From assembly GCA_963930775.1 (NCBI GenBank), contig OZ005692.1, positions 10,893,029-10,957,028 on the forward strand: a DNA stretch of 64,000 nucleotides. The letters are read 5' to 3'. Position numbers and translations under genes: made by a program. Each line of letters opens with the position of its first letter. The stretch's first letter is position 1. Shown here one piece after another: positions 1 through 64,000 of this stretch. This stretch comes from Cliona cf. orientalis (lineage: Eukaryota; Porifera; Demospongiae; Clionaida; Clionaidae). A model generated the notes under the pieces. The model was not told the origin of the DNA and searched no databases. It saw only the letters and a list, made by a program, of their open reading frames with translations.

Positions 1-1498
1 GATCGACTGCTCCGTGAAGACGATTGAAGCCAGTGGCCAGTATGAAATTAGCTACCAAGCCACCAGTCGAGGGAGGCACCAGCTGCACATCAAAGTGGAG
101 GGAAAGAAGTCCGTTCACTATCCTTGTGAAGCTACCAGTCCAGAAGCTGAATACTGGGCCAATCAATACCATCAGAGAACTGAAGAATCCATGGGGTATG
201 GCAGTCAACAAGAAGGGGGAGATTTTGGTAGTTGAGAGAGATGGACACTGTATCTCCATTTTCAGTCAACAGGGAGAGAAACTTCAATCATTTGGCTCAC
301 AAGGTTCTGGACCAGGACAGTTCAATAGACCTAGTGGTATTGCCGTGGTTAATGATGGCAACATACTGGTGGCTGATACTAGTAACCATCGCATTCAGAA
401 GTTTACATCTGACAATAAGTATATCACTAGTGTAGGGAGCCATGGCAGCAATCCTCTGCAATTTGACCGCCCAATAAGTATAGCCGTTTCTCCCATCACT
501 AAGAAAATTGCAATATCAGATTGGAATAATCATCGAGTTCAGATTCTTAATCCAGATCTAACATTCCATAGCACAGGGCCGCCGGAACCGGTCAGGCTGG
601 TCAGGCCAAAACCGGACCACTTTTTTCAACGCTTAGTTGGGTAATGGTCGTTTATTTTATTTATCGAATGGTAAAGATCGTCAGATAATAAATCGCGCAT
701 GCTTGATAGTGCAAATTAGCATACCAACTCATCTTCAAATGAGTTTCCTAAGGTATTTGTATATTTTGGTCCTAGTTCAACAGTCTTTAAAGCTTAATAT
801 AAGTGGAGAGATTGTTTAGATCATGAGGCTGCCTTCTGCTATCAAAAATTCTCTGTTTCACTGAATCTTTATTGGGATTTGGGCCATACAACGAAGTCTA
901 AATATTGACCAGTGAAAGTGGTCTCAAAAGCCATCAGAAGCTATTTCTGAGGTTGTAAATTACAAAATTTTCCTGGGGGAGCATGCCCCCAGACCCCCCT
1001 AGTTTTGCATAGCTACTTACGCACGCATTTGCTCCACGTTCTGACTTAAAGCTGGCCGGACCACATGTAAATTGCTTCCTCCGGGCCTGTAGCAGCGTTG
1101 GCAGCAAGGGCAGTGGCAATGGACAGTTCAATGGGCCTCATGATATTGCATTTGACAGTGCAGGAAATATTATGTATGTGACTGATGCTAATAATGATCA
1201 CGTTCAAGTCTTCAATCCTGAGGGACAGTTCTTACGACAGTTTGGAAATAAAGGCAAGGGTGATGGAGAACTAGATTTTCCTATGGGAATAAGCATTGAC
1301 AGTGATGATACAGTGTATGTGGTTGAGTATAGCAACAATCGTGTTTCCGTATTCACACGCGAGAGAAAATTTCTGACATCATTTGGCAGCCTGGGAGATG
1401 GACCAGGACAATTCAAGAGTCCTCATAGAATAATAGTGGATAAGAATGGATTAATCTATGTCGCTGATACTTCTAACAGTTGTATTCAAATCTTTTGA
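1..1498 (+). pseudogene. TRIM-NHL copy A, 3' part, interrupted by a transposon
   Basis: The window opens inside the filamin domain of a TRIM-NHL gene. The frame that starts at base 2 reads IDCSV then EASGQYEISYQ, as in the intact copies. At about 105-135 the segment that encodes GEHIKGSPF is shortened and the frame shifts, so the NHL part is read in another frame (about 110-573). A 516-bp element sits at 574-1089. NHL repeats 4 to 6 resume at 1090 and end at the TGA at 1496-1498. It therefore carries at least one frameshift and one insertion and cannot make a full propeller. An AATAAA at about 1587 could be the old poly(A) signal. The RING half lies outside the window. Confidence 0.9.
574..1089. 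mobile_element. Non-autonomous DNA transposon, hAT-like, in copy A
   Basis: The ends are imperfect inverted repeats, CAGGGCCGCCGGAA on the left and the complement of CAGGCCCGGAGGAA on the right. A 5-bp duplication TAGCA flanks it at 569-573 and 1090-1094. Removing the insert and one TAGCA restores the NHL sequence found in the other copies. There is no transposase. The interior at about 905-1025 resembles, in reverse, the interior of the element at 51061-51404. A CAGGG start and short target duplication suggest the hAT group (5-bp subgroup); the family is an inference. Confidence 0.8.
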
Positions 1499-1838
1499 AA
1501 ATCCTCTCAGATAGCTAGTTCTAAGAAAAAATTAATTAATGTGTGCACTGGCCACAACCATATAATTATTATAGTTTCTCCTCTACAATAAAGATTTACA
1601 AATTATTAATACTTTTCTTCAATACTTTGTGCAAATTTAGGTGGAATAATAATATTATTATGGTATTATGGGTAGTTATATTATCAATATTGTCACATGC
1701 ATAGGCCACATTCTGGCCTGATACATGATATAATGTGGCCTATACATGATAATAATTATTATTCGACCACTGTTTAATGTGCAACACAGAAGAAATTGAT
1801 CAATCTCATTACTGAAAGCAAATAATTATACACCATAA
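1499..1838. other. 3' spacer of copy A
   Basis: AT-rich spacer between the stop codon of copy A and the TTC36 relic. It holds an AATAAA at about 1587 and an inverted pair around AGGCCACATT / AATGTGGCCT at about 1704-1741. No gene was seen. Confidence 0.6.
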
Positions 1839-2182
1839 TCACAGAGTTTCTCCTCCTTAATTTGCCAAATGCCTCGCTGAGCATTTGGTTACAGAGAGCA
1901 GCATAAGGGTTCATAGCTACAACTTATTTCCCAGTAAATCTGCTGCCTAGTCAGGGTTTCATCCAGAAAAATAGTGGGCGTGGCAATTTCACGTACTGTG
2001 TCCCCCCCCCCCCCTTAACCATTTTTGGATGTCACTGAGGTATTACGTGATTTCATCTAGTGCTCTTAAATAATTATAATACTGATCACTTGCACTGCAG
2101 TGCAAAAGAATAACATGCTCCCTCCCCCACTATCTCTCTCTCTTTCTCTTTCCTTCCCTTTTTTTCTTCTTACTCTCTTCCT

Positions 2183-2215
<33 letters not shown>

Positions 2216-2433
2216 GAGGGAAGCTTCCCCCCACCCCCCACTGGATGAAACCCTGCTAGTTTAGCTACTACCTTGAAGTCCTCCAGAGTTCCTTTATCGC
2301 AAAACTGGAGTCTTCAGACCAGCCCCCGCTGGGTGTATGCCAGCTCAGCAACTTTATCATGTCCTCCAGATAGCTGGATGGCCGTGTTGAGATCAGACAC
2401 AGCTAAGTCTCTTTGATTCTCAAGATGATAGAC
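1839..2433 (-). pseudogene. TTC36: TTC36 last-exon relic 1 (after copy A), split by an insertion
   Basis: On the minus strand this encodes the C-terminal TPR part of TTC36. Relics in the array share IQLSGGHGKVAELAYTQRGL, then RLQGCDEGALEDFKAAAKLG, then NPYAALCNQMLSEAF, which match the end of vertebrate TTC36 (known family motif NPYAALCNRML). A splice acceptor CTAG precedes the exon on the right. This copy is split by the element at 1952-2255 and has a 2-nt deletion near the C-terminus. No upstream TTC36 exon is present anywhere in the window, so this is an orphan exon carried by the duplicated unit. Confidence 0.8.
1952..2255. mobile_element. 304-bp MITE with 15-bp perfect TIRs
   Basis: The ends are CAGGGTTTCATCCAG and its exact complement CTGGATGAAACCCTG. 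The flanks carry the 5-bp duplication CTAGT (1947-1951 and 2256-2260); removing the insert restores the TTC36 exon. The interior has a C run near 2000 and a run of 30 G at 2185-2214. No coding capacity. Its ends resemble those of the element at 58944-59449. Confidence 0.85.
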
Positions 2434-2610
2434 CTAGAGTGGAGTGAAAATAGTGAAGATAATAGGCAGGCATCATTATCGCGAGATGTAGCTTCTCAAA
2501 ATTAATGTTATACAAATTTAATTGAAAGGACCTGGGGAACAGCTATTATGTGTGCGTGGCATCTGAAGCTAGCTGCGCACACTAATATACGTGGTACCAT
2601 GTTGTGGTGC

Positions 2611-3251
2611 AGCAGGTGGGTGGGGCTCATCTATCCACGCCCACGCAGTCTACAGTCATGTGATTTTTTTTGGGACATCTGATATAGCAGCTCTGATCTG
2701 CTCGTCGCTATACCGGTAATTCAGCGTTGAAACATTTGAACATAGATTATATATCACCAGCTGTATCAGGATCTGACTTCACTACAAGTGAGTATCAATG
2801 ATAATATTATTCAATGGGCTTTTCCATTTTATAAGCAAACACCCCCTATTGAGGAGCAAATTGTGAAATGACCCCTCAGGAACTAATTAACTCGTTTTGC
2901 CCCCCAATAATAATAAATTTGGGCAGTTAAACCCCCTAGGATCAATTAAATTTATCTGAAATACCCTCTGGAAATTAATAAGTGGTTGCTTCACCCCTCC
3001 AGAATCTGCTGTTTGGTAGAAAATACCCCACAAGAGTAATTAAAATCGCCAGAAGAGGCCCATAAGAATCAATTAAATTACCAAAAGGACCCTCAAGAAA
3101 CTCACAAAAAAAGCCCCCTCAGGATGTAATTATCACTCCTCAATGGGGGGTGTATGCCTATTAAATGGAAGAGCCCAATATACATTTCGGAAATGTGGGT
3201 GTGTTGATGGTTGACGAGCTCTTTGTGCTATGTTTTTAGATTCAATTTTCG
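2611..3251 (+). promoter_or_regulatory. Promoter block, leader exon and 5'UTR intron of copy B
   Basis: The block has GGTGGGTGGGGCTC, then CACGCCCACGCAGTC, then TCATGTGA at 2656-2663. The leader exon ends CACTACAA at 2787 with donor GTGAGT at 2788. The acceptor TTTTTAG ends at 3239, 12 bp before the ATG at 3252. The 452-bp intron is longer than in sister copies because of the element at 2815-3177. Transcription start is not determined. Confidence 0.7.
2815..3177. mobile_element. 363-bp MITE in the leader intron of copy B
   Basis: The terminal inverted repeats are about 40 bp and imperfect: the left starts TGGGCTTTTCCATTT, the right reads in complement TGGGCTCTTCCATTT. The interior is a degenerate series of motifs like CCCCTCAGGAA followed by AATTAA every 40-50 bp. 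Sister introns of copies D and K lack it. A 3-bp AAT duplication is possible but not convincing. Confidence 0.65.
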
Positions 3252-5525
3252 ATGGCTGAGTCTCAATCTGTTGCCAAGCAAGCCCTGAAGAAGCTGGAGG
3301 ACCAGCTGACCTGTGCCATCTGCCTCGATGCCTTCAAAGACCCCAAACTGCTTCAGTGCTTCCATGTCTACTGCAAGGACTGCCTCCAGCGACTGGTGGT
3401 CACAGACAGACAGGGACAACTCTCCCTACGCTGCCCCACCTGCCGACAATCCACCCTCCTTCCCCCGGCTACTAGCGTGTCTGACCTCCAGCCGGCGTTC
3501 CATATCCACCACCTCTTTGAGATCCAAGACGCATTGGAGAAGGTGAAAGAACCTCAAAAGGTAATGTGTGGAAAGTGCAAGAAGGCTAAGCAAGCGGCCA
3601 CGAGCTACTGCCGCGACTGTGGGGAATTTATCTGCGCCATGTGTACGACCATCCATAGCAACTGGGACGACTTTGCCGGGCACGAGGTGGTAGCTCTAGA
3701 GCAGCTAGAGAGCAAAATGAAAGAGCTCGACGCTTTGAAGAAGGTGACCTTATACTGCTGCCTGCACAAAGGCAAGGAGCTTGAGATTTATTGCGAGACG
3801 TGTGAGGAGCTCATCTGCCACAACTGCACCGTCACGAAGCACTGCCGTCCAGAGCACAAGTATAGCCTCGTGGACGACACTTTTGAGCAGCACAAAACTG
3901 AGATTATCACGTCCCTAGAGCCAATCGAAAAGCAGGTTGGCATCGTAAACAAGGCGCTTGAAGAGCTAGGTCAACAATCGGCAGAGATAGATGACCAGTG
4001 CGGAACGACAAAAACCGAAATTTCGCGATTGTTTCGACAAATTTACGACATTCTTGAAGCGCGAAAGGCTGACCTAGACAGTCAAGTCGATCAGCTTGCA
4101 AATCAAAAGCTGAAAAATCTAGCCGCACAGAAGGATGAAATGGAGACAGTTCAGACACAGCTGGCCAGCTGTCTGTCATTTGTGAGGGAGAGCCTGAGGA
4201 CAGGAAGCCAGGGAGAGGTCATGAAAATGAAGAAGACTGTCATGAAACAGATCAAGGAGATGACAGACAACTTCAAGCCAGACATGCTGCCTCCCTGTGA
4301 GTGTGCTAATATCAATTTTGTAGCTTCACCCGAGCTCATCCAAATCTGCCAGAAATTGGGAAAGATATATCGAAGTCATGTGTATCCTGAGAAATGCTAT
4401 GCCACAGGCAAAGGTCTGGAGGTAGCTGATCTTGATGAGAGAGCCACTGCAGTCCTGCATGTTGTTGATCTGAAAGGGAAAGCTTGCAGCACACCAGTGG
4501 AGACTCTGACCTGTGAACTAGTGTCAGAGAGTGCTGATGAGAAGATAGACTGCTCTGTGAAGAAGATTGAAGCCAGCGGCCAGTATGAAATCAGCTACCA
4601 GGCCACCAGTCGAGGGAGGCACCAGCTGCACATCAAAGTGGAGGGGGAGCACATCAAAGGAAGCCCATTCACTGTCACTGTGAAGCTATCAGTCCAGAAG
4701 CTAGGCACTCCAATCAAGACCATCAGTGGAATGAAGAATCCATGGGGTGTGGCAGTCAACAAGAGAGGGGAGATCATAGTAGCCGAGAGAGGTGGACACT
4801 GTATCTCTATCTTCAGCCCAACTGGAGAGAAGCTTCGATCATTTGGCTCACAAGGTTCTGGACCAGGACAGTTCAATGAACCTAGTGGTGTGACAGTGGA
4901 TGATGTTGGTAACATACTGGTGACTGATACTAACAACTATCGTATTCAGAAGTTTACATCCGATGATAAGCATATCACAAGTGTGGGGAGCCGTGGCAGC
5001 AATCATTTGCAATTTAATTTCCCAATAAGTACATCCATTTCTCCCATTACTAAGAAAATTATAATATTGGAGTTCAGTAATAATCGTCTTCAGATTCTTA
5101 ATCCAGATCTAAAATTCCACAGTATTATTGGCAGCAAGGGCAGTGGCAATGGACAGTTCAATGGGCCTCATGATATTGCATTTGACAGTGCAAAGAATTT
5201 GTATGTGACTGATGCTGAGAACCATCGTATTCAAGTCTTTAATCCTGAGGGACAGTTCTTGCAACAGTTTGGAAAGAGAGGCAAGGGTGATGGAGAACTA
5301 TACTTTCCTACGGGTATAAGCATTGACAGTGACGACACAGTGTATGTGGTCGAGAATGGCAACTGTCGTGTTTCAGTATTCACACGTGAGGGAGAATTTC
5401 TGACATCATTTGGCAGCCGGGGAGATGGACCAGGACAATTCAACAGTCCTTGTAGAATAGCAGTGGATAAGAATGGAATAATCTATGTTGCTGATAGTTA
5501 TAATAATCGTATTCAAATCTTTTGA
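3252..5525 (+). CDS. TRIM-NHL protein, copy B, intact (757 aa)
   Basis: A TRIM-NHL protein of class C-VII architecture (as TRIM2, TRIM3, TRIM71), probably a cytoplasmic E3 ubiquitin ligase. RING C3HC4 ligands are C21, C24, C36, H38, C41, C44, C61, C64. B-box 1 spans about 106-144 and is of type 1 (MCGKCKKAKQAATSYCRDCG). B-box 2 spans about 169-202, the coiled coil about 205-340, a filamin repeat about 375-480, and six NHL repeats about 486-757. The start at MAESQSVAKQAL is shared by all copies and follows a conserved acceptor by 12 bp. Single coding exon, no frame break. Ligase activity and targets are inferred from the family. Confidence 0.93.
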   Translation: MAESQSVAKQALKKLEDQLTCAICLDAFKDPKLLQCFHVYCKDCLQRLVVTDRQGQLSLRCPTCRQSTLLPPATSVSDLQPAFHIHHLFEIQDALEKVKEPQKVMCGKCKKAKQAATSYCRDCGEFICAMCTTIHSNWDDFAGHEVVALEQLESKMKELDALKKVTLYCCLHKGKELEIYCETCEELICHNCTVTKHCRPEHKYSLVDDTFEQHKTEIITSLEPIEKQVGIVNKALEELGQQSAEIDDQCGTTKTEISRLFRQIYDILEARKADLDSQVDQLANQKLKNLAAQKDEMETVQTQLASCLSFVRESLRTGSQGEVMKMKKTVMKQIKEMTDNFKPDMLPPCECANINFVASPELIQICQKLGKIYRSHVYPEKCYATGKGLEVADLDERATAVLHVVDLKGKACSTPVETLTCELVSESADEKIDCSVKKIEASGQYEISYQATSRGRHQLHIKVEGEHIKGSPFTVTVKLSVQKLGTPIKTISGMKNPWGVAVNKRGEIIVAERGGHCISIFSPTGEKLRSFGSQGSGPGQFNEPSGVTVDDVGNILVTDTNNYRIQKFTSDDKHITSVGSRGSNHLQFNFPISTSISPITKKIIILEFSNNRLQILNPDLKFHSIIGSKGSGNGQFNGPHDIAFDSAKNLYVTDAENHRIQVFNPEGQFLQQFGKRGKGDGELYFPTGISIDSDDTVYVVENGNCRVSVFTREGEFLTSFGSRGDGPGQFNSPCRIAVDKNGIIYVADSYNNRIQIF

Positions 5526-5727
5526 AAGTCCCGTATACATAGTTACAATTAAGTTAGTTAACAATCGTGTGCATTGGCCGCAACCCCTCTATAATTATTA
5601 CAATTACCTGATTTTTTTTTCTGTGCAAATAATTTTCCTTGTATACAAAATTTTGAACTATTATTCTTATGGTCTTCTTATAATCATTAGTGAGAACAAA
5701 AATCTTTAAAAATGTCATACATTATGA

Positions 5728-6164
5728 TCACACAGTTTCTCCTCTCCTTAATTTTCTACTGAGCCGCATTTGGTTACAAAGAGCAGCATAAGGGTCCATA
5801 GCTACAACTTGTTTCCCGGCAAATCTACTGCCTAGTTTAGCTGCTGCCTTGAAGTCCTCCAGAGCATAGGCGTAGGAACCATGGGGGCTCCGGGGGCTGG
5901 TGCCCCCCTATGTTTTCTGATAGTTACATAGCTAGACTCAATATTATACACACTGATCATACTGCCCTTGCCTATAGATCTGTAGAGCCCCCCTTTACCA
6001 AATCATCTTCCTACGCCCCTGCAGAGCTCCTTCATCACAACCCTGGAGCCTTTGAATCAGCCCCCGCTGGGTGTATACCTGCTCAGCAACTTTACCATGT
6101 CCTCCAGACAGCTGAATGGCCGTGTCAAGATCAGACACAGCTAAGTCTACTTGATTCTGGAGAC
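5728..6164 (-). pseudogene. TTC36: TTC36 last-exon relic 2 (after copy B), split by an insertion
   Basis: The minus strand reads LDTAIQLSGGHGKVAE then QRLQGCDEGAL and, beyond the element at 5865-6021, LEDFKAAAKLGSRFAGKQ and PYAALCNQM. The C-terminal MLSEAF segment is rearranged to MRLSRK. Acceptor CTAG follows on the right at 6165. The exon is convergent with the TRIM gene, whose stop lies about 200 bp away. Confidence 0.78.
5865..6021. mobile_element. 157-bp hAT-like MITE in TTC36 relic 2
   Basis: Ends CATAGGCGTAGGAA and the complement of CAGGGGCGTAGGAA. The 5-bp duplication CAGAG lies at 5860-5864 and 6022-6026. Removal restores CTCCAGAGCTCC as in the other relics. No coding capacity. Confidence 0.8.
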
Positions 6165-6350
6165 CTAGAGAAGAGTGAAAAATAGTGAACATAAAAATTA
6201 ATATAAATCAATCTTGAAACCATAAAAATAGAACCTCGTCCCCAGCTTCTCAATGCCATATACATGTAAACACACAGAGAAGTTAGAAGGACCTGGAGAA
6301 ACACTGAAGCGTGTTTTGTGTGCATCTAGAGTTGCATAGACTAGTGCAGC

Positions 6351-6598
6351 AGGTGGGTGGGGCTCGTCTATTCACGCGGTCATGTGATTATTCGCGACCT
6401 CTAGAGAAAGCGATTCAGCATTTGCTAGCTGACTGCAAATTCTTCTTTGAAACTGTTTAAAGCTGTGCCCTGGGATCTAGCTTCACTATAAGTGAGTACT
6501 AGTGATAATTTTCGTATTTATATATATTATAATTATCCTGCGGCTTATTTAGACTTGCTCTTCTGTCCTGTAAAATTAATATTTAGATTCAATTTCCG
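6351..6598 (+). promoter_or_regulatory. Promoter block, leader exon and 5'UTR intron of copy C
   Basis: GGTGGGTGGGGCTCGTCTAT, then TCATGTGA at 6380-6387, then TTATTCGCGACCTC. The CACGCCCACG box is shortened here. Leader exon ends CACTATAA with donor at 6492; the acceptor ATTTAG ends at 6586. Intron 95 bp. Confidence 0.68.
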
Positions 6599-8873
6599 AT
6601 GGCTGAGTCTCAATCTGTTGCCAAGCAAGCTCTGAAGAAGCTGGAGGACCAGCTGACCTGTGCCATCTGCCTCGATGCCTTCAAAGACCCCAAACTGCTC
6701 CAATGCTTCCATGTCTACTGCAAGGACTGCCTCCAGCGACTGGTGGTCACAGACAGACAGGGACAACTCTCCCTACGCTGCCCCACCTGCCGACAATCCA
6801 CCCTCCTTCCCCCGGCTACTAGCGTGTCTGACCTCCAGCCAGCGTTCCATATCCACCACCTCTTTGAGATCCAAGACGCACTAGAAAAGGTGAAAGAGCC
6901 CCAAAAGGTACTCTGTACAAAATGTAACAAGAATCGTTCCGCTACTAGCTACTGCCGTGATTGTGGAAAATACATATGTGCCCTATGCACAACCATACAT
7001 TATGATTGGGACGATTTTTCCGAACACGAGGTGGTAGCTCTAGAGCAGCTAGAGAGCAAAATGAAAGAGCTCGACGCTTTGAAGAAGGTGACCTTTTACT
7101 GCTCCCTGCACAAAGGCAAGGAGCTGGAGATTTATTGCGAGACGTGTGAGGAGCTTATCTGCCACAACTGCACTGTCACGAAGCACTGTCGACCAGAACA
7201 CAAGTATAGCCTCTTGAATGACACTTTTGAGCAGCACAAAACTGAAATCATTACGTCCCTAGAGCCAATCGAAAAGCAGATCGGCATTGTAAACAAGGCA
7301 CTTAAAGAGTTAGTCCAACAATCAGTGGAGGTAGACGACCAGTGTGGAAGGACAAAAACTGAAATTGCACAATTGTTTCGACAAATAAACGGCGTTCTTG
7401 AAGCACGGAAGGCTGACCTAGACAGTCAAGTCGATCAGCTTGCAAATCAAAAGCTGAAGAATCTAGCCGCACAGAAAGATGAAGTGGAGACAGTTCAGAC
7501 CCAGCTGACCAGCTGTCTGTCATTTGTGAGGGAGAGCCTGAGGACAGGAAGCCAGGGAGAGGTGATGAAAATGAAGAAGACCATCATGAAACAGATCAAG
7601 GAGATGACAGACAACTTCAAACCAGACATGCTGCCTCCCTGTGAGCGTGCCAATGTCAGATTTATAGCTTCAACCGAGCTTGTCCAAATCTGCCAGAAAT
7701 TCGGAGTGGTATTTCTGGATGATGCGTGTCCAGAGAAATGCTATGCCTCAGGCAAAGGCCTGGAGGTAGCTGAGCCTGGTGAGAGAGCCACTGCAGTCCT
7801 GCATGTTGTCAATCAGAAAGAGAAGGCTTGCAACACACCAGTGGAGAATCTGACCTGTGAACTGGTGTCAGAGAGCACTGGTGAGAAGATAGACTGCTCC
7901 GTGAAGAAGAGTGAAGCCAGTGGCCAGTATGAAATCAGCTACCAAGCCACCAGTCGAGGGAGGCACCAGCTGCACATCAAAGTGGAGGGGGAGCACATCA
8001 AAGGAAGCCCATTCCCTGTCACTGTGAAGCTACCAGTCCAGAAGCTGGGCACTCCAATCAAGATCATCAGTGGAGTGAAGCAGCCATGGGGTGTGGCAGT
8101 CAACCAGAGAGGGGAGATCATAGTAGCTGAGTACAGTGGACACTGCATCTCCATCTTCAGCCCAACTGGAGGGAAACTTCGATCATTTGGCTCACAAGGC
8201 TCTGGACCAGGACAGTTCATTAACCCTCATGATGTAACAGTGGATGATGATGGTAACATACTGGTGGCTGATACTAACAACAATCGTATTCAGAAGTTTA
8301 CATCCGATGATAAGCATATCACAAGTGTGGGGGGCCAAGGCAGCAATCATTTGCAATTTAATTTCCCAATAAGTGCATCCATTTCTCCCATCACTAAGAA
8401 AATTATAATATTAGAGTTCACTAATAATCGTCTTCAGATTCTTAATCCAGATCTGACATTCCATAGTACTATATATTGGCAGCAGGGGCAGTGGCAATGG
8501 ACATTTCAATGGGCCTCATGGTGCAGCATTTGACAGTGCAGGAAATATGTATGTGACTGATGCTGAGAACCATCGTATTCAAGTCTTTAATCCTGAGGGA
8601 CAGTTCTTGCGACAGTTTGGAAAATTAGGCAAGAGTGATGGAGAACTAAACTTTCCTGCAGGCATCAGCATTGACAGTGATGACACAGTGTATGTGGTTG
8701 AGGGTGGCAACCATCGTGTTTCAGCATTCACACATGAGGGAAAATTTCTGACATCTTTTGGCAGTAAGGGAGATGGACCAGGACAATTTAGTGGTCCTTA
8801 TAGAATAACAGTGGATAAGAATGGAATAATCTATGTTGCTGATAGTTATAATAATCGTATTCAAATCTTTTGA
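6599..8873 (+). pseudogene. TRIM-NHL copy C, one frameshift in NHL repeat 3/4
   Basis: The first 644-codon frame (6599-8533) carries a complete RING, a type 2 B-box 1 (LCTKCNKNRSATSYCRDCGK), B-box 2, coiled coil, filamin, and NHL repeats 1 to 3. At about 8464-8480 four extra bases (TATA-like) relative to the other copies shift the frame, and the rest of the propeller is read in another frame to the TGA at 8871-8873. Apart from this one lesion it is fully alignable. It may be a recent pseudogene, a truncated but made protein, or a sequencing or assembly error. Downstream spacer is of the same type as copy B. Confidence 0.88.
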
Positions 8874-9046
8874 AAGTTCCGTATACATAGTTACAATTAA
8901 GTTAGTTAACAATCGTGTGCATTGGCCGCACCCCCTATTTTTTTCTGTGCAAATAATTTTCCTTGTATATAAAATTTTGGAACTATTATTTTTATGGTAT
9001 TGTCATAATCATTAGTGAGAACAAAAATCTTTTAAAATTTCATACA

Positions 9047-9293
9047 TCATGTTTCTCCTCTCTTTAGTTTGCCAAATGCCTCACTGAGCATTTGGTTACA
9101 GAGAGCAGCATAAGGGTTCATAGCTACAACTTGTTTCCCAGCAAATCTGCTGCCTAGTTTAGCCGCTGCCTTGAAGTCCTCCAGAGCTCCTTCATCACAA
9201 CCCTGGAGCCTTTGGACCATTCCCCGCTGGGTGTATGCCAGCTCAGCAACTTTACCATGTCCTCCAGACAGCTGGATGGCCACGTTGACATCA
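9047..9293 (-). pseudogene. TTC36: TTC36 last-exon relic 3 (after copy C)
   Basis: The best preserved reading frame among the relics: MAIQLSGGHGKVAELAYTQR, then QRLQGCDEGALEDFKAAAKL, then NPYAALCNQMLSEAFGKLKR and a stop at 9047-9049. It is cut on the right at about 9293, inside the first codons of the exon, so the splice acceptor is missing and it cannot be joined to an upstream exon. Confidence 0.8.
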
Positions 9294-9368
9294 CAGCTAC
9301 TACAATGAAGGATTTCAACAATCGCTAGTTAATAAATTACATACATGCTATGCATGTCATACATAATT

Positions 9369-9757
9369 ACAAGTATAAAAACAATTGAATAAAATTGAAG
9401 GATGAAGTAGGGATGGCAGTGCCAAAAAGTACACAAACAAGATTCGTAGGGATAACGTATCACATCCACTATACATCCCTGCGCTTGCTTTTCTCATACA
9501 CATCTGATTCAGCATGTAAATTTAAAGTGTCACTACTATTGATATTGATCCCTGGGTATACAGTATTGATTTTCCATTCCTGCATGCATGTGCCCCATAT
9601 ATAATATTATGCCAGTGTGTGCATGGCTACTCAAAAAGCAAGCGTAGGGATGCATAGTGGATGTGATACGTTATCCCTACGAATCTTGTTTGTGTACTTT
9701 TTGGCACTGCCATCCCTACTTCATCCTTCAATTTTATTCAATTGTTTTTATACTTGT
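9369..9757. repeat. Long inverted repeat, arms about 124 bp
   Basis: The left arm (9369-9492) and right arm (9633-9757) are nearly perfect complements, for example GGATGAAGTAGGGATGGCAG on the left and its complement on the right. The spacer is about 140 bp. It would fold into a long hairpin if transcribed. No flanking duplication was identified; probably a foldback element. Confidence 0.8.
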
Positions 9758-10508
9758 TACTGTTCTTTTTTTTTAGTGCCCTCAGGGCCTGGTAGTTATT
9801 AATTTTCATCAATGCCACCTAGCTGACTAATCTCGTGGGGACAGAGGCTGGGCATATACCATGGTGACCGGTTTGCCTATTCATTGTTTAATATTAAAAA
9901 TTTAATCAGTGCATGGAACTAGCTACTTCAAAATTTTTTTTCTGGACCTATATAGCTACATCCAACTGTGCTCCAGCAATAAATACAATATTATTATAGG
10001 GAAGCAAGTACACCATGTTTGTGTGATCTTAGCCTTTGAGTCAGGTACTACTGCGGCTATATGTATGGTACCCCAACACACCGTGAGTTCAAACTTGAAT
10101 ACTCCTGCTGTAAGTGCAAATCCCAGGCAATCTTTGATAGGCTTGCTAGGGCGTCTTCTTTTGCATCACACACTATTGAACGTGCATCAGTGGGGTTCTC
10201 GAGACTGCTCAGGTAACTAGTTGACCTGCGAATGAAGCCACGCCCCTCGTTATCTCGATTCTGAAGCTGGCTGACTCGACCCGGCGGCAAACTTGAAAGA
10301 AGGCTGTTTAGAACCATAGATCATATAGACTACGTAACGTAGTCTATAATATCTATGTTAGAACCAAGTAGCGATGAAACCATTCCGTTTCAGAAGCATA
10401 TTTTATAGGTCAGTAAGCTTACTGTTGGTAAGTAGCCACTATGATCGACAGCTCACTGAGCTGATCGGCTGAGCGCTCGTGCTCGATCGGCGAGCAGGTC
10501 GATCCTGG
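9758..10508. other. Spacer with one unassigned minus-strand ORF
   Basis: Mostly non-coding. A minus-strand ORF of 86 aa (10057-10317) starts MVLNSLLSSLPPGRV and contains DAKEDALASLSKIAWDL. It looks protein-like but matches no family I recognise and could be a stray exon. A short perfect palindrome, TAGACTACGTAACGTAGTCT plus A, lies near 10327-10347. Confidence 0.35.
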
Positions 10509-11058
10509 GCGCCGGTGTCATGCCGTATAGCGTCCCCCGTAGAATCGCGTCCGGGGGACGTAAAATAATACGTCCTGGGGACGCAATCAATTAACGATAT
10601 CCGGACAGTTGGAGAATGCCTAAGCTTCTAAAACTCTTTTGATATTGCATAGTATTTATTATTATTATTATTATTATTTTTTTTTTTTGGCCACATTTAC
10701 AAGTTTTCCATTGTTCGTTATGCCATTAACGATATCCGTCCCGCGCGCTGGAATAACGTCCGCCCGCCGCGGTGAGCGCCCCAGTGAAAAAGGCGCCGAA
10801 GGGGTAATTAGGCACTGATGGAGAGGAAGATGGTGGAGAGAAGACAGGCACTGATGGGATGCCCAGCCCCTACCTCCCTCTTGTGATGGGAAGCAGGATG
10901 ATGAGAATGATGGAGAGAAGAGCACGGTATGTAATAAATAATATGACCGAGAAATACCTAGTACATGTCAGATACTTCCATGCACAGTACCACTTGACCG
11001 ATGAGAAATCACCTATTGCATTGTTTATAGGACTTGTGCGGTTTCCAACCACGTGCAC

Positions 11059-11215
11059 AAGAAAATGCAGCCAAATGCCAGAATCACTGTTACAGTATGG
11101 AGACATGATTCAATGCGACAAGTGTGAGCATTGGTATCATATATACGCTGTGTTTGATTTTTCTCTGTTCCTTGAGACGTACACTGAACTATGGCACTGC
11201 CATTCTTGTTGTTGA
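11059..11215 (+). pseudogene. PHD-finger-like C-terminal coding remnant in the transposon
   Basis: The frame reads MIQCDKCEHWYHI and ends LWHCHSCC-stop. The pattern C-x2-C-x4-H and the final C-x2-C resemble a PHD zinc finger, a domain found at the C-terminus of some transposon proteins. The cysteine normally two residues after the histidine (H-x2-C) is absent. The upstream part of the frame (from 10859) has no recognised domain. A remnant, not a functional gene. Confidence 0.45.
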
Positions 11216-11273
11216 TATGTGTATAGCTAATATCTTTGATTCATAGATCATGATAAGTAATTTTTGTTCATTA

Positions 11274-11626
11274 TGCGCCTATCAATGTCAAGCCCAACTA
11301 CCCCCCATAGGGGCGAGGGTCGGGCATTTCAAAGTCCATTGACGCAAATTTCGGTCTACAGGGTGGGGGATTTGACCCAGTAGGGGATGGGAGGGGCATT
11401 TGATCGTGCTTAGTGTGCAATTATTGCACATATGCATTAATACACCATTTATTATTGCGCAAGGCAAAATCAATACACAGCTCCCATGGAACTTGATAAA
11501 TAGGGGGATTTTCCTATAATTTTGGCCCTGGGGGTGGAGACTTTGAACTTCTCGGGTGTCAAATCCCCACCCTACCCCCACCCTCGCCCCTATGGGGGGT
11601 AGTGGGGCTTGACATTGATAGGCGCA
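11274..11626. mobile_element. 353-bp MITE nested in the 1.4-kb transposon
   Basis: Inverted ends start TGCGCCTATCAATGTCAAGC and extend about 50 bp through ACCCCCCATAGGGGCGAGGG. The flanks carry a 3-bp TTA (11271-11273 and 11627-11629). TWA duplications are typical of the PIF/Harbinger group, so that assignment is likely but not proven. Confidence 0.65.
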
Positions 11627-11910
11627 TTATATAAAGTATAATAATCTAAGATAGTATTCAACAACATTATCATCTTACTACTGTCAAGACCATACTCTTG
11701 CTATTGTTTGTTACGAGTACAGCAGCCGCGAGCAGCGGAAGTCTGCAAAGGGGACGACATTCTACGCTGTGGGACGCAGTTCAACGGTGAATCGCGTCCC
11801 CCCGGACAATATTCGATGGCGACATGCGTCCCCCCGGACGTAGCTCGTTAATCCGTTTACGTCCCCCGGACGTAATTTGGACGGGACGTTTACCGTTAGG
11901 ACACCGGCGC

Positions 11911-12706
11911 ACGCGCGCCACTTACATCGGTCACATGACTTCACCATGGCAACACCAAATGAGCATGCGCATTATATGACAAAATGGCTAATTGGACACA
12001 CCCACTCGCAAAACGCGCGCTGTACACACCCACAATTAAATCGCTATCCTGATAACACAAAACGAGCTTGCCACAGACATGCGCGCTCCATAATGGAGTG
12101 GATTTATACTTGAACTAAGGTGAGCGGTCATGGTAGTCTTGAGTTAGCCCAGGAAAACAGAAAGAAAGAAAGAAAGAAAGAATGAGAAATGGCTATTTTT
12201 TGAACATCTGGTTCTGGCATATACAATTGAGTTGATGGATGGTCTTGGTCTTGGTAGATAGATAATTTGCTGTAGATTCTGATTTTGACGCTTAGAAAGT
12301 TCACAAAGTTACCTGTTTTGAGATATTTGGATTTTTGTAATGTATTATATATATGGAGTATCCGTGCCATCCCTACTTATAGAGTCTACCGACTCTATGA
12401 TATTATGGGCCTACAACTTGTATACAAGAGCCTAGCCTTGCGCTGGCGCCTAGCCTACAGATCATGTACATGTACATGTACTATGTGTATGGCTATATAT
12501 CCCATTTCCTCATTTCAACGTTTCCTGTTCGCTATATAATATTATTATATGTACCCGTGAGCGCGGCCGGGCCGCGCGCGCCGACACGAGATAGCCTCGT
12601 GCCTGGCGCCATGACGTCGACGAGGCTATGTGACTCAACTGTTCGTCTCGCATGCCACACCCTCTTTCTCTAGGAGACTATTAAAGTTATCGGGTATTAT
12701 ACCGTG
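11911..12706. other. Spacer upstream of the Death-domain gene
   Basis: Contains an imperfect GAAA microsatellite at about 12160-12182, a CATGTACATGTACATGTAC palindromic run near 12466, and a GC-rich patch (about 12553-12630) with TAGCCTCGTGCC and ACGAGGCTA facing each other. No gene seen. The promoter of the gene at 12707 must lie here, but no element could be defined. Confidence 0.5.
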
Positions 12707-14327
12707 ATGGCAGAAGGATACATCGCTAAAAAAGGTATTAATCAAACTCTTAATCCCAGTACTGCAGTACTGATTTTTCTTGTTTGAACAAGCAGATCGT
12801 CTAACCATCAGAAACTTAAAGAAGGTTCGTGGAGCCTGCTGGGAGGCTAGAACCTGTTGGATGGATATTGGAATTGAACTGGGCTTGAACAAGACCGACC
12901 TTGATGCTATTAAAACGAATTTGGATAACGATCCGACAAAATGCTTCACCGAGATGCTCACACTGTGGCTCAAGCAGGTCAACCCGTTGCCTACCCAGAG
13001 AGCTCTGGTTGAAGTGCTGAGAAATCCTATTGTGAATCTGGGTCAATTGGCAGAGAGTGTAGAAAACGAAGATCTCTTAGTTGAGTTGAGCAGCTCTGAA
13101 GTCGTTACCCCCAGAGCTGTAGTTGCTCCATATGAAGCAGATAACCAGTTGTTTCCTCACATCAATGACATTCAAGATGAGCAGTCACGAAGAGAGCTAG
13201 AGCAAAGGCTAAAAGCAGAAAGTGAAGAGATAAGGCTCCAATTTTGCATTCTTATGAATAAGTATTTTGATTCCCTGGAAGATCGACAATACTCTATTCC
13301 AAGGTTGATCAGGCACCTAAAAACTGGCTTGGAAACGGAGTGCTTATTACCAGAGCCAAAGGTTATTGATGATATTATGAAATTGATGGAAAGCAAATCA
13401 TCTTTCTTCAATTATGAGCTTATTGAATATATGATACAGTTAAGTGGTACCAATGATGATCAAAAGAATCTGGGAAATTATCAGACAAAGTTTAGTATCT
13501 ATGCCAAAAGACGGATCTACGAATGTTCAGCAATCATTTCCAACTCAAATCCAAGCGAAACTGAATTACATGTAAAGCTTGATTCAAAGTATGATAAGTG
13601 TACTGTAGCTGAGCTAACTGACTTTCAAAGTCGACTCTGTAGGATCTTAAATAGAAAGGTCTATGCTATCCGTCTGCTATCTGTTCAGAGGGGGTGCTTT
13701 AAATTGGTTTATGCAATCTCGAACTACGTTATGAATGCTACCTTCCCTTTGACCAAAAAACAAGAATCTCAACTTGCAGCTCTTGGAATCCTCCAGCTCA
13801 TTTGCAATGATTATCGGTTGAAAAGCACAACAAGCCAAGTACAGGTACGTGTATACGTACATGAGGACTATGGTCACTCCTGCTAATAGCCATGTATGTA
13901 CATCACATATCCAGTGGTGTGTATTCGAGTGTGTCAGCACCACTGCTAGCCTCGTCCCCAGGCCCTTTGAGGGGGAAGAGAAAGGGCCTGGCACACACCA
14001 TTTGTGCATGCGTCAACCTTTCCATAACGATGTCCACAAAATTCCCGTACACCTAGCTATCCCTACCACGTGCTGACAAGTGAAATGGTCCATATACCTA
14101 AAGAATACGGGATGATCTCCTGACCTTTATACTAGCACTCGTACTAAATGCATGCCCACGTTGTTCAGAGGCCTATATATGAGTCAATCGATATAATCGT
14201 ATAGCAATGCGAGTAACAGTCAGTTACCTCAGCCTGTCATTTCTAGGTGCGTCAAGTTGAACGTGAGGAATTAAGGTCAAAGTATGCTAAGAAGTATCCA
14301 TATGTAATCGGATTATTCCAAATTTGA
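12707..14327 (+). CDS. Death-domain protein, three exons (386 aa)
   Basis: Exons 12707-12734, 12793-13844 and 14247-14327. Intron 1 is 58 bp (donor GTATTA, acceptor ACAAG); intron 2 has donor CAG/GTACGT and acceptor TTTCTAG. Phases agree and the product starts MAEGYIAKKADRLTIRN. Residues about 10-105 form a Death-fold domain: conserved tryptophans, GIELGLNKTDLDAIK, then CFTEMLTLWLKQ, then ALVEVLRNP and LGQLAESVE. The remainder (about 120-386) is a helical region without a named family; it resembles, from memory, a module that follows Death domains in many sponge and cnidarian proteins. Probably an adaptor in apoptotic or immune signalling, inferred from the fold. The last exon lies between facing TAGCCTCGTCCCCAGG repeats. 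Confidence 0.8.
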
Positions 14328-14514
14328 TATAATAATGGTGCATGTGCATGCAACGAACCAGGCCTACCTCCCCCTCCCTTCCATTAGAAAGCCTGGGGAC
14401 GAGGCTATACCACTGCTTGCATTAATGTGCATGCACATGCTCAGGAAATGTGATTTTAAATGTTAAGGTTGTGCACGTCAACTCAGAGCTTTAGTAAGCA
14501 TGTAGGTGGTTATA

Positions 14515-14601
14515 TTAAGTTGTACAGAATGTGTCAATGGCATAATGAATAATGATATTATCATTATTCATTATGCCATTGACACATTCTGTACAACTTA
14601 A
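14515..14601. repeat. Perfect 87-bp palindrome
   Basis: Starts TTAAGTTGTACAGAATGTGT and ends with the exact complement; the centre is at 14558 with no spacer. A perfect hairpin of 43-bp arms. No coding content. Confidence 0.9.
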
Positions 14602-14755
14602 ACGTTTTAATCTTGGTAACTGAACTGAGCATGCACAGTGCCAAATAATGAAAATAATAATATTGACCAAAACAGGTAGCCTCCTAAATTGCATGCGGGC
14701 AGGTGACCAGAAACATACTTTCAATTAACACTGATCCCACTGCTCGCCTACACAC

Positions 14756-15090
14756 CAGGGGCGGATACAAGAGGGGCTCGAGGGGCTCATTCGAGCCCCC
14801 CTTTTGCCAAATTTATTTACAGGAAATACTCACTTGAACTCACAGTCTGATGGAACCCCTCCCCCCTCTAGTAATAAAAAATGCTACTATGGCTCACCTT
14901 AGCATGCTTTAGCAAAAAAAATTGCTCGAAAGCAGATTGATTGGACCAGTAGGACTGGTAGTTTCTCTCAAGAAATGGTCAAAATGTGGAATGGTTTACA
15001 CCGAAATGGGCGTGGCTTCTAAATTTTTGCACGTGCTTTGCATGCAAGACCATAATAGAGCCCCTTCAAGAAATCCTGGACCCACTCCTG
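14756..15090. mobile_element. hAT-like element, about 335 bp
   Basis: The left end CAGGGGCGGATACAAG and the right end (complement CAGGAGTGGGTCCAGG) form a degraded terminal inverted repeat of the CAGGGGCGG type common in hAT MITEs. No flanking duplication could be matched, so the boundaries are approximate. No coding capacity. Confidence 0.5.
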
Positions 15091-15475
15091 CATGCTTACT
15101 GAGCTCTGAGGCTAATGACACCCTGCATGGCAGTGTTCAATAAGGTTCAATGGCTCACATGCAGTAACAACAACCCTGATGTGTTGTATCGAACTCTGCA
15201 CTGTGGTGCTGACATCAACTCAACTTCCCTCACAGTAACCTCTAATTCTTGGGGACCGTGTTAATGATTAGCTAGCTTCTTTAAAACATCTTGATAATGG
15301 TCTAGGATACAAAGCCAAGCACACTGAGCAATATTGCCAGTGGACTAAGCCACAGCGGGAAAGGCAGTGGTGGTGACCAGGGTCTACGACTGTGCCTAAA
15401 GCACATGTACCACAGGTTAATAGACATACCATAGATGTACAAGCCGTATATAGCACATGATATACATACAACATT

Positions 15476-16012
15476 ATTCTGAGCGAAGCAAGATTCCCAC
15501 TCGGGTCCTGGTTGCACTTGCATGGTTTCTCTTAGCCACCAGAGCATCACAGGCCAGCCTTGCAACTTTCAATTGTTGATCAGATTGCTAACCTGCTTCC
15601 AAGTGTACAAAGCCATGTGATGCTTCGTTTTGCTTAAGTGTAATGTATGTGCGCCTCCCTTAAAGCTCACACTCCACTGTCACAGTTGTGGCCCCCATTT
15701 CATTACTACTCACAGATTGGCTGACAATCGGTCCACTCTTTGAACATGACATCCTAACTAAAATTTGGACTTACTTTGTGGGCATACTATTGCGTCCGTG
15801 GAATTATTCCCACATATGCTGTAGTCCCTTTATCAGCTCCTTCACAAATGCAAGAGATATCTAAAATCGATACCTACCCAATACTCTAAAAGTTTAGACT
15901 CCTAGACTTAACTATAATATAGCATCTCGCCAGAGATGGCCAAATAGATCTACAGAACGCAAGGATTTAAGCACCATCTGATTCGTATTGATGTAAACTT
16001 GCCCCACCCTAT
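15476..16012. repeat. Dispersed repeat Y, copy 1
   Basis: About 535 bp sharing long stretches with 44994-45988, from GAGCGAAGCAAGATTCCCAC through CTGACAATCGG and ATTGCGTCCGTGGA to AACTTGCCCCACCC. Copy 2 is longer because repeat X is inserted in it. No coding content or clear ends; class unknown. Confidence 0.75.
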
Positions 16013-16104
16013 AGGCCTAGCCTTGGCGCCAAAGCACGAGGCTGGCCCCACCCAGCTTGGATGCCTGGCGCCTTAGCCTAGCCTACCTGTAAGTCCTTGT
16101 GGGG

Positions 16105-16321
16105 TTGACCAAAGTGGGTAATGGTCGTCACATTTATGTGCGCGTGCATAGCCCCACCCCGCCCCCTCACATAGCGCGTGGGTGGAAAACGTTGCAAATG
16201 CATGGCTTCCTATACAAACATATTATGGGACAACTTCAAAGGGCCATAACTTTAATTTTAAGGCGTGAATCAAAATTCTTTCAGGTCAAATCTCTAGTTT
16301 TGACCCATTCTGCGTGCCCAT
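16105..16321. repeat. Dispersed repeat Z, copy 1
   Basis: Shares GGGTAATGGTCGTCAC, TCAAAGGGCC, and ATTCTGCGTGCCCAT with 36405-36616 and 36827-37036. Here it directly abuts the leader region of copy D and replaces the usual upstream promoter block. No coding content. Confidence 0.75.
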
Positions 16322-16541
16322 ATTTCTATTTAGCGTATAATTTGCGACCTCTCTCCGCTATCAAGCCTTTGCTACGTTTGAAGCTGCACCCTGAGATCTG
16401 ACTCAGTTACATGTGAGTATCGTATTCAGTAATAAAAAATGGAAACGCTTAAACATAGATCAAATAATTTCATGGAAATAGTGCATGGGTGTGTGAATGA
16501 TTAAAGTGCTATCTGTGCTGTGTTCTTAGATTCAATTTCCG
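16322..16541 (+). promoter_or_regulatory. Shortened promoter, leader exon and 5'UTR intron of copy D
   Basis: Only the downstream part of the usual block remains (TTTGCGACCTCT); the GGTGGGTGG, CACGCCCACG and TCATGTGA motifs are absent, with repeat Z in their place. Leader exon ends CAGTTACAT with donor at 16413; acceptor TTCTTAG ends at 16529. Intron 117 bp, of the same sequence type as in copies B and K. Confidence 0.6.
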
Positions 16542-18809
16542 ATGGCTGAGTCTCAATCTGTTGCCAAGCAAGCCCTGAAGAAGCTGGAGGACCAGCTGAC
16601 CTGTGCCATCTGCCTCGATGCCTTCAAAGACCCCAAACTGCTCCAATGCTTCCATGTCTACTGCAAGGACTGCCTCCAGCGACTGGTGGTCACAGACAGA
16701 CAGGGACAACTCTCCCTACGCTGCCCCACCTGCCGACAATCCACCCTCCTTCCCCCGGCTACTGGCATGTCTGACCTCCAGCCAGCGTTCCATATCCACC
16801 ACCTCTTTGAGATCCAAGACGCACTGGAGAAGGTGAAAGAGCCTCAAAAGGTAATGTGTGGAAAGTGCAAGAAGGCTAAGCAAGCGGCCACGAGCTACTG
16901 CCGCGACTGTGGGGAATTTATCTGTGCCATGTGCACGACCATCCATAGCAACTGGGACGACTTTGCCGGGCACGAGGTGGTAGCTCTAGAGCAGCTAGAG
17001 AGCAAAATGAAAGAGCTCAACGCTTTGAAGAAGGTGATCTTTTACTGCTCCCTGCACAAAGGCAAGGAGCTCGAGATTTATTGCGAGACGTGTGAGGAGC
17101 TCATCTGCCACAACTGCACTGTCACAAAGCACTGTCGTCCAGAGCACAAGTATAGCCTCTTGGACGACACGTTTGAGCAGCACAAAGCCAAGATCGTCAC
17201 GTCCCTAGAACCAATCGAAAAGCAGATCGGCGTCGTAAATAAGGCACTTGAAGAGCTAGACCAAGAATCGGCTGAGGTAGATGACCAGCGTGGAACGACA
17301 AAAACTGAAATTGCGCGATTATTTCGACAAATTTACGACGTTCTTGAAGCGCGAAAGGCTGACTTGGACAGTCAAGTCGATCAGCTTGCGAATCAAAAGC
17401 TGAAAAATCTAGCCGCACAAAAAGATGAAGTGGAGACAGTTCAGACCCAGCTGGTCAGCTGTCTGTCATTTGTGAGGGAGAGCCTAAGGACAGGAAGCCA
17501 GGGAGAGGTCATGAAAATGAAGAAGACTGTCATGAAACAGATCAAGGAGATGACAGACAATTTCAAACCAGACATGCTGCCTCCCTGTGAGTGTGCCAAT
17601 GTCAGATTTAAAGCATCTCCCGAGGTACTCAAAACCTGCCAGCAGTTTGGAAGAGTAGTTGTTCAGCATGCATCTCCAGAGAAATGCTACGCCACAGGCA
17701 AAGGCCTGGAGGTAGCTAAGCCTGGTGAGAGAGCCACTGCAGTCCTGTATGTTGTTGATCAGAAAGAAAAGGCTTGCAGCACACCAGTGGAGACTCTGAC
17801 CTGTGAACTGGTGTCAGAGAGCACTGGTGAGAAGATAGACTGCTCTGTGAAGAAGACTGAAGCCAGTGGCCAGTATGAAATCAGCTACCAAGCCACAAGT
17901 GGGAGGAGACACCAGCTGCACATCAAAGTGGAGGGGGAGCACATCAAAGGAAGCCCATTCACTGTCATTGTGAAGCTACCAGTCCAGAAGCTTGGCACTC
18001 CAATCAAGATCATCAGTGGACTGAAGGAGCCATGGGGTATGGCAGTCAACCAGAGAGGGGAGATCATAGTGGCTGAGAGATATGGACACTGTATCTCCAT
18101 CTTCAGCCCAACAGGAGAGAAACTTGGATCATTTGGCTCAAAAGGCTCTGGACCAGGACAGTTCAATGAACCTCGTGGTGTGACAGTGGATGGCGATGGT
18201 AACATACTGGTGGCTGGTGGTGATCGAGTTCAAAAATTTACATCTGAACGAAAATTTCTCATGAGTGTAGGAAGTCATGGTAGTAAACATTTACAATTTA
18301 ACCATCCTTTTACTGCAATTATTTCTCCCACAAGCAAGAAAATTGTTGTTTCGGACTGTTTCAATAATCGAGTTCAGATTCTCAATCCAGATCTGACATT
18401 CCATAGTGGTAGTGGCAGCAGGGGTAGTGGCAATGGACAGTTCAATAGCCCTTATGATGTAGCATTTGACAGTGCAGGAAATATGTATGTGACTGATGCT
18501 AGCAACAATCGTATTCAAGTCTTTAACCCTGAGGGACAGTTCTTGCGACAGTTTGGAAAGAGAGGCAACAGTGATGGAGAACTAAATTTTCCCGCAGGTA
18601 TAAGCATTGACAGTGATGACACAGTGTATGTGGTTGAGGGTGGCAACCATCGTGTTTCAGCATTCACACGTGAGGGAAAATTTCTGACATCATTTGGCAG
18701 CCGGGGAGTTGGACCAGGACAATTTAAGAATCCTCATAGAATAACAGTGGATAAGAATGGAATAATCTATGTTGCTGATACTGATAACAATCGTATTCAA
18801 GTCTTTTAA
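16542..18809 (+). CDS. TRIM-NHL protein, copy D, intact (755 aa)
   Basis: Complete RING with all eight zinc ligands, type 1 B-box 1, B-box 2, coiled coil, filamin repeat and six NHL repeats. NHL repeat 2 is shorter than in sister copies (ILVAGGDRVQKF in place of VADTNNYRIQKF), which accounts for two missing residues. NHL repeat 3 is also divergent (SPTSKKIVVSDCFNNRVQ). An AATAAA lies directly after the stop at about 18820. The open frame is clean, but the gene has lost the upstream promoter motifs shared by its paralogs, so its expression may differ. Confidence 0.92.
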   Translation: MAESQSVAKQALKKLEDQLTCAICLDAFKDPKLLQCFHVYCKDCLQRLVVTDRQGQLSLRCPTCRQSTLLPPATGMSDLQPAFHIHHLFEIQDALEKVKEPQKVMCGKCKKAKQAATSYCRDCGEFICAMCTTIHSNWDDFAGHEVVALEQLESKMKELNALKKVIFYCSLHKGKELEIYCETCEELICHNCTVTKHCRPEHKYSLLDDTFEQHKAKIVTSLEPIEKQIGVVNKALEELDQESAEVDDQRGTTKTEIARLFRQIYDVLEARKADLDSQVDQLANQKLKNLAAQKDEVETVQTQLVSCLSFVRESLRTGSQGEVMKMKKTVMKQIKEMTDNFKPDMLPPCECANVRFKASPEVLKTCQQFGRVVVQHASPEKCYATGKGLEVAKPGERATAVLYVVDQKEKACSTPVETLTCELVSESTGEKIDCSVKKTEASGQYEISYQATSGRRHQLHIKVEGEHIKGSPFTVIVKLPVQKLGTPIKIISGLKEPWGMAVNQRGEIIVAERYGHCISIFSPTGEKLGSFGSKGSGPGQFNEPRGVTVDGDGNILVAGGDRVQKFTSERKFLMSVGSHGSKHLQFNHPFTAIISPTSKKIVVSDCFNNRVQILNPDLTFHSGSGSRGSGNGQFNSPYDVAFDSAGNMYVTDASNNRIQVFNPEGQFLRQFGKRGNSDGELNFPAGISIDSDDTVYVVEGGNHRVSAFTREGKFLTSFGSRGVGPGQFKNPHRITVDKNGIIYVADTDNNRIQVF

Positions 18810-18900
18810 AGTAAAAAATAAAGCCCTTATAATATTATTTGACATTGTAGTTCACATAAATCATATTCATGCAGTTCCTCCTCTCCATTGTTTATAATAA

Positions 18901-19307
18901 CTAGAGCTCTGTAGAGCACATACCCCGCGCGCCATGTAGCCACTCTAGCGTAGTATTGCAACACTATGAGGCACACATGTAGCGGTTTCATGACGTGACG
19001 ACCCTTTCCAACACAGTGCTTGAGCATGCGCAGTCGCATCCGCATACTATTATGCTAAAAGAGTGGGTGTGGTCGATAAACCACAGGCATGTTGAACAGA
19101 AAATGCACGATTTGTAGCACTAGTAAGCCTTTTTGAGCAATTCGAAGCCCGTACCAACCAGTTTTTCATCGATATCTATCGATTGAATGTGCTCATAGCA
19201 CGCACAGACGCCTAGAACTCGAGATCTGGCGATTTTCGTGCCGACGACGACAACAACGACGACAACGACAGACGATTGCTTTACCCCTTGCGCATGCGCG
19301 CGGGGTA
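18901..19307. mobile_element. Repeat X, copy 1, with 7-bp target duplication
   Basis: 407 bp from CTAGAGCTCTGTAGAGCACA to CGCGCGGGGTA, flanked by ATAATAA at 18894-18900 and 19308-19314. The sequence TACCCCGCGCGC near the left and GCGCGCGGGGTA at the right are inverted. A GACAAC-like microsatellite lies at about 19243-19270. A second copy is at 45325-45744. Non-coding; class not determined. Confidence 0.7.
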
Positions 19308-19564
19308 ATAATAAGTTATGTACTATTATTCGTGTTGTGAAGTATATACCAATGATTATATTATTAATGCTCGAATTGTATAAATAATTATTTTTTGCAA
19401 TAACAATCAAGTCTTAAAATGAATGTACACTATCATCACACTGTATAAAATTTGACCATATATCGGCAACACTTTTGACCACATATTTGAATTTGACCAT
19501 ATTATATCTGACTCAAGTTTGATCATGTATTTGAGCTTGCCAATTTTGTCAATGTTGGAATGCC

Positions 19565-19843
19565 ATATCCTCTCCTTAGTTTACCGAATGCCTCACTGAG
19601 CATTTGGTTATAATTACAGAGAGCATGCAGCATAAGGGTTCATAGCTACAACTTGTTTCCCGGCAAATCCGCCGCCTAGTTTAGCCGCTGCCTTAAAGTC
19701 CTCTAGAGCTCCTTCGTCACAACCCTGGAGCCTTCAGATCAGACCCCGCTGGGTGTATGCCAGCTCAGTAACTTTATCTTGTCCTCCAGACAGCTGAATG
19801 GCCACACCGAGATCAGATAGGGCTAAGTCCACTTGATTCTGGT
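19565..19843 (-). pseudogene. TTC36: TTC36 last-exon relic 4 (after copy D)
   Basis: Reads QNQVDLALSDLGVAIQLSGG then AYTQRGLI and a TGA: the usual CGA codon is TGA here. There are also extra bases within the NPYAALCNQML region, and the usual stop region and acceptor are changed. Pseudogene. Confidence 0.78.
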
Positions 19844-19902
19844 CCAGAGGAGCTGAGGAATAACCTAATTTGTGTGCATTATGCATTGCTTGTTGTGGAA
19901 TG

Positions 19903-20162
19903 CAGCAGGTGGGTGGAGCTCGTCTATTCGCGCCCACGCAGTCATGTGATTATCATCGTGACCTCAACACTAATGCTAGCAGCATTTGTAGCTGTACCCT
20001 GGTATCTGACTTCACTACAAGTGAGTTAGTGGTGATGATTAGTGTTATAATTAATATGATGCGGCTTATTTTTAGACCATCAAATTTTTGGAATTAAAAA
20101 TATGGGTTAGTTGATTTGCTCTTCTGTACTGTAAAATTAATATTATTTAGATTTAATTTCCG
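19903..20162 (+). promoter_or_regulatory. Promoter block, leader exon and 5'UTR intron of copy E
   Basis: GCAGGTGGGTGGAGCTCGTC, CGCCCACGCAG, TCATGTGA at 19942-19949, then GTGACCTC. Leader exon ends TTCACTACAA at 20020, donor GTGAGT at 20021, acceptor ATTTAG ends at 20150. Intron 130 bp. Confidence 0.7.
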
Positions 20163-22423
20163 ATGGCTGAGTCTCAATCTGTTGCCAAGCAAGCCCTGAA
20201 GAAGCTGGAGGACCAGCTGACCTGTGCCATCTGCCTCGATGCCTTCAAAGATCCCAAACTGCTCCAATGCTTCCATGTCTACTGCAAGGACTGCCTCCAG
20301 CGACTGGTGGTCACAGACAGACAGGGACCGTACTCTCCCTACGCTGCCCCACCTGTCGACAATCCACCCTCCTTCCCCCGGCTACTAGCGTGTCTGACCT
20401 CCAGCCAGCGTTCCACATCCACCACCTCTTTGAGATCCAAGATGCACTGGAAAAGGTCAAAGAGCCTCAAAAGGTACTTTGTACAAAATGTAACAAGAAT
20501 CGTTCCGCAACAAGCTACTGCCGTGATTGCGGAAAATACATATGCTCCCTATGCACAATTATACACAGTGATTGGGACGACTTTGCGGGACATGAGGTGG
20601 TAGCTCTAGAGCAGCTAGAGAGCAAAATGAAAGAGCTCGACACTTTGAAGAAGGTGACCTTTTACTGCTCCCTGCACAAAGGCAAGGAGCTCGAGATTTA
20701 TTGCGAGACGTGCGAGGAGCTCATCTGCCACAACTGCATTGTCACGAAGCACTGCCGTCCAGAGCACAAGTATAGCCTCTTGGATGACACTTTTGAGCAG
20801 CACAAAGCCGAGATCGTCACGTCCCTAGAGCCAATCGAAAAGCAGGTTGGCATCGTAAACAGGGTGCTTGAAGAGCTAGACCAAGAATCAGCCAAGGTAG
20901 ACAACCAGCGCCGAACAACAAAAACTGAAATTGCGCGATTGTTTCAACAAATTTATGAGGTTCTTGAAGCACGGAAAGCTGACTTAGACAGTCAAATTGA
21001 TCAGCTTGCAAATCAAAAGCTGAAGGATCTGGCCGCACAGAAAGATGAAGTGGAGACAGTTCAGACCCAGCTGACCAGCTGTCTGTCATTTGTGAGGGAG
21101 AGCCTGAGGACAGGAAGCCAGGGAGAGGTGATGAAAATGAAGAAGACCGTCATGAAACAGATCAAGGAGATGACAGACAACTTCAAACCAGACATGCTGC
21201 CTCCCTGCAAGCGTGCCAATATCAGATTCAAAGCATTTCCTGAGCTATTCAAAGCCTGCCAGCAGTTTGGAAGAGTAGTTCTTCAGCATACATCTCCAGA
21301 AAAATGCTATGCCACAGGCAAAGGCCTGGAGGTAGCTGAGCTTGGTGAGAGAGCCACTGCAGTCCTGCATGTTGTTGATCAGAATGGGAAGGATTGCAGC
21401 ACTCCAGTGGAGACTCTGACTTGTGAACTGGTGTCAGAGAGCACTGGTGAGAAGATAGACTGCTCCGTGAAGAAGACTGAAGCCAGTGGCCAGTATGAAG
21501 TCAGCTACCAAGCCACCAGTCAAGGGAGGCACCAGCTGCACATCAAAGTGGAGGGGGAGCGCATCAAAGGAAGTCCATTCACTGTCACTGTGATCAAGAA
21601 GCTTGGCACTCCAATCAAGACCATCAGTGAAATGAAGGAACCATGGGGTGTGGCAGTCAATAAGAATGGGGAAATTTTGGTAGCTGACAGACGCGGACAC
21701 TGTATCTCCACCTTCAGTCCAACTGGAGAGAAACTTCAATCATTTGGCTCAGAAGGCTCCGGACCAGGACAGTTCAATTCCCCTCAGGGTGTAATAGTGG
21801 ATGATGATGGCAACATACTGGTTGCTGATACTAACAACCATCGTATTCAGAAGTTTACATCCGACAAAAAGTATATCACAAGTGTAGGGAGCTATGGCAG
21901 CAAACCTTTGCAATTTAGCAGCCCAATAAGTCTAGCTATTTCTCCCATCACTAAGAAGATTGTAATATCAGATTGGAATAATCGAGTTCATATCCTTAAT
22001 CCAGATCTGACATTCCACAGTAGTATTGGTAGCAGGGGCAGTGGCAATGGACAGTTCAATGGGCCTCATGATGTAGCGTTTGACAGTGCAGGAAATTTAT
22101 ATGTGACTGATAGTAAAAACCATCGTATTCAACTTTTTAATCCTGAGGGAGAGTTCTTGCGACAGCTTGGAAATAAAGGCAAAGGTGATGGAGAACTAGA
22201 TTTTCCTGCTGGTATAAGCATTGACAGTGATGATACAGTGTATGTGATTGAGGGTGGAAACTATCGTGTTTCAGCCTTCACACATGAGGGAAAGTTTCTG
22301 ACATCATTTGGCAGCAAGGGAGATGGACCAGGACAATTTAAGTATCCTTATAGAATAACAGTAAGTAAGAATGGATTAATCTATGTCACTGATAGTGGTA
22401 ATAATCGTGTTCAAATATTTTAA
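20163..22423 (+). pseudogene. TRIM-NHL copy E, one frameshift inside the RING
   Basis: The conserved start MAESQSVAKQAL is followed by the first six RING ligands. At about 20327-20333 two extra bases (GGGACCGTACTC instead of GGGACAACTC) shift the frame before the last CPTC pair. Everything downstream (type 2 B-box 1, B-box 2, coiled coil, filamin, six NHL repeats) is open in a second frame to the TAA at 22421-22423. An internal ATG at 20267 could start a 718-aa protein lacking most of the RING. The filamin exit is shortened (TVIKKLGTPIK). AATAAA follows the stop. Confidence 0.88.
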
Positions 22424-22649
22424 AATAAACCCCATATAATACATTGTAGTTTACATAAAATTTAATAATAATTAAATTTTTATTCAGTCACATGCATGCA
22501 GTTACTCCTCTCCTTTGTTTATCTATTATTAATATTCAAAAATTAATACATGTACTCATGTTATGAAGTATTAATAATAATTATTATTGTTTAAACAAAA
22601 TAATATTTTGCAATCAAGTCTTAAAAATGAATGTACATTATAATTATAA

Positions 22650-22931
22650 TCACAGACGTTCTCCTCTCCTTAGTTTGTCGAATGCCTCACTGAGCATTTG
22701 GTTACAGAGAGCAGCATAAGGGTTCATAGCTACAACTTGTTTCCCGGCAAATCTGCCGCCTAGTTTAGCTGCTGCCTTGAAGTCCTCCAGAGCTCCTTCA
22801 TTACAACCCTGGAGCCTTCGGATCAGCCCCCCGCTGGGTGTATGCCAGCTCAGCAACTTTACCATGTCCTCCAGACAGCTGGATGGCTGTATTGAGATCA
22901 GACACAGCTAAGTCTACTTGATTCTGGAGAC
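22650..22931 (-). pseudogene. TTC36: TTC36 last-exon relic 5 (after copy E)
   Basis: A long, well preserved exon with acceptor CTAG at the right and a stop at 22650-22652. One extra C in the run near 22828 shifts the frame between AYTQRG and LIRRLQGC. C-terminus NPYAALCNQMLSEAFDKLRR is intact. Confidence 0.8.
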
Positions 22932-23070
22932 CTAGAGTGGAGTGAAAATAGCGTATATTATATATTAGCTATAAAAAATATTATGTATAACATAATCAAT
23001 CTTGAAACCATAGAAACATAGGTTCGTCCCCAGCTTCTCAATGCTACACACACTGAGAAGTTGGCATCTG

Positions 23071-23352
23071 CAGCAGGTGGGTGGGCCTCGTCTATTCACG
23101 CCCACGCGGTCATGTGATTATTCGCGACCTCTTAGAGAAAGCTATACAGCGTTTGCTAGGTGACTTTGAAACTGTTTGAAGCTGTGCGCTGGGATCTAAC
23201 TTCACTACAAGTGAGTATTAGTGATGATTTTGATATTATTATAATTTATTATCCTGCGGCTTATTTAAATTTTCGGAAACAAAATGGGTGTGTCAATTAT
23301 TAGTTGACTTGCTCTTCTGTCCTGTAAAATTAATATTTAGATTTGATTTCCA
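23071..23352 (+). promoter_or_regulatory. Promoter block, leader exon and 5'UTR intron of copy F
   Basis: GCAGGTGGGTGGGCCTCGTC, CACGCCCACGCGG, TCATGTGA at 23110-23117, TTATTCGCGACCTC. Leader exon ends at 23210, donor GTGAGT at 23211, acceptor ATTTAG ends at 23340. Intron 130 bp. Confidence 0.72.
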
Positions 23353-25626
23353 ATGGCTGAGTCTCAATGTGTTGCCAAGCAAGCCCTGAAGAAGCTGGAG
23401 GACCAGCTGACCTGTGCCATCTGCCTCGATGCCTTCAAAGACCCCAAACTGCTCCAATGTTTCCATGTCTACTGCAAGGACTGCCTCCAGCGACTGGTGG
23501 TCACAGACAGACAGGGACAACTCTCCCTACGCTGCCCCACCTGCCGACAATCCACCCTCCTTCCCCCGGCTACTAGCGTGTCTGACCTCCAGCCAGCGTT
23601 CCATATCCACCACCTCTTTGAGATCCAAGACGCACTGGAGAAGGTGAAAGAGCCTCAAAAGGTAATGTGTGGAAAGTGCAAGAAGGCTAAGCAAGCGGCC
23701 TCGAGCTACTGCCGTGACTGTGGGGAATTTATCTGCGCCATGTGCACAACCATCCATAGCAACTGGGACGACTTTGCCGGGCATGAGGTGGTAGCTCTAG
23801 AGCAGCTAGAGAGCAAAATGAAAGAGCTCGACGCTTTGAAGAAGGTGACCTTTTACTGCTCCCTGCACAAAGGCAAGGAGCTCGAGATTTATTGCGAGAC
23901 GTGTGAGGAGCTCATCTGCCACAACTGCACTGTCACGAAGCACTGCCGTCCAGAGCACAAGTATAGCCTCGTGGACGACACTTTTGAGCAGCACAAAACC
24001 GAGATCGTTACATCCCTTGAGCCAATCGAAAAACAGGTCGGCATCGTAAACAAGGCACTTGAAGAGCTAGACCAAGAATCGGCCGAGGTAGACGAGCAGC
24101 GCGGAACGACAAAAACTGAAATTGCGCGATTGTTTCGACAAATTTACGACGTTCTTGAAGCGCGAAAGGCTGACCTAGACAGTCAAGTCGATCAGCTTGC
24201 AAATCAAAAGCTTAAGAATCTAGCCGCACAGAAAGATGAAGTGGAGACAGTTCAGACCCAGCTGGCCAGCTGTCTGTCATTTGTGAGGGAGAGCCTGAGG
24301 ACAGGAAGCCAGGGAGAGGTAATGAAAATGAAGAAGACCGTCATGAAACAGATCGAGGAGATGACAGACAACTTCAAACCAGACATGCTGCCTCCCTGTG
24401 AATCCGCAAATGTCAGATTCAAAGCATCTCCCGAGCTATTCAAAGCCTGCCAGCAGTTTGGAATAGTATTTCTTCAGCATGCATCTCCAGAGAAATGCTA
24501 TGCCACAGGCAAAGGCCTGGAGGTAGCTGAGCATGGTGAGAGGGCAACTGCAGTCCTGCATGTTGTTGATCAGAAAGGAAAGGCTTGCAGCACACCAGTG
24601 GAGACTCTGACCTGTGAACTGGTGTCTGAGAGCACTGGTGAGAAGATAGACTGCTCTATGAAGAAGACTGAAGCCAGTAGCCGGTATGAAATCAGCTACC
24701 AGGCCATCAGTCGAGGGAGGCACCAGCTGCACATCAAAGTGGAGGGGGAGCACATCAAAGAAAGCCCATTCCCTGTCACTGTGAAGCTACCAGTCCAGAA
24801 GCTGGGCACTCCAATCAAGACCATCAGTGGACTGAAGGAGCCATGGAGTATGGCAATCAACAAGAAGGGAGAGATTTTGGTAGCTGAGAGACACAGACAC
24901 TGTGTCTCCATCTTCAGTCCAACAGGAGAGAAGCTTCGATCATTTGGCTCGCAAGGCTCTGGACCAGGACAGTTCAATGAGCCTCATGGTGTAGCATTGG
25001 ATGATGATGGCAACATACTAGTGACTGATACTAAAAATCATCGTATTCAGAAGTTTACATCCGATAATAAGCGTATCACAAGTGTGGGTAGCCATGGCAG
25101 AAATCATTTGCAATTTAACAACCCAGTAAGTGTAGCCATTTCTCCCATCACAAAGAAAATTGCAATATCGGATTTGAATAGTTGTCGAGTTCAGATTCTC
25201 AATCCAGATCTGACATTCCATAGTAGTATTGGCAGTGAGGGCAGTGGCAATGGACAATTCAGTAGGCCTCTTGATACAGCATTTGACAGTGCAGGAAATA
25301 TATATGTGACTGATGCCTGGAACAATCGTATTCAAGTCTTTAATCCTGAGGGACAATTCTTGCGACGGTTTGGAAAGACAGGCAAGGGTGATGGAGAACT
25401 AAACTTTCCCACAGGTATAAGTATTGACAGTGACGACACAGTGTATGTGGTTGAGGGTAGCAACCATCGTGTTTCAGTATTCACACGTGAGGGAAATTTT
25501 CTGTCATCATTTGGTCGCCAGGGAGATGGACCAGGACAATTTTATAATTCTTATAGAATAACAGTGGATAAGAATGGAATAATCTATGTTGCTGATAGTG
25601 GTAATAATCGTGTTCAAATCTTTTAA
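23353..25626 (+). CDS. TRIM-NHL protein, copy F, intact (757 aa)
   Basis: Full domain order with an intact C3HC4 RING (S6 is replaced by C in MAESQC), type 1 B-box 1 (QAASSYCRDCG), B-box 2, coiled coil, filamin repeat, and six NHL repeats. Repeat 1 has substitutions at the loop before the HC pair (AERHRHCVSIF, where most copies have xxGHCISIF). Repeat 3 reads SDLNSCRVQIL. No frame break. A likely E3 ligase with altered target specificity relative to B and D; specificity is inferred only. Confidence 0.92.
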   Translation: MAESQCVAKQALKKLEDQLTCAICLDAFKDPKLLQCFHVYCKDCLQRLVVTDRQGQLSLRCPTCRQSTLLPPATSVSDLQPAFHIHHLFEIQDALEKVKEPQKVMCGKCKKAKQAASSYCRDCGEFICAMCTTIHSNWDDFAGHEVVALEQLESKMKELDALKKVTFYCSLHKGKELEIYCETCEELICHNCTVTKHCRPEHKYSLVDDTFEQHKTEIVTSLEPIEKQVGIVNKALEELDQESAEVDEQRGTTKTEIARLFRQIYDVLEARKADLDSQVDQLANQKLKNLAAQKDEVETVQTQLASCLSFVRESLRTGSQGEVMKMKKTVMKQIEEMTDNFKPDMLPPCESANVRFKASPELFKACQQFGIVFLQHASPEKCYATGKGLEVAEHGERATAVLHVVDQKGKACSTPVETLTCELVSESTGEKIDCSMKKTEASSRYEISYQAISRGRHQLHIKVEGEHIKESPFPVTVKLPVQKLGTPIKTISGLKEPWSMAINKKGEILVAERHRHCVSIFSPTGEKLRSFGSQGSGPGQFNEPHGVALDDDGNILVTDTKNHRIQKFTSDNKRITSVGSHGRNHLQFNNPVSVAISPITKKIAISDLNSCRVQILNPDLTFHSSIGSEGSGNGQFSRPLDTAFDSAGNIYVTDAWNNRIQVFNPEGQFLRRFGKTGKGDGELNFPTGISIDSDDTVYVVEGSNHRVSVFTREGNFLSSFGRQGDGPGQFYNSYRITVDKNGIIYVADSGNNRVQIF

Positions 25627-25840
25627 TAATGCCCTCATAATAATAATTATATTATTTGATATTGTAGTTAAATAATTTAAGTCACATGCAGTACGTTCCT
25701 CCTATCCTTTGTTTATCTATAATATGTAAAAATTAATGCATTTAGTACAATACTCGTGTTTGCTGTTCAAATAAAAATTAATAACATTATTTGTGCAATA
25801 AAAAGTCTTAAAAAATGAACGTACTCTACTATAATAATGA

Positions 25841-26118
25841 TCACACAGTTTCTCCTCTCCTTAATTTGTCAAATACTTCACTGAGCATTTGGTTACAGAG
25901 AGCAGCATAAGAGTTCATGGCCACAACTTGTTTCCCAGCAAATCTACAGGCTAGTTTAGCTGCTGCCTTGAAGTCCTCCAGAGCTCCTTCATCACAACCC
26001 TGGAGCCTTCGGATCAGCCCCCGTTGGGTGTATGCCAGCTCAGTAACTTACCATATCCTCCAGACAACTGGATGGCCACATCGAGATCAGACACAGCTAA
26101 GTCTACTTGATTCTGGAG
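25841..26118 (-). pseudogene. TTC36: TTC36 last-exon relic 6 (after copy F)
   Basis: Reads QNQVDLAVSDLDVAIQLSGG then a one-base deletion near 26046 shifts the frame. The bases GACCTAG that form the acceptor in other relics are missing, so splicing would also fail. Confidence 0.78.
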
Positions 26119-26278
26119 TGGAGTGAAAATAGTGAACATGATTATAAATAATTTATCTTGAAACCAGCCTCGTCCCATACTTCTCAATGCTACACACACT
26201 GAGAAGTTGGAAGGACCTGGGGAACACTGAAGCCTGTTTTGTGTGCATCTAGATTTGCATACACTGCAGTGACATGAG

Positions 26279-26568
26279 CAGGTGGGTGGGGCTCGTCTAT
26301 TCACGCCCACACGGTCATGTGATCACTCGTGCCCTCTAGAGAAAGCTATTCAGCCTTTGATAGCTGACTGCAAATTCGTCTTTGAACCTGTTTGAAGCTG
26401 TACGCTGGGATCTGACTTCACTACAAGTGAGTATTTATAGTGATAATTTTTATATTATTATAATTATCCTGCGGCTTATTTAAATTTTCGGAAATCAAAT
26501 GGGTGTGTCAACTTATTAGTTGACTTGCTCTTTTGTCTTGTAAAATTAATGTTTAGATTCAATTTCCA
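26279..26568 (+). promoter_or_regulatory. Promoter block, leader exon and 5'UTR intron of copy G
   Basis: CAGGTGGGTGGGGCTCGTCT, CACGCCCACACGG, TCATGTGA at 26315-26322. Leader exon ends CACTACAA at 26426, donor GTGAGT at 26427, acceptor TGTTTAG ends at 26556. Intron 130 bp. Confidence 0.72.
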
Positions 26569-28838
26569 ATGGCTGAATCTCAATCTGTTGCCAAGCAAGC
26601 CCTGAAGAAGCTGGAGGACCAGCTGACCTGTGCCATCTGCCTCGATGCCTTCAAAGACCCCAAACTGCTCCAATGCTTCCATGTCTACTGCAAGGACTGC
26701 CTCCAGCGACTGGTGGTCACAGACAGACAGGGACAACTCTCCCTACGCTGCCCCACCTGCCGACAATCCACCCTCCTTCCCCCGGCTACTAGCGTGTCTG
26801 ACCTCCAGCCAGCGTTCCATATCCACCACCTCTATGAGATCCAAGACGCACTGGAGAAGGTCAAAGAACCTCAAAAGGTACTCTGTACAAAATGTAACAA
26901 GAATCGTTCCGCAACTGGCTACTGCCGTGATTGTGGAAAATACATATGTGCCCCATGTACTGCTATACATGGCGATTGGGATGATTTTGCCGGGCACGAG
27001 GTGGTAGCTCTAGAGCAGCTAGAGAGCAAAATGAAAGAGCTTGACGCTTTGAAGGAGGTGACCTTTTACTGCTCCCTGCACAAAGGCAAGGAGCTCGAGA
27101 TTTACTGCGAGACGTGTGAGGAGCTCATCTGCCACAACTGCACCGTCACGAAGCACTGCCGTCCGGAGCACAAGTATAGCCTCTTAGACGACACTTTTGA
27201 GCAGCACAAAACCGAGATCGCTATGTCCTTAGAGCCAATCGAAAAGTATGTCAGCATTGTTAACAAGGCACTTGAAGAGCTAGAGCAGCAATCGGCTGGG
27301 GTAGACAACCAGCGCAAAACAACAAAAACCGAAATTTCACGATTATTTCAACAAATTCACGACGTTCTTGAAGCGCGGAAGGCTGATCTAGACAGTCAAG
27401 TCGATCAACTTGCAAATCAAAAGCTGAAGAATCTAGCCGCACAGAAAGATGAAGTGGAGACAGTTCAGACCCAGCTGGCCAGCTGTCTGTCATTTGTGAG
27501 GGAGAGTCTGAGGACAGGAAGCCAGGGAGAGGTGATGAAAATGAAGAAGACCGTCATGAAACAGATCAAGGAGATGACAGACAACTTCAAACCAGACATG
27601 CTGCCTCCCTGTGAGCGTGCCAATGTCAGATTCATAGCATCTCTTGAGTTACTCGTAGCCTGCCAACAGTTTGGAACAGTATTTCTTCAGCAAACATCTC
27701 CAGAGAAATGTTATGCCACAGGCAAAAGCCTGGAGGTAGCTAAGCTTGGTGAGAGAGCCACTGTAGTCCTGCATGTTGTCGATCAGAAAGGGAAGGCTTA
27801 CAGCACACCAGTGGAGACGCTGACCTGTGAACTGATATCAGAGAGCACTGGTGAGAAGATAGACAGCTCTGTGAAGAAGACTGAAGCCAGTGGCCAGTAT
27901 AAAATCAGCTACCAAGCCATCTGTCGAGGGAGGCACCAGCTGCACATCAAAGTGGAGGGGGAGCACATCAAAGGAAGCCCATTCACTGTCAATGTGAAGC
28001 TACCAGTCCAGAAGCTGGGCACTCCAATCAAAACCATCAGTGGACTGAAGGAGCCATGGGGTATGGCAGTCAACCAGAGAGGGGAGATCATAGTAGCTGA
28101 GAAGGGTGGACATTGTATATCCATTTTCAGCCCAACTGGAAAAAACTTGGATCATTTGGCTCAAAAGGCTCTAGACCAGGTCAGTTCAATGAACCTAGTG
28201 CTGTAACGGTGGATGATGATGGCAACATACTGGTGGCTGATACTGGCAACCATCGCATTCAGAAGTTTACATCGGACAATAAACATATCAAAAGTGTGGG
28301 GAGCCGTGGCAGAAATCATTTGCAATTTAACCGCCCAGTAAGTGTATCCATTTCTCCCATCACTAAGAAAATGGCAGTATCAGATTGGCATAATGATCGA
28401 GTTCAGATTCTTAATCCAGATCTGACATTCCACAGCAGTATTTGCAGCAGTGGCAATGGCAATGGACAGTTTAATGGGCCTCTTGATACAGCATTTGATA
28501 GTGCAGGAAATTTATATGTGACTGATGCTAGCAACAATCGTATTCAAGTCTTTAATCCTGAGGGACAATTCTTGCGACAGTTTGGAAAGAGAAGCAAGGG
28601 TGATGGAGAACTAAACCTTCCTGGAGGTATAAGCATTGACAGTGATGACACAGTGTACGTGGTTAAGGGTTTCAAACATTGTGTTTCAGTATTCACACAT
28701 GATGGAAAATTTCTGACATCATTTGGCAGCCGGGGAGATGGACCAGGACAATTTAAGAAGCCTTTTAGAATAACAGTGGATAAGCAGGGAACAATCTATG
28801 TTGCTGATAGTGGTAATAATCGTGTTCAAATCTTTTAA
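26569..28838 (+). pseudogene. TRIM-NHL copy G, one frameshift in NHL repeat 1
   Basis: Frame 26569-28206 (545 codons) contains RING, type 2 B-box 1, B-box 2, coiled coil, filamin and the start of NHL repeat 1. In an A run at 28139-28146 one base is missing relative to GGAGAGAAACTT of the other copies; the rest of the propeller is open in another frame to 28838. The lesion is in a homopolymer, so a sequencing error is possible. NHL repeat 5 is unusual (VVKGFKHCVSVF). Otherwise alignable throughout. Confidence 0.87.
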
Positions 28839-28910
28839 AAGTAAAGCTCTTATAATACATTGTAGTTCACATAAATAATAATTTATTAAGTCACATGCAT
28901 GCAGCTACTC

Positions 28911-29010
28911 CTAAGCTACAACTTGTTTCCCAGCAAATCTGCTGTGTGCCTAGTTTAGCTGCTGCCTTAAAATTCCTCCAGAGCTCCTTCATAATTAACC
29001 CTGGAGCCTG
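28911..29010 (-). pseudogene. TTC36: TTC36 last-exon relic 7 (after copy G), short fragment
   Basis: Only the central part remains (region of EGALEDFKAAAKLG to FAGKQVV), with internal insertions (TGCTGTGTGCC). Both the C-terminal MNPYAALCNQML part and the first half of the exon are gone. Confidence 0.7.
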
Positions 29011-29186
29011 AAAATGACAGTGGAATAGTGAACATACATGTATCACTCTATCTATAGCTAGGCAGGCTGCTCCTGTTTTCATTTAATATTGACATCTAGC
29101 CTCATTCCCAGCTTCTCAACGTTACACACAGGAGCTGAGGAATAATTGCTAATTTGTAGGCATTATGCAACACCTTGTTGTGATCC

Positions 29187-29398
29187 AGCAGGTGGGTGGA
29201 GCTCGGTATTCGCGCCCACGCAGTCATGTGACTATTCGTGACCTGCTAGCTGACTGAAGCTAGCTGTACCCTTGGATCTGACCTCACTACAAGTGAGTCT
29301 GAGTAGTGATGATTTATAGTGTTATAATTGTGCTGCGGCTTATTTTTAGACCATCAAATTTTCGGAAATAAAAAATTAATATTTAGATTCAATTTTCG
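29187..29398 (+). promoter_or_regulatory. Promoter block, leader exon and 5'UTR intron of copy H
   Basis: CAGGTGGGTGGAGCTCGG, CGCGCCCACGCAG, TCATGTGA at 29224-29231, CTATTCGTGACCT. Leader exon ends CACTACAA at 29292, donor GTGAGT at 29293, acceptor ATTTAG ends at 29386. Intron 94 bp. Confidence 0.7.
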
Positions 29399-31668
29399 AT
29401 GGCTGAGTCTCAATCTGTTGCCAAGCACGCCCTGAAGAAGCTGGAGGACCAGCTGACCTGTGCCATCTGCCTCGATGCCTTCAAAGACCCCAAACTGCTC
29501 CAATGCTTTCATGTCTACTGCAAGGACTGCCTCCAGCGACTGGTGGTCACAGACAGACAGGGACAACTCTCCCTACGCTGCCCCACCTGCCGACAATCCA
29601 CCCTCCTTCCCCCGGCTACTAGCGTGTCTGACCTCCAGCCAGCGTTCCATATCCACCACCTCTTTGAGATCCAAGACGCACTGGAGAAGGTAAAAGAGCC
29701 TCAGAAGGTAATGTGTGGAAAATGCAAGAAGGCTAAGCAAGCGGCCACGAGCTACTGCCGCGACTGTGGGGAATTTATCTGCGCCATGTGCACGACCATC
29801 CATAGCAACTGGGACGATTTTGCCAGGCACGAGGTGGTAGCTCTAGAGCAGCTAGAGAGCAAAATGAAAGAGCTCGACGCTTTGAAGAAGGTGACCTTTT
29901 ACTGCTCCCTGCACAAAGGCAAGGAGCTCGAGATTTATTGCGAGACGTGTGAGGAGCTCATCTGCCACAACTGCACTGTCACAAAGCACTGCCGTCCAGA
30001 GCACAAGTATAGCCTCGTAGACGACACTTTTGAGCAACACAAATCCGAGATTGCTACGTCCCTAGAGCCAATCAAAAAGCAGGTCAACATCATAAACAAG
30101 GCACTTGAAGAGCTAGAGCAGCAATCGATGGAGGTAGACAACCAGCATAGAACAACAAAAACTGAAATTGCGCGATTATTTCGACAAATTTACGAGGTTC
30201 TTGAAGCGCGGAAGGCTGACCTAGATAATCAAGTTGATCAGCTAGCGAATCAAAAGCTGAAGAATCTAGTCGCACAGAAACATGAAGTGGAGACAATTCA
30301 GATCCAGCTGGCCAGCTGTCTGTCATTTGTGAGGGAGAGCCTGAGGACAGGAAGTCAGGGAGAGGTCATGAAAATGAAGAAGACCGTCATGAAACAGATT
30401 AAGGAGATGACAGACAACTTCAAGCCGGAAATGCTGCCTCCCTGTGAGCGTGCCAATATCAGATTCATAGCATCTCCTGAGATACTCAAAGCCTGCCAGC
30501 AGTTTGGAAGAGTAGTTCTTCAGCATGCATCTCCTGAGAAATGCTATGCCACAGGCAAAGGCCTGGAAGTAGCTAAGCCTGGTGAGAGAGCCACTGCAGT
30601 CCTACATGTTGTCGATCAGAAAGGAAAGGCTTACAGCACACCAGTGGAGACTCTGACCTGTGAACTGGTGTCAGAGAGCACTGGTGAGAAAATAGACTGC
30701 TCTATGAAGAAGACTGAAGCCAGTGGCCAGTATGAAATCAGCTACCAAACCACCATAGGAAGGAGACACCAGCTGCATATCAAAGTGGAGGGGGAGCACA
30801 TCAAAGGAAGCCCATTCACCATCACTGTGAAGCTACCAGTCCAGAAGCTGGGCACTCCAATCAAGACCATCAGTGGAGTGAAGCAGCCATGGGGCATGGC
30901 AGTCAACCAGAGAGGGGAGATTATAGTAGCTGAGAGAGGTGGACACTGTATCTCCATCTTCAGCCCAACTGGAGACAAACTTCGATCATTTGGCTCAGAT
31001 GGCTCTGGACCAGGACAGTTCAATGAACCAAGTGCTGTAACAGTGGATGATGATGGTAACATACTGGTGGCTGATAAGTAAGAACCATTGTATTCAAAAG
31101 TTTACATCTGACAATAAGCATATCACGAGTGTGGGGAGCTATGGCAGCAATTGTTTGCAATTTAGTGATCTATTAAGTGTGGCTATATATTTCTCCCATC
31201 ACTAAGAAAATTGCAATATCAGAGTGGCATAATTGTCGTATTCTGATTCTTAATCCAGATCTGACATTCCATAGTAGTATTGGCAGCTATGGCAGTGGCA
31301 ATGGACAGTTTAAAAGGCCTCATGATACAGCATTTGACAGTGTAGGAAATATATATGTGACCGATGCTTTTAACAATTGTATTCAAGTCTTTAATCCTGA
31401 GGGACAGTTCTTGCGACAGTTTGGTATGGGTGACAGAGAACTAGACTTTCCTACAGGTATAAATATTGGTAGTGACGACACAGTGTATGTGGTTGATAAT
31501 GGTAACCATCGTGTTTTAGTATTCACACGCGAGGGAAACTTTCTGACATCATTTGGCAACCAGGGAGATGGACCAGGTCAATTCAAGTATCCTTGTAGAA
31601 TAACAGTGGATAAGAATGGAATGATCTATGTTGCTGATACTTCTAATAATCGTATTCAAATCTTTTGA
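29399..31668 (+). pseudogene. TRIM-NHL copy H, at least two frameshifts in the propeller
   Basis: Codons 1-560 (29399-31081) give RING, type 1 B-box 1, B-box 2, coiled coil, filamin and NHL 1 to mid-2, ending early at VADK-stop where one extra base shifts the frame. A second shift (four extra bases, TATATA run) lies near 31184-31192. The last frame (31177-31668) has NHL repeats 3 to 6, with an in-frame shortening at QFGMGDRELDF. Pseudogene by two independent lesions. Confidence 0.88.
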
Positions 31669-31857
31669 AAATCTCCTATTATTATTATAAATTAATTAAC
31701 ACACTAGCAACAACCATATAATATTATATACAGTTTTCCTCTCTAATATTAAAGTAATCACTGTACAGCCACTTTTAAATTAATACTTTGTACAAAAGTT
31801 ATTTTAATATTATTTTTGCATTCATGGTTATAATCACCATTAGTTATACACCATGAT

Positions 31858-32146
31858 TACATTATTTCTCCTCTCTTTTGTTTGTCGAATGCCTCACTGA
31901 ACATTAATTTTGGTTACAGAGCGCAGCATAAGGGTTCATAGCTACAACTTGTTTCCCGGCAAATCTGCCGCCAAGTTTAGCCGCTGCCTTGAAGTCCTCC
32001 AGAGCTCCTTCGTCACAACCCTGGAGCCTTTGGATCAGCCCCCACTGGGTGTATGCCAGCTCAGCAACTTTTCCCTTTGTTCAAGACAACTGGATGGCCA
32101 CATCGAGATCAGACAGAGCTAAGTGTACTTCAGTGATTCTGGAGAC
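31858..32146 (-). pseudogene. TTC36: TTC36 last-exon relic 8 (after copy H)
   Basis: The EGALEDFKAAAKLGGRFAGK stretch is recognisable. There are extra bases in the MLSEAF region (AACATTAATTTTGG), a rewritten GKVAE region, and an altered acceptor. Pseudogene. Confidence 0.75.
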
Positions 32147-32310
32147 AATAGTGGAGCAAAAGTAGTGAACATACATCACTCTATCTAGGCAGGCTGCTCC
32201 TTTTTTTACAGAATCATTGACATTATTGAAACCTAGCCTCACTCCCAGCTTCTCAATGTTACACACAGGAGCTGAGGAATAATTGAAACTTCCTTATTAA
32301 TTTGTGCATT

Positions 32311-32561
32311 GTGGGTGGAGCTCATCTATTCGCGCCCACGCAGGACGTCATGTGACTATTCGTGACCTGCTATAATTATATAGCTGACTACTCGTTTGAA
32401 GCTGTACCCTGGGATCTGACTTCACTACAAGTGAGTACTAGTGATGATTAGTGTTATAATTGTGCTGCGGCTTATTTTTAGACCATCAAATTCTCGTAAA
32501 TAAAGTATGGATTAGTTGATTTGCTCTTCTGTATTTATAGCTTACTTAATATCAATTTCCG
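32311..32561 (+). promoter_or_regulatory. Promoter block, leader exon and 5'UTR intron of copy I
   Basis: GTGGGTGGAGCTCATCTATT, CGCGCCCACGCAGG, TCATGTGA at 32348-32355. Leader exon ends TTCACTACAA at 32430, donor at 32431. The usual acceptor TTTAG/ATTC is mutated; the nearest AG is TTTATAG ending at 32540, so the 5'UTR is slightly longer. Intron 110 bp. Confidence 0.66.
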
Positions 32562-34829
32562 ATGGCTGAGTCTCAATCTGTTGCCAAGCAAGCCCTGAAG
32601 AAGCTGCAGGACCAGCTGACCTGTGCCATCTGCCTCGATGCCTTCAAAGATCCCAAACTGCTCCAATGCTTCCATGTCTACTGCAAGGACTGCCTCCAGC
32701 GACTGGTGGTCACAGACAGACAGGGACAATTCTCCCTACGCTGCCCCACTTGCCGACAATCCACCCTCCTTCCCCCGGCTACTAGCGTGTCTGACCTCCA
32801 GTCGGCGTTCCATATCCACCACCTCTTTGAGATCCAAGACGCACTGGAGAAGGTGAAAGAGCCCCAAAAGGTACTCTGTACAAAATGTAACAAGAATCGT
32901 TCCGCTACTAGCTACTGCCGCGATTGTGGAAAATACATATGTGCTTCATGCACTGCAGTGCATAGCGATTGGGATGATTTTTCCGAACATGAGGTGGTAG
33001 CTCTAGAGCAGCTAGAGAGCAAAATGAAAAAACTAGACTCTTTAAAGAAGGTGATCTTTTACTGTTCCCTGCACAAAGGCAAGGAGCTTGAGCTCTACTG
33101 CGAAACGTGTGAGGAGCTTATCTGCCACAATTGCATTGTCAAAAAGCACAAAGACCACCAATATGACTTGATTGATGATACATTCGAAAAGCACAAAGCT
33201 GAAATAATAGCTTCCCTAGGCCCAGTAGAAAATCAACTTGGAATTGCTAACAAGGCCCTTGAACAGATCGAACAGCGATCAGGTGGTGTAAACAAGAAGC
33301 GAGTGGCAACTAAAACAGAAATAAAGAAGATTGTTCAGCAGCTTCACGAAATGCTTGAGGTACGCAAGGCTGAGCTTATGGGAAAGGTTGACGAATACGC
33401 AGATCAGAAGATTAAGAATCTAGCCGCACAGAAAGATGAAGTGGAGACAGTTCAGACCCAGCTGGCCAGCTGTCTATCATTTGTGAGAGAGAGCCTGAGG
33501 ACAGAAAGCCAGGGAGAGGTGATGAAAATGAAGAAGACTGTCATGAAACAGATCAAGGAGATGACAGACAACTTCAAGCCAGATATGCTGCCTCCCTGCA
33601 AGACAGCAAATGTCAGATTTAAAGTATCTCCAGAGCAACTCAAAGCCTGCCAGCAGTTTGGAAGAGTATTTCTTCAGCAAATATCTCCTGAGAAATGCTA
33701 TGCCACAGGCAAAGGCCTGGAGGTAGCTGAGCCTGGTGAGAGAGCCACTGCAGTCCTGCATGTTGTCAATCAGAAAGGGAAGGCTTGCAGCACACCAGTG
33801 GAGACTCTGACCTGTGAACTGGTGTCAGAGAGCACTGGTGAGAAGATAGATTGCTCTACGAAGAAGATTGAAGCCAGTGGCCAGTATGAAATCAGCTACC
33901 AAGCTACCAGTGGGAGGAGGCACCAGCTGCACATCAAAGTAGAGGGGGAGCACATCCAAGAAAGTCCATTCACTGTCACTGTGAAGCTACCAGTCCAGAA
34001 GCTGGGCACTCCAATCAAGTCCATCGGTGGAGTGAAGCAGCCATGGGGTGTGGCAGTCAATCAGAGAGGGGAGATCATAGTAGCTGAGAGTAGTGGACAC
34101 TGTATCTCCATCTTAAGCCCAACTGGAGAGAAGCTTCGATCATTTGGCTCACAAGGCTCTGGACCGGGACAGTTCCATCACCCTAAGGGTATAGCAATAG
34201 ATGAGGATGGTAACATACTTGTGGCTGATTCTGGCAACCATCGTATTCAGAAGTTTACGTCTGACATTAAGCATATCACAAGTGTGGGGAGCCGTGGCAG
34301 CAATTATTTGCAATTTAGCCTTCCAGCAGGTGTAGCCATTTCTCCCATCACTAAGAAAATTGCAATATCGGATTGGAGTAATGAACGAGTTCAAATTCTT
34401 AATCCAGATCTGACATTCCACAGCAGTGTTGGCAGCAAGGGCAGTGGAAATGGACTGTTCAATGGGCCTCATGATGTAGCATTTGACAGTGCAGATAATA
34501 ATATGTATGTAACTGATGCTAAAAATAATCATATTCAAGTCTTTAATCCTGAGGGACAGTTCTTGCGACAATTTGGAAAAGGAGGCCAGAGTAATGAAGA
34601 ATTGCACTCTCCTGCTGGTATAAGCATTGACAGTAATGACACAGTGTATGTGGTTGATCGCAACAACCATCGTGTTTCAGTATTCACACACGATGGAAAA
34701 TTTCTGACATCATTTGGCAGCCGGGGAGTTGGACCGGGACAGTTTAATAATCCTCGTAGAATAACAGTGGATAGGAATGGAATAATCTATGTCGCTGATA
34801 GTTATAATAATCGTATTCAAATCTTTTGA
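32562..34829 (+). CDS. TRIM-NHL protein, copy I, intact (755 aa), divergent B-box 2/coiled coil
   Basis: The only intact copy with a type 2 B-box 1. RING, filamin and six NHL repeats are complete. From about residue 155 to 286 (33020-33415) the sequence departs sharply from all other copies, for example IVKKHKDHQYDLIDDTFEKH and EIKKIVQQLHEMLEVRKAEL, and then returns abruptly to near identity at NLAAQKDEVETVQTQL. B-box 2 is two residues shorter there but keeps its Cys/His pattern. The coiled coil sets TRIM dimerisation, so this copy may pair differently from its neighbours; that is inference. The frame is clean to the TGA at 34827-34829. Confidence 0.92.
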   Translation: MAESQSVAKQALKKLQDQLTCAICLDAFKDPKLLQCFHVYCKDCLQRLVVTDRQGQFSLRCPTCRQSTLLPPATSVSDLQSAFHIHHLFEIQDALEKVKEPQKVLCTKCNKNRSATSYCRDCGKYICASCTAVHSDWDDFSEHEVVALEQLESKMKKLDSLKKVIFYCSLHKGKELELYCETCEELICHNCIVKKHKDHQYDLIDDTFEKHKAEIIASLGPVENQLGIANKALEQIEQRSGGVNKKRVATKTEIKKIVQQLHEMLEVRKAELMGKVDEYADQKIKNLAAQKDEVETVQTQLASCLSFVRESLRTESQGEVMKMKKTVMKQIKEMTDNFKPDMLPPCKTANVRFKVSPEQLKACQQFGRVFLQQISPEKCYATGKGLEVAEPGERATAVLHVVNQKGKACSTPVETLTCELVSESTGEKIDCSTKKIEASGQYEISYQATSGRRHQLHIKVEGEHIQESPFTVTVKLPVQKLGTPIKSIGGVKQPWGVAVNQRGEIIVAESSGHCISILSPTGEKLRSFGSQGSGPGQFHHPKGIAIDEDGNILVADSGNHRIQKFTSDIKHITSVGSRGSNYLQFSLPAGVAISPITKKIAISDWSNERVQILNPDLTFHSSVGSKGSGNGLFNGPHDVAFDSADNNMYVTDAKNNHIQVFNPEGQFLRQFGKGGQSNEELHSPAGISIDSNDTVYVVDRNNHRVSVFTHDGKFLTSFGSRGVGPGQFNNPRRITVDRNGIIYVADSYNNRIQIF

Positions 34830-34961
34830 AAGTCCTGTAGTAACAAGTTAGTTAACAGTCGTGTGCATTGGCCGCAACCCCTCAGTTACCTAATTTTTTC
34901 TGTATAATACTTTTCCTTGTAAAAGTTTTGTAAAAATGTCATACATGCAATATCATAATGA

Positions 34962-35183
34962 TCACATAGTTTCTCCTTTCCTTACGTAGCTTACTGAATG
35001 CCTCACTGCCGCCTAGTTTAGTTGCTGCCTTGAAGTCCTCCAGAGCTCCTTCATCACAACCCTGGAGCCTTCTGATCAGCCCCCGCTGGGTGTATGCCAG
35101 CTCAGCAACTTTACCATGTCCTCCAGACAGCTGGATGGCCGTGTCAAGATCAGACAGAGCCAAATCTACGTGATTCTGGAGAC
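34962..35183 (-). pseudogene. TTC36: TTC36 last-exon relic 9 (after copy I)
   Basis: Acceptor CTAG and first half intact: LGLQNHVDLALSDLDTAIQL, then KVAELAYTQRGLIRRLQGCD, then FKAATKLGG. An in-frame deletion of 63 bases removes 21 residues including NPYAALCNQML, and the frame ends in a longer, unrelated tail near 34939. Confidence 0.78.
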
Positions 35184-35649
35184 CTAGAGTGGAGTGAAAA
35201 TAGTGAACATACAATCTTGAAACCATAGAAACATAGCCTCGTCCCCAGCTTCTCAATGCTACCAAGCCCTTGATGCTACACGTACTGAGAAGTTGGTTGC
35301 ATACACTCAGCAGATGGGTGGGGCTCGTCTATTCACGCCCACGCGGTCATGTGATTATTCGCGACCTCCAGTGAAAGCCCATCTATTCAGCCTTTGCTAG
35401 CTGACGTCGACCGCAAATTCTTCTTTGAAACTGTTTGAAGCTGTACCCAGGGAGCTGACTTCACTACAAGTGAGTATTAGTCATGATTTTCATATTATTA
35501 TAATTAAGCTTATCCTGCGGCTTATTTAAGGTACCATTAAATTGCGTGGGCGTGAGGTGGGGGATATGACACCTAAACCACATCAAAGTCATTAGTGAGG
35601 TGCATGTTGTGTAACCACGCCCTTTTAATTGCACAGGTCTCAGGGGTGT

Positions 35650-36200
35650 GGCTGCTAGAGCCGGAAGTGTTCATTTAATATCCTCCATGGACCGGAAGCC
35701 GAGCCGGAAGGGAGGGGCCAGGCCACGCCCAAAACAGCCCCACCCTGTTCCCCAAGGACCACCATTCTCAATCAAGTGCCTACTAACCACCGGATGTCCA
35801 CCGGAAGCCCACAATCAATCCCAATTAAAACACACAGCTTCCTCAAGGCCAAAACACACACAAACACTTGGAGGCCGTTCTGCCACACCGCCCACGCAAG
35901 AGCTCACCTCATTTCCTGTGTGGGTGGAGTAACAACACGTCATCGCAACCACATCCGCTTCAAACCATCGTCAGCTTCCGTCCAGCCGTACAGGCCCCTC
36001 GATCGCACCGCCGTACAGTGCCTCATTAACAGACATGGCCTCACCTTTGACCTCCTGCCACGCCCCCAAAGCCTCCTGGACGGGTTCAAAGGTCACCACC
36101 GCATCCGGGACACGCCCACCTATCGCCGCAGCCAAGTCCCCGGCCCCGATGTCCAAGCACTGGCCCGTGAAGCCACGCCCAATCGGAAGCAATAAAACCT
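35650..36200. other. GC-rich internal stretch of the TTAA element
   Basis: Much richer in G+C than its surroundings, with many CACGCCC boxes and repeated CCGGAAG motifs. A minus-strand ORF (35971-36249) includes RVPDAVVTFEPVQEALGAWQ. I cannot assign it to a family; it could be a captured host fragment or chance coding. Confidence 0.4.
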
Positions 36201-36292
36201 GCATTAACACACACGCACACACTCCACACAGCGCCAGGAACACGCCCACATGCTTAATTAGGCCTAATTAGCTTTTTTTTTTTTTTTTTTTT

Positions 36293-37118
36293 TTTCAAGG
36301 CGACCTGAACACTAAGCAGAAAAAAATTGTCCAAAAACCACCATATAATCGAGCTGGGTGCATAGTGGAACCATACAATGCAAGCAGGCAGTCTAAATTT
36401 CAATTTTGTCAAAAAATTGGTAATGGTCGTCACGTTTATGTACGCGCGTGGCCCCGCCCCTCACGTAGCGCGTGGGCAGAAACATTGCAAACGCATGGCT
36501 TCCCTGTACAAACATATGGGGAAACTTCAAAGGGCCGTAACTTTAATTGTAAGGTGTGAATCAAAAATCTGTCCGGTCAAATCTCTAATTTCGACCCATT
36601 CTGCGTGCCCATGTAAAAATTATCTCCCCAAGTACTCCCAAACCCCCCATGAATTAGATTATTTAATTATTTAATTATTTAAATCTTTTCTTTTTTTCTA
36701 CTTAGTGTTTAATTTCAAGGCGACCAGAACACTAAGCAGAAAAAAAAATTGTCCAAAAACCACCACATAGTTGAACTGGATGCATAGTAGAGCCATACAA
36801 TGCAAGCAGGCAGCCTGTACATCAATTTTGATCCAAGTGGGTAATGGTCGTCACGTTGATGTGCGCGCGTGGCCCCGCCCCTCACGTAGCGCGTGGGCGG
36901 AAAACATTGCAAATGTATGGCTTCCTATACAAACATATGGGGTAACTTCAAAGGGCCGTAACTTTAATTCTAAGGCGTGAATCAAAATTCCCCAGGGTCA
37001 AATCTCTAGTTTTGACCCATTCTGCGTGCCCATGTAAAAATTATCCCCCCAAGTGCTCCCAAACCCCCCATGAATTAGATTATTTATTTAAATTTGCTTT
37101 TTTTTTCTACTTAGTGTA
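36293..37118. repeat. Tandem pair of 420-bp units with repeat Z copies 2 and 3
   Basis: Both units start TTTCAAGGCGACC at 36293 and 36713 and carry ACACTAAGCAGAAAAAA on the left and TTTTCTACTTAGTG on the right, which are complementary. Repeat Z copies lie at 36405-36616 and 36827-37036. A T run of about 22 precedes the first unit. No coding content. Confidence 0.8.
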
Positions 37119-37455
37119 TAAGTCGTTGCGGTTAATAGTTAAGCAAGAATGCTTTGATCTTGCTTTGATGTGGGCAATTACCGGCCTTTTCTTCAGGGGC
37201 CACTTCCGGTCGCTAATTACACGCGCATAATCATCCCTGGCCGATTCTGGACACGCCCACCTTCGACCAAAAGCACTCGTATGGCCTCTTCGGCCACGCC
37301 CCTTCACGATTCGCTAATTGAATTAGCCATTCCTGACGCTCACGCCCACGCAATTAAAATGGTACCTTAAATTTTCGAAAATAAAAGGGGGTGTGTCAAT
37401 TATTAGTTGACTTGCTCTTCTGTCATGGAAAATTAATGTTTAGATTCAATTTCCG

Positions 37456-39685
37456 ATGGCTGAGTCTCAATCTATTGCCAAGCAAGCCCTGAAGAAGCTG
37501 GAGGACCAGCTGACCTGTGCCATCTGCCTCGATGCCTTCAAAGACCCCAAACTGCTCCAATGCTTCCATGTCTACTGCAAGGACTGCCTCCAGCGACTGG
37601 TGATCACAGACAGACAGGGACAACTCTCCCTACGCTGCCCCACCTACCGACAATCCACCCTACTTCCCCCGGCTACTAGCGTGTCTGACCTCCAGCCAGC
37701 GTTCCATATCCACCACCTCTTTGAGATCCAAGACGCACTGGAGAAGGTGAAAGAGCCTCAAAAGGTAATGTGTGGAAAGTGCAAGAAGGCTAAGCAAGCG
37801 GCCACAAGCTACTGCCGTGACTGTGGAGAATTTATCTGTGCCATGTGCACGACCATCCATAGCAACTGGGACGACTTTGCCGGACACGAGGTGGTAGCTC
37901 TAGAGCAGCTAGAGAGCAAAATGAAAGAGCTCGACGCTTTGAAGAAGGTGACCTTTTACTGCTCCCTGCACAAAGGCAAGGAGCTCGAGATTTATTGTGA
38001 GACGTGTGAGGAGCTCATCTGCCACAACTGCACTGTCACGAAGCACTGCCGTCCAGAGCACAAGTATAGCCTCGTGGATGACACTTTTGAGCAGCACAAA
38101 GCCGAGATTGCTACGTCCCTGGAGCCAATCGAAAAGCAGATTGGTATCGTAAACAAGGCGCTTGAAGAACTAGGCCAACAATCGACAAAGGTAGACGACC
38201 AGCGCGGAACGACAAAAATTGAAATTGCGCAATTGTTTCGACAAATTTACGATGTTCTTGAAGCGCGGAAGGCTGACCTAGACAGTCAAGTCGATCAGCT
38301 TGCAAATCAAAAGCTGAAGAATCTAGCTGCACAGAAAGATGAAGTGGAGACAGTTCAGACCCAGCTGGCCAGCTGTCTGTCATTTGTGAGGGAGAGCCTG
38401 AGGACAGGAAGCCAGGGAGAGGTGATGAAAATGAAGAAGACCGTCATGAAACAGATCAAGGAGATGACAGACAACTTCAAGCCAGACATGCTGCCTCCCT
38501 GCGAGCATGCCAATGTGAGATTTAACATATCTCCCGAGCTACTCAAAGCCTGCCGGCAGTTTGGAAGAGTATTCCTCCAGGATATCTCTCCAGAGAAATG
38601 CTATGCCACAGGCAAAGGCCTAGAGGTAGCTGAGCCTGGTGAGAAAGCCACTGCAGTCCTGCATGCTGTTGATCGGAAAGAAAAGGCTTACAGCACACCA
38701 GTGGAGACTCTGACCTATGAACTAGTGTCAGAGAGCACTGGTGAGAAGATAAACTGCTCTGTGAAGAAGACTGAAGCCCGCAGCCAGTATAAAATCAGCT
38801 ACCAAGCCACCAGTCGAGGGAGGCACCAGCTGCACATCAAAGTGGAGGGGGAGCACATCAAAGGAAGCCCATTCACTGTCCTTGTGAAGCTACCAGTCAA
38901 GAAGCTTGGCACTCCAATCAAGACCATCATTGGGCTGAAGAAGCCATGGGGTGTGGCAGTCCACCAGAAGGGAGAGATCATGGTAACAGAGAGGAGTGGG
39001 GGGTGTATCTCCATCTTTGGCCCCACTGGAGAGAAACTTCGATCGTTTGGCTCACGAGGCTCTGGACCAGGACAGTTCAATGAACCTGAGAGTGTAGCAG
39101 TGGATGATGATGGCAATATATTGATGGCTGATTCTAGGAACCATCGTATTCAGAAGTTTACATCCGACAATAAGTATATCACAAGTGTAGGGAGCCATGG
39201 CAGCAATCCTTTGCAATTTCTCTTCCCAGGAAGTGTATCCATTTCTCCCATCACTAAGAAAATTGCAATATCAGATTGGAATAATCATCGTGTTCAGATT
39301 CTTAATCCAGATCTGACATTCCATAGTAGTATTGGCAGTGAGAGCAGTGGCAATGGACAGTTCAATGGGCCTCATGATACAGCATTTGATAGTGCAGGAA
39401 ATTTATATGTGACAGTTCTTGCGACAATTTGGAAAATTAGGCAATGGTGATGGAGAACTGGACTTTCCCACGGGTATAAGCATTGACAGTGACGACACAG
39501 TGTATGTGGCCGAGGCTAGCAACCATCGTGTTTCAGTATTCACACGTGAGGGAAAGTTTCTGACATCATTTGTCAGTAAGGGAGATGGACCAGGGCAATT
39601 TAATAATCCTCATAGAATAACATTGGATAAGAATGGAATGATCTATGTTGCTGATAGTGGTAATAATCGTGTTCAAATCTTTTAA
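37456..39685 (+). pseudogene. TRIM-NHL copy J, RING ligand lost and 44-bp deletion
   Basis: The last zinc ligand of the RING is changed from Cys to Tyr (residue 64, CPTYRQ), so the RING should not fold normally. The frame is open for 664 codons through type 1 B-box 1, B-box 2, coiled coil, filamin and NHL 1 to mid-4. At about 39414 a deletion of 44 bases relative to the other copies (junction at a GAC microhomology) shifts the frame; NHL 5 and 6 continue in another frame to 39685. An AATAAA follows. Without the deletion it would be a RING-dead paralog. Confidence 0.88.
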
Positions 39686-39914
39686 ATTTAAAAATAAAGC
39701 CCTTATAATACATTGTAGTTCATATAAATAATTTATTAAGTCACATGCATGCAGTTCCTCCTCTCCTTTTTTTATCTATAATTTTATTATTCAAAATTAA
39801 TGTGTTTAATACATGTACTCATGTTGTGAAGTATTAATAATTATTGTTCAAATAAAATAACAACAAATATTTTGCAATCAAAATCTTCATACATTATAAA
39901 AAAATTAATTATAA

Positions 39915-40105
39915 TCACAGAGTTTCTCCTCTCCTTAATTTGCCAAATGCCTCACTGAGCATTTGGTTACAGAGAGCTCCTTCGTCACAACCCTGGAGCC
40001 TTTGGATCAGCCCCCGCTGGGCGTATGCCAGCTCAGCAACTTTAACAAGTCCTCCAGACAGCTGAATGGCCACGTCGAGATCAAAGTCTACTTGATTCTG
40101 GAGAC
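39915..40105 (-). pseudogene. TTC36: TTC36 last-exon relic 10 (after copy J)
   Basis: The C-terminal MLSEAFGKLRRGE part and the first half of the exon are present, but about 95 bases in between, from RLQGC to PYAALCN, are missing; the ends of the deletion share GAGAGC / AGAGCT. Pseudogene. Confidence 0.75.
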
Positions 40106-40320
40106 GATGGAGTGAAAGTAGTGAAGCTATAGCCTATAAGGTACAGGTGGCTCCTATTAATTTACACAATCATTATTGAAATGTAGCTTCTCAAAATTAA
40201 TGTTACACATAGAATTTAGTTGAAAGGACCTTGGAACCTATTTTGTGTGCATGAGATCTAAGTCTGCACACACTGTATACGTACATATGTAGAACATATA
40301 GTACCATGTGAGTTATGACG

Positions 40321-40613
40321 CACAGGTGGGTGGGGCTCAGCGATTCACGCCCACGCAGTCATGTGATCTTTAGCCGCTCTGATCTGCTCGTGCTATCCAG
40401 ACTTTGCTAGCTGACTGCAAAAACCTCGTTGAACCATTTGAAGCTGTACCCTGAGATCTGACTCTGCTACAAGTGAGTATCAATGACAAGCATTCAAGAA
40501 TAAATTATTTTGGGAGCGCTCAAAATATAGACCAAATCATCAGAGTCTCTGAAATAGTGGGTGTGTGAATGATTGAAGTGCTATTTATACTATGTTTTTA
40601 GATTCAATTTCTG
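40321..40613 (+). promoter_or_regulatory. Promoter block, leader exon and 5'UTR intron of copy K
   Basis: CAGGTGGGTGGGGCTCAG, CACGCCCACGCAG, TCATGTGA at 40359-40366. Leader exon ends GCTACAA at 40472, donor GTGAGT at 40473, acceptor TTTTTAG ends at 40601. Intron 129 bp, of the B/D sequence type. Confidence 0.7.
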
Positions 40614-41549
40614 ATGGCTGAGTCTCAATCTGTTGCCAAGCAAGCCCTGAAGAAGCTGAAGGACCAGCTGACCTGTGCCATCTGCCTCGATGCCTTCAAA
40701 GACCCCAAACTGCTCCAATGCTTCCATGTCTACTGCAAGGACTGCCTCCAGCGACTGGTGGTCACAGACAGACAGGGACAACTCTCCCTACGCTGCCCCA
40801 CTTGCCGACAATCCACCCTCCTTCCCCCGGCTACTAGCGTGTCTGACCTCCAGCCAGCGTTCCATATCCACCACCTCTTTGAGATCCAAGACGCACTGGA
40901 GAAGGTGAAAGAGCCTCAAAAGGTAATGTGTGGAAAGTGCAAGAAGGCTAAGCAAGCGGCCACGAGCTACTGCCGCGACTGTGGGGAATTTATCTGTGCC
41001 ATGTGCACGACCATCCATAGCAACTGGGACGACTTTGCCGGGCACGAGGTGGTAGCTCTAGAGCAGCTAGAGAGCAAAATGAAAGAGCTCGACACTTTGA
41101 AGAAGGTGACCTTTTACTGCTCCCTGCACAAAGGCAAGGAGCTCGAGATTTATTGCGAGACGTGTGAGGAGCTCATCTGTCACAACTGCACCGTCACAAA
41201 GCACTGCCGTCCAGAGCACAAGTATAGCCTCGTAGACGACACTTTTGAGCAGCACAAAGCCGAGATCGTTACATCCTTAGAGCCAATTGAAAAGCAGATC
41301 AGTATCGTAAACAAGGCACTTGAAGAGCTAGACCAAGAATCGGCAGAGGTAGATGACCAGCGCGGAAGGACAAAAACTGAAATTGTGCAATTGTTTCGGC
41401 AAATTTAGGACGTTCTTAAAGCACGAAAGGCTGACCTAGACAATCAAGTCGATCAGCTTGCGAATCAAAAGCTTAAGAATCTAGCCGCACAGAAAGATGA
41501 AGTGGAGACAGTTCAGACCCAGCTGGCCAGCTGTCTGTCATTTGTGAGG
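40614..41549 (+). pseudogene. TRIM-NHL copy K, truncated 5' half
   Basis: RING, type 1 B-box 1, B-box 2 and the first part of the coiled coil are open for 264 codons. The codon at 41406-41408 is TAG where the other copies have TAC (Tyr). Homology continues to TTTGTGAGG at 41549 and stops abruptly at a junction with unrelated retroelement-like sequence; filamin and NHL are gone. If translated it would give a RING-B-box protein without any recognition domain, which could act as a dominant dimer partner; that is speculation. Confidence 0.9.
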
Positions 41550-41870
41550 AGCTAGAGGCCACCGTGAGATCCACCTACCGGGCGGCCATACTCCCAGAAC
41601 TCAGACTCTGATGACGTTGTGGCGTCTACCACCATGGCTACCGCGGACGCGGACAAGCCACACCCACAACTGAACTGTATATATAGCTAGTGTTGTATAT
41701 TGCTTGTATTATTATTGCCCTGAAGAAGACTGCAGTATAGCAGTCGAAACTGTAGGCAAGAATATTATTATTATTTAATTCTGCCAGTGTTGGTGTAACA
41801 AGAACCAGCGTACTTGCTATGCGTATTAGTATCTATTTACCCAACCAAGAACCTCAAGATCTTAGTACAT
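41550..41870 (+). mobile_element. Penelope-like retroelement tail with hammerhead-like motif
   Basis: Begins with a short open stretch (ELEATVRSTYRAAILPELRL-stop), then a 3' region with CTGAAGA at 41720-41726, a 6-bp stem GACTGC / GCAGTC at 41728-41733 and 41740-41745, and GAAAC at 41746-41750. Outer segments TTGCC (41715-41719) and GGCAA can pair. This is the layout of the small hammerhead ribozymes described in Penelope-like elements. One extra A lies between the core and stem II, so catalytic activity is doubtful. No reverse transcriptase is visible; the right boundary is approximate. Confidence 0.5.
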
Positions 41871-42039
41871 AATTATTAAAGAGTTTGGGAGTACATGCCT
41901 GATCAGTGTAATTCAATGAATTCCATGCCGAGTCACCCATGCATGCATGCATGCATGCAATCTTCATGCTATAGCTATCCTCAACGGACTAAATAGTGAG
42001 TATATAATAGAAATACTTCCATCATGAACTCTTATACTT

Positions 42040-43601
42040 TTATCCACATTGACTAGAATAGTTAACAGAATGTTTTTTTGACAGCTTCAAAGCTGCTTTG
42101 TTCTTTTTCAATGACTTGCACAGCACACGAACGATGTCCTCCCAGCACGGATTCAAGTTTTCATTGAGGTAAGCCTTGGCAACATCGAGTACGATATCAT
42201 CTTGATGCTGGCGGGAGTAGTCTAAGTGATTGCAGGTGCTCTCACGAATCCTTAGATAAGTACACCACTGCTTAACACTGCCATGGCTGCCGATTATTTC
42301 TGCTAGTTCAACAAGGTCATTGGTGAAAATTTCCAGATGGAAAACTGTATGTGTGTTAGAAAAGAAAGCACCTGTTGATACACAACAAACTAATAATAAT
42401 TATATTATTATTATACGAGAATACCCTTGTTTAAGTTCAAAGTGGGATCCTGAGAATGTACTTGCATGAGTACCTGTGGACTCTTGACTGGGATCGATGC
42501 CATTTGATCCAACGCCTGCAGCTTGTTCATGTTTTGACAGAGGCACAGCTCCATCTACAGCAACAAAGGTATGGAACAATTAACAATAATTAATGTAGCA
42601 GCTATAATATTATTATTCTAATATTATATATATAATATTTAATATTATATTCTGATCAGTATTAATATACACCTCCATACCTATTGCTGATTTCCACTGA
42701 TGAAGGCCTAGGGTTACGAAGAAACCTATAATACACATGCCTATGCACAATGTTAAGAAGTATGGCCTTGGTTCATCCCGGTTATGAGGATGATTTGATA
42801 CTATGTCATAATTGCCACTATCAGCATCATCAGTGTCAGTCCGACTTTCTGTGGAATAATAACAATATTATTATTATAATGAGCTCACCCTTCCAGTAGA
42901 TGAAACCATCATTTTTTGTATAGAAATCTCATCAACTATGCAGGCCTCATTATGAAAAACTTGATCACATGCCCAGTAGCTGCATACTTCTAATGGTGCA
43001 TGTGGTAAAAGATCGTCAATATAATGCAAGCCACATCGATGCTCATGAGTCTGAGACCGACTCTCGACCTCGATACGGACAAATTTCGATGCTTCAACAA
43101 TCACAAGAGATGAACTCGACAGCTCATGAAGTACAGCTTCTGAACTTTAGATCGGTCATGGCATGATGCATGCTACATATAGCTCAAGGCTAGCTTTATT
43201 TATCCACGGGATTACGTCAGCCAAAAGAATGCTGGCGGTACTTATCGGAGAAAGTAGCACTTGGCTTTAATGCATTCGCTGGATACATGCATTAGATACT
43301 CCACATACTTGCCAATTTTCAAGTCTCAGAAAGGCTCCAGTGAGGCACTGGATATCTCATAGATTACACTATAAGTTTCATCACACATTGCATCACAATT
43401 ACCTCATAACCACAGAAAAGTTAATTGCTACTGGCATGGATGTCCTGACCCAGTAACTGGCGAAATGTACCCATGCAGCTAATAATTTGGATAATGTTAG
43501 TCCCCAACCCAAGGAGTATTATTAATTTTATTTATAACTTTGCTTACCTTCAGCTGGCCTTTTTCGTTGTCTTACTGGTTCGTCCTCCACTTGTTTAACA
43601 T
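42040..43601 (-). CDS. Membrane-spanning Death-like-domain protein (5' end unresolved)
   Basis: Exons on the minus strand: 43548-43601, 42889-42927, 42681-42848, 42474-42554, 42040-42371 (stop TAA at 42040-42042). All internal exons are multiples of three and join in phase 1. Joined reading: KQVEDEPVRQRKRPAE; YTKNDGFIYWKE; a hydrophobic helix YFLTLCIGMCIIGFFVTLGL; a Ser/Gly-rich linker; then a Death-like fold with NDLVELAEIIGSHGSVKQWC, DDIVLDVAKAYL, and CWEDIVRVLC. The Death-like part would face the cytosol if the N-terminus is outside. The exon at 42889-42927 has a weak acceptor (GATGAG). An alternative 5' ORF (42874-43104, MIVEASKFVRIEVES) does not splice in phase. The first exon is not identified. 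Confidence 0.65.
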
Positions 43602-44993
43602 CTACATTGAAAGAATTGTTGTAGATTCGTAGCCTCATTCCCAGACTCCCCAATATTTAACGATGCATGGAACCTGAGGACGAGGCTATTCGATTCGTAT
43701 GCATTATAAAAATATTGGCTTGGTTCCTGTCCATAATAGGAGGCCCATAATATTACAGCAGCGGAAGGGGGAATGAGGTCACCATTATGAGCCCAGATCA
43801 TTTCATGGCTAAGATGGGCACAATAGCTTCTATTTATACAACTGTACTGTACGCAAATTATATCCAGGGTAAGCCAAAATCACGAGTTTTCGCTTACTCA
43901 GAAAATTACAGCATAATAGGCTGAGGCTCACTTTAATATTACAAGCTAAGTGTTCATTATAATGAGTGTGGTACATGGGCGCTTATCTGGGACACTATAT
44001 GGTAGTATAATATTATGGCATTAATACATGACCAGTGTATCATTCATTATACTCACTATTTGAGGGATGTGGCAACTTCTTTTGCATTTTTATCATCTAT
44101 TACATATAGAATGTAAGTTAACAGCATAGATTCTGAAGTATAATAATATTGTGCATAGGTATATGCATTTTTGTGATTAGTATAACAATGAAAAACCACA
44201 TCCCCAGTAGCTACATACCGGGTAGTTCTAATGGTGCATGTGGTAAAAGGTCGTCGATATATACACATCGATGCTTGCGCCTCAATCGCAGAGATGGAGT
44301 CTAAGACCGACTCTCGAGTGTTGTGTGTACATGAGGTAGCGTAAGCCGCCATTTATCGGCATGCAAATTTTCCCGATTTGTAACTCCCGCCAGGAATGAC
44401 GTATGAACTTGGTTCTTGCACTGAAAGAAAGCCCTTGACGTAGGCTTTCATTAGCTAGAATCCAGAGAGGTAGGCCCTAGTAATCAATGAGCTATAAGCG
44501 CTAATGCGCAGACATCACAATACCATTTATCGGCAACTGGTACGTATTATCGGCACACCTATCTTTTTCCATAATGGCGAATGCGCCATTTATCGGCACC
44601 TGGGCCTTCTTGAGCCTTTTACTGCTGCCTTACTTGCCAGAAAATTATAGAAAAAATATCCCCAGATACTTCAGGATGTCCTCTCACTATATCTCTCTTC
44701 TCATATCGATCGCTTGCATCGTCTTCGAATGGCAGCCGTGAATGTGTTGATACTACACGTAAAATCGATACTAGAGCCGTTTCAACGGTACAATAAATTC
44801 ATGAAGGACTTGGATGTGTTCTAGGCATCAGCCTCCACCTTAAGAGCAACTATGACGGAATAATAATCTTTCTAGCTCTTGCTAGGCCATGGTAAAGCCG
44901 CCATGAGCTGTTTCTCCCTGTAGACGCCAGATACTTCATCCGATTTTGATCGAACTTGGTATAGAGCTTCTTCACCACGCCTTCTTGCCAGTA
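43602..44993. other. Spacer with decayed duplicate of an upstream exon
   Basis: A stretch at about 44205-44320 (TAATGGTGCATGTGGTAAAA and GAGTCTAAGACCGACTCTCG) repeats, with changes, about 42976-43070 next to the Death-like gene, so part of that locus was duplicated and decayed. A foldback with GTAGCCTCATTCCCAG / GGACGAGGCTA lies at 43629-43689. ATTTATCGGCA motifs recur near 44350, 44525 and 44588. No intact gene seen. Confidence 0.5.
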
Positions 44994-45988
44994 ATTCCGA
45001 GCGAAGCGAGGTTCCCACTCGGGTCCTGGTGACACTTGCATGGTTTCCCGAATTTCGAAAATCTCGCTCTCGGCCTCTAGAGCATCATAGGCCAGCCTTT
45101 GCAGTTTATCAACTGTTGATCAGATTGCTAACCTGCTACCGAGTGTCATAAAGCCGTGCAATGCTTCGTCTTGTCTAAGTGTATGTACCCCATTTGAAAA
45201 ATTGTGCGCCTCCCTTAAAGCTCGCACTCCACTGTCACAGTTGTGACCCCAACTTCATTACTACTCACAGATTGGCTGACAATCGGCACACTCTTTGAAC
45301 ATGTCAAACTGACAACCTAGCTAACTAGAGCTCTGTAGAGCACATACCCCGCGCGCTCTGTAGCTACTGTAGCGCAGTATTGAGGCGGCATAGCTGTTTC
45401 ATGACCTGACGACCCTTTCCAACACTGAGCTTGAGCATGCGCAGTCGCATCAGCATACTTTTATGCTAAAGAGTGGGTGTGGTCGATAAACCACAGGCAT
45501 GCTGAACAGAAAATGCACGATTTATAGCACCAGTAAGCCTTTTTGAGCAATTCGAAGCGCGTACATACCAGTTTTTCACGGACATCTACCGATTGGTTGT
45601 GCTTACAGCACGCACAGATGCCTAGAACGCGAGATCTGGCGATTTTCGTGCCGACGACAACGACGACAACGACAACGACGACAGACGGACAAACCGATTG
45701 CTTTACCCCTTGCGCATGCGCGCGGGGTAAATGCGCACGGGGTAAAAATTGGACTTACTGTGTGGGCGTAATGTTGCGTCCGTGGACTTTTTTGCACATA
45801 TCCTGTAGTCCCTTTGTCAGCTCCTTCACAAACATAGGAGGTGTCTAAAGCCGGTACCTATCCAATACTAAACTTTCAGACTCCTAGTCTTAACTAGCGC
45901 CTCGCCAGAGACGGTCAAATAGATCTACAGAACGCAAGGATTTTAGCACCGTCTGGCTCGTATTGAGGTAACCTTGCCCCACCCCAGC
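44994..45988. repeat. Dispersed repeat Y, copy 2, with repeat X nested inside
   Basis: Collinear with 15476-16012 up to TTTGAACATG, and again from TTGGACTTACT onward. Between these lies repeat X (45325-45744). Non-coding. Confidence 0.75.
45325..45744. mobile_element. Repeat X, copy 2, nested in repeat Y
   Basis: From CTAGAGCTCTGTAGAGCACA to GCACGGGGTA, with the same GACAAC-like microsatellite at about 45654-45680 as in 18901-19307. The right end carries a short extra duplication of the GCGCACGGGGTA motif. No clear target duplication here. Confidence 0.65.
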
Positions 45989-46556
45989 TAGCTAGAGCCT
46001 CGTGCCTTGGCACGTGCCAAGCACGAGGCTAGCCCCACCCAGCGCTCGTCCTATATATCTATAGCCTACTTGCCTTGGGGGGTGTGGTGCAACTATCCTC
46101 ACCGCATCCTAACCAAGTACCAATAATTGGCTTGTAATTTTTGTCTATAATACTTCTTGCATAGCAAAGGATGCACAATAGCTGACACAAAAAATAGCTA
46201 ATCGTGTGTACACCCCATAAATAAAATAACGATACAAAAGTTATAATTATAATAATATAAATAGGATACAGTATACACAAATGAAGAACGTACATGTATA
46301 AATAATGATAAAGTGAATAATAGTGCGCTGAGCGAGGAAATTCTGCACTCACGTGTGTCCCTAGTATTATCCTTTTCTTCCTGTTTACTTTCCTTGATGT
46401 GCAATGGCCATTGAAAGTTTCGGGTCCGTAAACGCTTCAGCGATGTCCGTATAATCCCGTAAAATACGTCGTAAACTAGGTGCCGATGATTGGCACGGGC
46501 GGTGCCGGTATTACGTACATGCCGATATATGGCGGCTTACGCTATATAATTAGTAC
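45989..46556. other. Spacer between repeat Y and the last visible spectrin exon
   Basis: Contains GCCTCGTGCCTTGG / CCAAGCACGAGGC facing each other near 45996-46032, and at 46519-46545 the complement of a block at 44337-44362 (TAGCGTAAGCCGCCAT). No exon recognised, although the spectrin gene should continue to this side. Confidence 0.45.
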
Positions 46557-49500
46557 CTGTGACACCAGTTCAGTCCACCTCTGAATCAGATCCAGAGTTG
46601 ATAGTTTTCCATCCATATACTGCTCAGCCTCCGTCTGTGGGTCCATGCTCTCCAGGAGAGCTCTGCCGAGCTCCACCAGCGAGGAGAACTGATGCTCCTG
46701 AACAGAGACCTTCTCTTTCAGTTGCTGCAAAGGTGTGTGCTGTGTGTGTGTTTGTGAGCGCGCAAGTGTGCTGACGTGTGTATGAATATAAACATGCATG
46801 CACTCATGGAGCAGAGTAGTGCACTTGCACTAATGCAGAGAAGACTTAGTAAATACTAGTTGGTATGCATGACGATTTCCAGTACAATGATAAATAGAGT
46901 AGCTAAGTATTGACATAAAATCTCCAATTGCAACATGCATGTCACTATACAACAGAGAGTACTGGTACAGTGGGTCACTAACAAAGTTAATGGTACACTA
47001 AGTAATATTATATACATGTACACCAAGATGAGTCAGCATGCATCATTGATAGTAGCAACATCCCGTAACTGTTTACCACATACTGTAATATGGTAAAATT
47101 ATGAGAATCACATGTACAAGGAAATTGAGTATAGTGTCATTGATATCAGGTCAACTCTTGGCTATAGCCAGCATACGAATCTCTCATCCTTGCTTCATCG
47201 TAAAGGAAGGCATTAATCACCGTTGAAGAAAATGGCAGACATGGTAAGATACTAGTTCTCGTAGATATATATAAGTCATGCATTCTATTTTTACATGCGT
47301 TCATATACTTTAACTCTGGAAACATTAGAGAGACGAGGTAATTAATAGACTGAATAATGAACTTGCGGAGATTAAAAATGACATAAAAGCCATGAAAGAC
47401 AGCATAAGCACTCATTTGAAGATTAACACAGCAGTTTTAGTAGTGATTGCTGCATCCATCCTTCTACATCAAAGACCTATCCCAGTTCTGGATAAAACAA
47501 CCCCTGCAATGAAAACACAAAAACTTTAACTAGCATGTTTCGGAAATGGGCAACCAGAGAAGATTCGAAGGGACTTGTAGCAACTGAAGGGAAACCAGCC
47601 ATTGTATATGTTGATGCAGGTGACAAAGGTTATTTGTTAACAGAGAGACAAGTGTCACATGCCAATTAATATCAGAATTAACAGGTGATGTGACAAATTG
47701 TTCAGTGCAGTATACCGTATAGCCGGAAATATTGGCTGGGCATTAAATTTGGCGGTTGAGCCCAAAATCGCTATTGAAAGAATATTGGCGGATTTAAATT
47801 TGGCGATTCGGTACGGGATCGCCATACGTATATATGCGAGTAGGAAATTTTGGCGGATTTTAATTTGGCGGTTGTAATAATAGACCGCCAAACCGCCAAA
47901 TTTAATTCCCCGCCAAATTTTCCGGCTATACGGTATTGTGATGAAGAGCCACTTTGAAATCAGCTATACCAAGCCACCAGTGAAAGGAGGCACCAGCTGC
48001 ACATCAAAGTGACGGGGAAGCACATCAAAGGAAGCCCATTCCCTGTCACTGTAATCAAGAAGACACCACTCAAGATATTCGATGGATTGGAGAAGCCAAA
48101 GGGTGTGGCAGTCAACCAGGAGGGAGAAATTTATGTATAGCTGAGAAAGTTTTCCATGAATACCGTATTAAATTTCTGTCTTCCCAAGAGATAATCATGA
48201 ACCATTTGGATCATTCAGTGAAGCTTGTGGTGTGGCAATGGATGGTTATGGTAATATACTGGTGACTGATTGTGCTGCGCATCGTATATTTACAAGTTTT
48301 CATCTGAACATAAAGTACTCAAAAATGTAGGGAGCCATGGTAACAAAAGTTTGCAATTTGATTGCCCAACAAGCCCAGCTATTTCTCCCACTACTATGAA
48401 ATTTGCAATAACAGATTGGAATAATAATCGTGTTCAGATTCTTAATCCAGATCTGACATTCCATAGTAGTATTGGCAGCAGAGGCAGTGGCAATAAACAG
48501 TTCAATGGGCCTAATGGTATTGCATTTGACAGCGCAGGAAATTTATATGTAACTGATCATTTGGCAGCAAGGGAGATGGACCAGGACAATTCAACAATCC
48601 TTACAGACTAACATTGGATAAGAATGAATTAATCTATGTCCCTGATACTGGCAATAATCGTCTTCAAATCTTTTGAAAAAAACATATTCATAGTTTAACA
48701 CTCATAATATTATTATCCATAAATTACATTCAGTATATACACTGTAATATACATGTACATAGTATATATTATTAGCACTTGTAATATTATTAGGTTGTTC
48801 ATATAGGCAATAGCCCAGTAGATATCATGCATGACTAAATAAGGCTTTCCTCCCACTTACCTACTGGTATGTTATGTTATGCACACAAATAGTACATGTT
48901 ATATATACACAATACATGCAAGTGGTAACACATTCGGATCACCCCGTGGATAACATCAGAGTCGTTGATTTTCAAGTTCGTCATCTTTTGGCAAGGTAAG
49001 AAGTAAACTATTGCTAGTATTCACCCCTGACATATTTAGGAAGCTCAATATTTTGCTACATCAACAGTTGCATGTGCCAACTTGTAGGTACAAAAAGTGA
49101 GTGTGCCATCACTTAGTCTAATAGTATATCTAGTGCCAAAATTTGATCAGTTTCAATAACTACACAGATTTGGACAGAGCCACCAAAAGGATGGACCTAC
49201 AATAGAGATCTACAGAAATACCCTCAGCATGAGTACCATATTATCGGATGGTCGTCCTGCTGCACAAAATCCTGGCAATAATGGTCAAATTTATGACATA
49301 AAACTTTCCTGTGCTCAATGCACTAATGCAATTAACAATGAATTAGCAACTCTTAAGAATGAGATAAAGAAGCTAAGGAAACAAATCGTTTATTGGTTCT
49401 TTGCCACTGTGGTCATCATTACTGCTGTTCTTGTGGCCTCAATGTCATTTCCTAGACTATCCTTCACCTGTGCAAATACATACGTATCTCCCAAATATTA

Positions 49501-52500
49501 TTTTGCACAAGGCAGGGGATGATTGGAAATGGCTGTGGTTGGAGAGAGAGCAAATGCAGTTGTGCATATAGTTAATGTATCAGGGAAAGGACATGCTTTA
49601 CAAATGGAAACAGTAGTGTGTGAACTTGTGTCTGAATCAAGTGGGGAAAAATTGATTGCATTATGAAGAAAATGGAGAACCAGTATGAAATCAGCTACCA
49701 GCCCACTGGTCAAGGGAGGCACCAGCTGCACATCAAAGTGGAGGGGGAGCACATCAAAGGAAGCCCATTCACTGTCACTGTGAAGCTACCAGTCCAGAAG
49801 CTGGGCACTCCAATCAAGACCATCAGTGTATTAAAGGAGCCATCGGGTGTGGCAGTCAACGAGAGAGGGGAGATCATAGTAGCTGAGGAAAGTGGACACT
49901 GTATCTCCATCTTCAGCCACAGCCAGAGGGCTAGAAGCGGCTGTGGTTGGAGTGAGAGCTAAGGTAGTTCTGCATCTAGTCAATCACAGAGGAGCAGCTT
50001 ACACTAAACAAGTGAATGTGATAACATGCGAACTAATACACGAGTCAACTGGCAAGATACCAGATTGTGAAATCATATGGAAAGCTAACCATATCAAGGT
50101 AAAGGAGGCCAATATTGGCCAGTATGAAGTCAGCTACCAGGCCACCTATCTAGGGAGGCACCAGCTGCACATCAAAGTGGAGGGGGAGCACATCAAAGGA
50201 AGTCCATTCACTGTCAATGTTATCAAGATCATCAGTGGACTAAAGAGGCCATTGGGTGTTGCAGCCAACAAGAAGGGAGAAATTTTGGTAGCTGAGAGTG
50301 GTGGACATTGTATCTCCATCTTCAGCCCAACTGGAGAGAAGCTTCAATCATTTGGCTCACAAGGCTCTGGACCAGGACAGTTCAGTGAACCTAGTGGTGT
50401 GGCAGTGGATGATGATGGCAACATACTGGTGGCTGATACTGGTAACCATTGTATTCAGAAGTTTACATCCAACTATAAGTATATCATAAGTGATGGAGAA
50501 CTATAAAGTTTCCTACAGGTATAAGCATTGACAGTGATGACACAGTGTATGTGGTCGAGGGTGTCAACCATCGTGTTTCAGTATTCACATGTGAGGGAAT
50601 ATTTTTGATATCATTTGGCAGATGGGGAGATGGACCAGGACAATTTGTAAAGCCTTTTAGAATAACAGTGGATGAGAATGGAATGATCTATGTTGCTGAT
50701 TATGACAATGATCGTATTCAAATACTTGCAAAACTGAAGAAGTCACAACATTAAACTTTTGAAGGATAATTAATAATAACTAATATGCTGCAGTTCAATG
50801 TGCTTGTGCCTGCTGATGACCTTTATCACACTGCGCAAGCGTGCACAGAACACTTGAATATCCTGGCTGATCATGTGACTTAATTGTCACTCAGCTAGCA
50901 AGAGAAACTTGTTAGTTGTCCTGAAGCTTCTCTTGCAAGGGCTCCCAAGAGAAGATACTTAAAATAGCATCACCTAAGTTTGGAAAGTACTTAATATGGA
51001 CAACATCAACTACAGACTGTTGTTCTTATAATACGTTGACCAGGCTGCCATATGTAAGTGCAGGATTTATACAGGATTTTTCCCAGGGGGGGGATACAAT
51101 CGATGGTAATACTATCACGGCGTGCGTAGCACGCCCAGACTAGGGGGGCTGGGGGCATGCCCCAGGAAAATTTATAATTTTATAACCTCTGAGACTGCTT
51201 CTGGTGGCTTCTGAGACCACATCTCGGTTTGGTTTGTTACTGCACATTTTCACCTTTTTCATGACATATTTTGTGGGCATAGCTATTATTACTATAATAT
51301 AATATGGTAGTTTTCGGGGGGGGGGGGGGGGAGGGGGAGGGGGGAAGCAAGTCAGGGGGGGGGGGGGGAAATCCCATGGTTCCCTCCCTCTAAATAAAAC
51401 ACTGTAAGTGTACACTTCAATCTAATTCTGCCACGCCACCCTTTTGATGCAGCTCACATTAGTCGCTGCTGGGGCCATAGCCAGCCGTGTCAATGGGCTG
51501 TCTGTTCTAACGTCCCAAGTCTAGTGATGCCAAGAAAGAAAACTTTTTAGCTCGGATCGAATCGCTTCTGGTCACCTGCTGCTCGTACACACACATACAC
51601 ACACACAGACAAACGCCTTAGTGATGCAAATGTGAATGCATATTTCTAGTGGTGATGAAAATCATCAGTACGGGGCGAGCCTTCGCACAAGTCACAAGTC
51701 ACAAGATTTCTTTGAAAGCACTCAGGCATGCATGCGCACATGGGGTTCAGTGGTACCCCCAACAGCTAGGCCTGAGAAGCTACCACGGCAGTGAAAGTAT
51801 CATAGATTGCTAGTATAATAGCTATAGTCCAATAATGTTGATCACCTATACTATATTAAATTTTTAGTAATCTACATACCATGACCATGAGTCCAAGTAC
51901 CTGTAGCCAGGCCCTGAGGGGATAAGCCTCCATGCAGTCATCTTTCCCAGTTTTAGGCCTTGCCTACACTCGAGTTGTCTCTCAGATCGATGGTGCAGTG
52001 CGGGCGTGCGCGTATGAGCATGCGCATGACGACTATTACCTTACGTGTTCAAAATTTAACTCTCTCCTCACTGAAATGATCACCCCATAAACATACATAC
52101 AATTTTATACACATATATATGTATAATATCATACATATAAAACCACTTCCTGTACCTCGTGTATTCGGGGCTCGCTCAGGCTCGCCCCGAATTAGGTATT
52201 GATAAAAGTGCTCATTCTTCAGAAGGGGGAAATCAGACATGTTCCAGTGCTCCAGAATTTTTAAATTAGTACTATTCTCTGCATAAACTTAAAAATTCTC
52301 GGGTGGGGAACTCAATCCTAGGGGTAGGATATCCCCATGCTCCCCACCCTCTAAATTCTAAATATAGCCTTGTATATGCATACCTTTGTATTGGTGCAGT
52401 AATCCTCTGTCTCCTTGAGAGTGTAGCCATAGCTGTCCCTGTTCACCAGCTCCTCAGCTCTGCTCAACCAATCCTCAAAGACGAGACACTGGGTCTGGAA

Positions 52501-55500
52501 CTTACTCCACAATGTCAGGCTTTTGTCAAGAAATGTCTGCTGCTCCTTCACCTAGACACACACATTATTAACATGCACAAAATTGAATTCCAAAATTCTA
52601 TATATATATATATCTGTTATGGAAAAAAATAACTGTAGCTGGCAAAATACAAAAAAATTCTCCAATGAAAATTTTTTGCCATAATACCTTAAGGACACTT
52701 TTGTTTGCAGGTACTAAATTAGCGATTTGCCCAATTTTCACTAAAAATTTTTCAACATTTTCGAATAAATAGAATGCTAATTTTGAAAAATCGCTAAAAA
52801 TTAATGAGTACCCGCTAAACGCACTATTTCCGAAATCCGCTAAAATTTATACCCGCAAATAATCATAGCCCTAAGGTATAATTATTTTACTCTATTGAAA
52901 AACCTCCCATCAATAAAATAATAATATAATTATACTGGCCTACCTTTCCAGCAACATCCTCATAAGCTTCCCTCAGCTTCCTCACAGTATCCTCCCCTTT
53001 CTCCAGAAGCTCCGCCTCTTCCTGACACACCCCCTTCAGCTCGGCGAACGAATCGTCCAGCTCCTTCAGCTGCTGGCTCATCTGCAATGAGTACTGCTCC
53101 ATGTCAACGATGAAATCCATGAGGTCTCGACGTTTAGATTCCATCTCCTCTCTGAGGAGAACTCCATCTGGCTGTTCATTCAACTCCTGACAGGTCTCAG
53201 CAATGCTCTCTAGAACAGCCTACATGTATGTGAAATTTAGTATTGTAATTTGCATATTTTTTGCTGTTAAAAATATTATGATCTTGTGTAAAATGACACG
53301 GAATTTTTTTTATGCGAAACTTTTTTACTTATAATATTATTGTAGCAAATAATATTATAATTATAGCAAGCATCTAAAGTAATAGTGAAATTTTTAACAC
53401 AAAAAGCAAATTACATGGTTCATAGAGCTTTTATGAACAAAATTCAATAAGCAATATAGTAATAATATTATTATCGATTCTGACTTACCTTTTCAGCTTT
53501 CTCGAATGTCAGTTGTATCTTCCTTCTCTTGAGCCTCTCCTGGAGGTGGTCCCACCAGCTGTTCACCCACTGCAGTCGATGCTGTAGCTGCCAGGCTAGC
53601 TCTTTAGATGCTGTCACTATCACAAAGTTAGTGTTGGCCTTAGCACGCTTTACCTACAGGTGTGTATGATATTAACGCATGTAAAATGAATTAACATGGA
53701 GGAATTGAGTGAAGGAGAGAGAGAAGGGGGGGAGAGGAGAGAAGAGAAAGAGAGTGTTTTTGTTTGGGATCGGGTCGTCAGAGATTGTATCAGAAAAGGG
53801 TTGTCACAACCTCTTTCTATCTCCTTCTCCCTCTCTCATAATATTACCGTAGTTAATCGAATACAATGCACGATCCAATTTAGCACAATAAATTAGCATT
53901 TTACAAATTCTCATAACGTTCATATATTGAGCGACTGATGATCTTTACCAAAAGCACGGGCGTTTTTCAAACTTGAAATTTTTTTTTTTTCCATGCGTTG
54001 TATTACGGATCTCACCTTCTGTGACTGGACTGGTATTTGGCTGAGTGTCTCTGTCAGTTCCTCAAGAATGGAGTCGATCTTCCTGTGCTGGGGCTGGTAG
54101 CCACCAGGATGGTAGGACACCTCAGCGTCCAGCTCTGCATCATGGTACATCTTGACAAAGCCGAGCCCCTTCACCCAGTTGATGGAGTACTTGGAACTGG
54201 TAAAAGTAGACCTATATACACACAAATAAATGTAATGGAGATATGTTGGTATAATAACAGAAGGGAGAAAATATTAATTTTTAGTTGTTTCCTTGAAAAA
54301 AATATAAGAAGGAAGGACCAGCTAACCTGTCCACACTGAATCTTTGTTACCGTAGATCGCGAAATTTTCGCCGTTAAAAAATTTTCGTCAAAGACCTTTC
54401 CTGACAAAAATTAAACATGCGAAATATTTTATGTAATGTACGTCGACCTATACCTACATGTATTTTGGTCACTAAAGTCTGGTAATGAAATTTAGACTAT
54501 GCAAAAAATTTACAAGCGAAATATTTTACCGGCGAAAATATCCCGATCTACGGTATTTCTCCACAGATAGCAACTGAGAATGATGCCACCTCACATGTCT
54601 TATGCAAGAAACCTACATGACTATTCTCACCTTGTTTCCTGAGTGATGGTCTCCGACTGTTCCATACTGGCTATGGTACTCACCCCCTCTCCTTCTCCCT
54701 CCTCTTTATCAATGGAGGTTTCTTGATCACCTTCTCTGCCATCTCTCAGCGTACTCTCTGATACCACACTCTCTCCTGCAGGGGCACCCAAGCAAACACA
54801 CCAAAGAAAATTACAAACCACTCAACTATTAGTTCACTGTAATAATTATACACTGTATAAGAAAATCTGACAGAGTTACAGGTCTAAGATAATTTTTTTC
54901 TCCGAATCTCGGTAAAATTAATGTTCAAATTATCATTATAGCTATATTGTGTAGCTAGATACATGTATACATACTATGCTAGTAATAGGTGATATGAATC
55001 ATAACTATCCCAACCTTCATGATCAGCAGCTGTTGTCTCCTCTCCCTCCTCTTCTTGCTCAGGTGGCTCTGGACTCATGTCAAGCTGAACCTCGTAGGCC
55101 TTATCCACGTCAGACCCATCCTCCTCTCCATCAGACTGTGGCCGGGGGAAGAAGGATCAATACAGGCGTAAGCAATTTCTGGTTCCTTTTTTGGGGTGGG
55201 AGTCAGATATCTTCTAGCGATACAGTACTGTAATCTTTGGATATTCTACTAGGGAGGTCAACCTTTGCGATGGGAAATTCCTCTGCTCCCCATCCTCAAA
55301 AAAAAACCCATTGAAGGATCAATTATAAGTAAAAGTACTGTACAGCCGGAAATATTGGCAGGAATTAAATTTGGTGGTTTGGTACAGGATCGCCATACGT
55401 ATATATGCGAGTAGGAAATTTTGGCGGATTTTAATTTGGTAGTTGTAATATAGACCGCCAAACCCCCAAATTTAATTCCCTGCCAAATTTTCCGGCTATA

Positions 55501-56415
55501 CAGTAGGCTAAAGATACAATTTTTAGCACCCAGTTTAAGAGCAGCTGCCACACTAACCTCCATAGCACTCATGCCAAATCCAACTTCATACTCCTTAGTC
55601 TGGTCGACACTAGACCCCTCCCCCTCTCCCTCTCCCTCCACCGGCTCCGGGCTTGGGCTGATCACATGATCAATCACTCGATGTCCATACTCATCGTCCG
55701 ATAGGTCGGGGTCCACCGACGTGTCGTGAACTCTGACCTCTTCCAGCGAGCCAACTGTCAACCCCTCGCTGCCTAGGCTTCCGAATTCTCCCGAGCTGAA
55801 CAGTTCTCCACTTGCGGCACCATATCCAAATTGATGCCCACCATCACCAACACTACCGCTGCCTCCGTCCATACTGCTGCCGGTGCTGTCCCTTGACCTT
55901 TGACCCATGACCTCCGCCTCTTCTGCGTCCATCTCGTCCTGTGAGTAGACCCCTTCAATTACCCGGTTGGGCTCCTGGCGAAGGAGGGAGTAGGCATTCT
56001 GAATCCACTGCTCCACTCCCTCGAGCTCCTTCAAGAACTTGTCACTCTGAGTCTCTAGCTCATTCTCAAGACTCTCTAGTCTGTCATTGTAGTTCTGATA
56101 TAACTGCTGACACCTGCAGAAATGGTGCCATGGTGTAAGGCATACAGTGTATTTATAAGCATACGCACCCAAAAATAAAATTTTAAGTCAGTAGTTGCTT
56201 CTCTCTATTGCAGTTATTAAGTTGAAACTCGAATGGCAAAACTCCATATCGTGTTTATGCTAATAGAATTCAAACTAAAAAAAATTTTGCGCAATTTTCT
56301 GGAAAAGGTCGCCACGCGCTCCATTAAGATACACTATGAAAAATCCTAGAATGTGAATCATGCTTTTTATTAGCATAAACACGGTACATGTACATTGCTT
56401 TAATTAAAAGCAGCC

Positions 56416-56455
<40 letters not shown>

Positions 56456-59400
56456 TACAGCCACTGGATATTTGGCCCATGATGACCACTAGCATTGACA
56501 GGTTCCACTGTATAATTTATGCGTCTTACCTCAGGCTGAGCAGCTGTGCCTTCCCCTGGATGCCCTTGAGTTCAGAGAAGACAGGGCTGGAGGAGGAGCC
56601 AGCCGAGGGGGAGAAGGGAGGGTGATCCGACGGAGAGAGAAGGGGAGACGGAACTGGGGAGAGAAACAGAGAGTGTAAATGCTCACTAGAATTCAATTCT
56701 TTCATTATATAAATTTATAGTAATGTTCAGAGTCCAAGGGATTGCCCAATGAAATATTCCATGCCAGATACTGTCCAGCAAAATGCTCTCCACCATATTA
56801 TATTCATTGTATAAGTTAGTACAAGTAAACTATTCTCAAGTAAAAAAAAATTTGTCACTTCGTGCATTTAAACGAAAATTTTTTAACAATGAAAAATTCA
56901 CAAAATTTAATAACGGTATTCTAGTTGCATAGTATTGTAGCCTCACCTTGCTCCTGCTGGACTAGCTGCTGCTGCTGTTGCTGTTGGTGAGGTGGGCCGA
57001 AGGCCATCGGAGTGGGGACATCCACCAGCTGCTGGAGGTCACTCTGATACAACAACAGGTCCTCCCTTACATCCTGGACGTGTGTGTCAATAAAATAGCT
57101 TTAGATCATACTTGTACTTGTAACAAAATTTATTTAATCGGTTGAATTGGAGTGTTATCTTTTGGGAGAAAACTCCATAAAAATCATATACCGTATTTAA
57201 TCTAATACTATGCATGGAAAAAAAATAATTTCAATTTTGAAAAACGCACGTTTTTCTGGGTAACGGCCGTCAATATATAAACATTGTGAGAATTCGTAAA
57301 ATGCTAATTTATTGCGTTAAATTGGATCATGCGTTGTATTCGATTAACTACGGCAAGCTCTATAAGAAAACTTTTTGGACTATGATTAAGTTTATTTATA
57401 TGTGACCTGCTATGAGAAAAGGAACCATTTGTGGACGATGATAGTGTTCAATTTTTATGCCCAATTAGGTGATCATCCTTGCGAAACATACAATACCGTA
57501 GTTAATCTAATACAACGCATGATCCAATATAACGTAAGAAATTAGCATTTTACGAATTCTCATAAAGTTTATATATGGAGCAATTGACGACCTTCACCAG
57601 AAAACATGTGTTTTTCAAAATTGAAATTATTTTTTTTCCATGCATTGTATTAGATTAAGTACGGTACTCTACTCTCACAGAACCTCACATCATGTACACT
57701 GTACATGTACATTACATGGTACCTAGCTAAGCAATAGTTTACTGAATTTCCATGTTACCTTGAGCTTGTGAAGGTGCCGCTGCTGTTCAACGTATCCCTT
57801 AATTAATGGGCTCTCCGCTAATTTCCTCTCGGCCTGGTCAAGCCCCGCCCCTATCCTAGCGATCTCTGTCGTGTGGAAGTGTACAACGCCTTGAAACAGC
57901 TGCTCCTGTTTGGAAGACATGAGTCGAACGAGGGAATCAAATTTGAAAGAAATTTCAAAACTGTCGTCGATCTGTGATTGGCACTGTTCACGCTTGTCAG
58001 ATACCTCCTGGATTAGGAGCTGTGAAGGAGAGAGAGGGGAGAGGGGGAGAGCGAGACAGAGAGAGGGGGGGGAGAGAGAGAGAGAGCTGAGCCCAAAATC
58101 GCTATTACAAGAATATTAGCGGATTAAAAGTTGGCGGTTCGGTACGGGATCACCATATGTATATAATATGCGAGTAGGAAATTTTGGCGGATTTTAATTT
58201 GGCGGTTGTAATATAGACCGCCAAACCGCCAAATTTAATTCCCTGCCAAATTTCCCGCTATACAGTATTATAGCGGAGAAAAATGCTATGTCAGCATTCT
58301 TGTAGTGAGCACCCACCCACCTGTAGTTGATGGACGGCACTGCAGGTTGACTTGTACTTGTCGGTGGAGTCAGGTACAGAGTTCAGCCGGCCCCAGGCTC
58401 CGTCATACCACAAACTTAGGGTCTGCCAGAGAAGAAACATAATAGCAACTACTCCTGACAAAATTCATACAACTATATTATATTCATATAATATATACAT
58501 GTAGAAGTTATCTGCCAGTAATTGGGGTGCATGAGATGCATGGTCGAATACACCCCAATTACTGGCAGATAACTATTTTGTTGGTAGTTGACCTCTGTTC
58601 ATCATTGGCCTACTTTATGATGACCCAACCCCTTCTCATAGCCGGCAAATTGCCTATAAAAACTTTGGTTGCCAAGCAACCACCAACAAAGTGTAATACA
58701 CGGAGCATAGTGTTGTAATGTAGATGCATGTGTAGTATATATATATGTACCCTAGGGGCTGCCAAAAAAGAATAAATAAAATTTATATAGTCTACTCTTG
58801 AACACATCCACACAACTGGTATAATATTACACGTATGTATTAAAAACATAGGTGTTTAATATGATGTATGCACACAGTGAAGAATGTAAACAAGTGTTGC
58901 TATGAAAGTGTCACGTTTGTAGGGCAAATGAAAATATTCATACAAGGGTTCTATCCACACGGGGAGGGGGGGGGGAAGCTTCCCCCCCCCCCCCCCCCAA
59001 AGCACCCAGCTTCTCCCCCAAAGAAGAGTAGCAATAGCATTCTTCTGAATTATGTCAAAGAGTATACATGTTCTACCTAAAACGCACTAGATCATAGCTG
59101 CAATATGTACAAATACTGCAAATTGATTGGCTAGCTACCGACAGGTATCTATATCTCATAGTCACCTACAAGATTTTCATAGTCACCTACAAGTTTTGCC
59201 CTCTGGCTCTAGCAATACAAATCTATATGATCTAAACTTGTTAGACACTGTTTAGTCGGTTTCTATGTGATTTAGAAGACCTCAGGGCTCTCATAGATCC
59301 CTCGCTTCGCTTGGGATTCTATATTATAGAGTCCTTCAGTCTTCTAAGTCACACAGAAACCTCCTAAACAGTGTCTAATGGTTTGGAGGAGGGGGCTGTG

Positions 59401-59857
59401 CGTGAAAGTGCCACGCCCCCTTCCACCCCAAACCATAGATAGAACCCTGTATACATATACGTTAGAATTAATGGAGGTCAAGTGGTTTTTGAAGCTCTTA
59501 TGAATACTACATGATTAATCATCACATCTACTCATCAGTACCAACAAAATTGTTTAGTACAAAGCATGCAGAGCGATCAAATTTATAAATCACCTGTTCT
59601 GAAGAGGGATCTGGTTTGGCTTGATCTGAAGTGTCCTCGTCATCTGCAAGAAAGTAAGTGTAGTCGTCAAAATTTCCTCGCAGATTCTTCAGCGAGAGTG
59701 TAAAAATTATCATAAAAAATCACAGGCTTTTGGGCTTCGGTTTTGAATGAGGCAGCGCTCATCCACCATACGTTCCTCTTAAAACATAAACTACGATTGT
59801 TTTTGATATCTTCTTACCTCCTCGGGGGTGGTGAAGACTCGCTTCAGTGCCCGCCAT
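46557..59857 (-). CDS. Spectrin-repeat protein, nesprin-like, 14 exons visible (at least 833 aa)
   Basis: Minus-strand exons: 59818-59857 (ATG, MAGTEASLHHPRG), 59594-59643, 58321-58422, 57759-58019, 56947-57073, 56530-56653, 55558-56113, 55015-55135, 54631-54775, 54016-54211, 53489-53653, 52944-53219, 52384-52551, 46557-46724. Every junction has GT/AG ends and matching phase. The protein starts with acidic and Ser/Pro-rich parts, a short polyQ (seven Q), coiled segments, then spectrin-type helices with tryptophans (WQLQHRLQWVNSWWDHLQER, FEDWLSRAEEL, LIQRWTELVSQ). No calponin-homology domain is seen at this N-terminus. No stop is reached at 46557, so the 3' end is missing or further left. Likely a cytoskeletal linker; nesprin is the closest family by feel, with dystrophin-type proteins as the alternative. 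Confidence 0.75.
47270..48677 (+). pseudogene. Membrane-helix/filamin/NHL gene remnant 1, antisense in the spectrin intron
   Basis: Starts with a coiled-coil stretch (RLNNELAEIKNDIKAMKDSI) and a hydrophobic helix (INTAVLVVIAASILLHQ) instead of RING and B-boxes. It is followed by filamin-like pieces (RHQLHIKV-like at about 47965-48050), broken by the element at 47713-47935, and by NHL repeats 1 to 4 with frame breaks. At about 48557 repeat 4 jumps to the middle of repeat 5 (ATTTGGCAGCAAGG), a large internal deletion. It ends with the usual CAAATCTTTTGA at about 48660-48677. Confidence 0.7.
47713..47935. mobile_element. MITE family M1, copy 1
   Basis: Ends TACCGTATAGCCGGAAA and its complement TTTCCGGCTATACGGTA; a TA flank suggests a Tc1/mariner-type MITE. 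The interior repeats TTTGGCGG/CCGCCAAA. Related copies at 55336-55505 and 58089-58268. Confidence 0.75.
48960..49228 (+). promoter_or_regulatory. Leader exon and 5'UTR intron of remnant 2
   Basis: A leader ending TTTTGGCAAG with donor GTAAGA at about 48996, and acceptor CTACACAG at about 49168, 60 bp before the ATG at 49229. The layout mirrors that of the TRIM copies, but the sequence is unrelated to their promoter block. Confidence 0.45.
49229..50754 (+). pseudogene. Membrane-helix/filamin/NHL mosaic remnant 2, antisense in the spectrin intron
   Basis: Begins MSTILSDGRPAAQ, then coiled coil (NNELATLKNEIKKLRKQI) and a membrane helix (YWFFATVVIITAVLVASMSF). A TGA at 49520-49522 separates this from a filamin domain (LEMAVVGERANAVVHIV), which has a one-base shift near 49655. 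After the start of NHL 1 the sequence jumps at about 49918 to a second filamin domain (LEAAVVGVRAKVVLHLV), then NHL 1 and 2, then by deletion to NHL 5 and 6, ending QILAKLKKSQH-stop at 50754. It is a concatenation of two partial copies. Confidence 0.75.
50755..51060. other. Intronic spacer
   Basis: Part of the large intron of the minus-strand spectrin-repeat gene. Nothing recognised. Confidence 0.5.
51061..51404. mobile_element. 344-bp hAT-like element in the spectrin intron
   Basis: Ends CAGGATTTATACAG and the complement CAGTGTTTTATTTAG, with a 6-bp duplication TAAGTG at 51055-51060 and 51405-51410. The interior at about 51140-51225 (GGGGGCATGCCCC, then CTTCTGGTGGCTTCTGAGAC) matches in reverse the interior of the element in copy A. 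Long G runs at about 51315-51368. Confidence 0.7.
51411..52383. other. Intronic spacer
   Basis: Intron of the spectrin-repeat gene. CA-rich microsatellite near 51590-51610; a short foldback GGGGCTCGCTCAGG / GCTCGCCCCGAAT near 52167-52194. No coding exon recognised. Confidence 0.5.
52685..52878. mobile_element. MITE family M2
   Basis: Ends TACCTTAAGGAC and the complement of CCCTAAGGTA; AT-rich interior with repeated AATTTT motifs. Lies in the intron between exons 52384-52551 and 52944-53219. Confidence 0.65.
53845..54009. mobile_element. MITE family M3, copy 1, six bases from a splice donor
   Basis: Starts TACCGTAGTTAATCGAATAC and ends with CCATGCGTTGTATTACGG, a shortened right end relative to copies at 57189-57354 and 57494-57666. 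Its end lies 6 bp inside the intron from the donor of exon 54016-54211 on the minus strand. Confidence 0.65.
54348..54555. mobile_element. MITE family M4
   Basis: Ends TACCGTAGATCGCGAAATTT and the complement of CCCGATCTACGGTA; interior has GCGAAA / TTTCGC motifs. A TA target is likely (Tc1/mariner type). Intronic in the spectrin-repeat gene. Confidence 0.7.
55336..55505. mobile_element. MITE family M1, copy 2
   Basis: Ends TACTGTACAGCCGGAAA and TTTCCGGCTATACAGTA, with the same GGATCGCCATACGTATATAT core as copy 1. Intronic. Confidence 0.75.
56249..56384. mobile_element. Small MITE, family M5
   Basis: Inverted ends CGTGTTTATGCTAATA and TATTAGCATAAACACGG with TA on both sides. About 135 bp, intronic. 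A CT microsatellite of about 36 bp follows at 56417-56452. Confidence 0.65.
57189..57354. mobile_element. MITE family M3, copy 2
   Basis: Ends TACCGTATTTAATCTAATAC and CGATTAACTACGG; the interior contains GCATGGAAAAA and AAACGCACGTTTTTC. Inverted in orientation relative to copy 3. Intronic. Confidence 0.7.
57494..57666. mobile_element. MITE family M3, copy 3
   Basis: Ends TACCGTAGTTAATCTAATAC and GTATTAGATTAAGTACGGTA, the best preserved pair of the family, so it defines the consensus ends. Intronic. Confidence 0.75.
58089..58268. mobile_element. MITE family M1, copy 3, left-truncated
   Basis: Starts inside the family consensus at GAGCCCAAAATCGCTATT, directly after a GA-rich microsatellite (58022-58086), and ends CCCGCTATACAGTA. 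Intronic. Confidence 0.65.
58506..58574. repeat. Hairpin with perfect 24-bp arms
   Basis: AGTTATCTGCCAGTAATTGG begins the left arm (58506-58529); the right arm (58551-58574) is its complement. Spacer of 21 bp. Intronic in the spectrin-repeat gene. Confidence 0.85.
58944..59449. mobile_element. Foldback element of about 506 bp
   Basis: Inverted ends AAGGGTTCTATCCAC and (in complement) ACAGGGTTCTATCTATGG, like the ends of the MITE at 1952-2255. Inside is a second inverted pair of about 40 bp, starting TTAGACACTGTTTAG, around 59243-59382. A C run of 18 lies near 58981. ATAC on both sides may be a short duplication. Intronic. Confidence 0.55.
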
Positions 59858-59865
59858 GATCAAGA

Positions 59866-59926
59866 CTAGTCTCGTGCCCAGCCCCCTTTCTCGTGCGTGC
59901 ATGAAGGGGGCTGGGCACGAGACTAG
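59866..59926. repeat. Hairpin just upstream of the spectrin gene start
   Basis: CTAGTCTCGTGCCCAGCCCC and its complement form arms of about 23 bp around a 14-bp loop. It lies 9 bp upstream of the ATG at 59857 on the minus strand, thus in the 5'UTR or core promoter of the spectrin-repeat gene. Confidence 0.8.
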
Positions 59927-59947
59927 ATCAAGACCGAGAGCTTGTAC

Positions 59948-60024
59948 TAGCCTCGTCCCCAGGTCCTCCCAGTTTTTAATGTTGCACGCAAAAAATGGGT
60001 GGGAGTGGCCTGGGGACGAGGCTA
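59948..60024. repeat. Foldback of the TAGCCTCGTCCCCAGG family
   Basis: Left TAGCCTCGTCCCCAGG, right CCTGGGGACGAGGCTA. The same motif pair occurs near 13946 and 14390, and degraded at 43629-43689 and in several TRIM spacers (for example near 23030). Confidence 0.75.
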
Positions 60025-60146
60025 AGCTTTACTTCAGCATATTTAGAATGTGATCCTGCCACGCATGCGCAGTATATGCAGACTACTGCTGCCTGGCCTT
60101 GAGCATATTCAATACCCTGGCCTGGCTGTGTGACATTTAATAAACA

Positions 60147-60880
60147 GAGAGCCGGCTCTAGTTGTTGCAGATGAATCCAAGCAAATGCAAGTATATGATT
60201 ATTTCAAAGAAGTGCAGAACAAATCTCGGTGATTGTGTCCTACATCTCGGAGGAACAACTCTTGGAGAGGTGGAATCCTTCAAGTACCTGGGTATTCTTC
60301 TCCATAAACACTTGACGTGGTCTGAACACATCTCGGGCATTTGCAACAAAGCTAAACAAATTCTTGGATTGATTTAGCTACAGACAATTTTATAACCACT
60401 CCTCTCCCTCGACGGTGAAGCAGCTTTACTTGAGCCTTATTCGGCCCCACTTGGAGTACGCTTGTCAGCTCTGGGATCCATACACCCAGAACGATGTCAA
60501 CAAGCTCGAGTCAGTCCAGAAATTTGCCTTGAAACTCGTTTCTCATCGCTGGGATGCAGGCTATGAGGAGCTAACTAGGCTGGTAAATGTCCCCATGCTG
60601 AGTGAGAGGAGACTACACTTGAAGCTTGTGCAAGTTTACAAGATTCTTCATGGATTGTATGACTTTCCCGATGATATTCTACAAATCCATTGGCACATTC
60701 AAGCAGACTGGCCAGGGCACAAACTCTGCACTGTCCCTTTGCACGAACTAACTATTATTATAATTCATTTGTCCCCAGTAGCATCAGAGCTTGGAACTCG
60801 CTAGAGGAGGACCTAGTACTTACCCCAAGTCTCCAGTCATTTAAGCTGGCTCTTAAAAGCAGCCCAACTTGACTTTTAAA
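60147..60880 (+). mobile_element. LINE 3' fragment with reverse transcriptase C-terminus
   Basis: The coding part reads MNPSKCKYMIISKKC, then EVESFKYLGILLHKHLTWSE, then KQLYLSLIRPHLEYACQLWD, and finally RAWNSLEEDL, the typical thumb and C-terminus of non-LTR retrotransposon reverse transcriptases (CR1/L2/Rex-like group, inferred). The frame is broken by four extra bases near 60373 (TAGCTAC for TAC) and again near 60690. It is 5'-truncated; no endonuclease. A run of about 19 A lies at 61044-61062, too far to be its own tail with certainty. Confidence 0.82.
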
Positions 60881-61094
60881 CTATTATGTTTAGCTATACC
60901 TGTTTTTATATATTCCTTTCTGTCACTGTATTTATGTACCAGGGTGCACACTCGATTAGCCTTAGTTTAGCATTTCGTAATATATACTTCTGGCTATTGT
61001 GTATCCTTTGCTATTATTAAGAAGCAAGAAATATTATAGACCAAAAAAAAAAAAAAAAAATTGTAGACTGTTCCTTGAAAGAAAGATTCTCAAA

Positions 61095-61348
61095 ATGTCA
61101 AGGTAGGCCTACCCCAAATCATCAAATTTGTCAATGTGATCCAAATTTAGCTATGATCTTTGATACATATAAAAAATCACAGCAAAGGTTCTGGAAAGAA
61201 GAGCAGTGGCAAGAAGGCTGCTAAATCTCCCAGCAGCAAACCAAAGGCAACAAAGCCAAAGCGACTGCAGAAGCCAAAGAAGGCAACTACAGTCAGTTAT
61301 ACTACCACCACAAAGACAGTCACCAAGAGAAGGACGGTCAAGAAATAA
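61095..61348 (+). CDS. Small lysine-rich protein, two exons (57 aa), histone-tail-like
   Basis: Exon 1 61095-61102 (ATGTCAAG), intron 61103-61182 (donor GTAGGC, acceptor ATCACAG), exon 2 61183-61348 (TAA). The joined product starts MSSKGSGKKSSGKKAAKSPS and continues KPKATKPKRLQKPKK, ending TVTKRRTVKK. It is almost only Lys, Ser, Thr, Pro, Ala and Arg, like the C-terminal tail of linker histone H1 or a protamine-like protein, but has no globular domain. Probably a nucleic-acid-binding protein. The very short first exon makes the model plausible but unproven; an alternative is the last exon of a longer gene. Confidence 0.5.
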
Positions 61349-61503
61349 GAACTAACGGCTCAAGTTTAGGCATGGCCCCTGGGGCACTGTCTATTAAAAC
61401 TTTAGTAGCTAGTTAGACTATAATATAGCAACAAACACTAGAGATTGATCTCTTATAAATCCGTTCCTATAATTGTGTTACCATGATCATGTGACGGTAA
61501 ATA

Positions 61504-61954
61504 TAGACGGGTTGCCTTAATATGATTAGCATGGCAAGGTCATAAATTAGAAAAATCAGTACCCTCAAGACATGTCGTTATGGCAATGATTTTTTTTTAG
61601 ATAATGCTATTGACCCATGTAATCATCACACTGAAGTTTGAGACTTGTATGATCTATTGCTGATTTTATAAAAATCTTAGAAGTGAGCAATTTTCCCATA
61701 TGTTTGTATTGCGGTAGGGCACATTTTGCCCTACTGCCATACAAACATATGGGAAAATTGCTCACTTCTAGGATTTTTATAAAATCAGCAATAGATCAGA
61801 CAAGTCTCAAAGTTGGTGTGATGATTACAAGGGTCAATAGCATTATCTTAAAAAACATTCATTGCCATAGCAACAAGCCTTGATGGTATTGATGGCCGCA
61901 TGTTCATGTGGCTTGAACTTTCATGTCATGAATCACATTAAGGCAACCCGTCTA
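61504..61954. mobile_element. 451-bp foldback element with TA duplication
   Basis: Nearly the whole element is one inverted repeat, starting TAGACGGGTTGCCTTAAT and ending with the complement; the centre is near 61729. TA flanks at 61502-61503 and 61955-61956. The inner arms (about 61620-61838) are close to perfect, the outer arms more diverged. Tc1/mariner-type foldback MITE (inferred). Confidence 0.8.
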
Positions 61955-62002
61955 TAGTGTGCATAGCTTTTATGCGCGTTAATATATCGCATGCATTATA
62001 TA

Positions 62003-62292
62003 GGTGGGTGGGGTTCGTAACTCGTCCTCCGCAAGGTCATGTGATTCTCCCAACCTACTGGCCTTATCGGTGAATGAGCTACATGTACTAGCTTGACTGA
62101 CTCAAATTCGTTGAAGTACACTGTATCCTGAATTCTAACAAGTAATAATACAATATTATTTATACTATATCTTAGAATTACCTTCAGCCATCAGCAGCAC
62201 GCACGGTCTAGTGGGCGTGTCACAATGTAATGCGGCATAATAATTTATTATATTTTTATCTGCCACTCCTTTGTTTTCAAGGTCGATTCCTG
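62003..62292 (+). promoter_or_regulatory. Promoter block, leader and 5'UTR intron of copy L
   Basis: GGTGGGTGGGGTTCGTAACT and TCATGTGA at 62037-62044 are present; the CACGCCCACG box is diverged (CGTCCTCCGCAAGG). The leader ends TCTAACAA with a weaker donor GTAATA at 62142; the acceptor TTTTCAAG ends at 62281, 11 bp before the ATG. Intron 140 bp, different in sequence from the other copies. Confidence 0.6.
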
Positions 62293-64000
62293 ATGGCTGA
62301 GTCTCAATCTGTTGCCAAGCAAGCCCTGAAGAAGCTGGAGGACCAGCTGACCTGTGCCATCTGCCTCGATGCCTTCAAAGACCCCAAACTGCTCCAATGC
62401 TTCCATGTCTACTGCAAGGACTGCCTCCAGCGACTGGTGGTCACAGACAGACAGGGACAACTCTCCCTACGCTGCCCCACCTGCCGACAATCCACCCTCC
62501 TTCCCCCGGCTACTAGCGTGTCTGACCTCCAGCCGGCGTTCCATATCCACCACCTCTTTGAGATCCAAGACGCACTGGAGAAGGTGAAAGAGCCTCAAAA
62601 GGTAATGTGTGGAAAGTGCAAGAAGGCAAAGCAAGCGGCCACGAGCTACTGCCGCGACTGTGGGGAATTTATCTGCGCCATGTGTACGACCATCCATAGC
62701 AACTGGGACGACTTTGCCGGGCACGAGGTGGTAGCTCTTGAGCAGCTAGAGAGCAAAATGAAAGAGCTCGACGCTTTGAAGAAGGTGACCTTTTACTGCT
62801 CCCTGCACAAAGGCAAGGAGCTCGTGATTTATTGTGAGACGTGTGAGGAGCTCATCTGCCACAACTGCACCGTCACAAAGCACTGCCGTCCAGAGCACAA
62901 GTATAGCCTTGTGGACGACACTTTTGAGCAGCACAAAACTGAGATCGTTACGTCCCTAGAGCCAATCGAAAAGCAGGTTGGCGTCGTAAACAAGGCACTT
63001 GAAGAGCTAGGTCAACAATCGGCTGAGGTAGACAACCAACGTGGAAGGACAAAAACTGAAATTGCGCGATTGTTTCGACAAATTTACGACATTCTTGAAG
63101 CGCGGAAAGCTGACCTAGATAGTCAAGTCGATCAGATAGCGAATCAAAAGCTGAAGAATCTAGCCGCACAGAAAGATGAAGTGGAGACAGTTCAGACCCA
63201 GCTGGCCAGCTGTCTGTCATTTGTGAGGGAGAGCCTGAGGACAGGAAGCCAGGGAGAGGTGATGAAAATGAAGAAGACTGTCATGAAACAGATCAAGGAG
63301 ATGACAGACAACTTCAAGCCAGACATCCTGCCTCCCTGCGAAACAGCAAACATCAGATTCAAAGCATCTCCTGAGCTCACCCAAGCCTGCCAGCAGTTTG
63401 GAAGAGTATTTCTTCAGCAAATATCTCCAGAGAAATGCTGTGCCATAGGCAAAGGCCTGGAAGTAGCTAAGCTTGATGAGAGAGCCACTGCAGTCCTGCA
63501 TGTTGTTGATCAGAAAGGGAAGGCTTACAGCACACCAGTGGAGACTCTGACCTGTGAACTGGTATTAAAGAGCACTGGTGAGATGATAGACTGCTCTGTG
63601 AAGAAGACTGAAGCCAGTGGCCAGTATGAAATCAGCTACCAAGCCACCAGTCGAGGGAGGCACCAGCTGCACATCAAAGTGGAGGGGGAGCACATCAAAG
63701 GAAGCCCATTCCCTATCACTGTGATGCTACCAGTCCAGAAGCTGAGCACTCCAATCAAGATCATCAGTGGACTGAAAGGACCATACGGTGTGACAGTCAA
63801 CCAGAGAGGGGAGATCATAGTAGCCGAGAGGGATGGACACTGTATCTCCATCTTCAGCCCAGCAGGAGAGAAAATTTGTTCATTTGGCTCAAAAGGCTTA
63901 GGACTAGGACAGTTCAATGAACCTCATGGTGTAACAGTGGATGATGATGGCAACATACTGGTGGCTGATGTTAACAACCATTGTATTCAGAAGTTTACTT
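62293..64000 (+). CDS. TRIM-NHL protein, copy L, open but leaves the window
   Basis: 569 codons are open: RING with all ligands, type 1 B-box 1, B-box 2 (ELVIYCETC), coiled coil, filamin repeat and NHL 1 to part of 2. It is separated by about 21 kb from copy K but is as similar in the N-terminal half as the tandem neighbours. Local differences include EKCCAIGKGLEV and SPAGEKICSFGSKGLGLGQF. Whether it is intact cannot be judged from this window. Confidence 0.9.
   Translation, partial: MAESQSVAKQALKKLEDQLTCAICLDAFKDPKLLQCFHVYCKDCLQRLVVTDRQGQLSLRCPTCRQSTLLPPATSVSDLQPAFHIHHLFEIQDALEKVKEPQKVMCGKCKKAKQAATSYCRDCGEFICAMCTTIHSNWDDFAGHEVVALEQLESKMKELDALKKVTFYCSLHKGKELVIYCETCEELICHNCTVTKHCRPEHKYSLVDDTFEQHKTEIVTSLEPIEKQVGVVNKALEELGQQSAEVDNQRGRTKTEIARLFRQIYDILEARKADLDSQVDQIANQKLKNLAAQKDEVETVQTQLASCLSFVRESLRTGSQGEVMKMKKTVMKQIKEMTDNFKPDILPPCETANIRFKASPELTQACQQFGRVFLQQISPEKCCAIGKGLEVAKLDERATAVLHVVDQKGKAYSTPVETLTCELVLKSTGEMIDCSVKKTEASGQYEISYQATSRGRHQLHIKVEGEHIKGSPFPITVMLPVQKLSTPIKIISGLKGPYGVTVNQRGEIIVAERDGHCISIFSPAGEKICSFGSKGLGLGQFNEPHGVTVDDDGNILVADVNNHCIQKFT

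Follow-up and report, generated by a model that had tools for sequence, protein, structure and literature searches.

Ten copies of a single exon, all on the minus strand and all placed between repeated TRIM-NHL genes, are very probably unprocessed, dead passengers of a tandem duplication with one break inside the last intron of a TTC36 gene that lay convergent to TRIM. In the window (the whole stretch of 64,000 nucleotides that was analysed), tblastn and nucleotide alignment of the exon recovered exactly ten copies at 1839-40105, the number given in the sequence-only reading of this DNA (Table 1). TTC36 is tetratricopeptide repeat protein 36, an HPD-binding protein (PMC6753076). The relics appear to encode the C-terminal part of this protein, and the whole protein is encoded by none of the copies.

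Table 1. Positions of the exon relics, the TRIM genes and the presumed founding junction in the window
Feature	Position	Strand	State
Relic 1	1839-2425	-	309-nt insertion splits exon; in-frame stops at codons 37 and 64; 2-nt deletion near end; AG acceptor present
Relic 2	5728-6164	-	Frame broken by 162-nt inserted element that brings stops; acceptor present
Relic 3	9051-9303	-	Open from about codon 9 to stop; 5' end with first codons and acceptor gone
Relic 4	19568-19842	-	In-frame stop at codon 37; insertions +4 and +6; without acceptor
Relic 5	22650-22931	-	One +1 frameshift; acceptor present
Relic 6	25841-26118	-	One -1 frameshift; AG of acceptor deleted
Relic 7	28914-29009	-	90-nt fragment with three insertions
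Relic 8	31865-32146	-	Insertions +4 and +5; stop at codon 20; acceptor mutated
Relic 9	34962-35183	-	In-frame 63-nt deletion and +4 frameshift; acceptor present
Relic 10	39915-40105	-	Deletions of 9 nt and 81 nt, frame stays open; without acceptor
Intact TRIM gene	3252-5525	+	RING, B-boxes, coiled coil, filamin and NHL repeats; duplicated host gene
Further TRIM copies	starts at 6599, 16542, 20163, 23353, 26569, 29399, 32562 and 37456		
TRIM copy K	starts at 40614		Broken off at 41549; last of the array
TRIM copy L	starts at 62293		Runs off the window
Spacer of unit 2	6165-6598		Presumed founding junction between last intron of TTC36 and 5' flank of TRIM

The majority translation of the relics is LQNQVDLAVSDLDVAIQLSGGHGKVAELAYTQRGLI(Q/R)RLQGCDEGALEDFKAAAKLG(S/G)RFAGKQVVAMNPYAALCNQMLSEAFGKLRRGETL*. 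Gap-free alignment of this consensus with the C-terminal half of a vertebrate TTC36 covers 88 amino acids, of which 55% are identical and 75% are positives; compared as two sequences, they give E 1e-32. The match is a strong lead rather than a database result. The likeness continues to the last residues of this TTC36, through the C-terminal tail NPYAALCN...LRR. Because the agreement spans this whole tail, there is little doubt that the relic exon corresponds to the C-terminal part of TTC36, the identity originally assigned to it. When full-length TTC36 was compared with the whole window, the top single match had an E-value of about 1e-24, which excludes a chance match. For the TTC36 residues N-terminal to the relic exon, this comparison gave no credible match anywhere in the window, in agreement with the earlier statement that no upstream TTC36 exon is present there. 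Since exons 1 to n-1 are missing, the exon is not expressible as TTC36.

Pfam models of tetratricopeptide repeats also matched the relic consensus (TPR_1, E 1.7e-4; TPR_2, E 5.6e-4), both below curated cut-offs. A comparison of the relic exon with solved structures returned no TPR protein up to E 10, the best match being NusA (E 0.25). Scans of the exon consensus against IMG/VR and GTDB genomes, and of the TRIM N-terminus against IMG/VR, returned zero relatives. Following ...ttcactccactctag, the first two bases of the exon (GT) belong to a split codon, and the intron is therefore in phase 1. A C ahead of this GT would yield the Arg that precedes LQ in TTC36.

A polypyrimidine tract and an AG acceptor are found upstream of the exon in four copies (relics 1, 2, 5 and 9 only), and the acceptor is lost in the other six. 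The acceptor earlier noted in several relics is thereby narrowed to these four, and its absence from relic 3 holds. The persistence of tract and acceptor in four copies indicates that the relics are genomic copies and were not retroposed, as expected under a passenger origin.

The exon, the spacer 3' of it and the spacer between exon and promoter are all homologous between units. The relic acceptor is followed, in the direction of the TRIM ATG, by a common spacer, which in unit 2 is at 6165-6360, and then by a promoter block that is conserved (AGCAGGTGGGTGGGGCTC...GTCATGTGA). A short exon of the 5' UTR that ends in ACAA/GTGAGT comes next, and an acceptor stands immediately 5' of the ATG. The spacer of unit 2 also holds the TRIM promoter and the TRIM 5' UTR exon with its GTGAGT donor, and is homologous across units. 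A spacer shared in this way is predicted by a single founding junction. Three sequence classes can be distinguished among the exon-promoter spacers (relics 2, 5, 6 and 9; relics 4, 7 and 8; relics 1 and 10). Phylogenies of relic, spacer and TRIM have weak support and are partly discordant, so the order of the duplications is not resolvable from them. Between relic 3 and its promoter (at about 16.3 kb) lie about 7 kb of inserted DNA. Within this insertion, a plus-strand open reading frame of 368 amino acids (12780-13886) encodes a Death domain that scores above the cut-off (PF00531, E 6.7e-5).

As would be expected of dead passengers, almost every copy is truncated or has suffered frameshifts, stops or insertions. 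The frame is undamaged in the retained part of two of the ten copies, relics 3 and 10, and this number matches chance given an average of one to two lesions per copy. Relic 3 had been taken for the only frame-intact copy; this was an error, as relic 10 has in-frame deletions only and no stop, although it is 30 codons shorter and lacks an acceptor. In relic 2, the sole frame-breaking lesion is the 162-nt element (5861-6030), which has inverted ends CAGGGGCGTAGG/CCTACGCC and GCTCTG repeated at its flanks, and which looks like a small non-autonomous DNA transposon. A hairpin element of approximately 390 bp (9369-9757) lies directly upstream of relic 3, and its inverted arms of 124 nt (9369-9492 and 9634-9757) are 98% alike.

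Substitutions in the relics are close to what is expected of neutral sequence. Pooled pairwise divergence is 0.099 at codon positions 1 and 2 and 0.122 at position 3, and the bootstrap 95% interval of the ratio (0.56-1.19) includes 1. Distinct changes comprise 37 synonymous, 55 non-synonymous and 5 stops (crude dN/dS about 0.67). The synonymous fraction, 0.381, slightly exceeds the neutral expectation of 0.298 at p of about 0.05, a value uncorrected for CpG or shared ancestry. The exon has thus evolved neutrally or almost so, and may have been under constraint for a short time in the past. The observed/expected CpG ratio of the relics, 0.31, is below that of the window, 0.52. At codon 37, CGA is replaced by TGA in two copies and by CAA in four, both of which are products of CpG decay. 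Overall divergence among the relics is about 11%. The ranges for the exon (about 7-17%) and for the alignable parts of the flanking spacers (about 5-18%) overlap, and the spacers on both sides contain more indels than the exon.

We propose that an ancestral TRIM-NHL gene stood tail to tail with a TTC36 gene, and that, in the first duplication, a break within the last TTC36 intron was joined to another immediately 5' of the TRIM promoter. The resulting unit would have consisted of the TRIM promoter, the TRIM gene and the last exon of TTC36, each unit receiving only the TTC36 tail, fused to the following TRIM promoter. Later units, each bearing the TTC36 exon, would have been made by unequal exchange, and the exon would then have decayed neutrally. 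Of the gene convergent to TRIM, the units have the 3' end and nothing more, and the homologous acceptor-to-promoter spacer places the same junction in all of them, split in the case of relic 3 by the inserted DNA. As TTC36 runs right to left, its missing exons would be expected where the TRIM promoter now stands.

The sequence-only reading had stated that the founding duplication must have captured the end of a convergent TTC36 gene. Capture of such an end is supported by an exon that is TTC36-like to its end and by a spacer that is shared; "must have" overstates the case, since proof that the two genes were neighbours would require an intact TTC36. We infer the ancestral order of the neighbours, the exact break points and the presence, now or once, of an intact TTC36 to the right of the array. 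An intact TTC36 gene is predicted beyond the right end of the array or elsewhere. Counting against the passenger origin, no intact TTC36 adjoins the last unit, and the 22.5 kb to the right of 41549 are free of TTC36 sequence. The last unit is itself broken at 41549, and the array may run on beyond the window.

The same order within each unit would also result if TRIM had moved into the last intron of TTC36 as a nested gene and the array had grown inside it, with no break between two neighbours. This scenario requires an extra transposition step, and it predicts 5' exons of TTC36 to the right of the last unit, where none is seen in the window; we regard it as very unlikely. Alternatively, whole TTC36 genes could have been duplicated with every TRIM unit and have lost their upstream exons later, unit by unit. 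The synonymous excess in the exon could be read as a hint of residual constraint from such genes. The relics nevertheless share one short spacer between exon and TRIM promoter, and remnants of upstream exons occur in none of the units. This history is highly improbable because it needs parallel losses with one shared boundary.

It had also been suggested that the relics could give antisense 3' transcripts or help to pair the units for unequal exchange. In an RNA-based role, they might splice or terminate antisense RNA from the TRIM promoter and thereby regulate TRIM. The minus-strand exon does lie immediately 5' of the TRIM promoter, in a place that divergent transcription would cross in the sense direction of the exon, and four acceptors survive. 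Against an RNA-based role, six of the ten acceptors are lost, coding decay is near neutral, and a scan of seven upstream spacers detected no minus-strand donor that matches the consensus at 7/9 or better. A plus-strand TRIM donor was present in most of these seven regions. In addition, of nine spacers checked, six have a plus-strand polyA hexamer ahead of the relic, so that TRIM transcripts need not reach the relic; the hexamers are a weak sign that these transcripts may end before it. We therefore rejected a functional exon on the near-neutral decay, the lost acceptors and the missing minus-strand donors. A preferred pairing site was rejected as well, since the longest identical runs between copies have a median of 35 nt for the relic but of 106 nt for the opening 300 nt of TRIM (the RING region), which would make TRIM itself the better pairing substrate. 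Judged from these features of the DNA, neither an antisense nor a pairing role is supported, and a functional explanation of the relics has very little probability. As functional elements they have no importance on present evidence and are apparently harmless passengers.

Capture and spread of the exon by a transposable element could be suspected from the small elements in or beside relics 2 and 3, but these are private to single copies and the relic is always colinear with a TRIM unit, never apart from TRIM in the window; this origin was rejected as extremely improbable. A processed (retroposed) pseudogene was rejected because of the intronic polypyrimidine tract and acceptor and by the colinearity of the copies with the TRIM units.

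A passenger origin by tandem duplication has precedents, and the relic array is another case of the anatomy known from CUP1 and RCCX. In yeast CUP1 arrays, each unit holds YHR054C, which corresponds to the final 1 kb of RSC30, and one end of the array has RSC30 in full (PMC4232551). There, as in the sponge, the unit carries only the 3' end of the flanking gene, with one duplication break inside that gene. In contrast to the CUP1 array, with its complete RSC30 at the end and its nearly identical units, the sponge array has a rearranged end, no intact TTC36 seen in the window, and relics that have diverged by about 11%. In the human RCCX locus, TNXA is a truncated duplicate of TNXB that is convergent to CYP21 on the opposite strand (PMC8362596). 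TNXA and the relics are alike in being dead duplicates of a gene end, on the opposite strand and tail to tail with the duplicated gene, and TNXA has a deletion with frameshift and stop, comparable to the damaged relics. RCCX differs in that it usually has few modules, TNXA spans several kb and many exons, and TNX overlaps the 3' UTR of CYP21, whereas the sponge locus has ten copies of a single 280-nt exon, for which overlap with the TRIM transcript is not required. A search of the literature on TRIM-NHL expansions in sponges or invertebrates found nothing specific.

The relics would fix how the TRIM array began, and they predict an intact TTC36 beside a TRIM-NHL gene. Ten dead exons are also a rare internal neutral yardstick for telling homogenised from diversified parts of a multi-copy TRIM locus. 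Divergence at 4-fold sites among the TRIM copies at 3252-41549 is 2-5% in RING codons 1-100, against about 11% in the relics, and 29%, 28% and 31% in codons 101-150, 201-250 and 551-600, respectively, a comparison that holds only if the relics themselves escaped homogenisation. This unevenness along TRIM suggests segmental gene conversion or mosaic ancestry. We tentatively consider that the TRIM genes may be mosaics, in which exchange has kept the RING nearly identical, whereas some stretches of the B-box, coiled-coil and NHL regions, with 20-30% divergence at 4-fold sites, predate the array and were reshuffled between its units, although we think this somewhat less probable than its opposite. 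If true, such mosaicism is what a diversifying recognition locus would be expected to show.

To the right of the array, two degraded TRIM-NHL fragments (47967-50724, plus strand) have about 74-84% DNA identity to the array copies. Copy L (62283-64000, plus strand) shares 92% identity with the array copies, beginning about 10 nt 5' of its ATG, but its upstream DNA is unrelated. Neither the fragments nor copy L have a relic alongside, and they either predate the capture or have lost the relic. Several coiled-coil-like open frames on the minus strand (46545-58115), one of which has a sub-threshold match to a spectrin repeat (E 0.06), are possibly exons of one gene.
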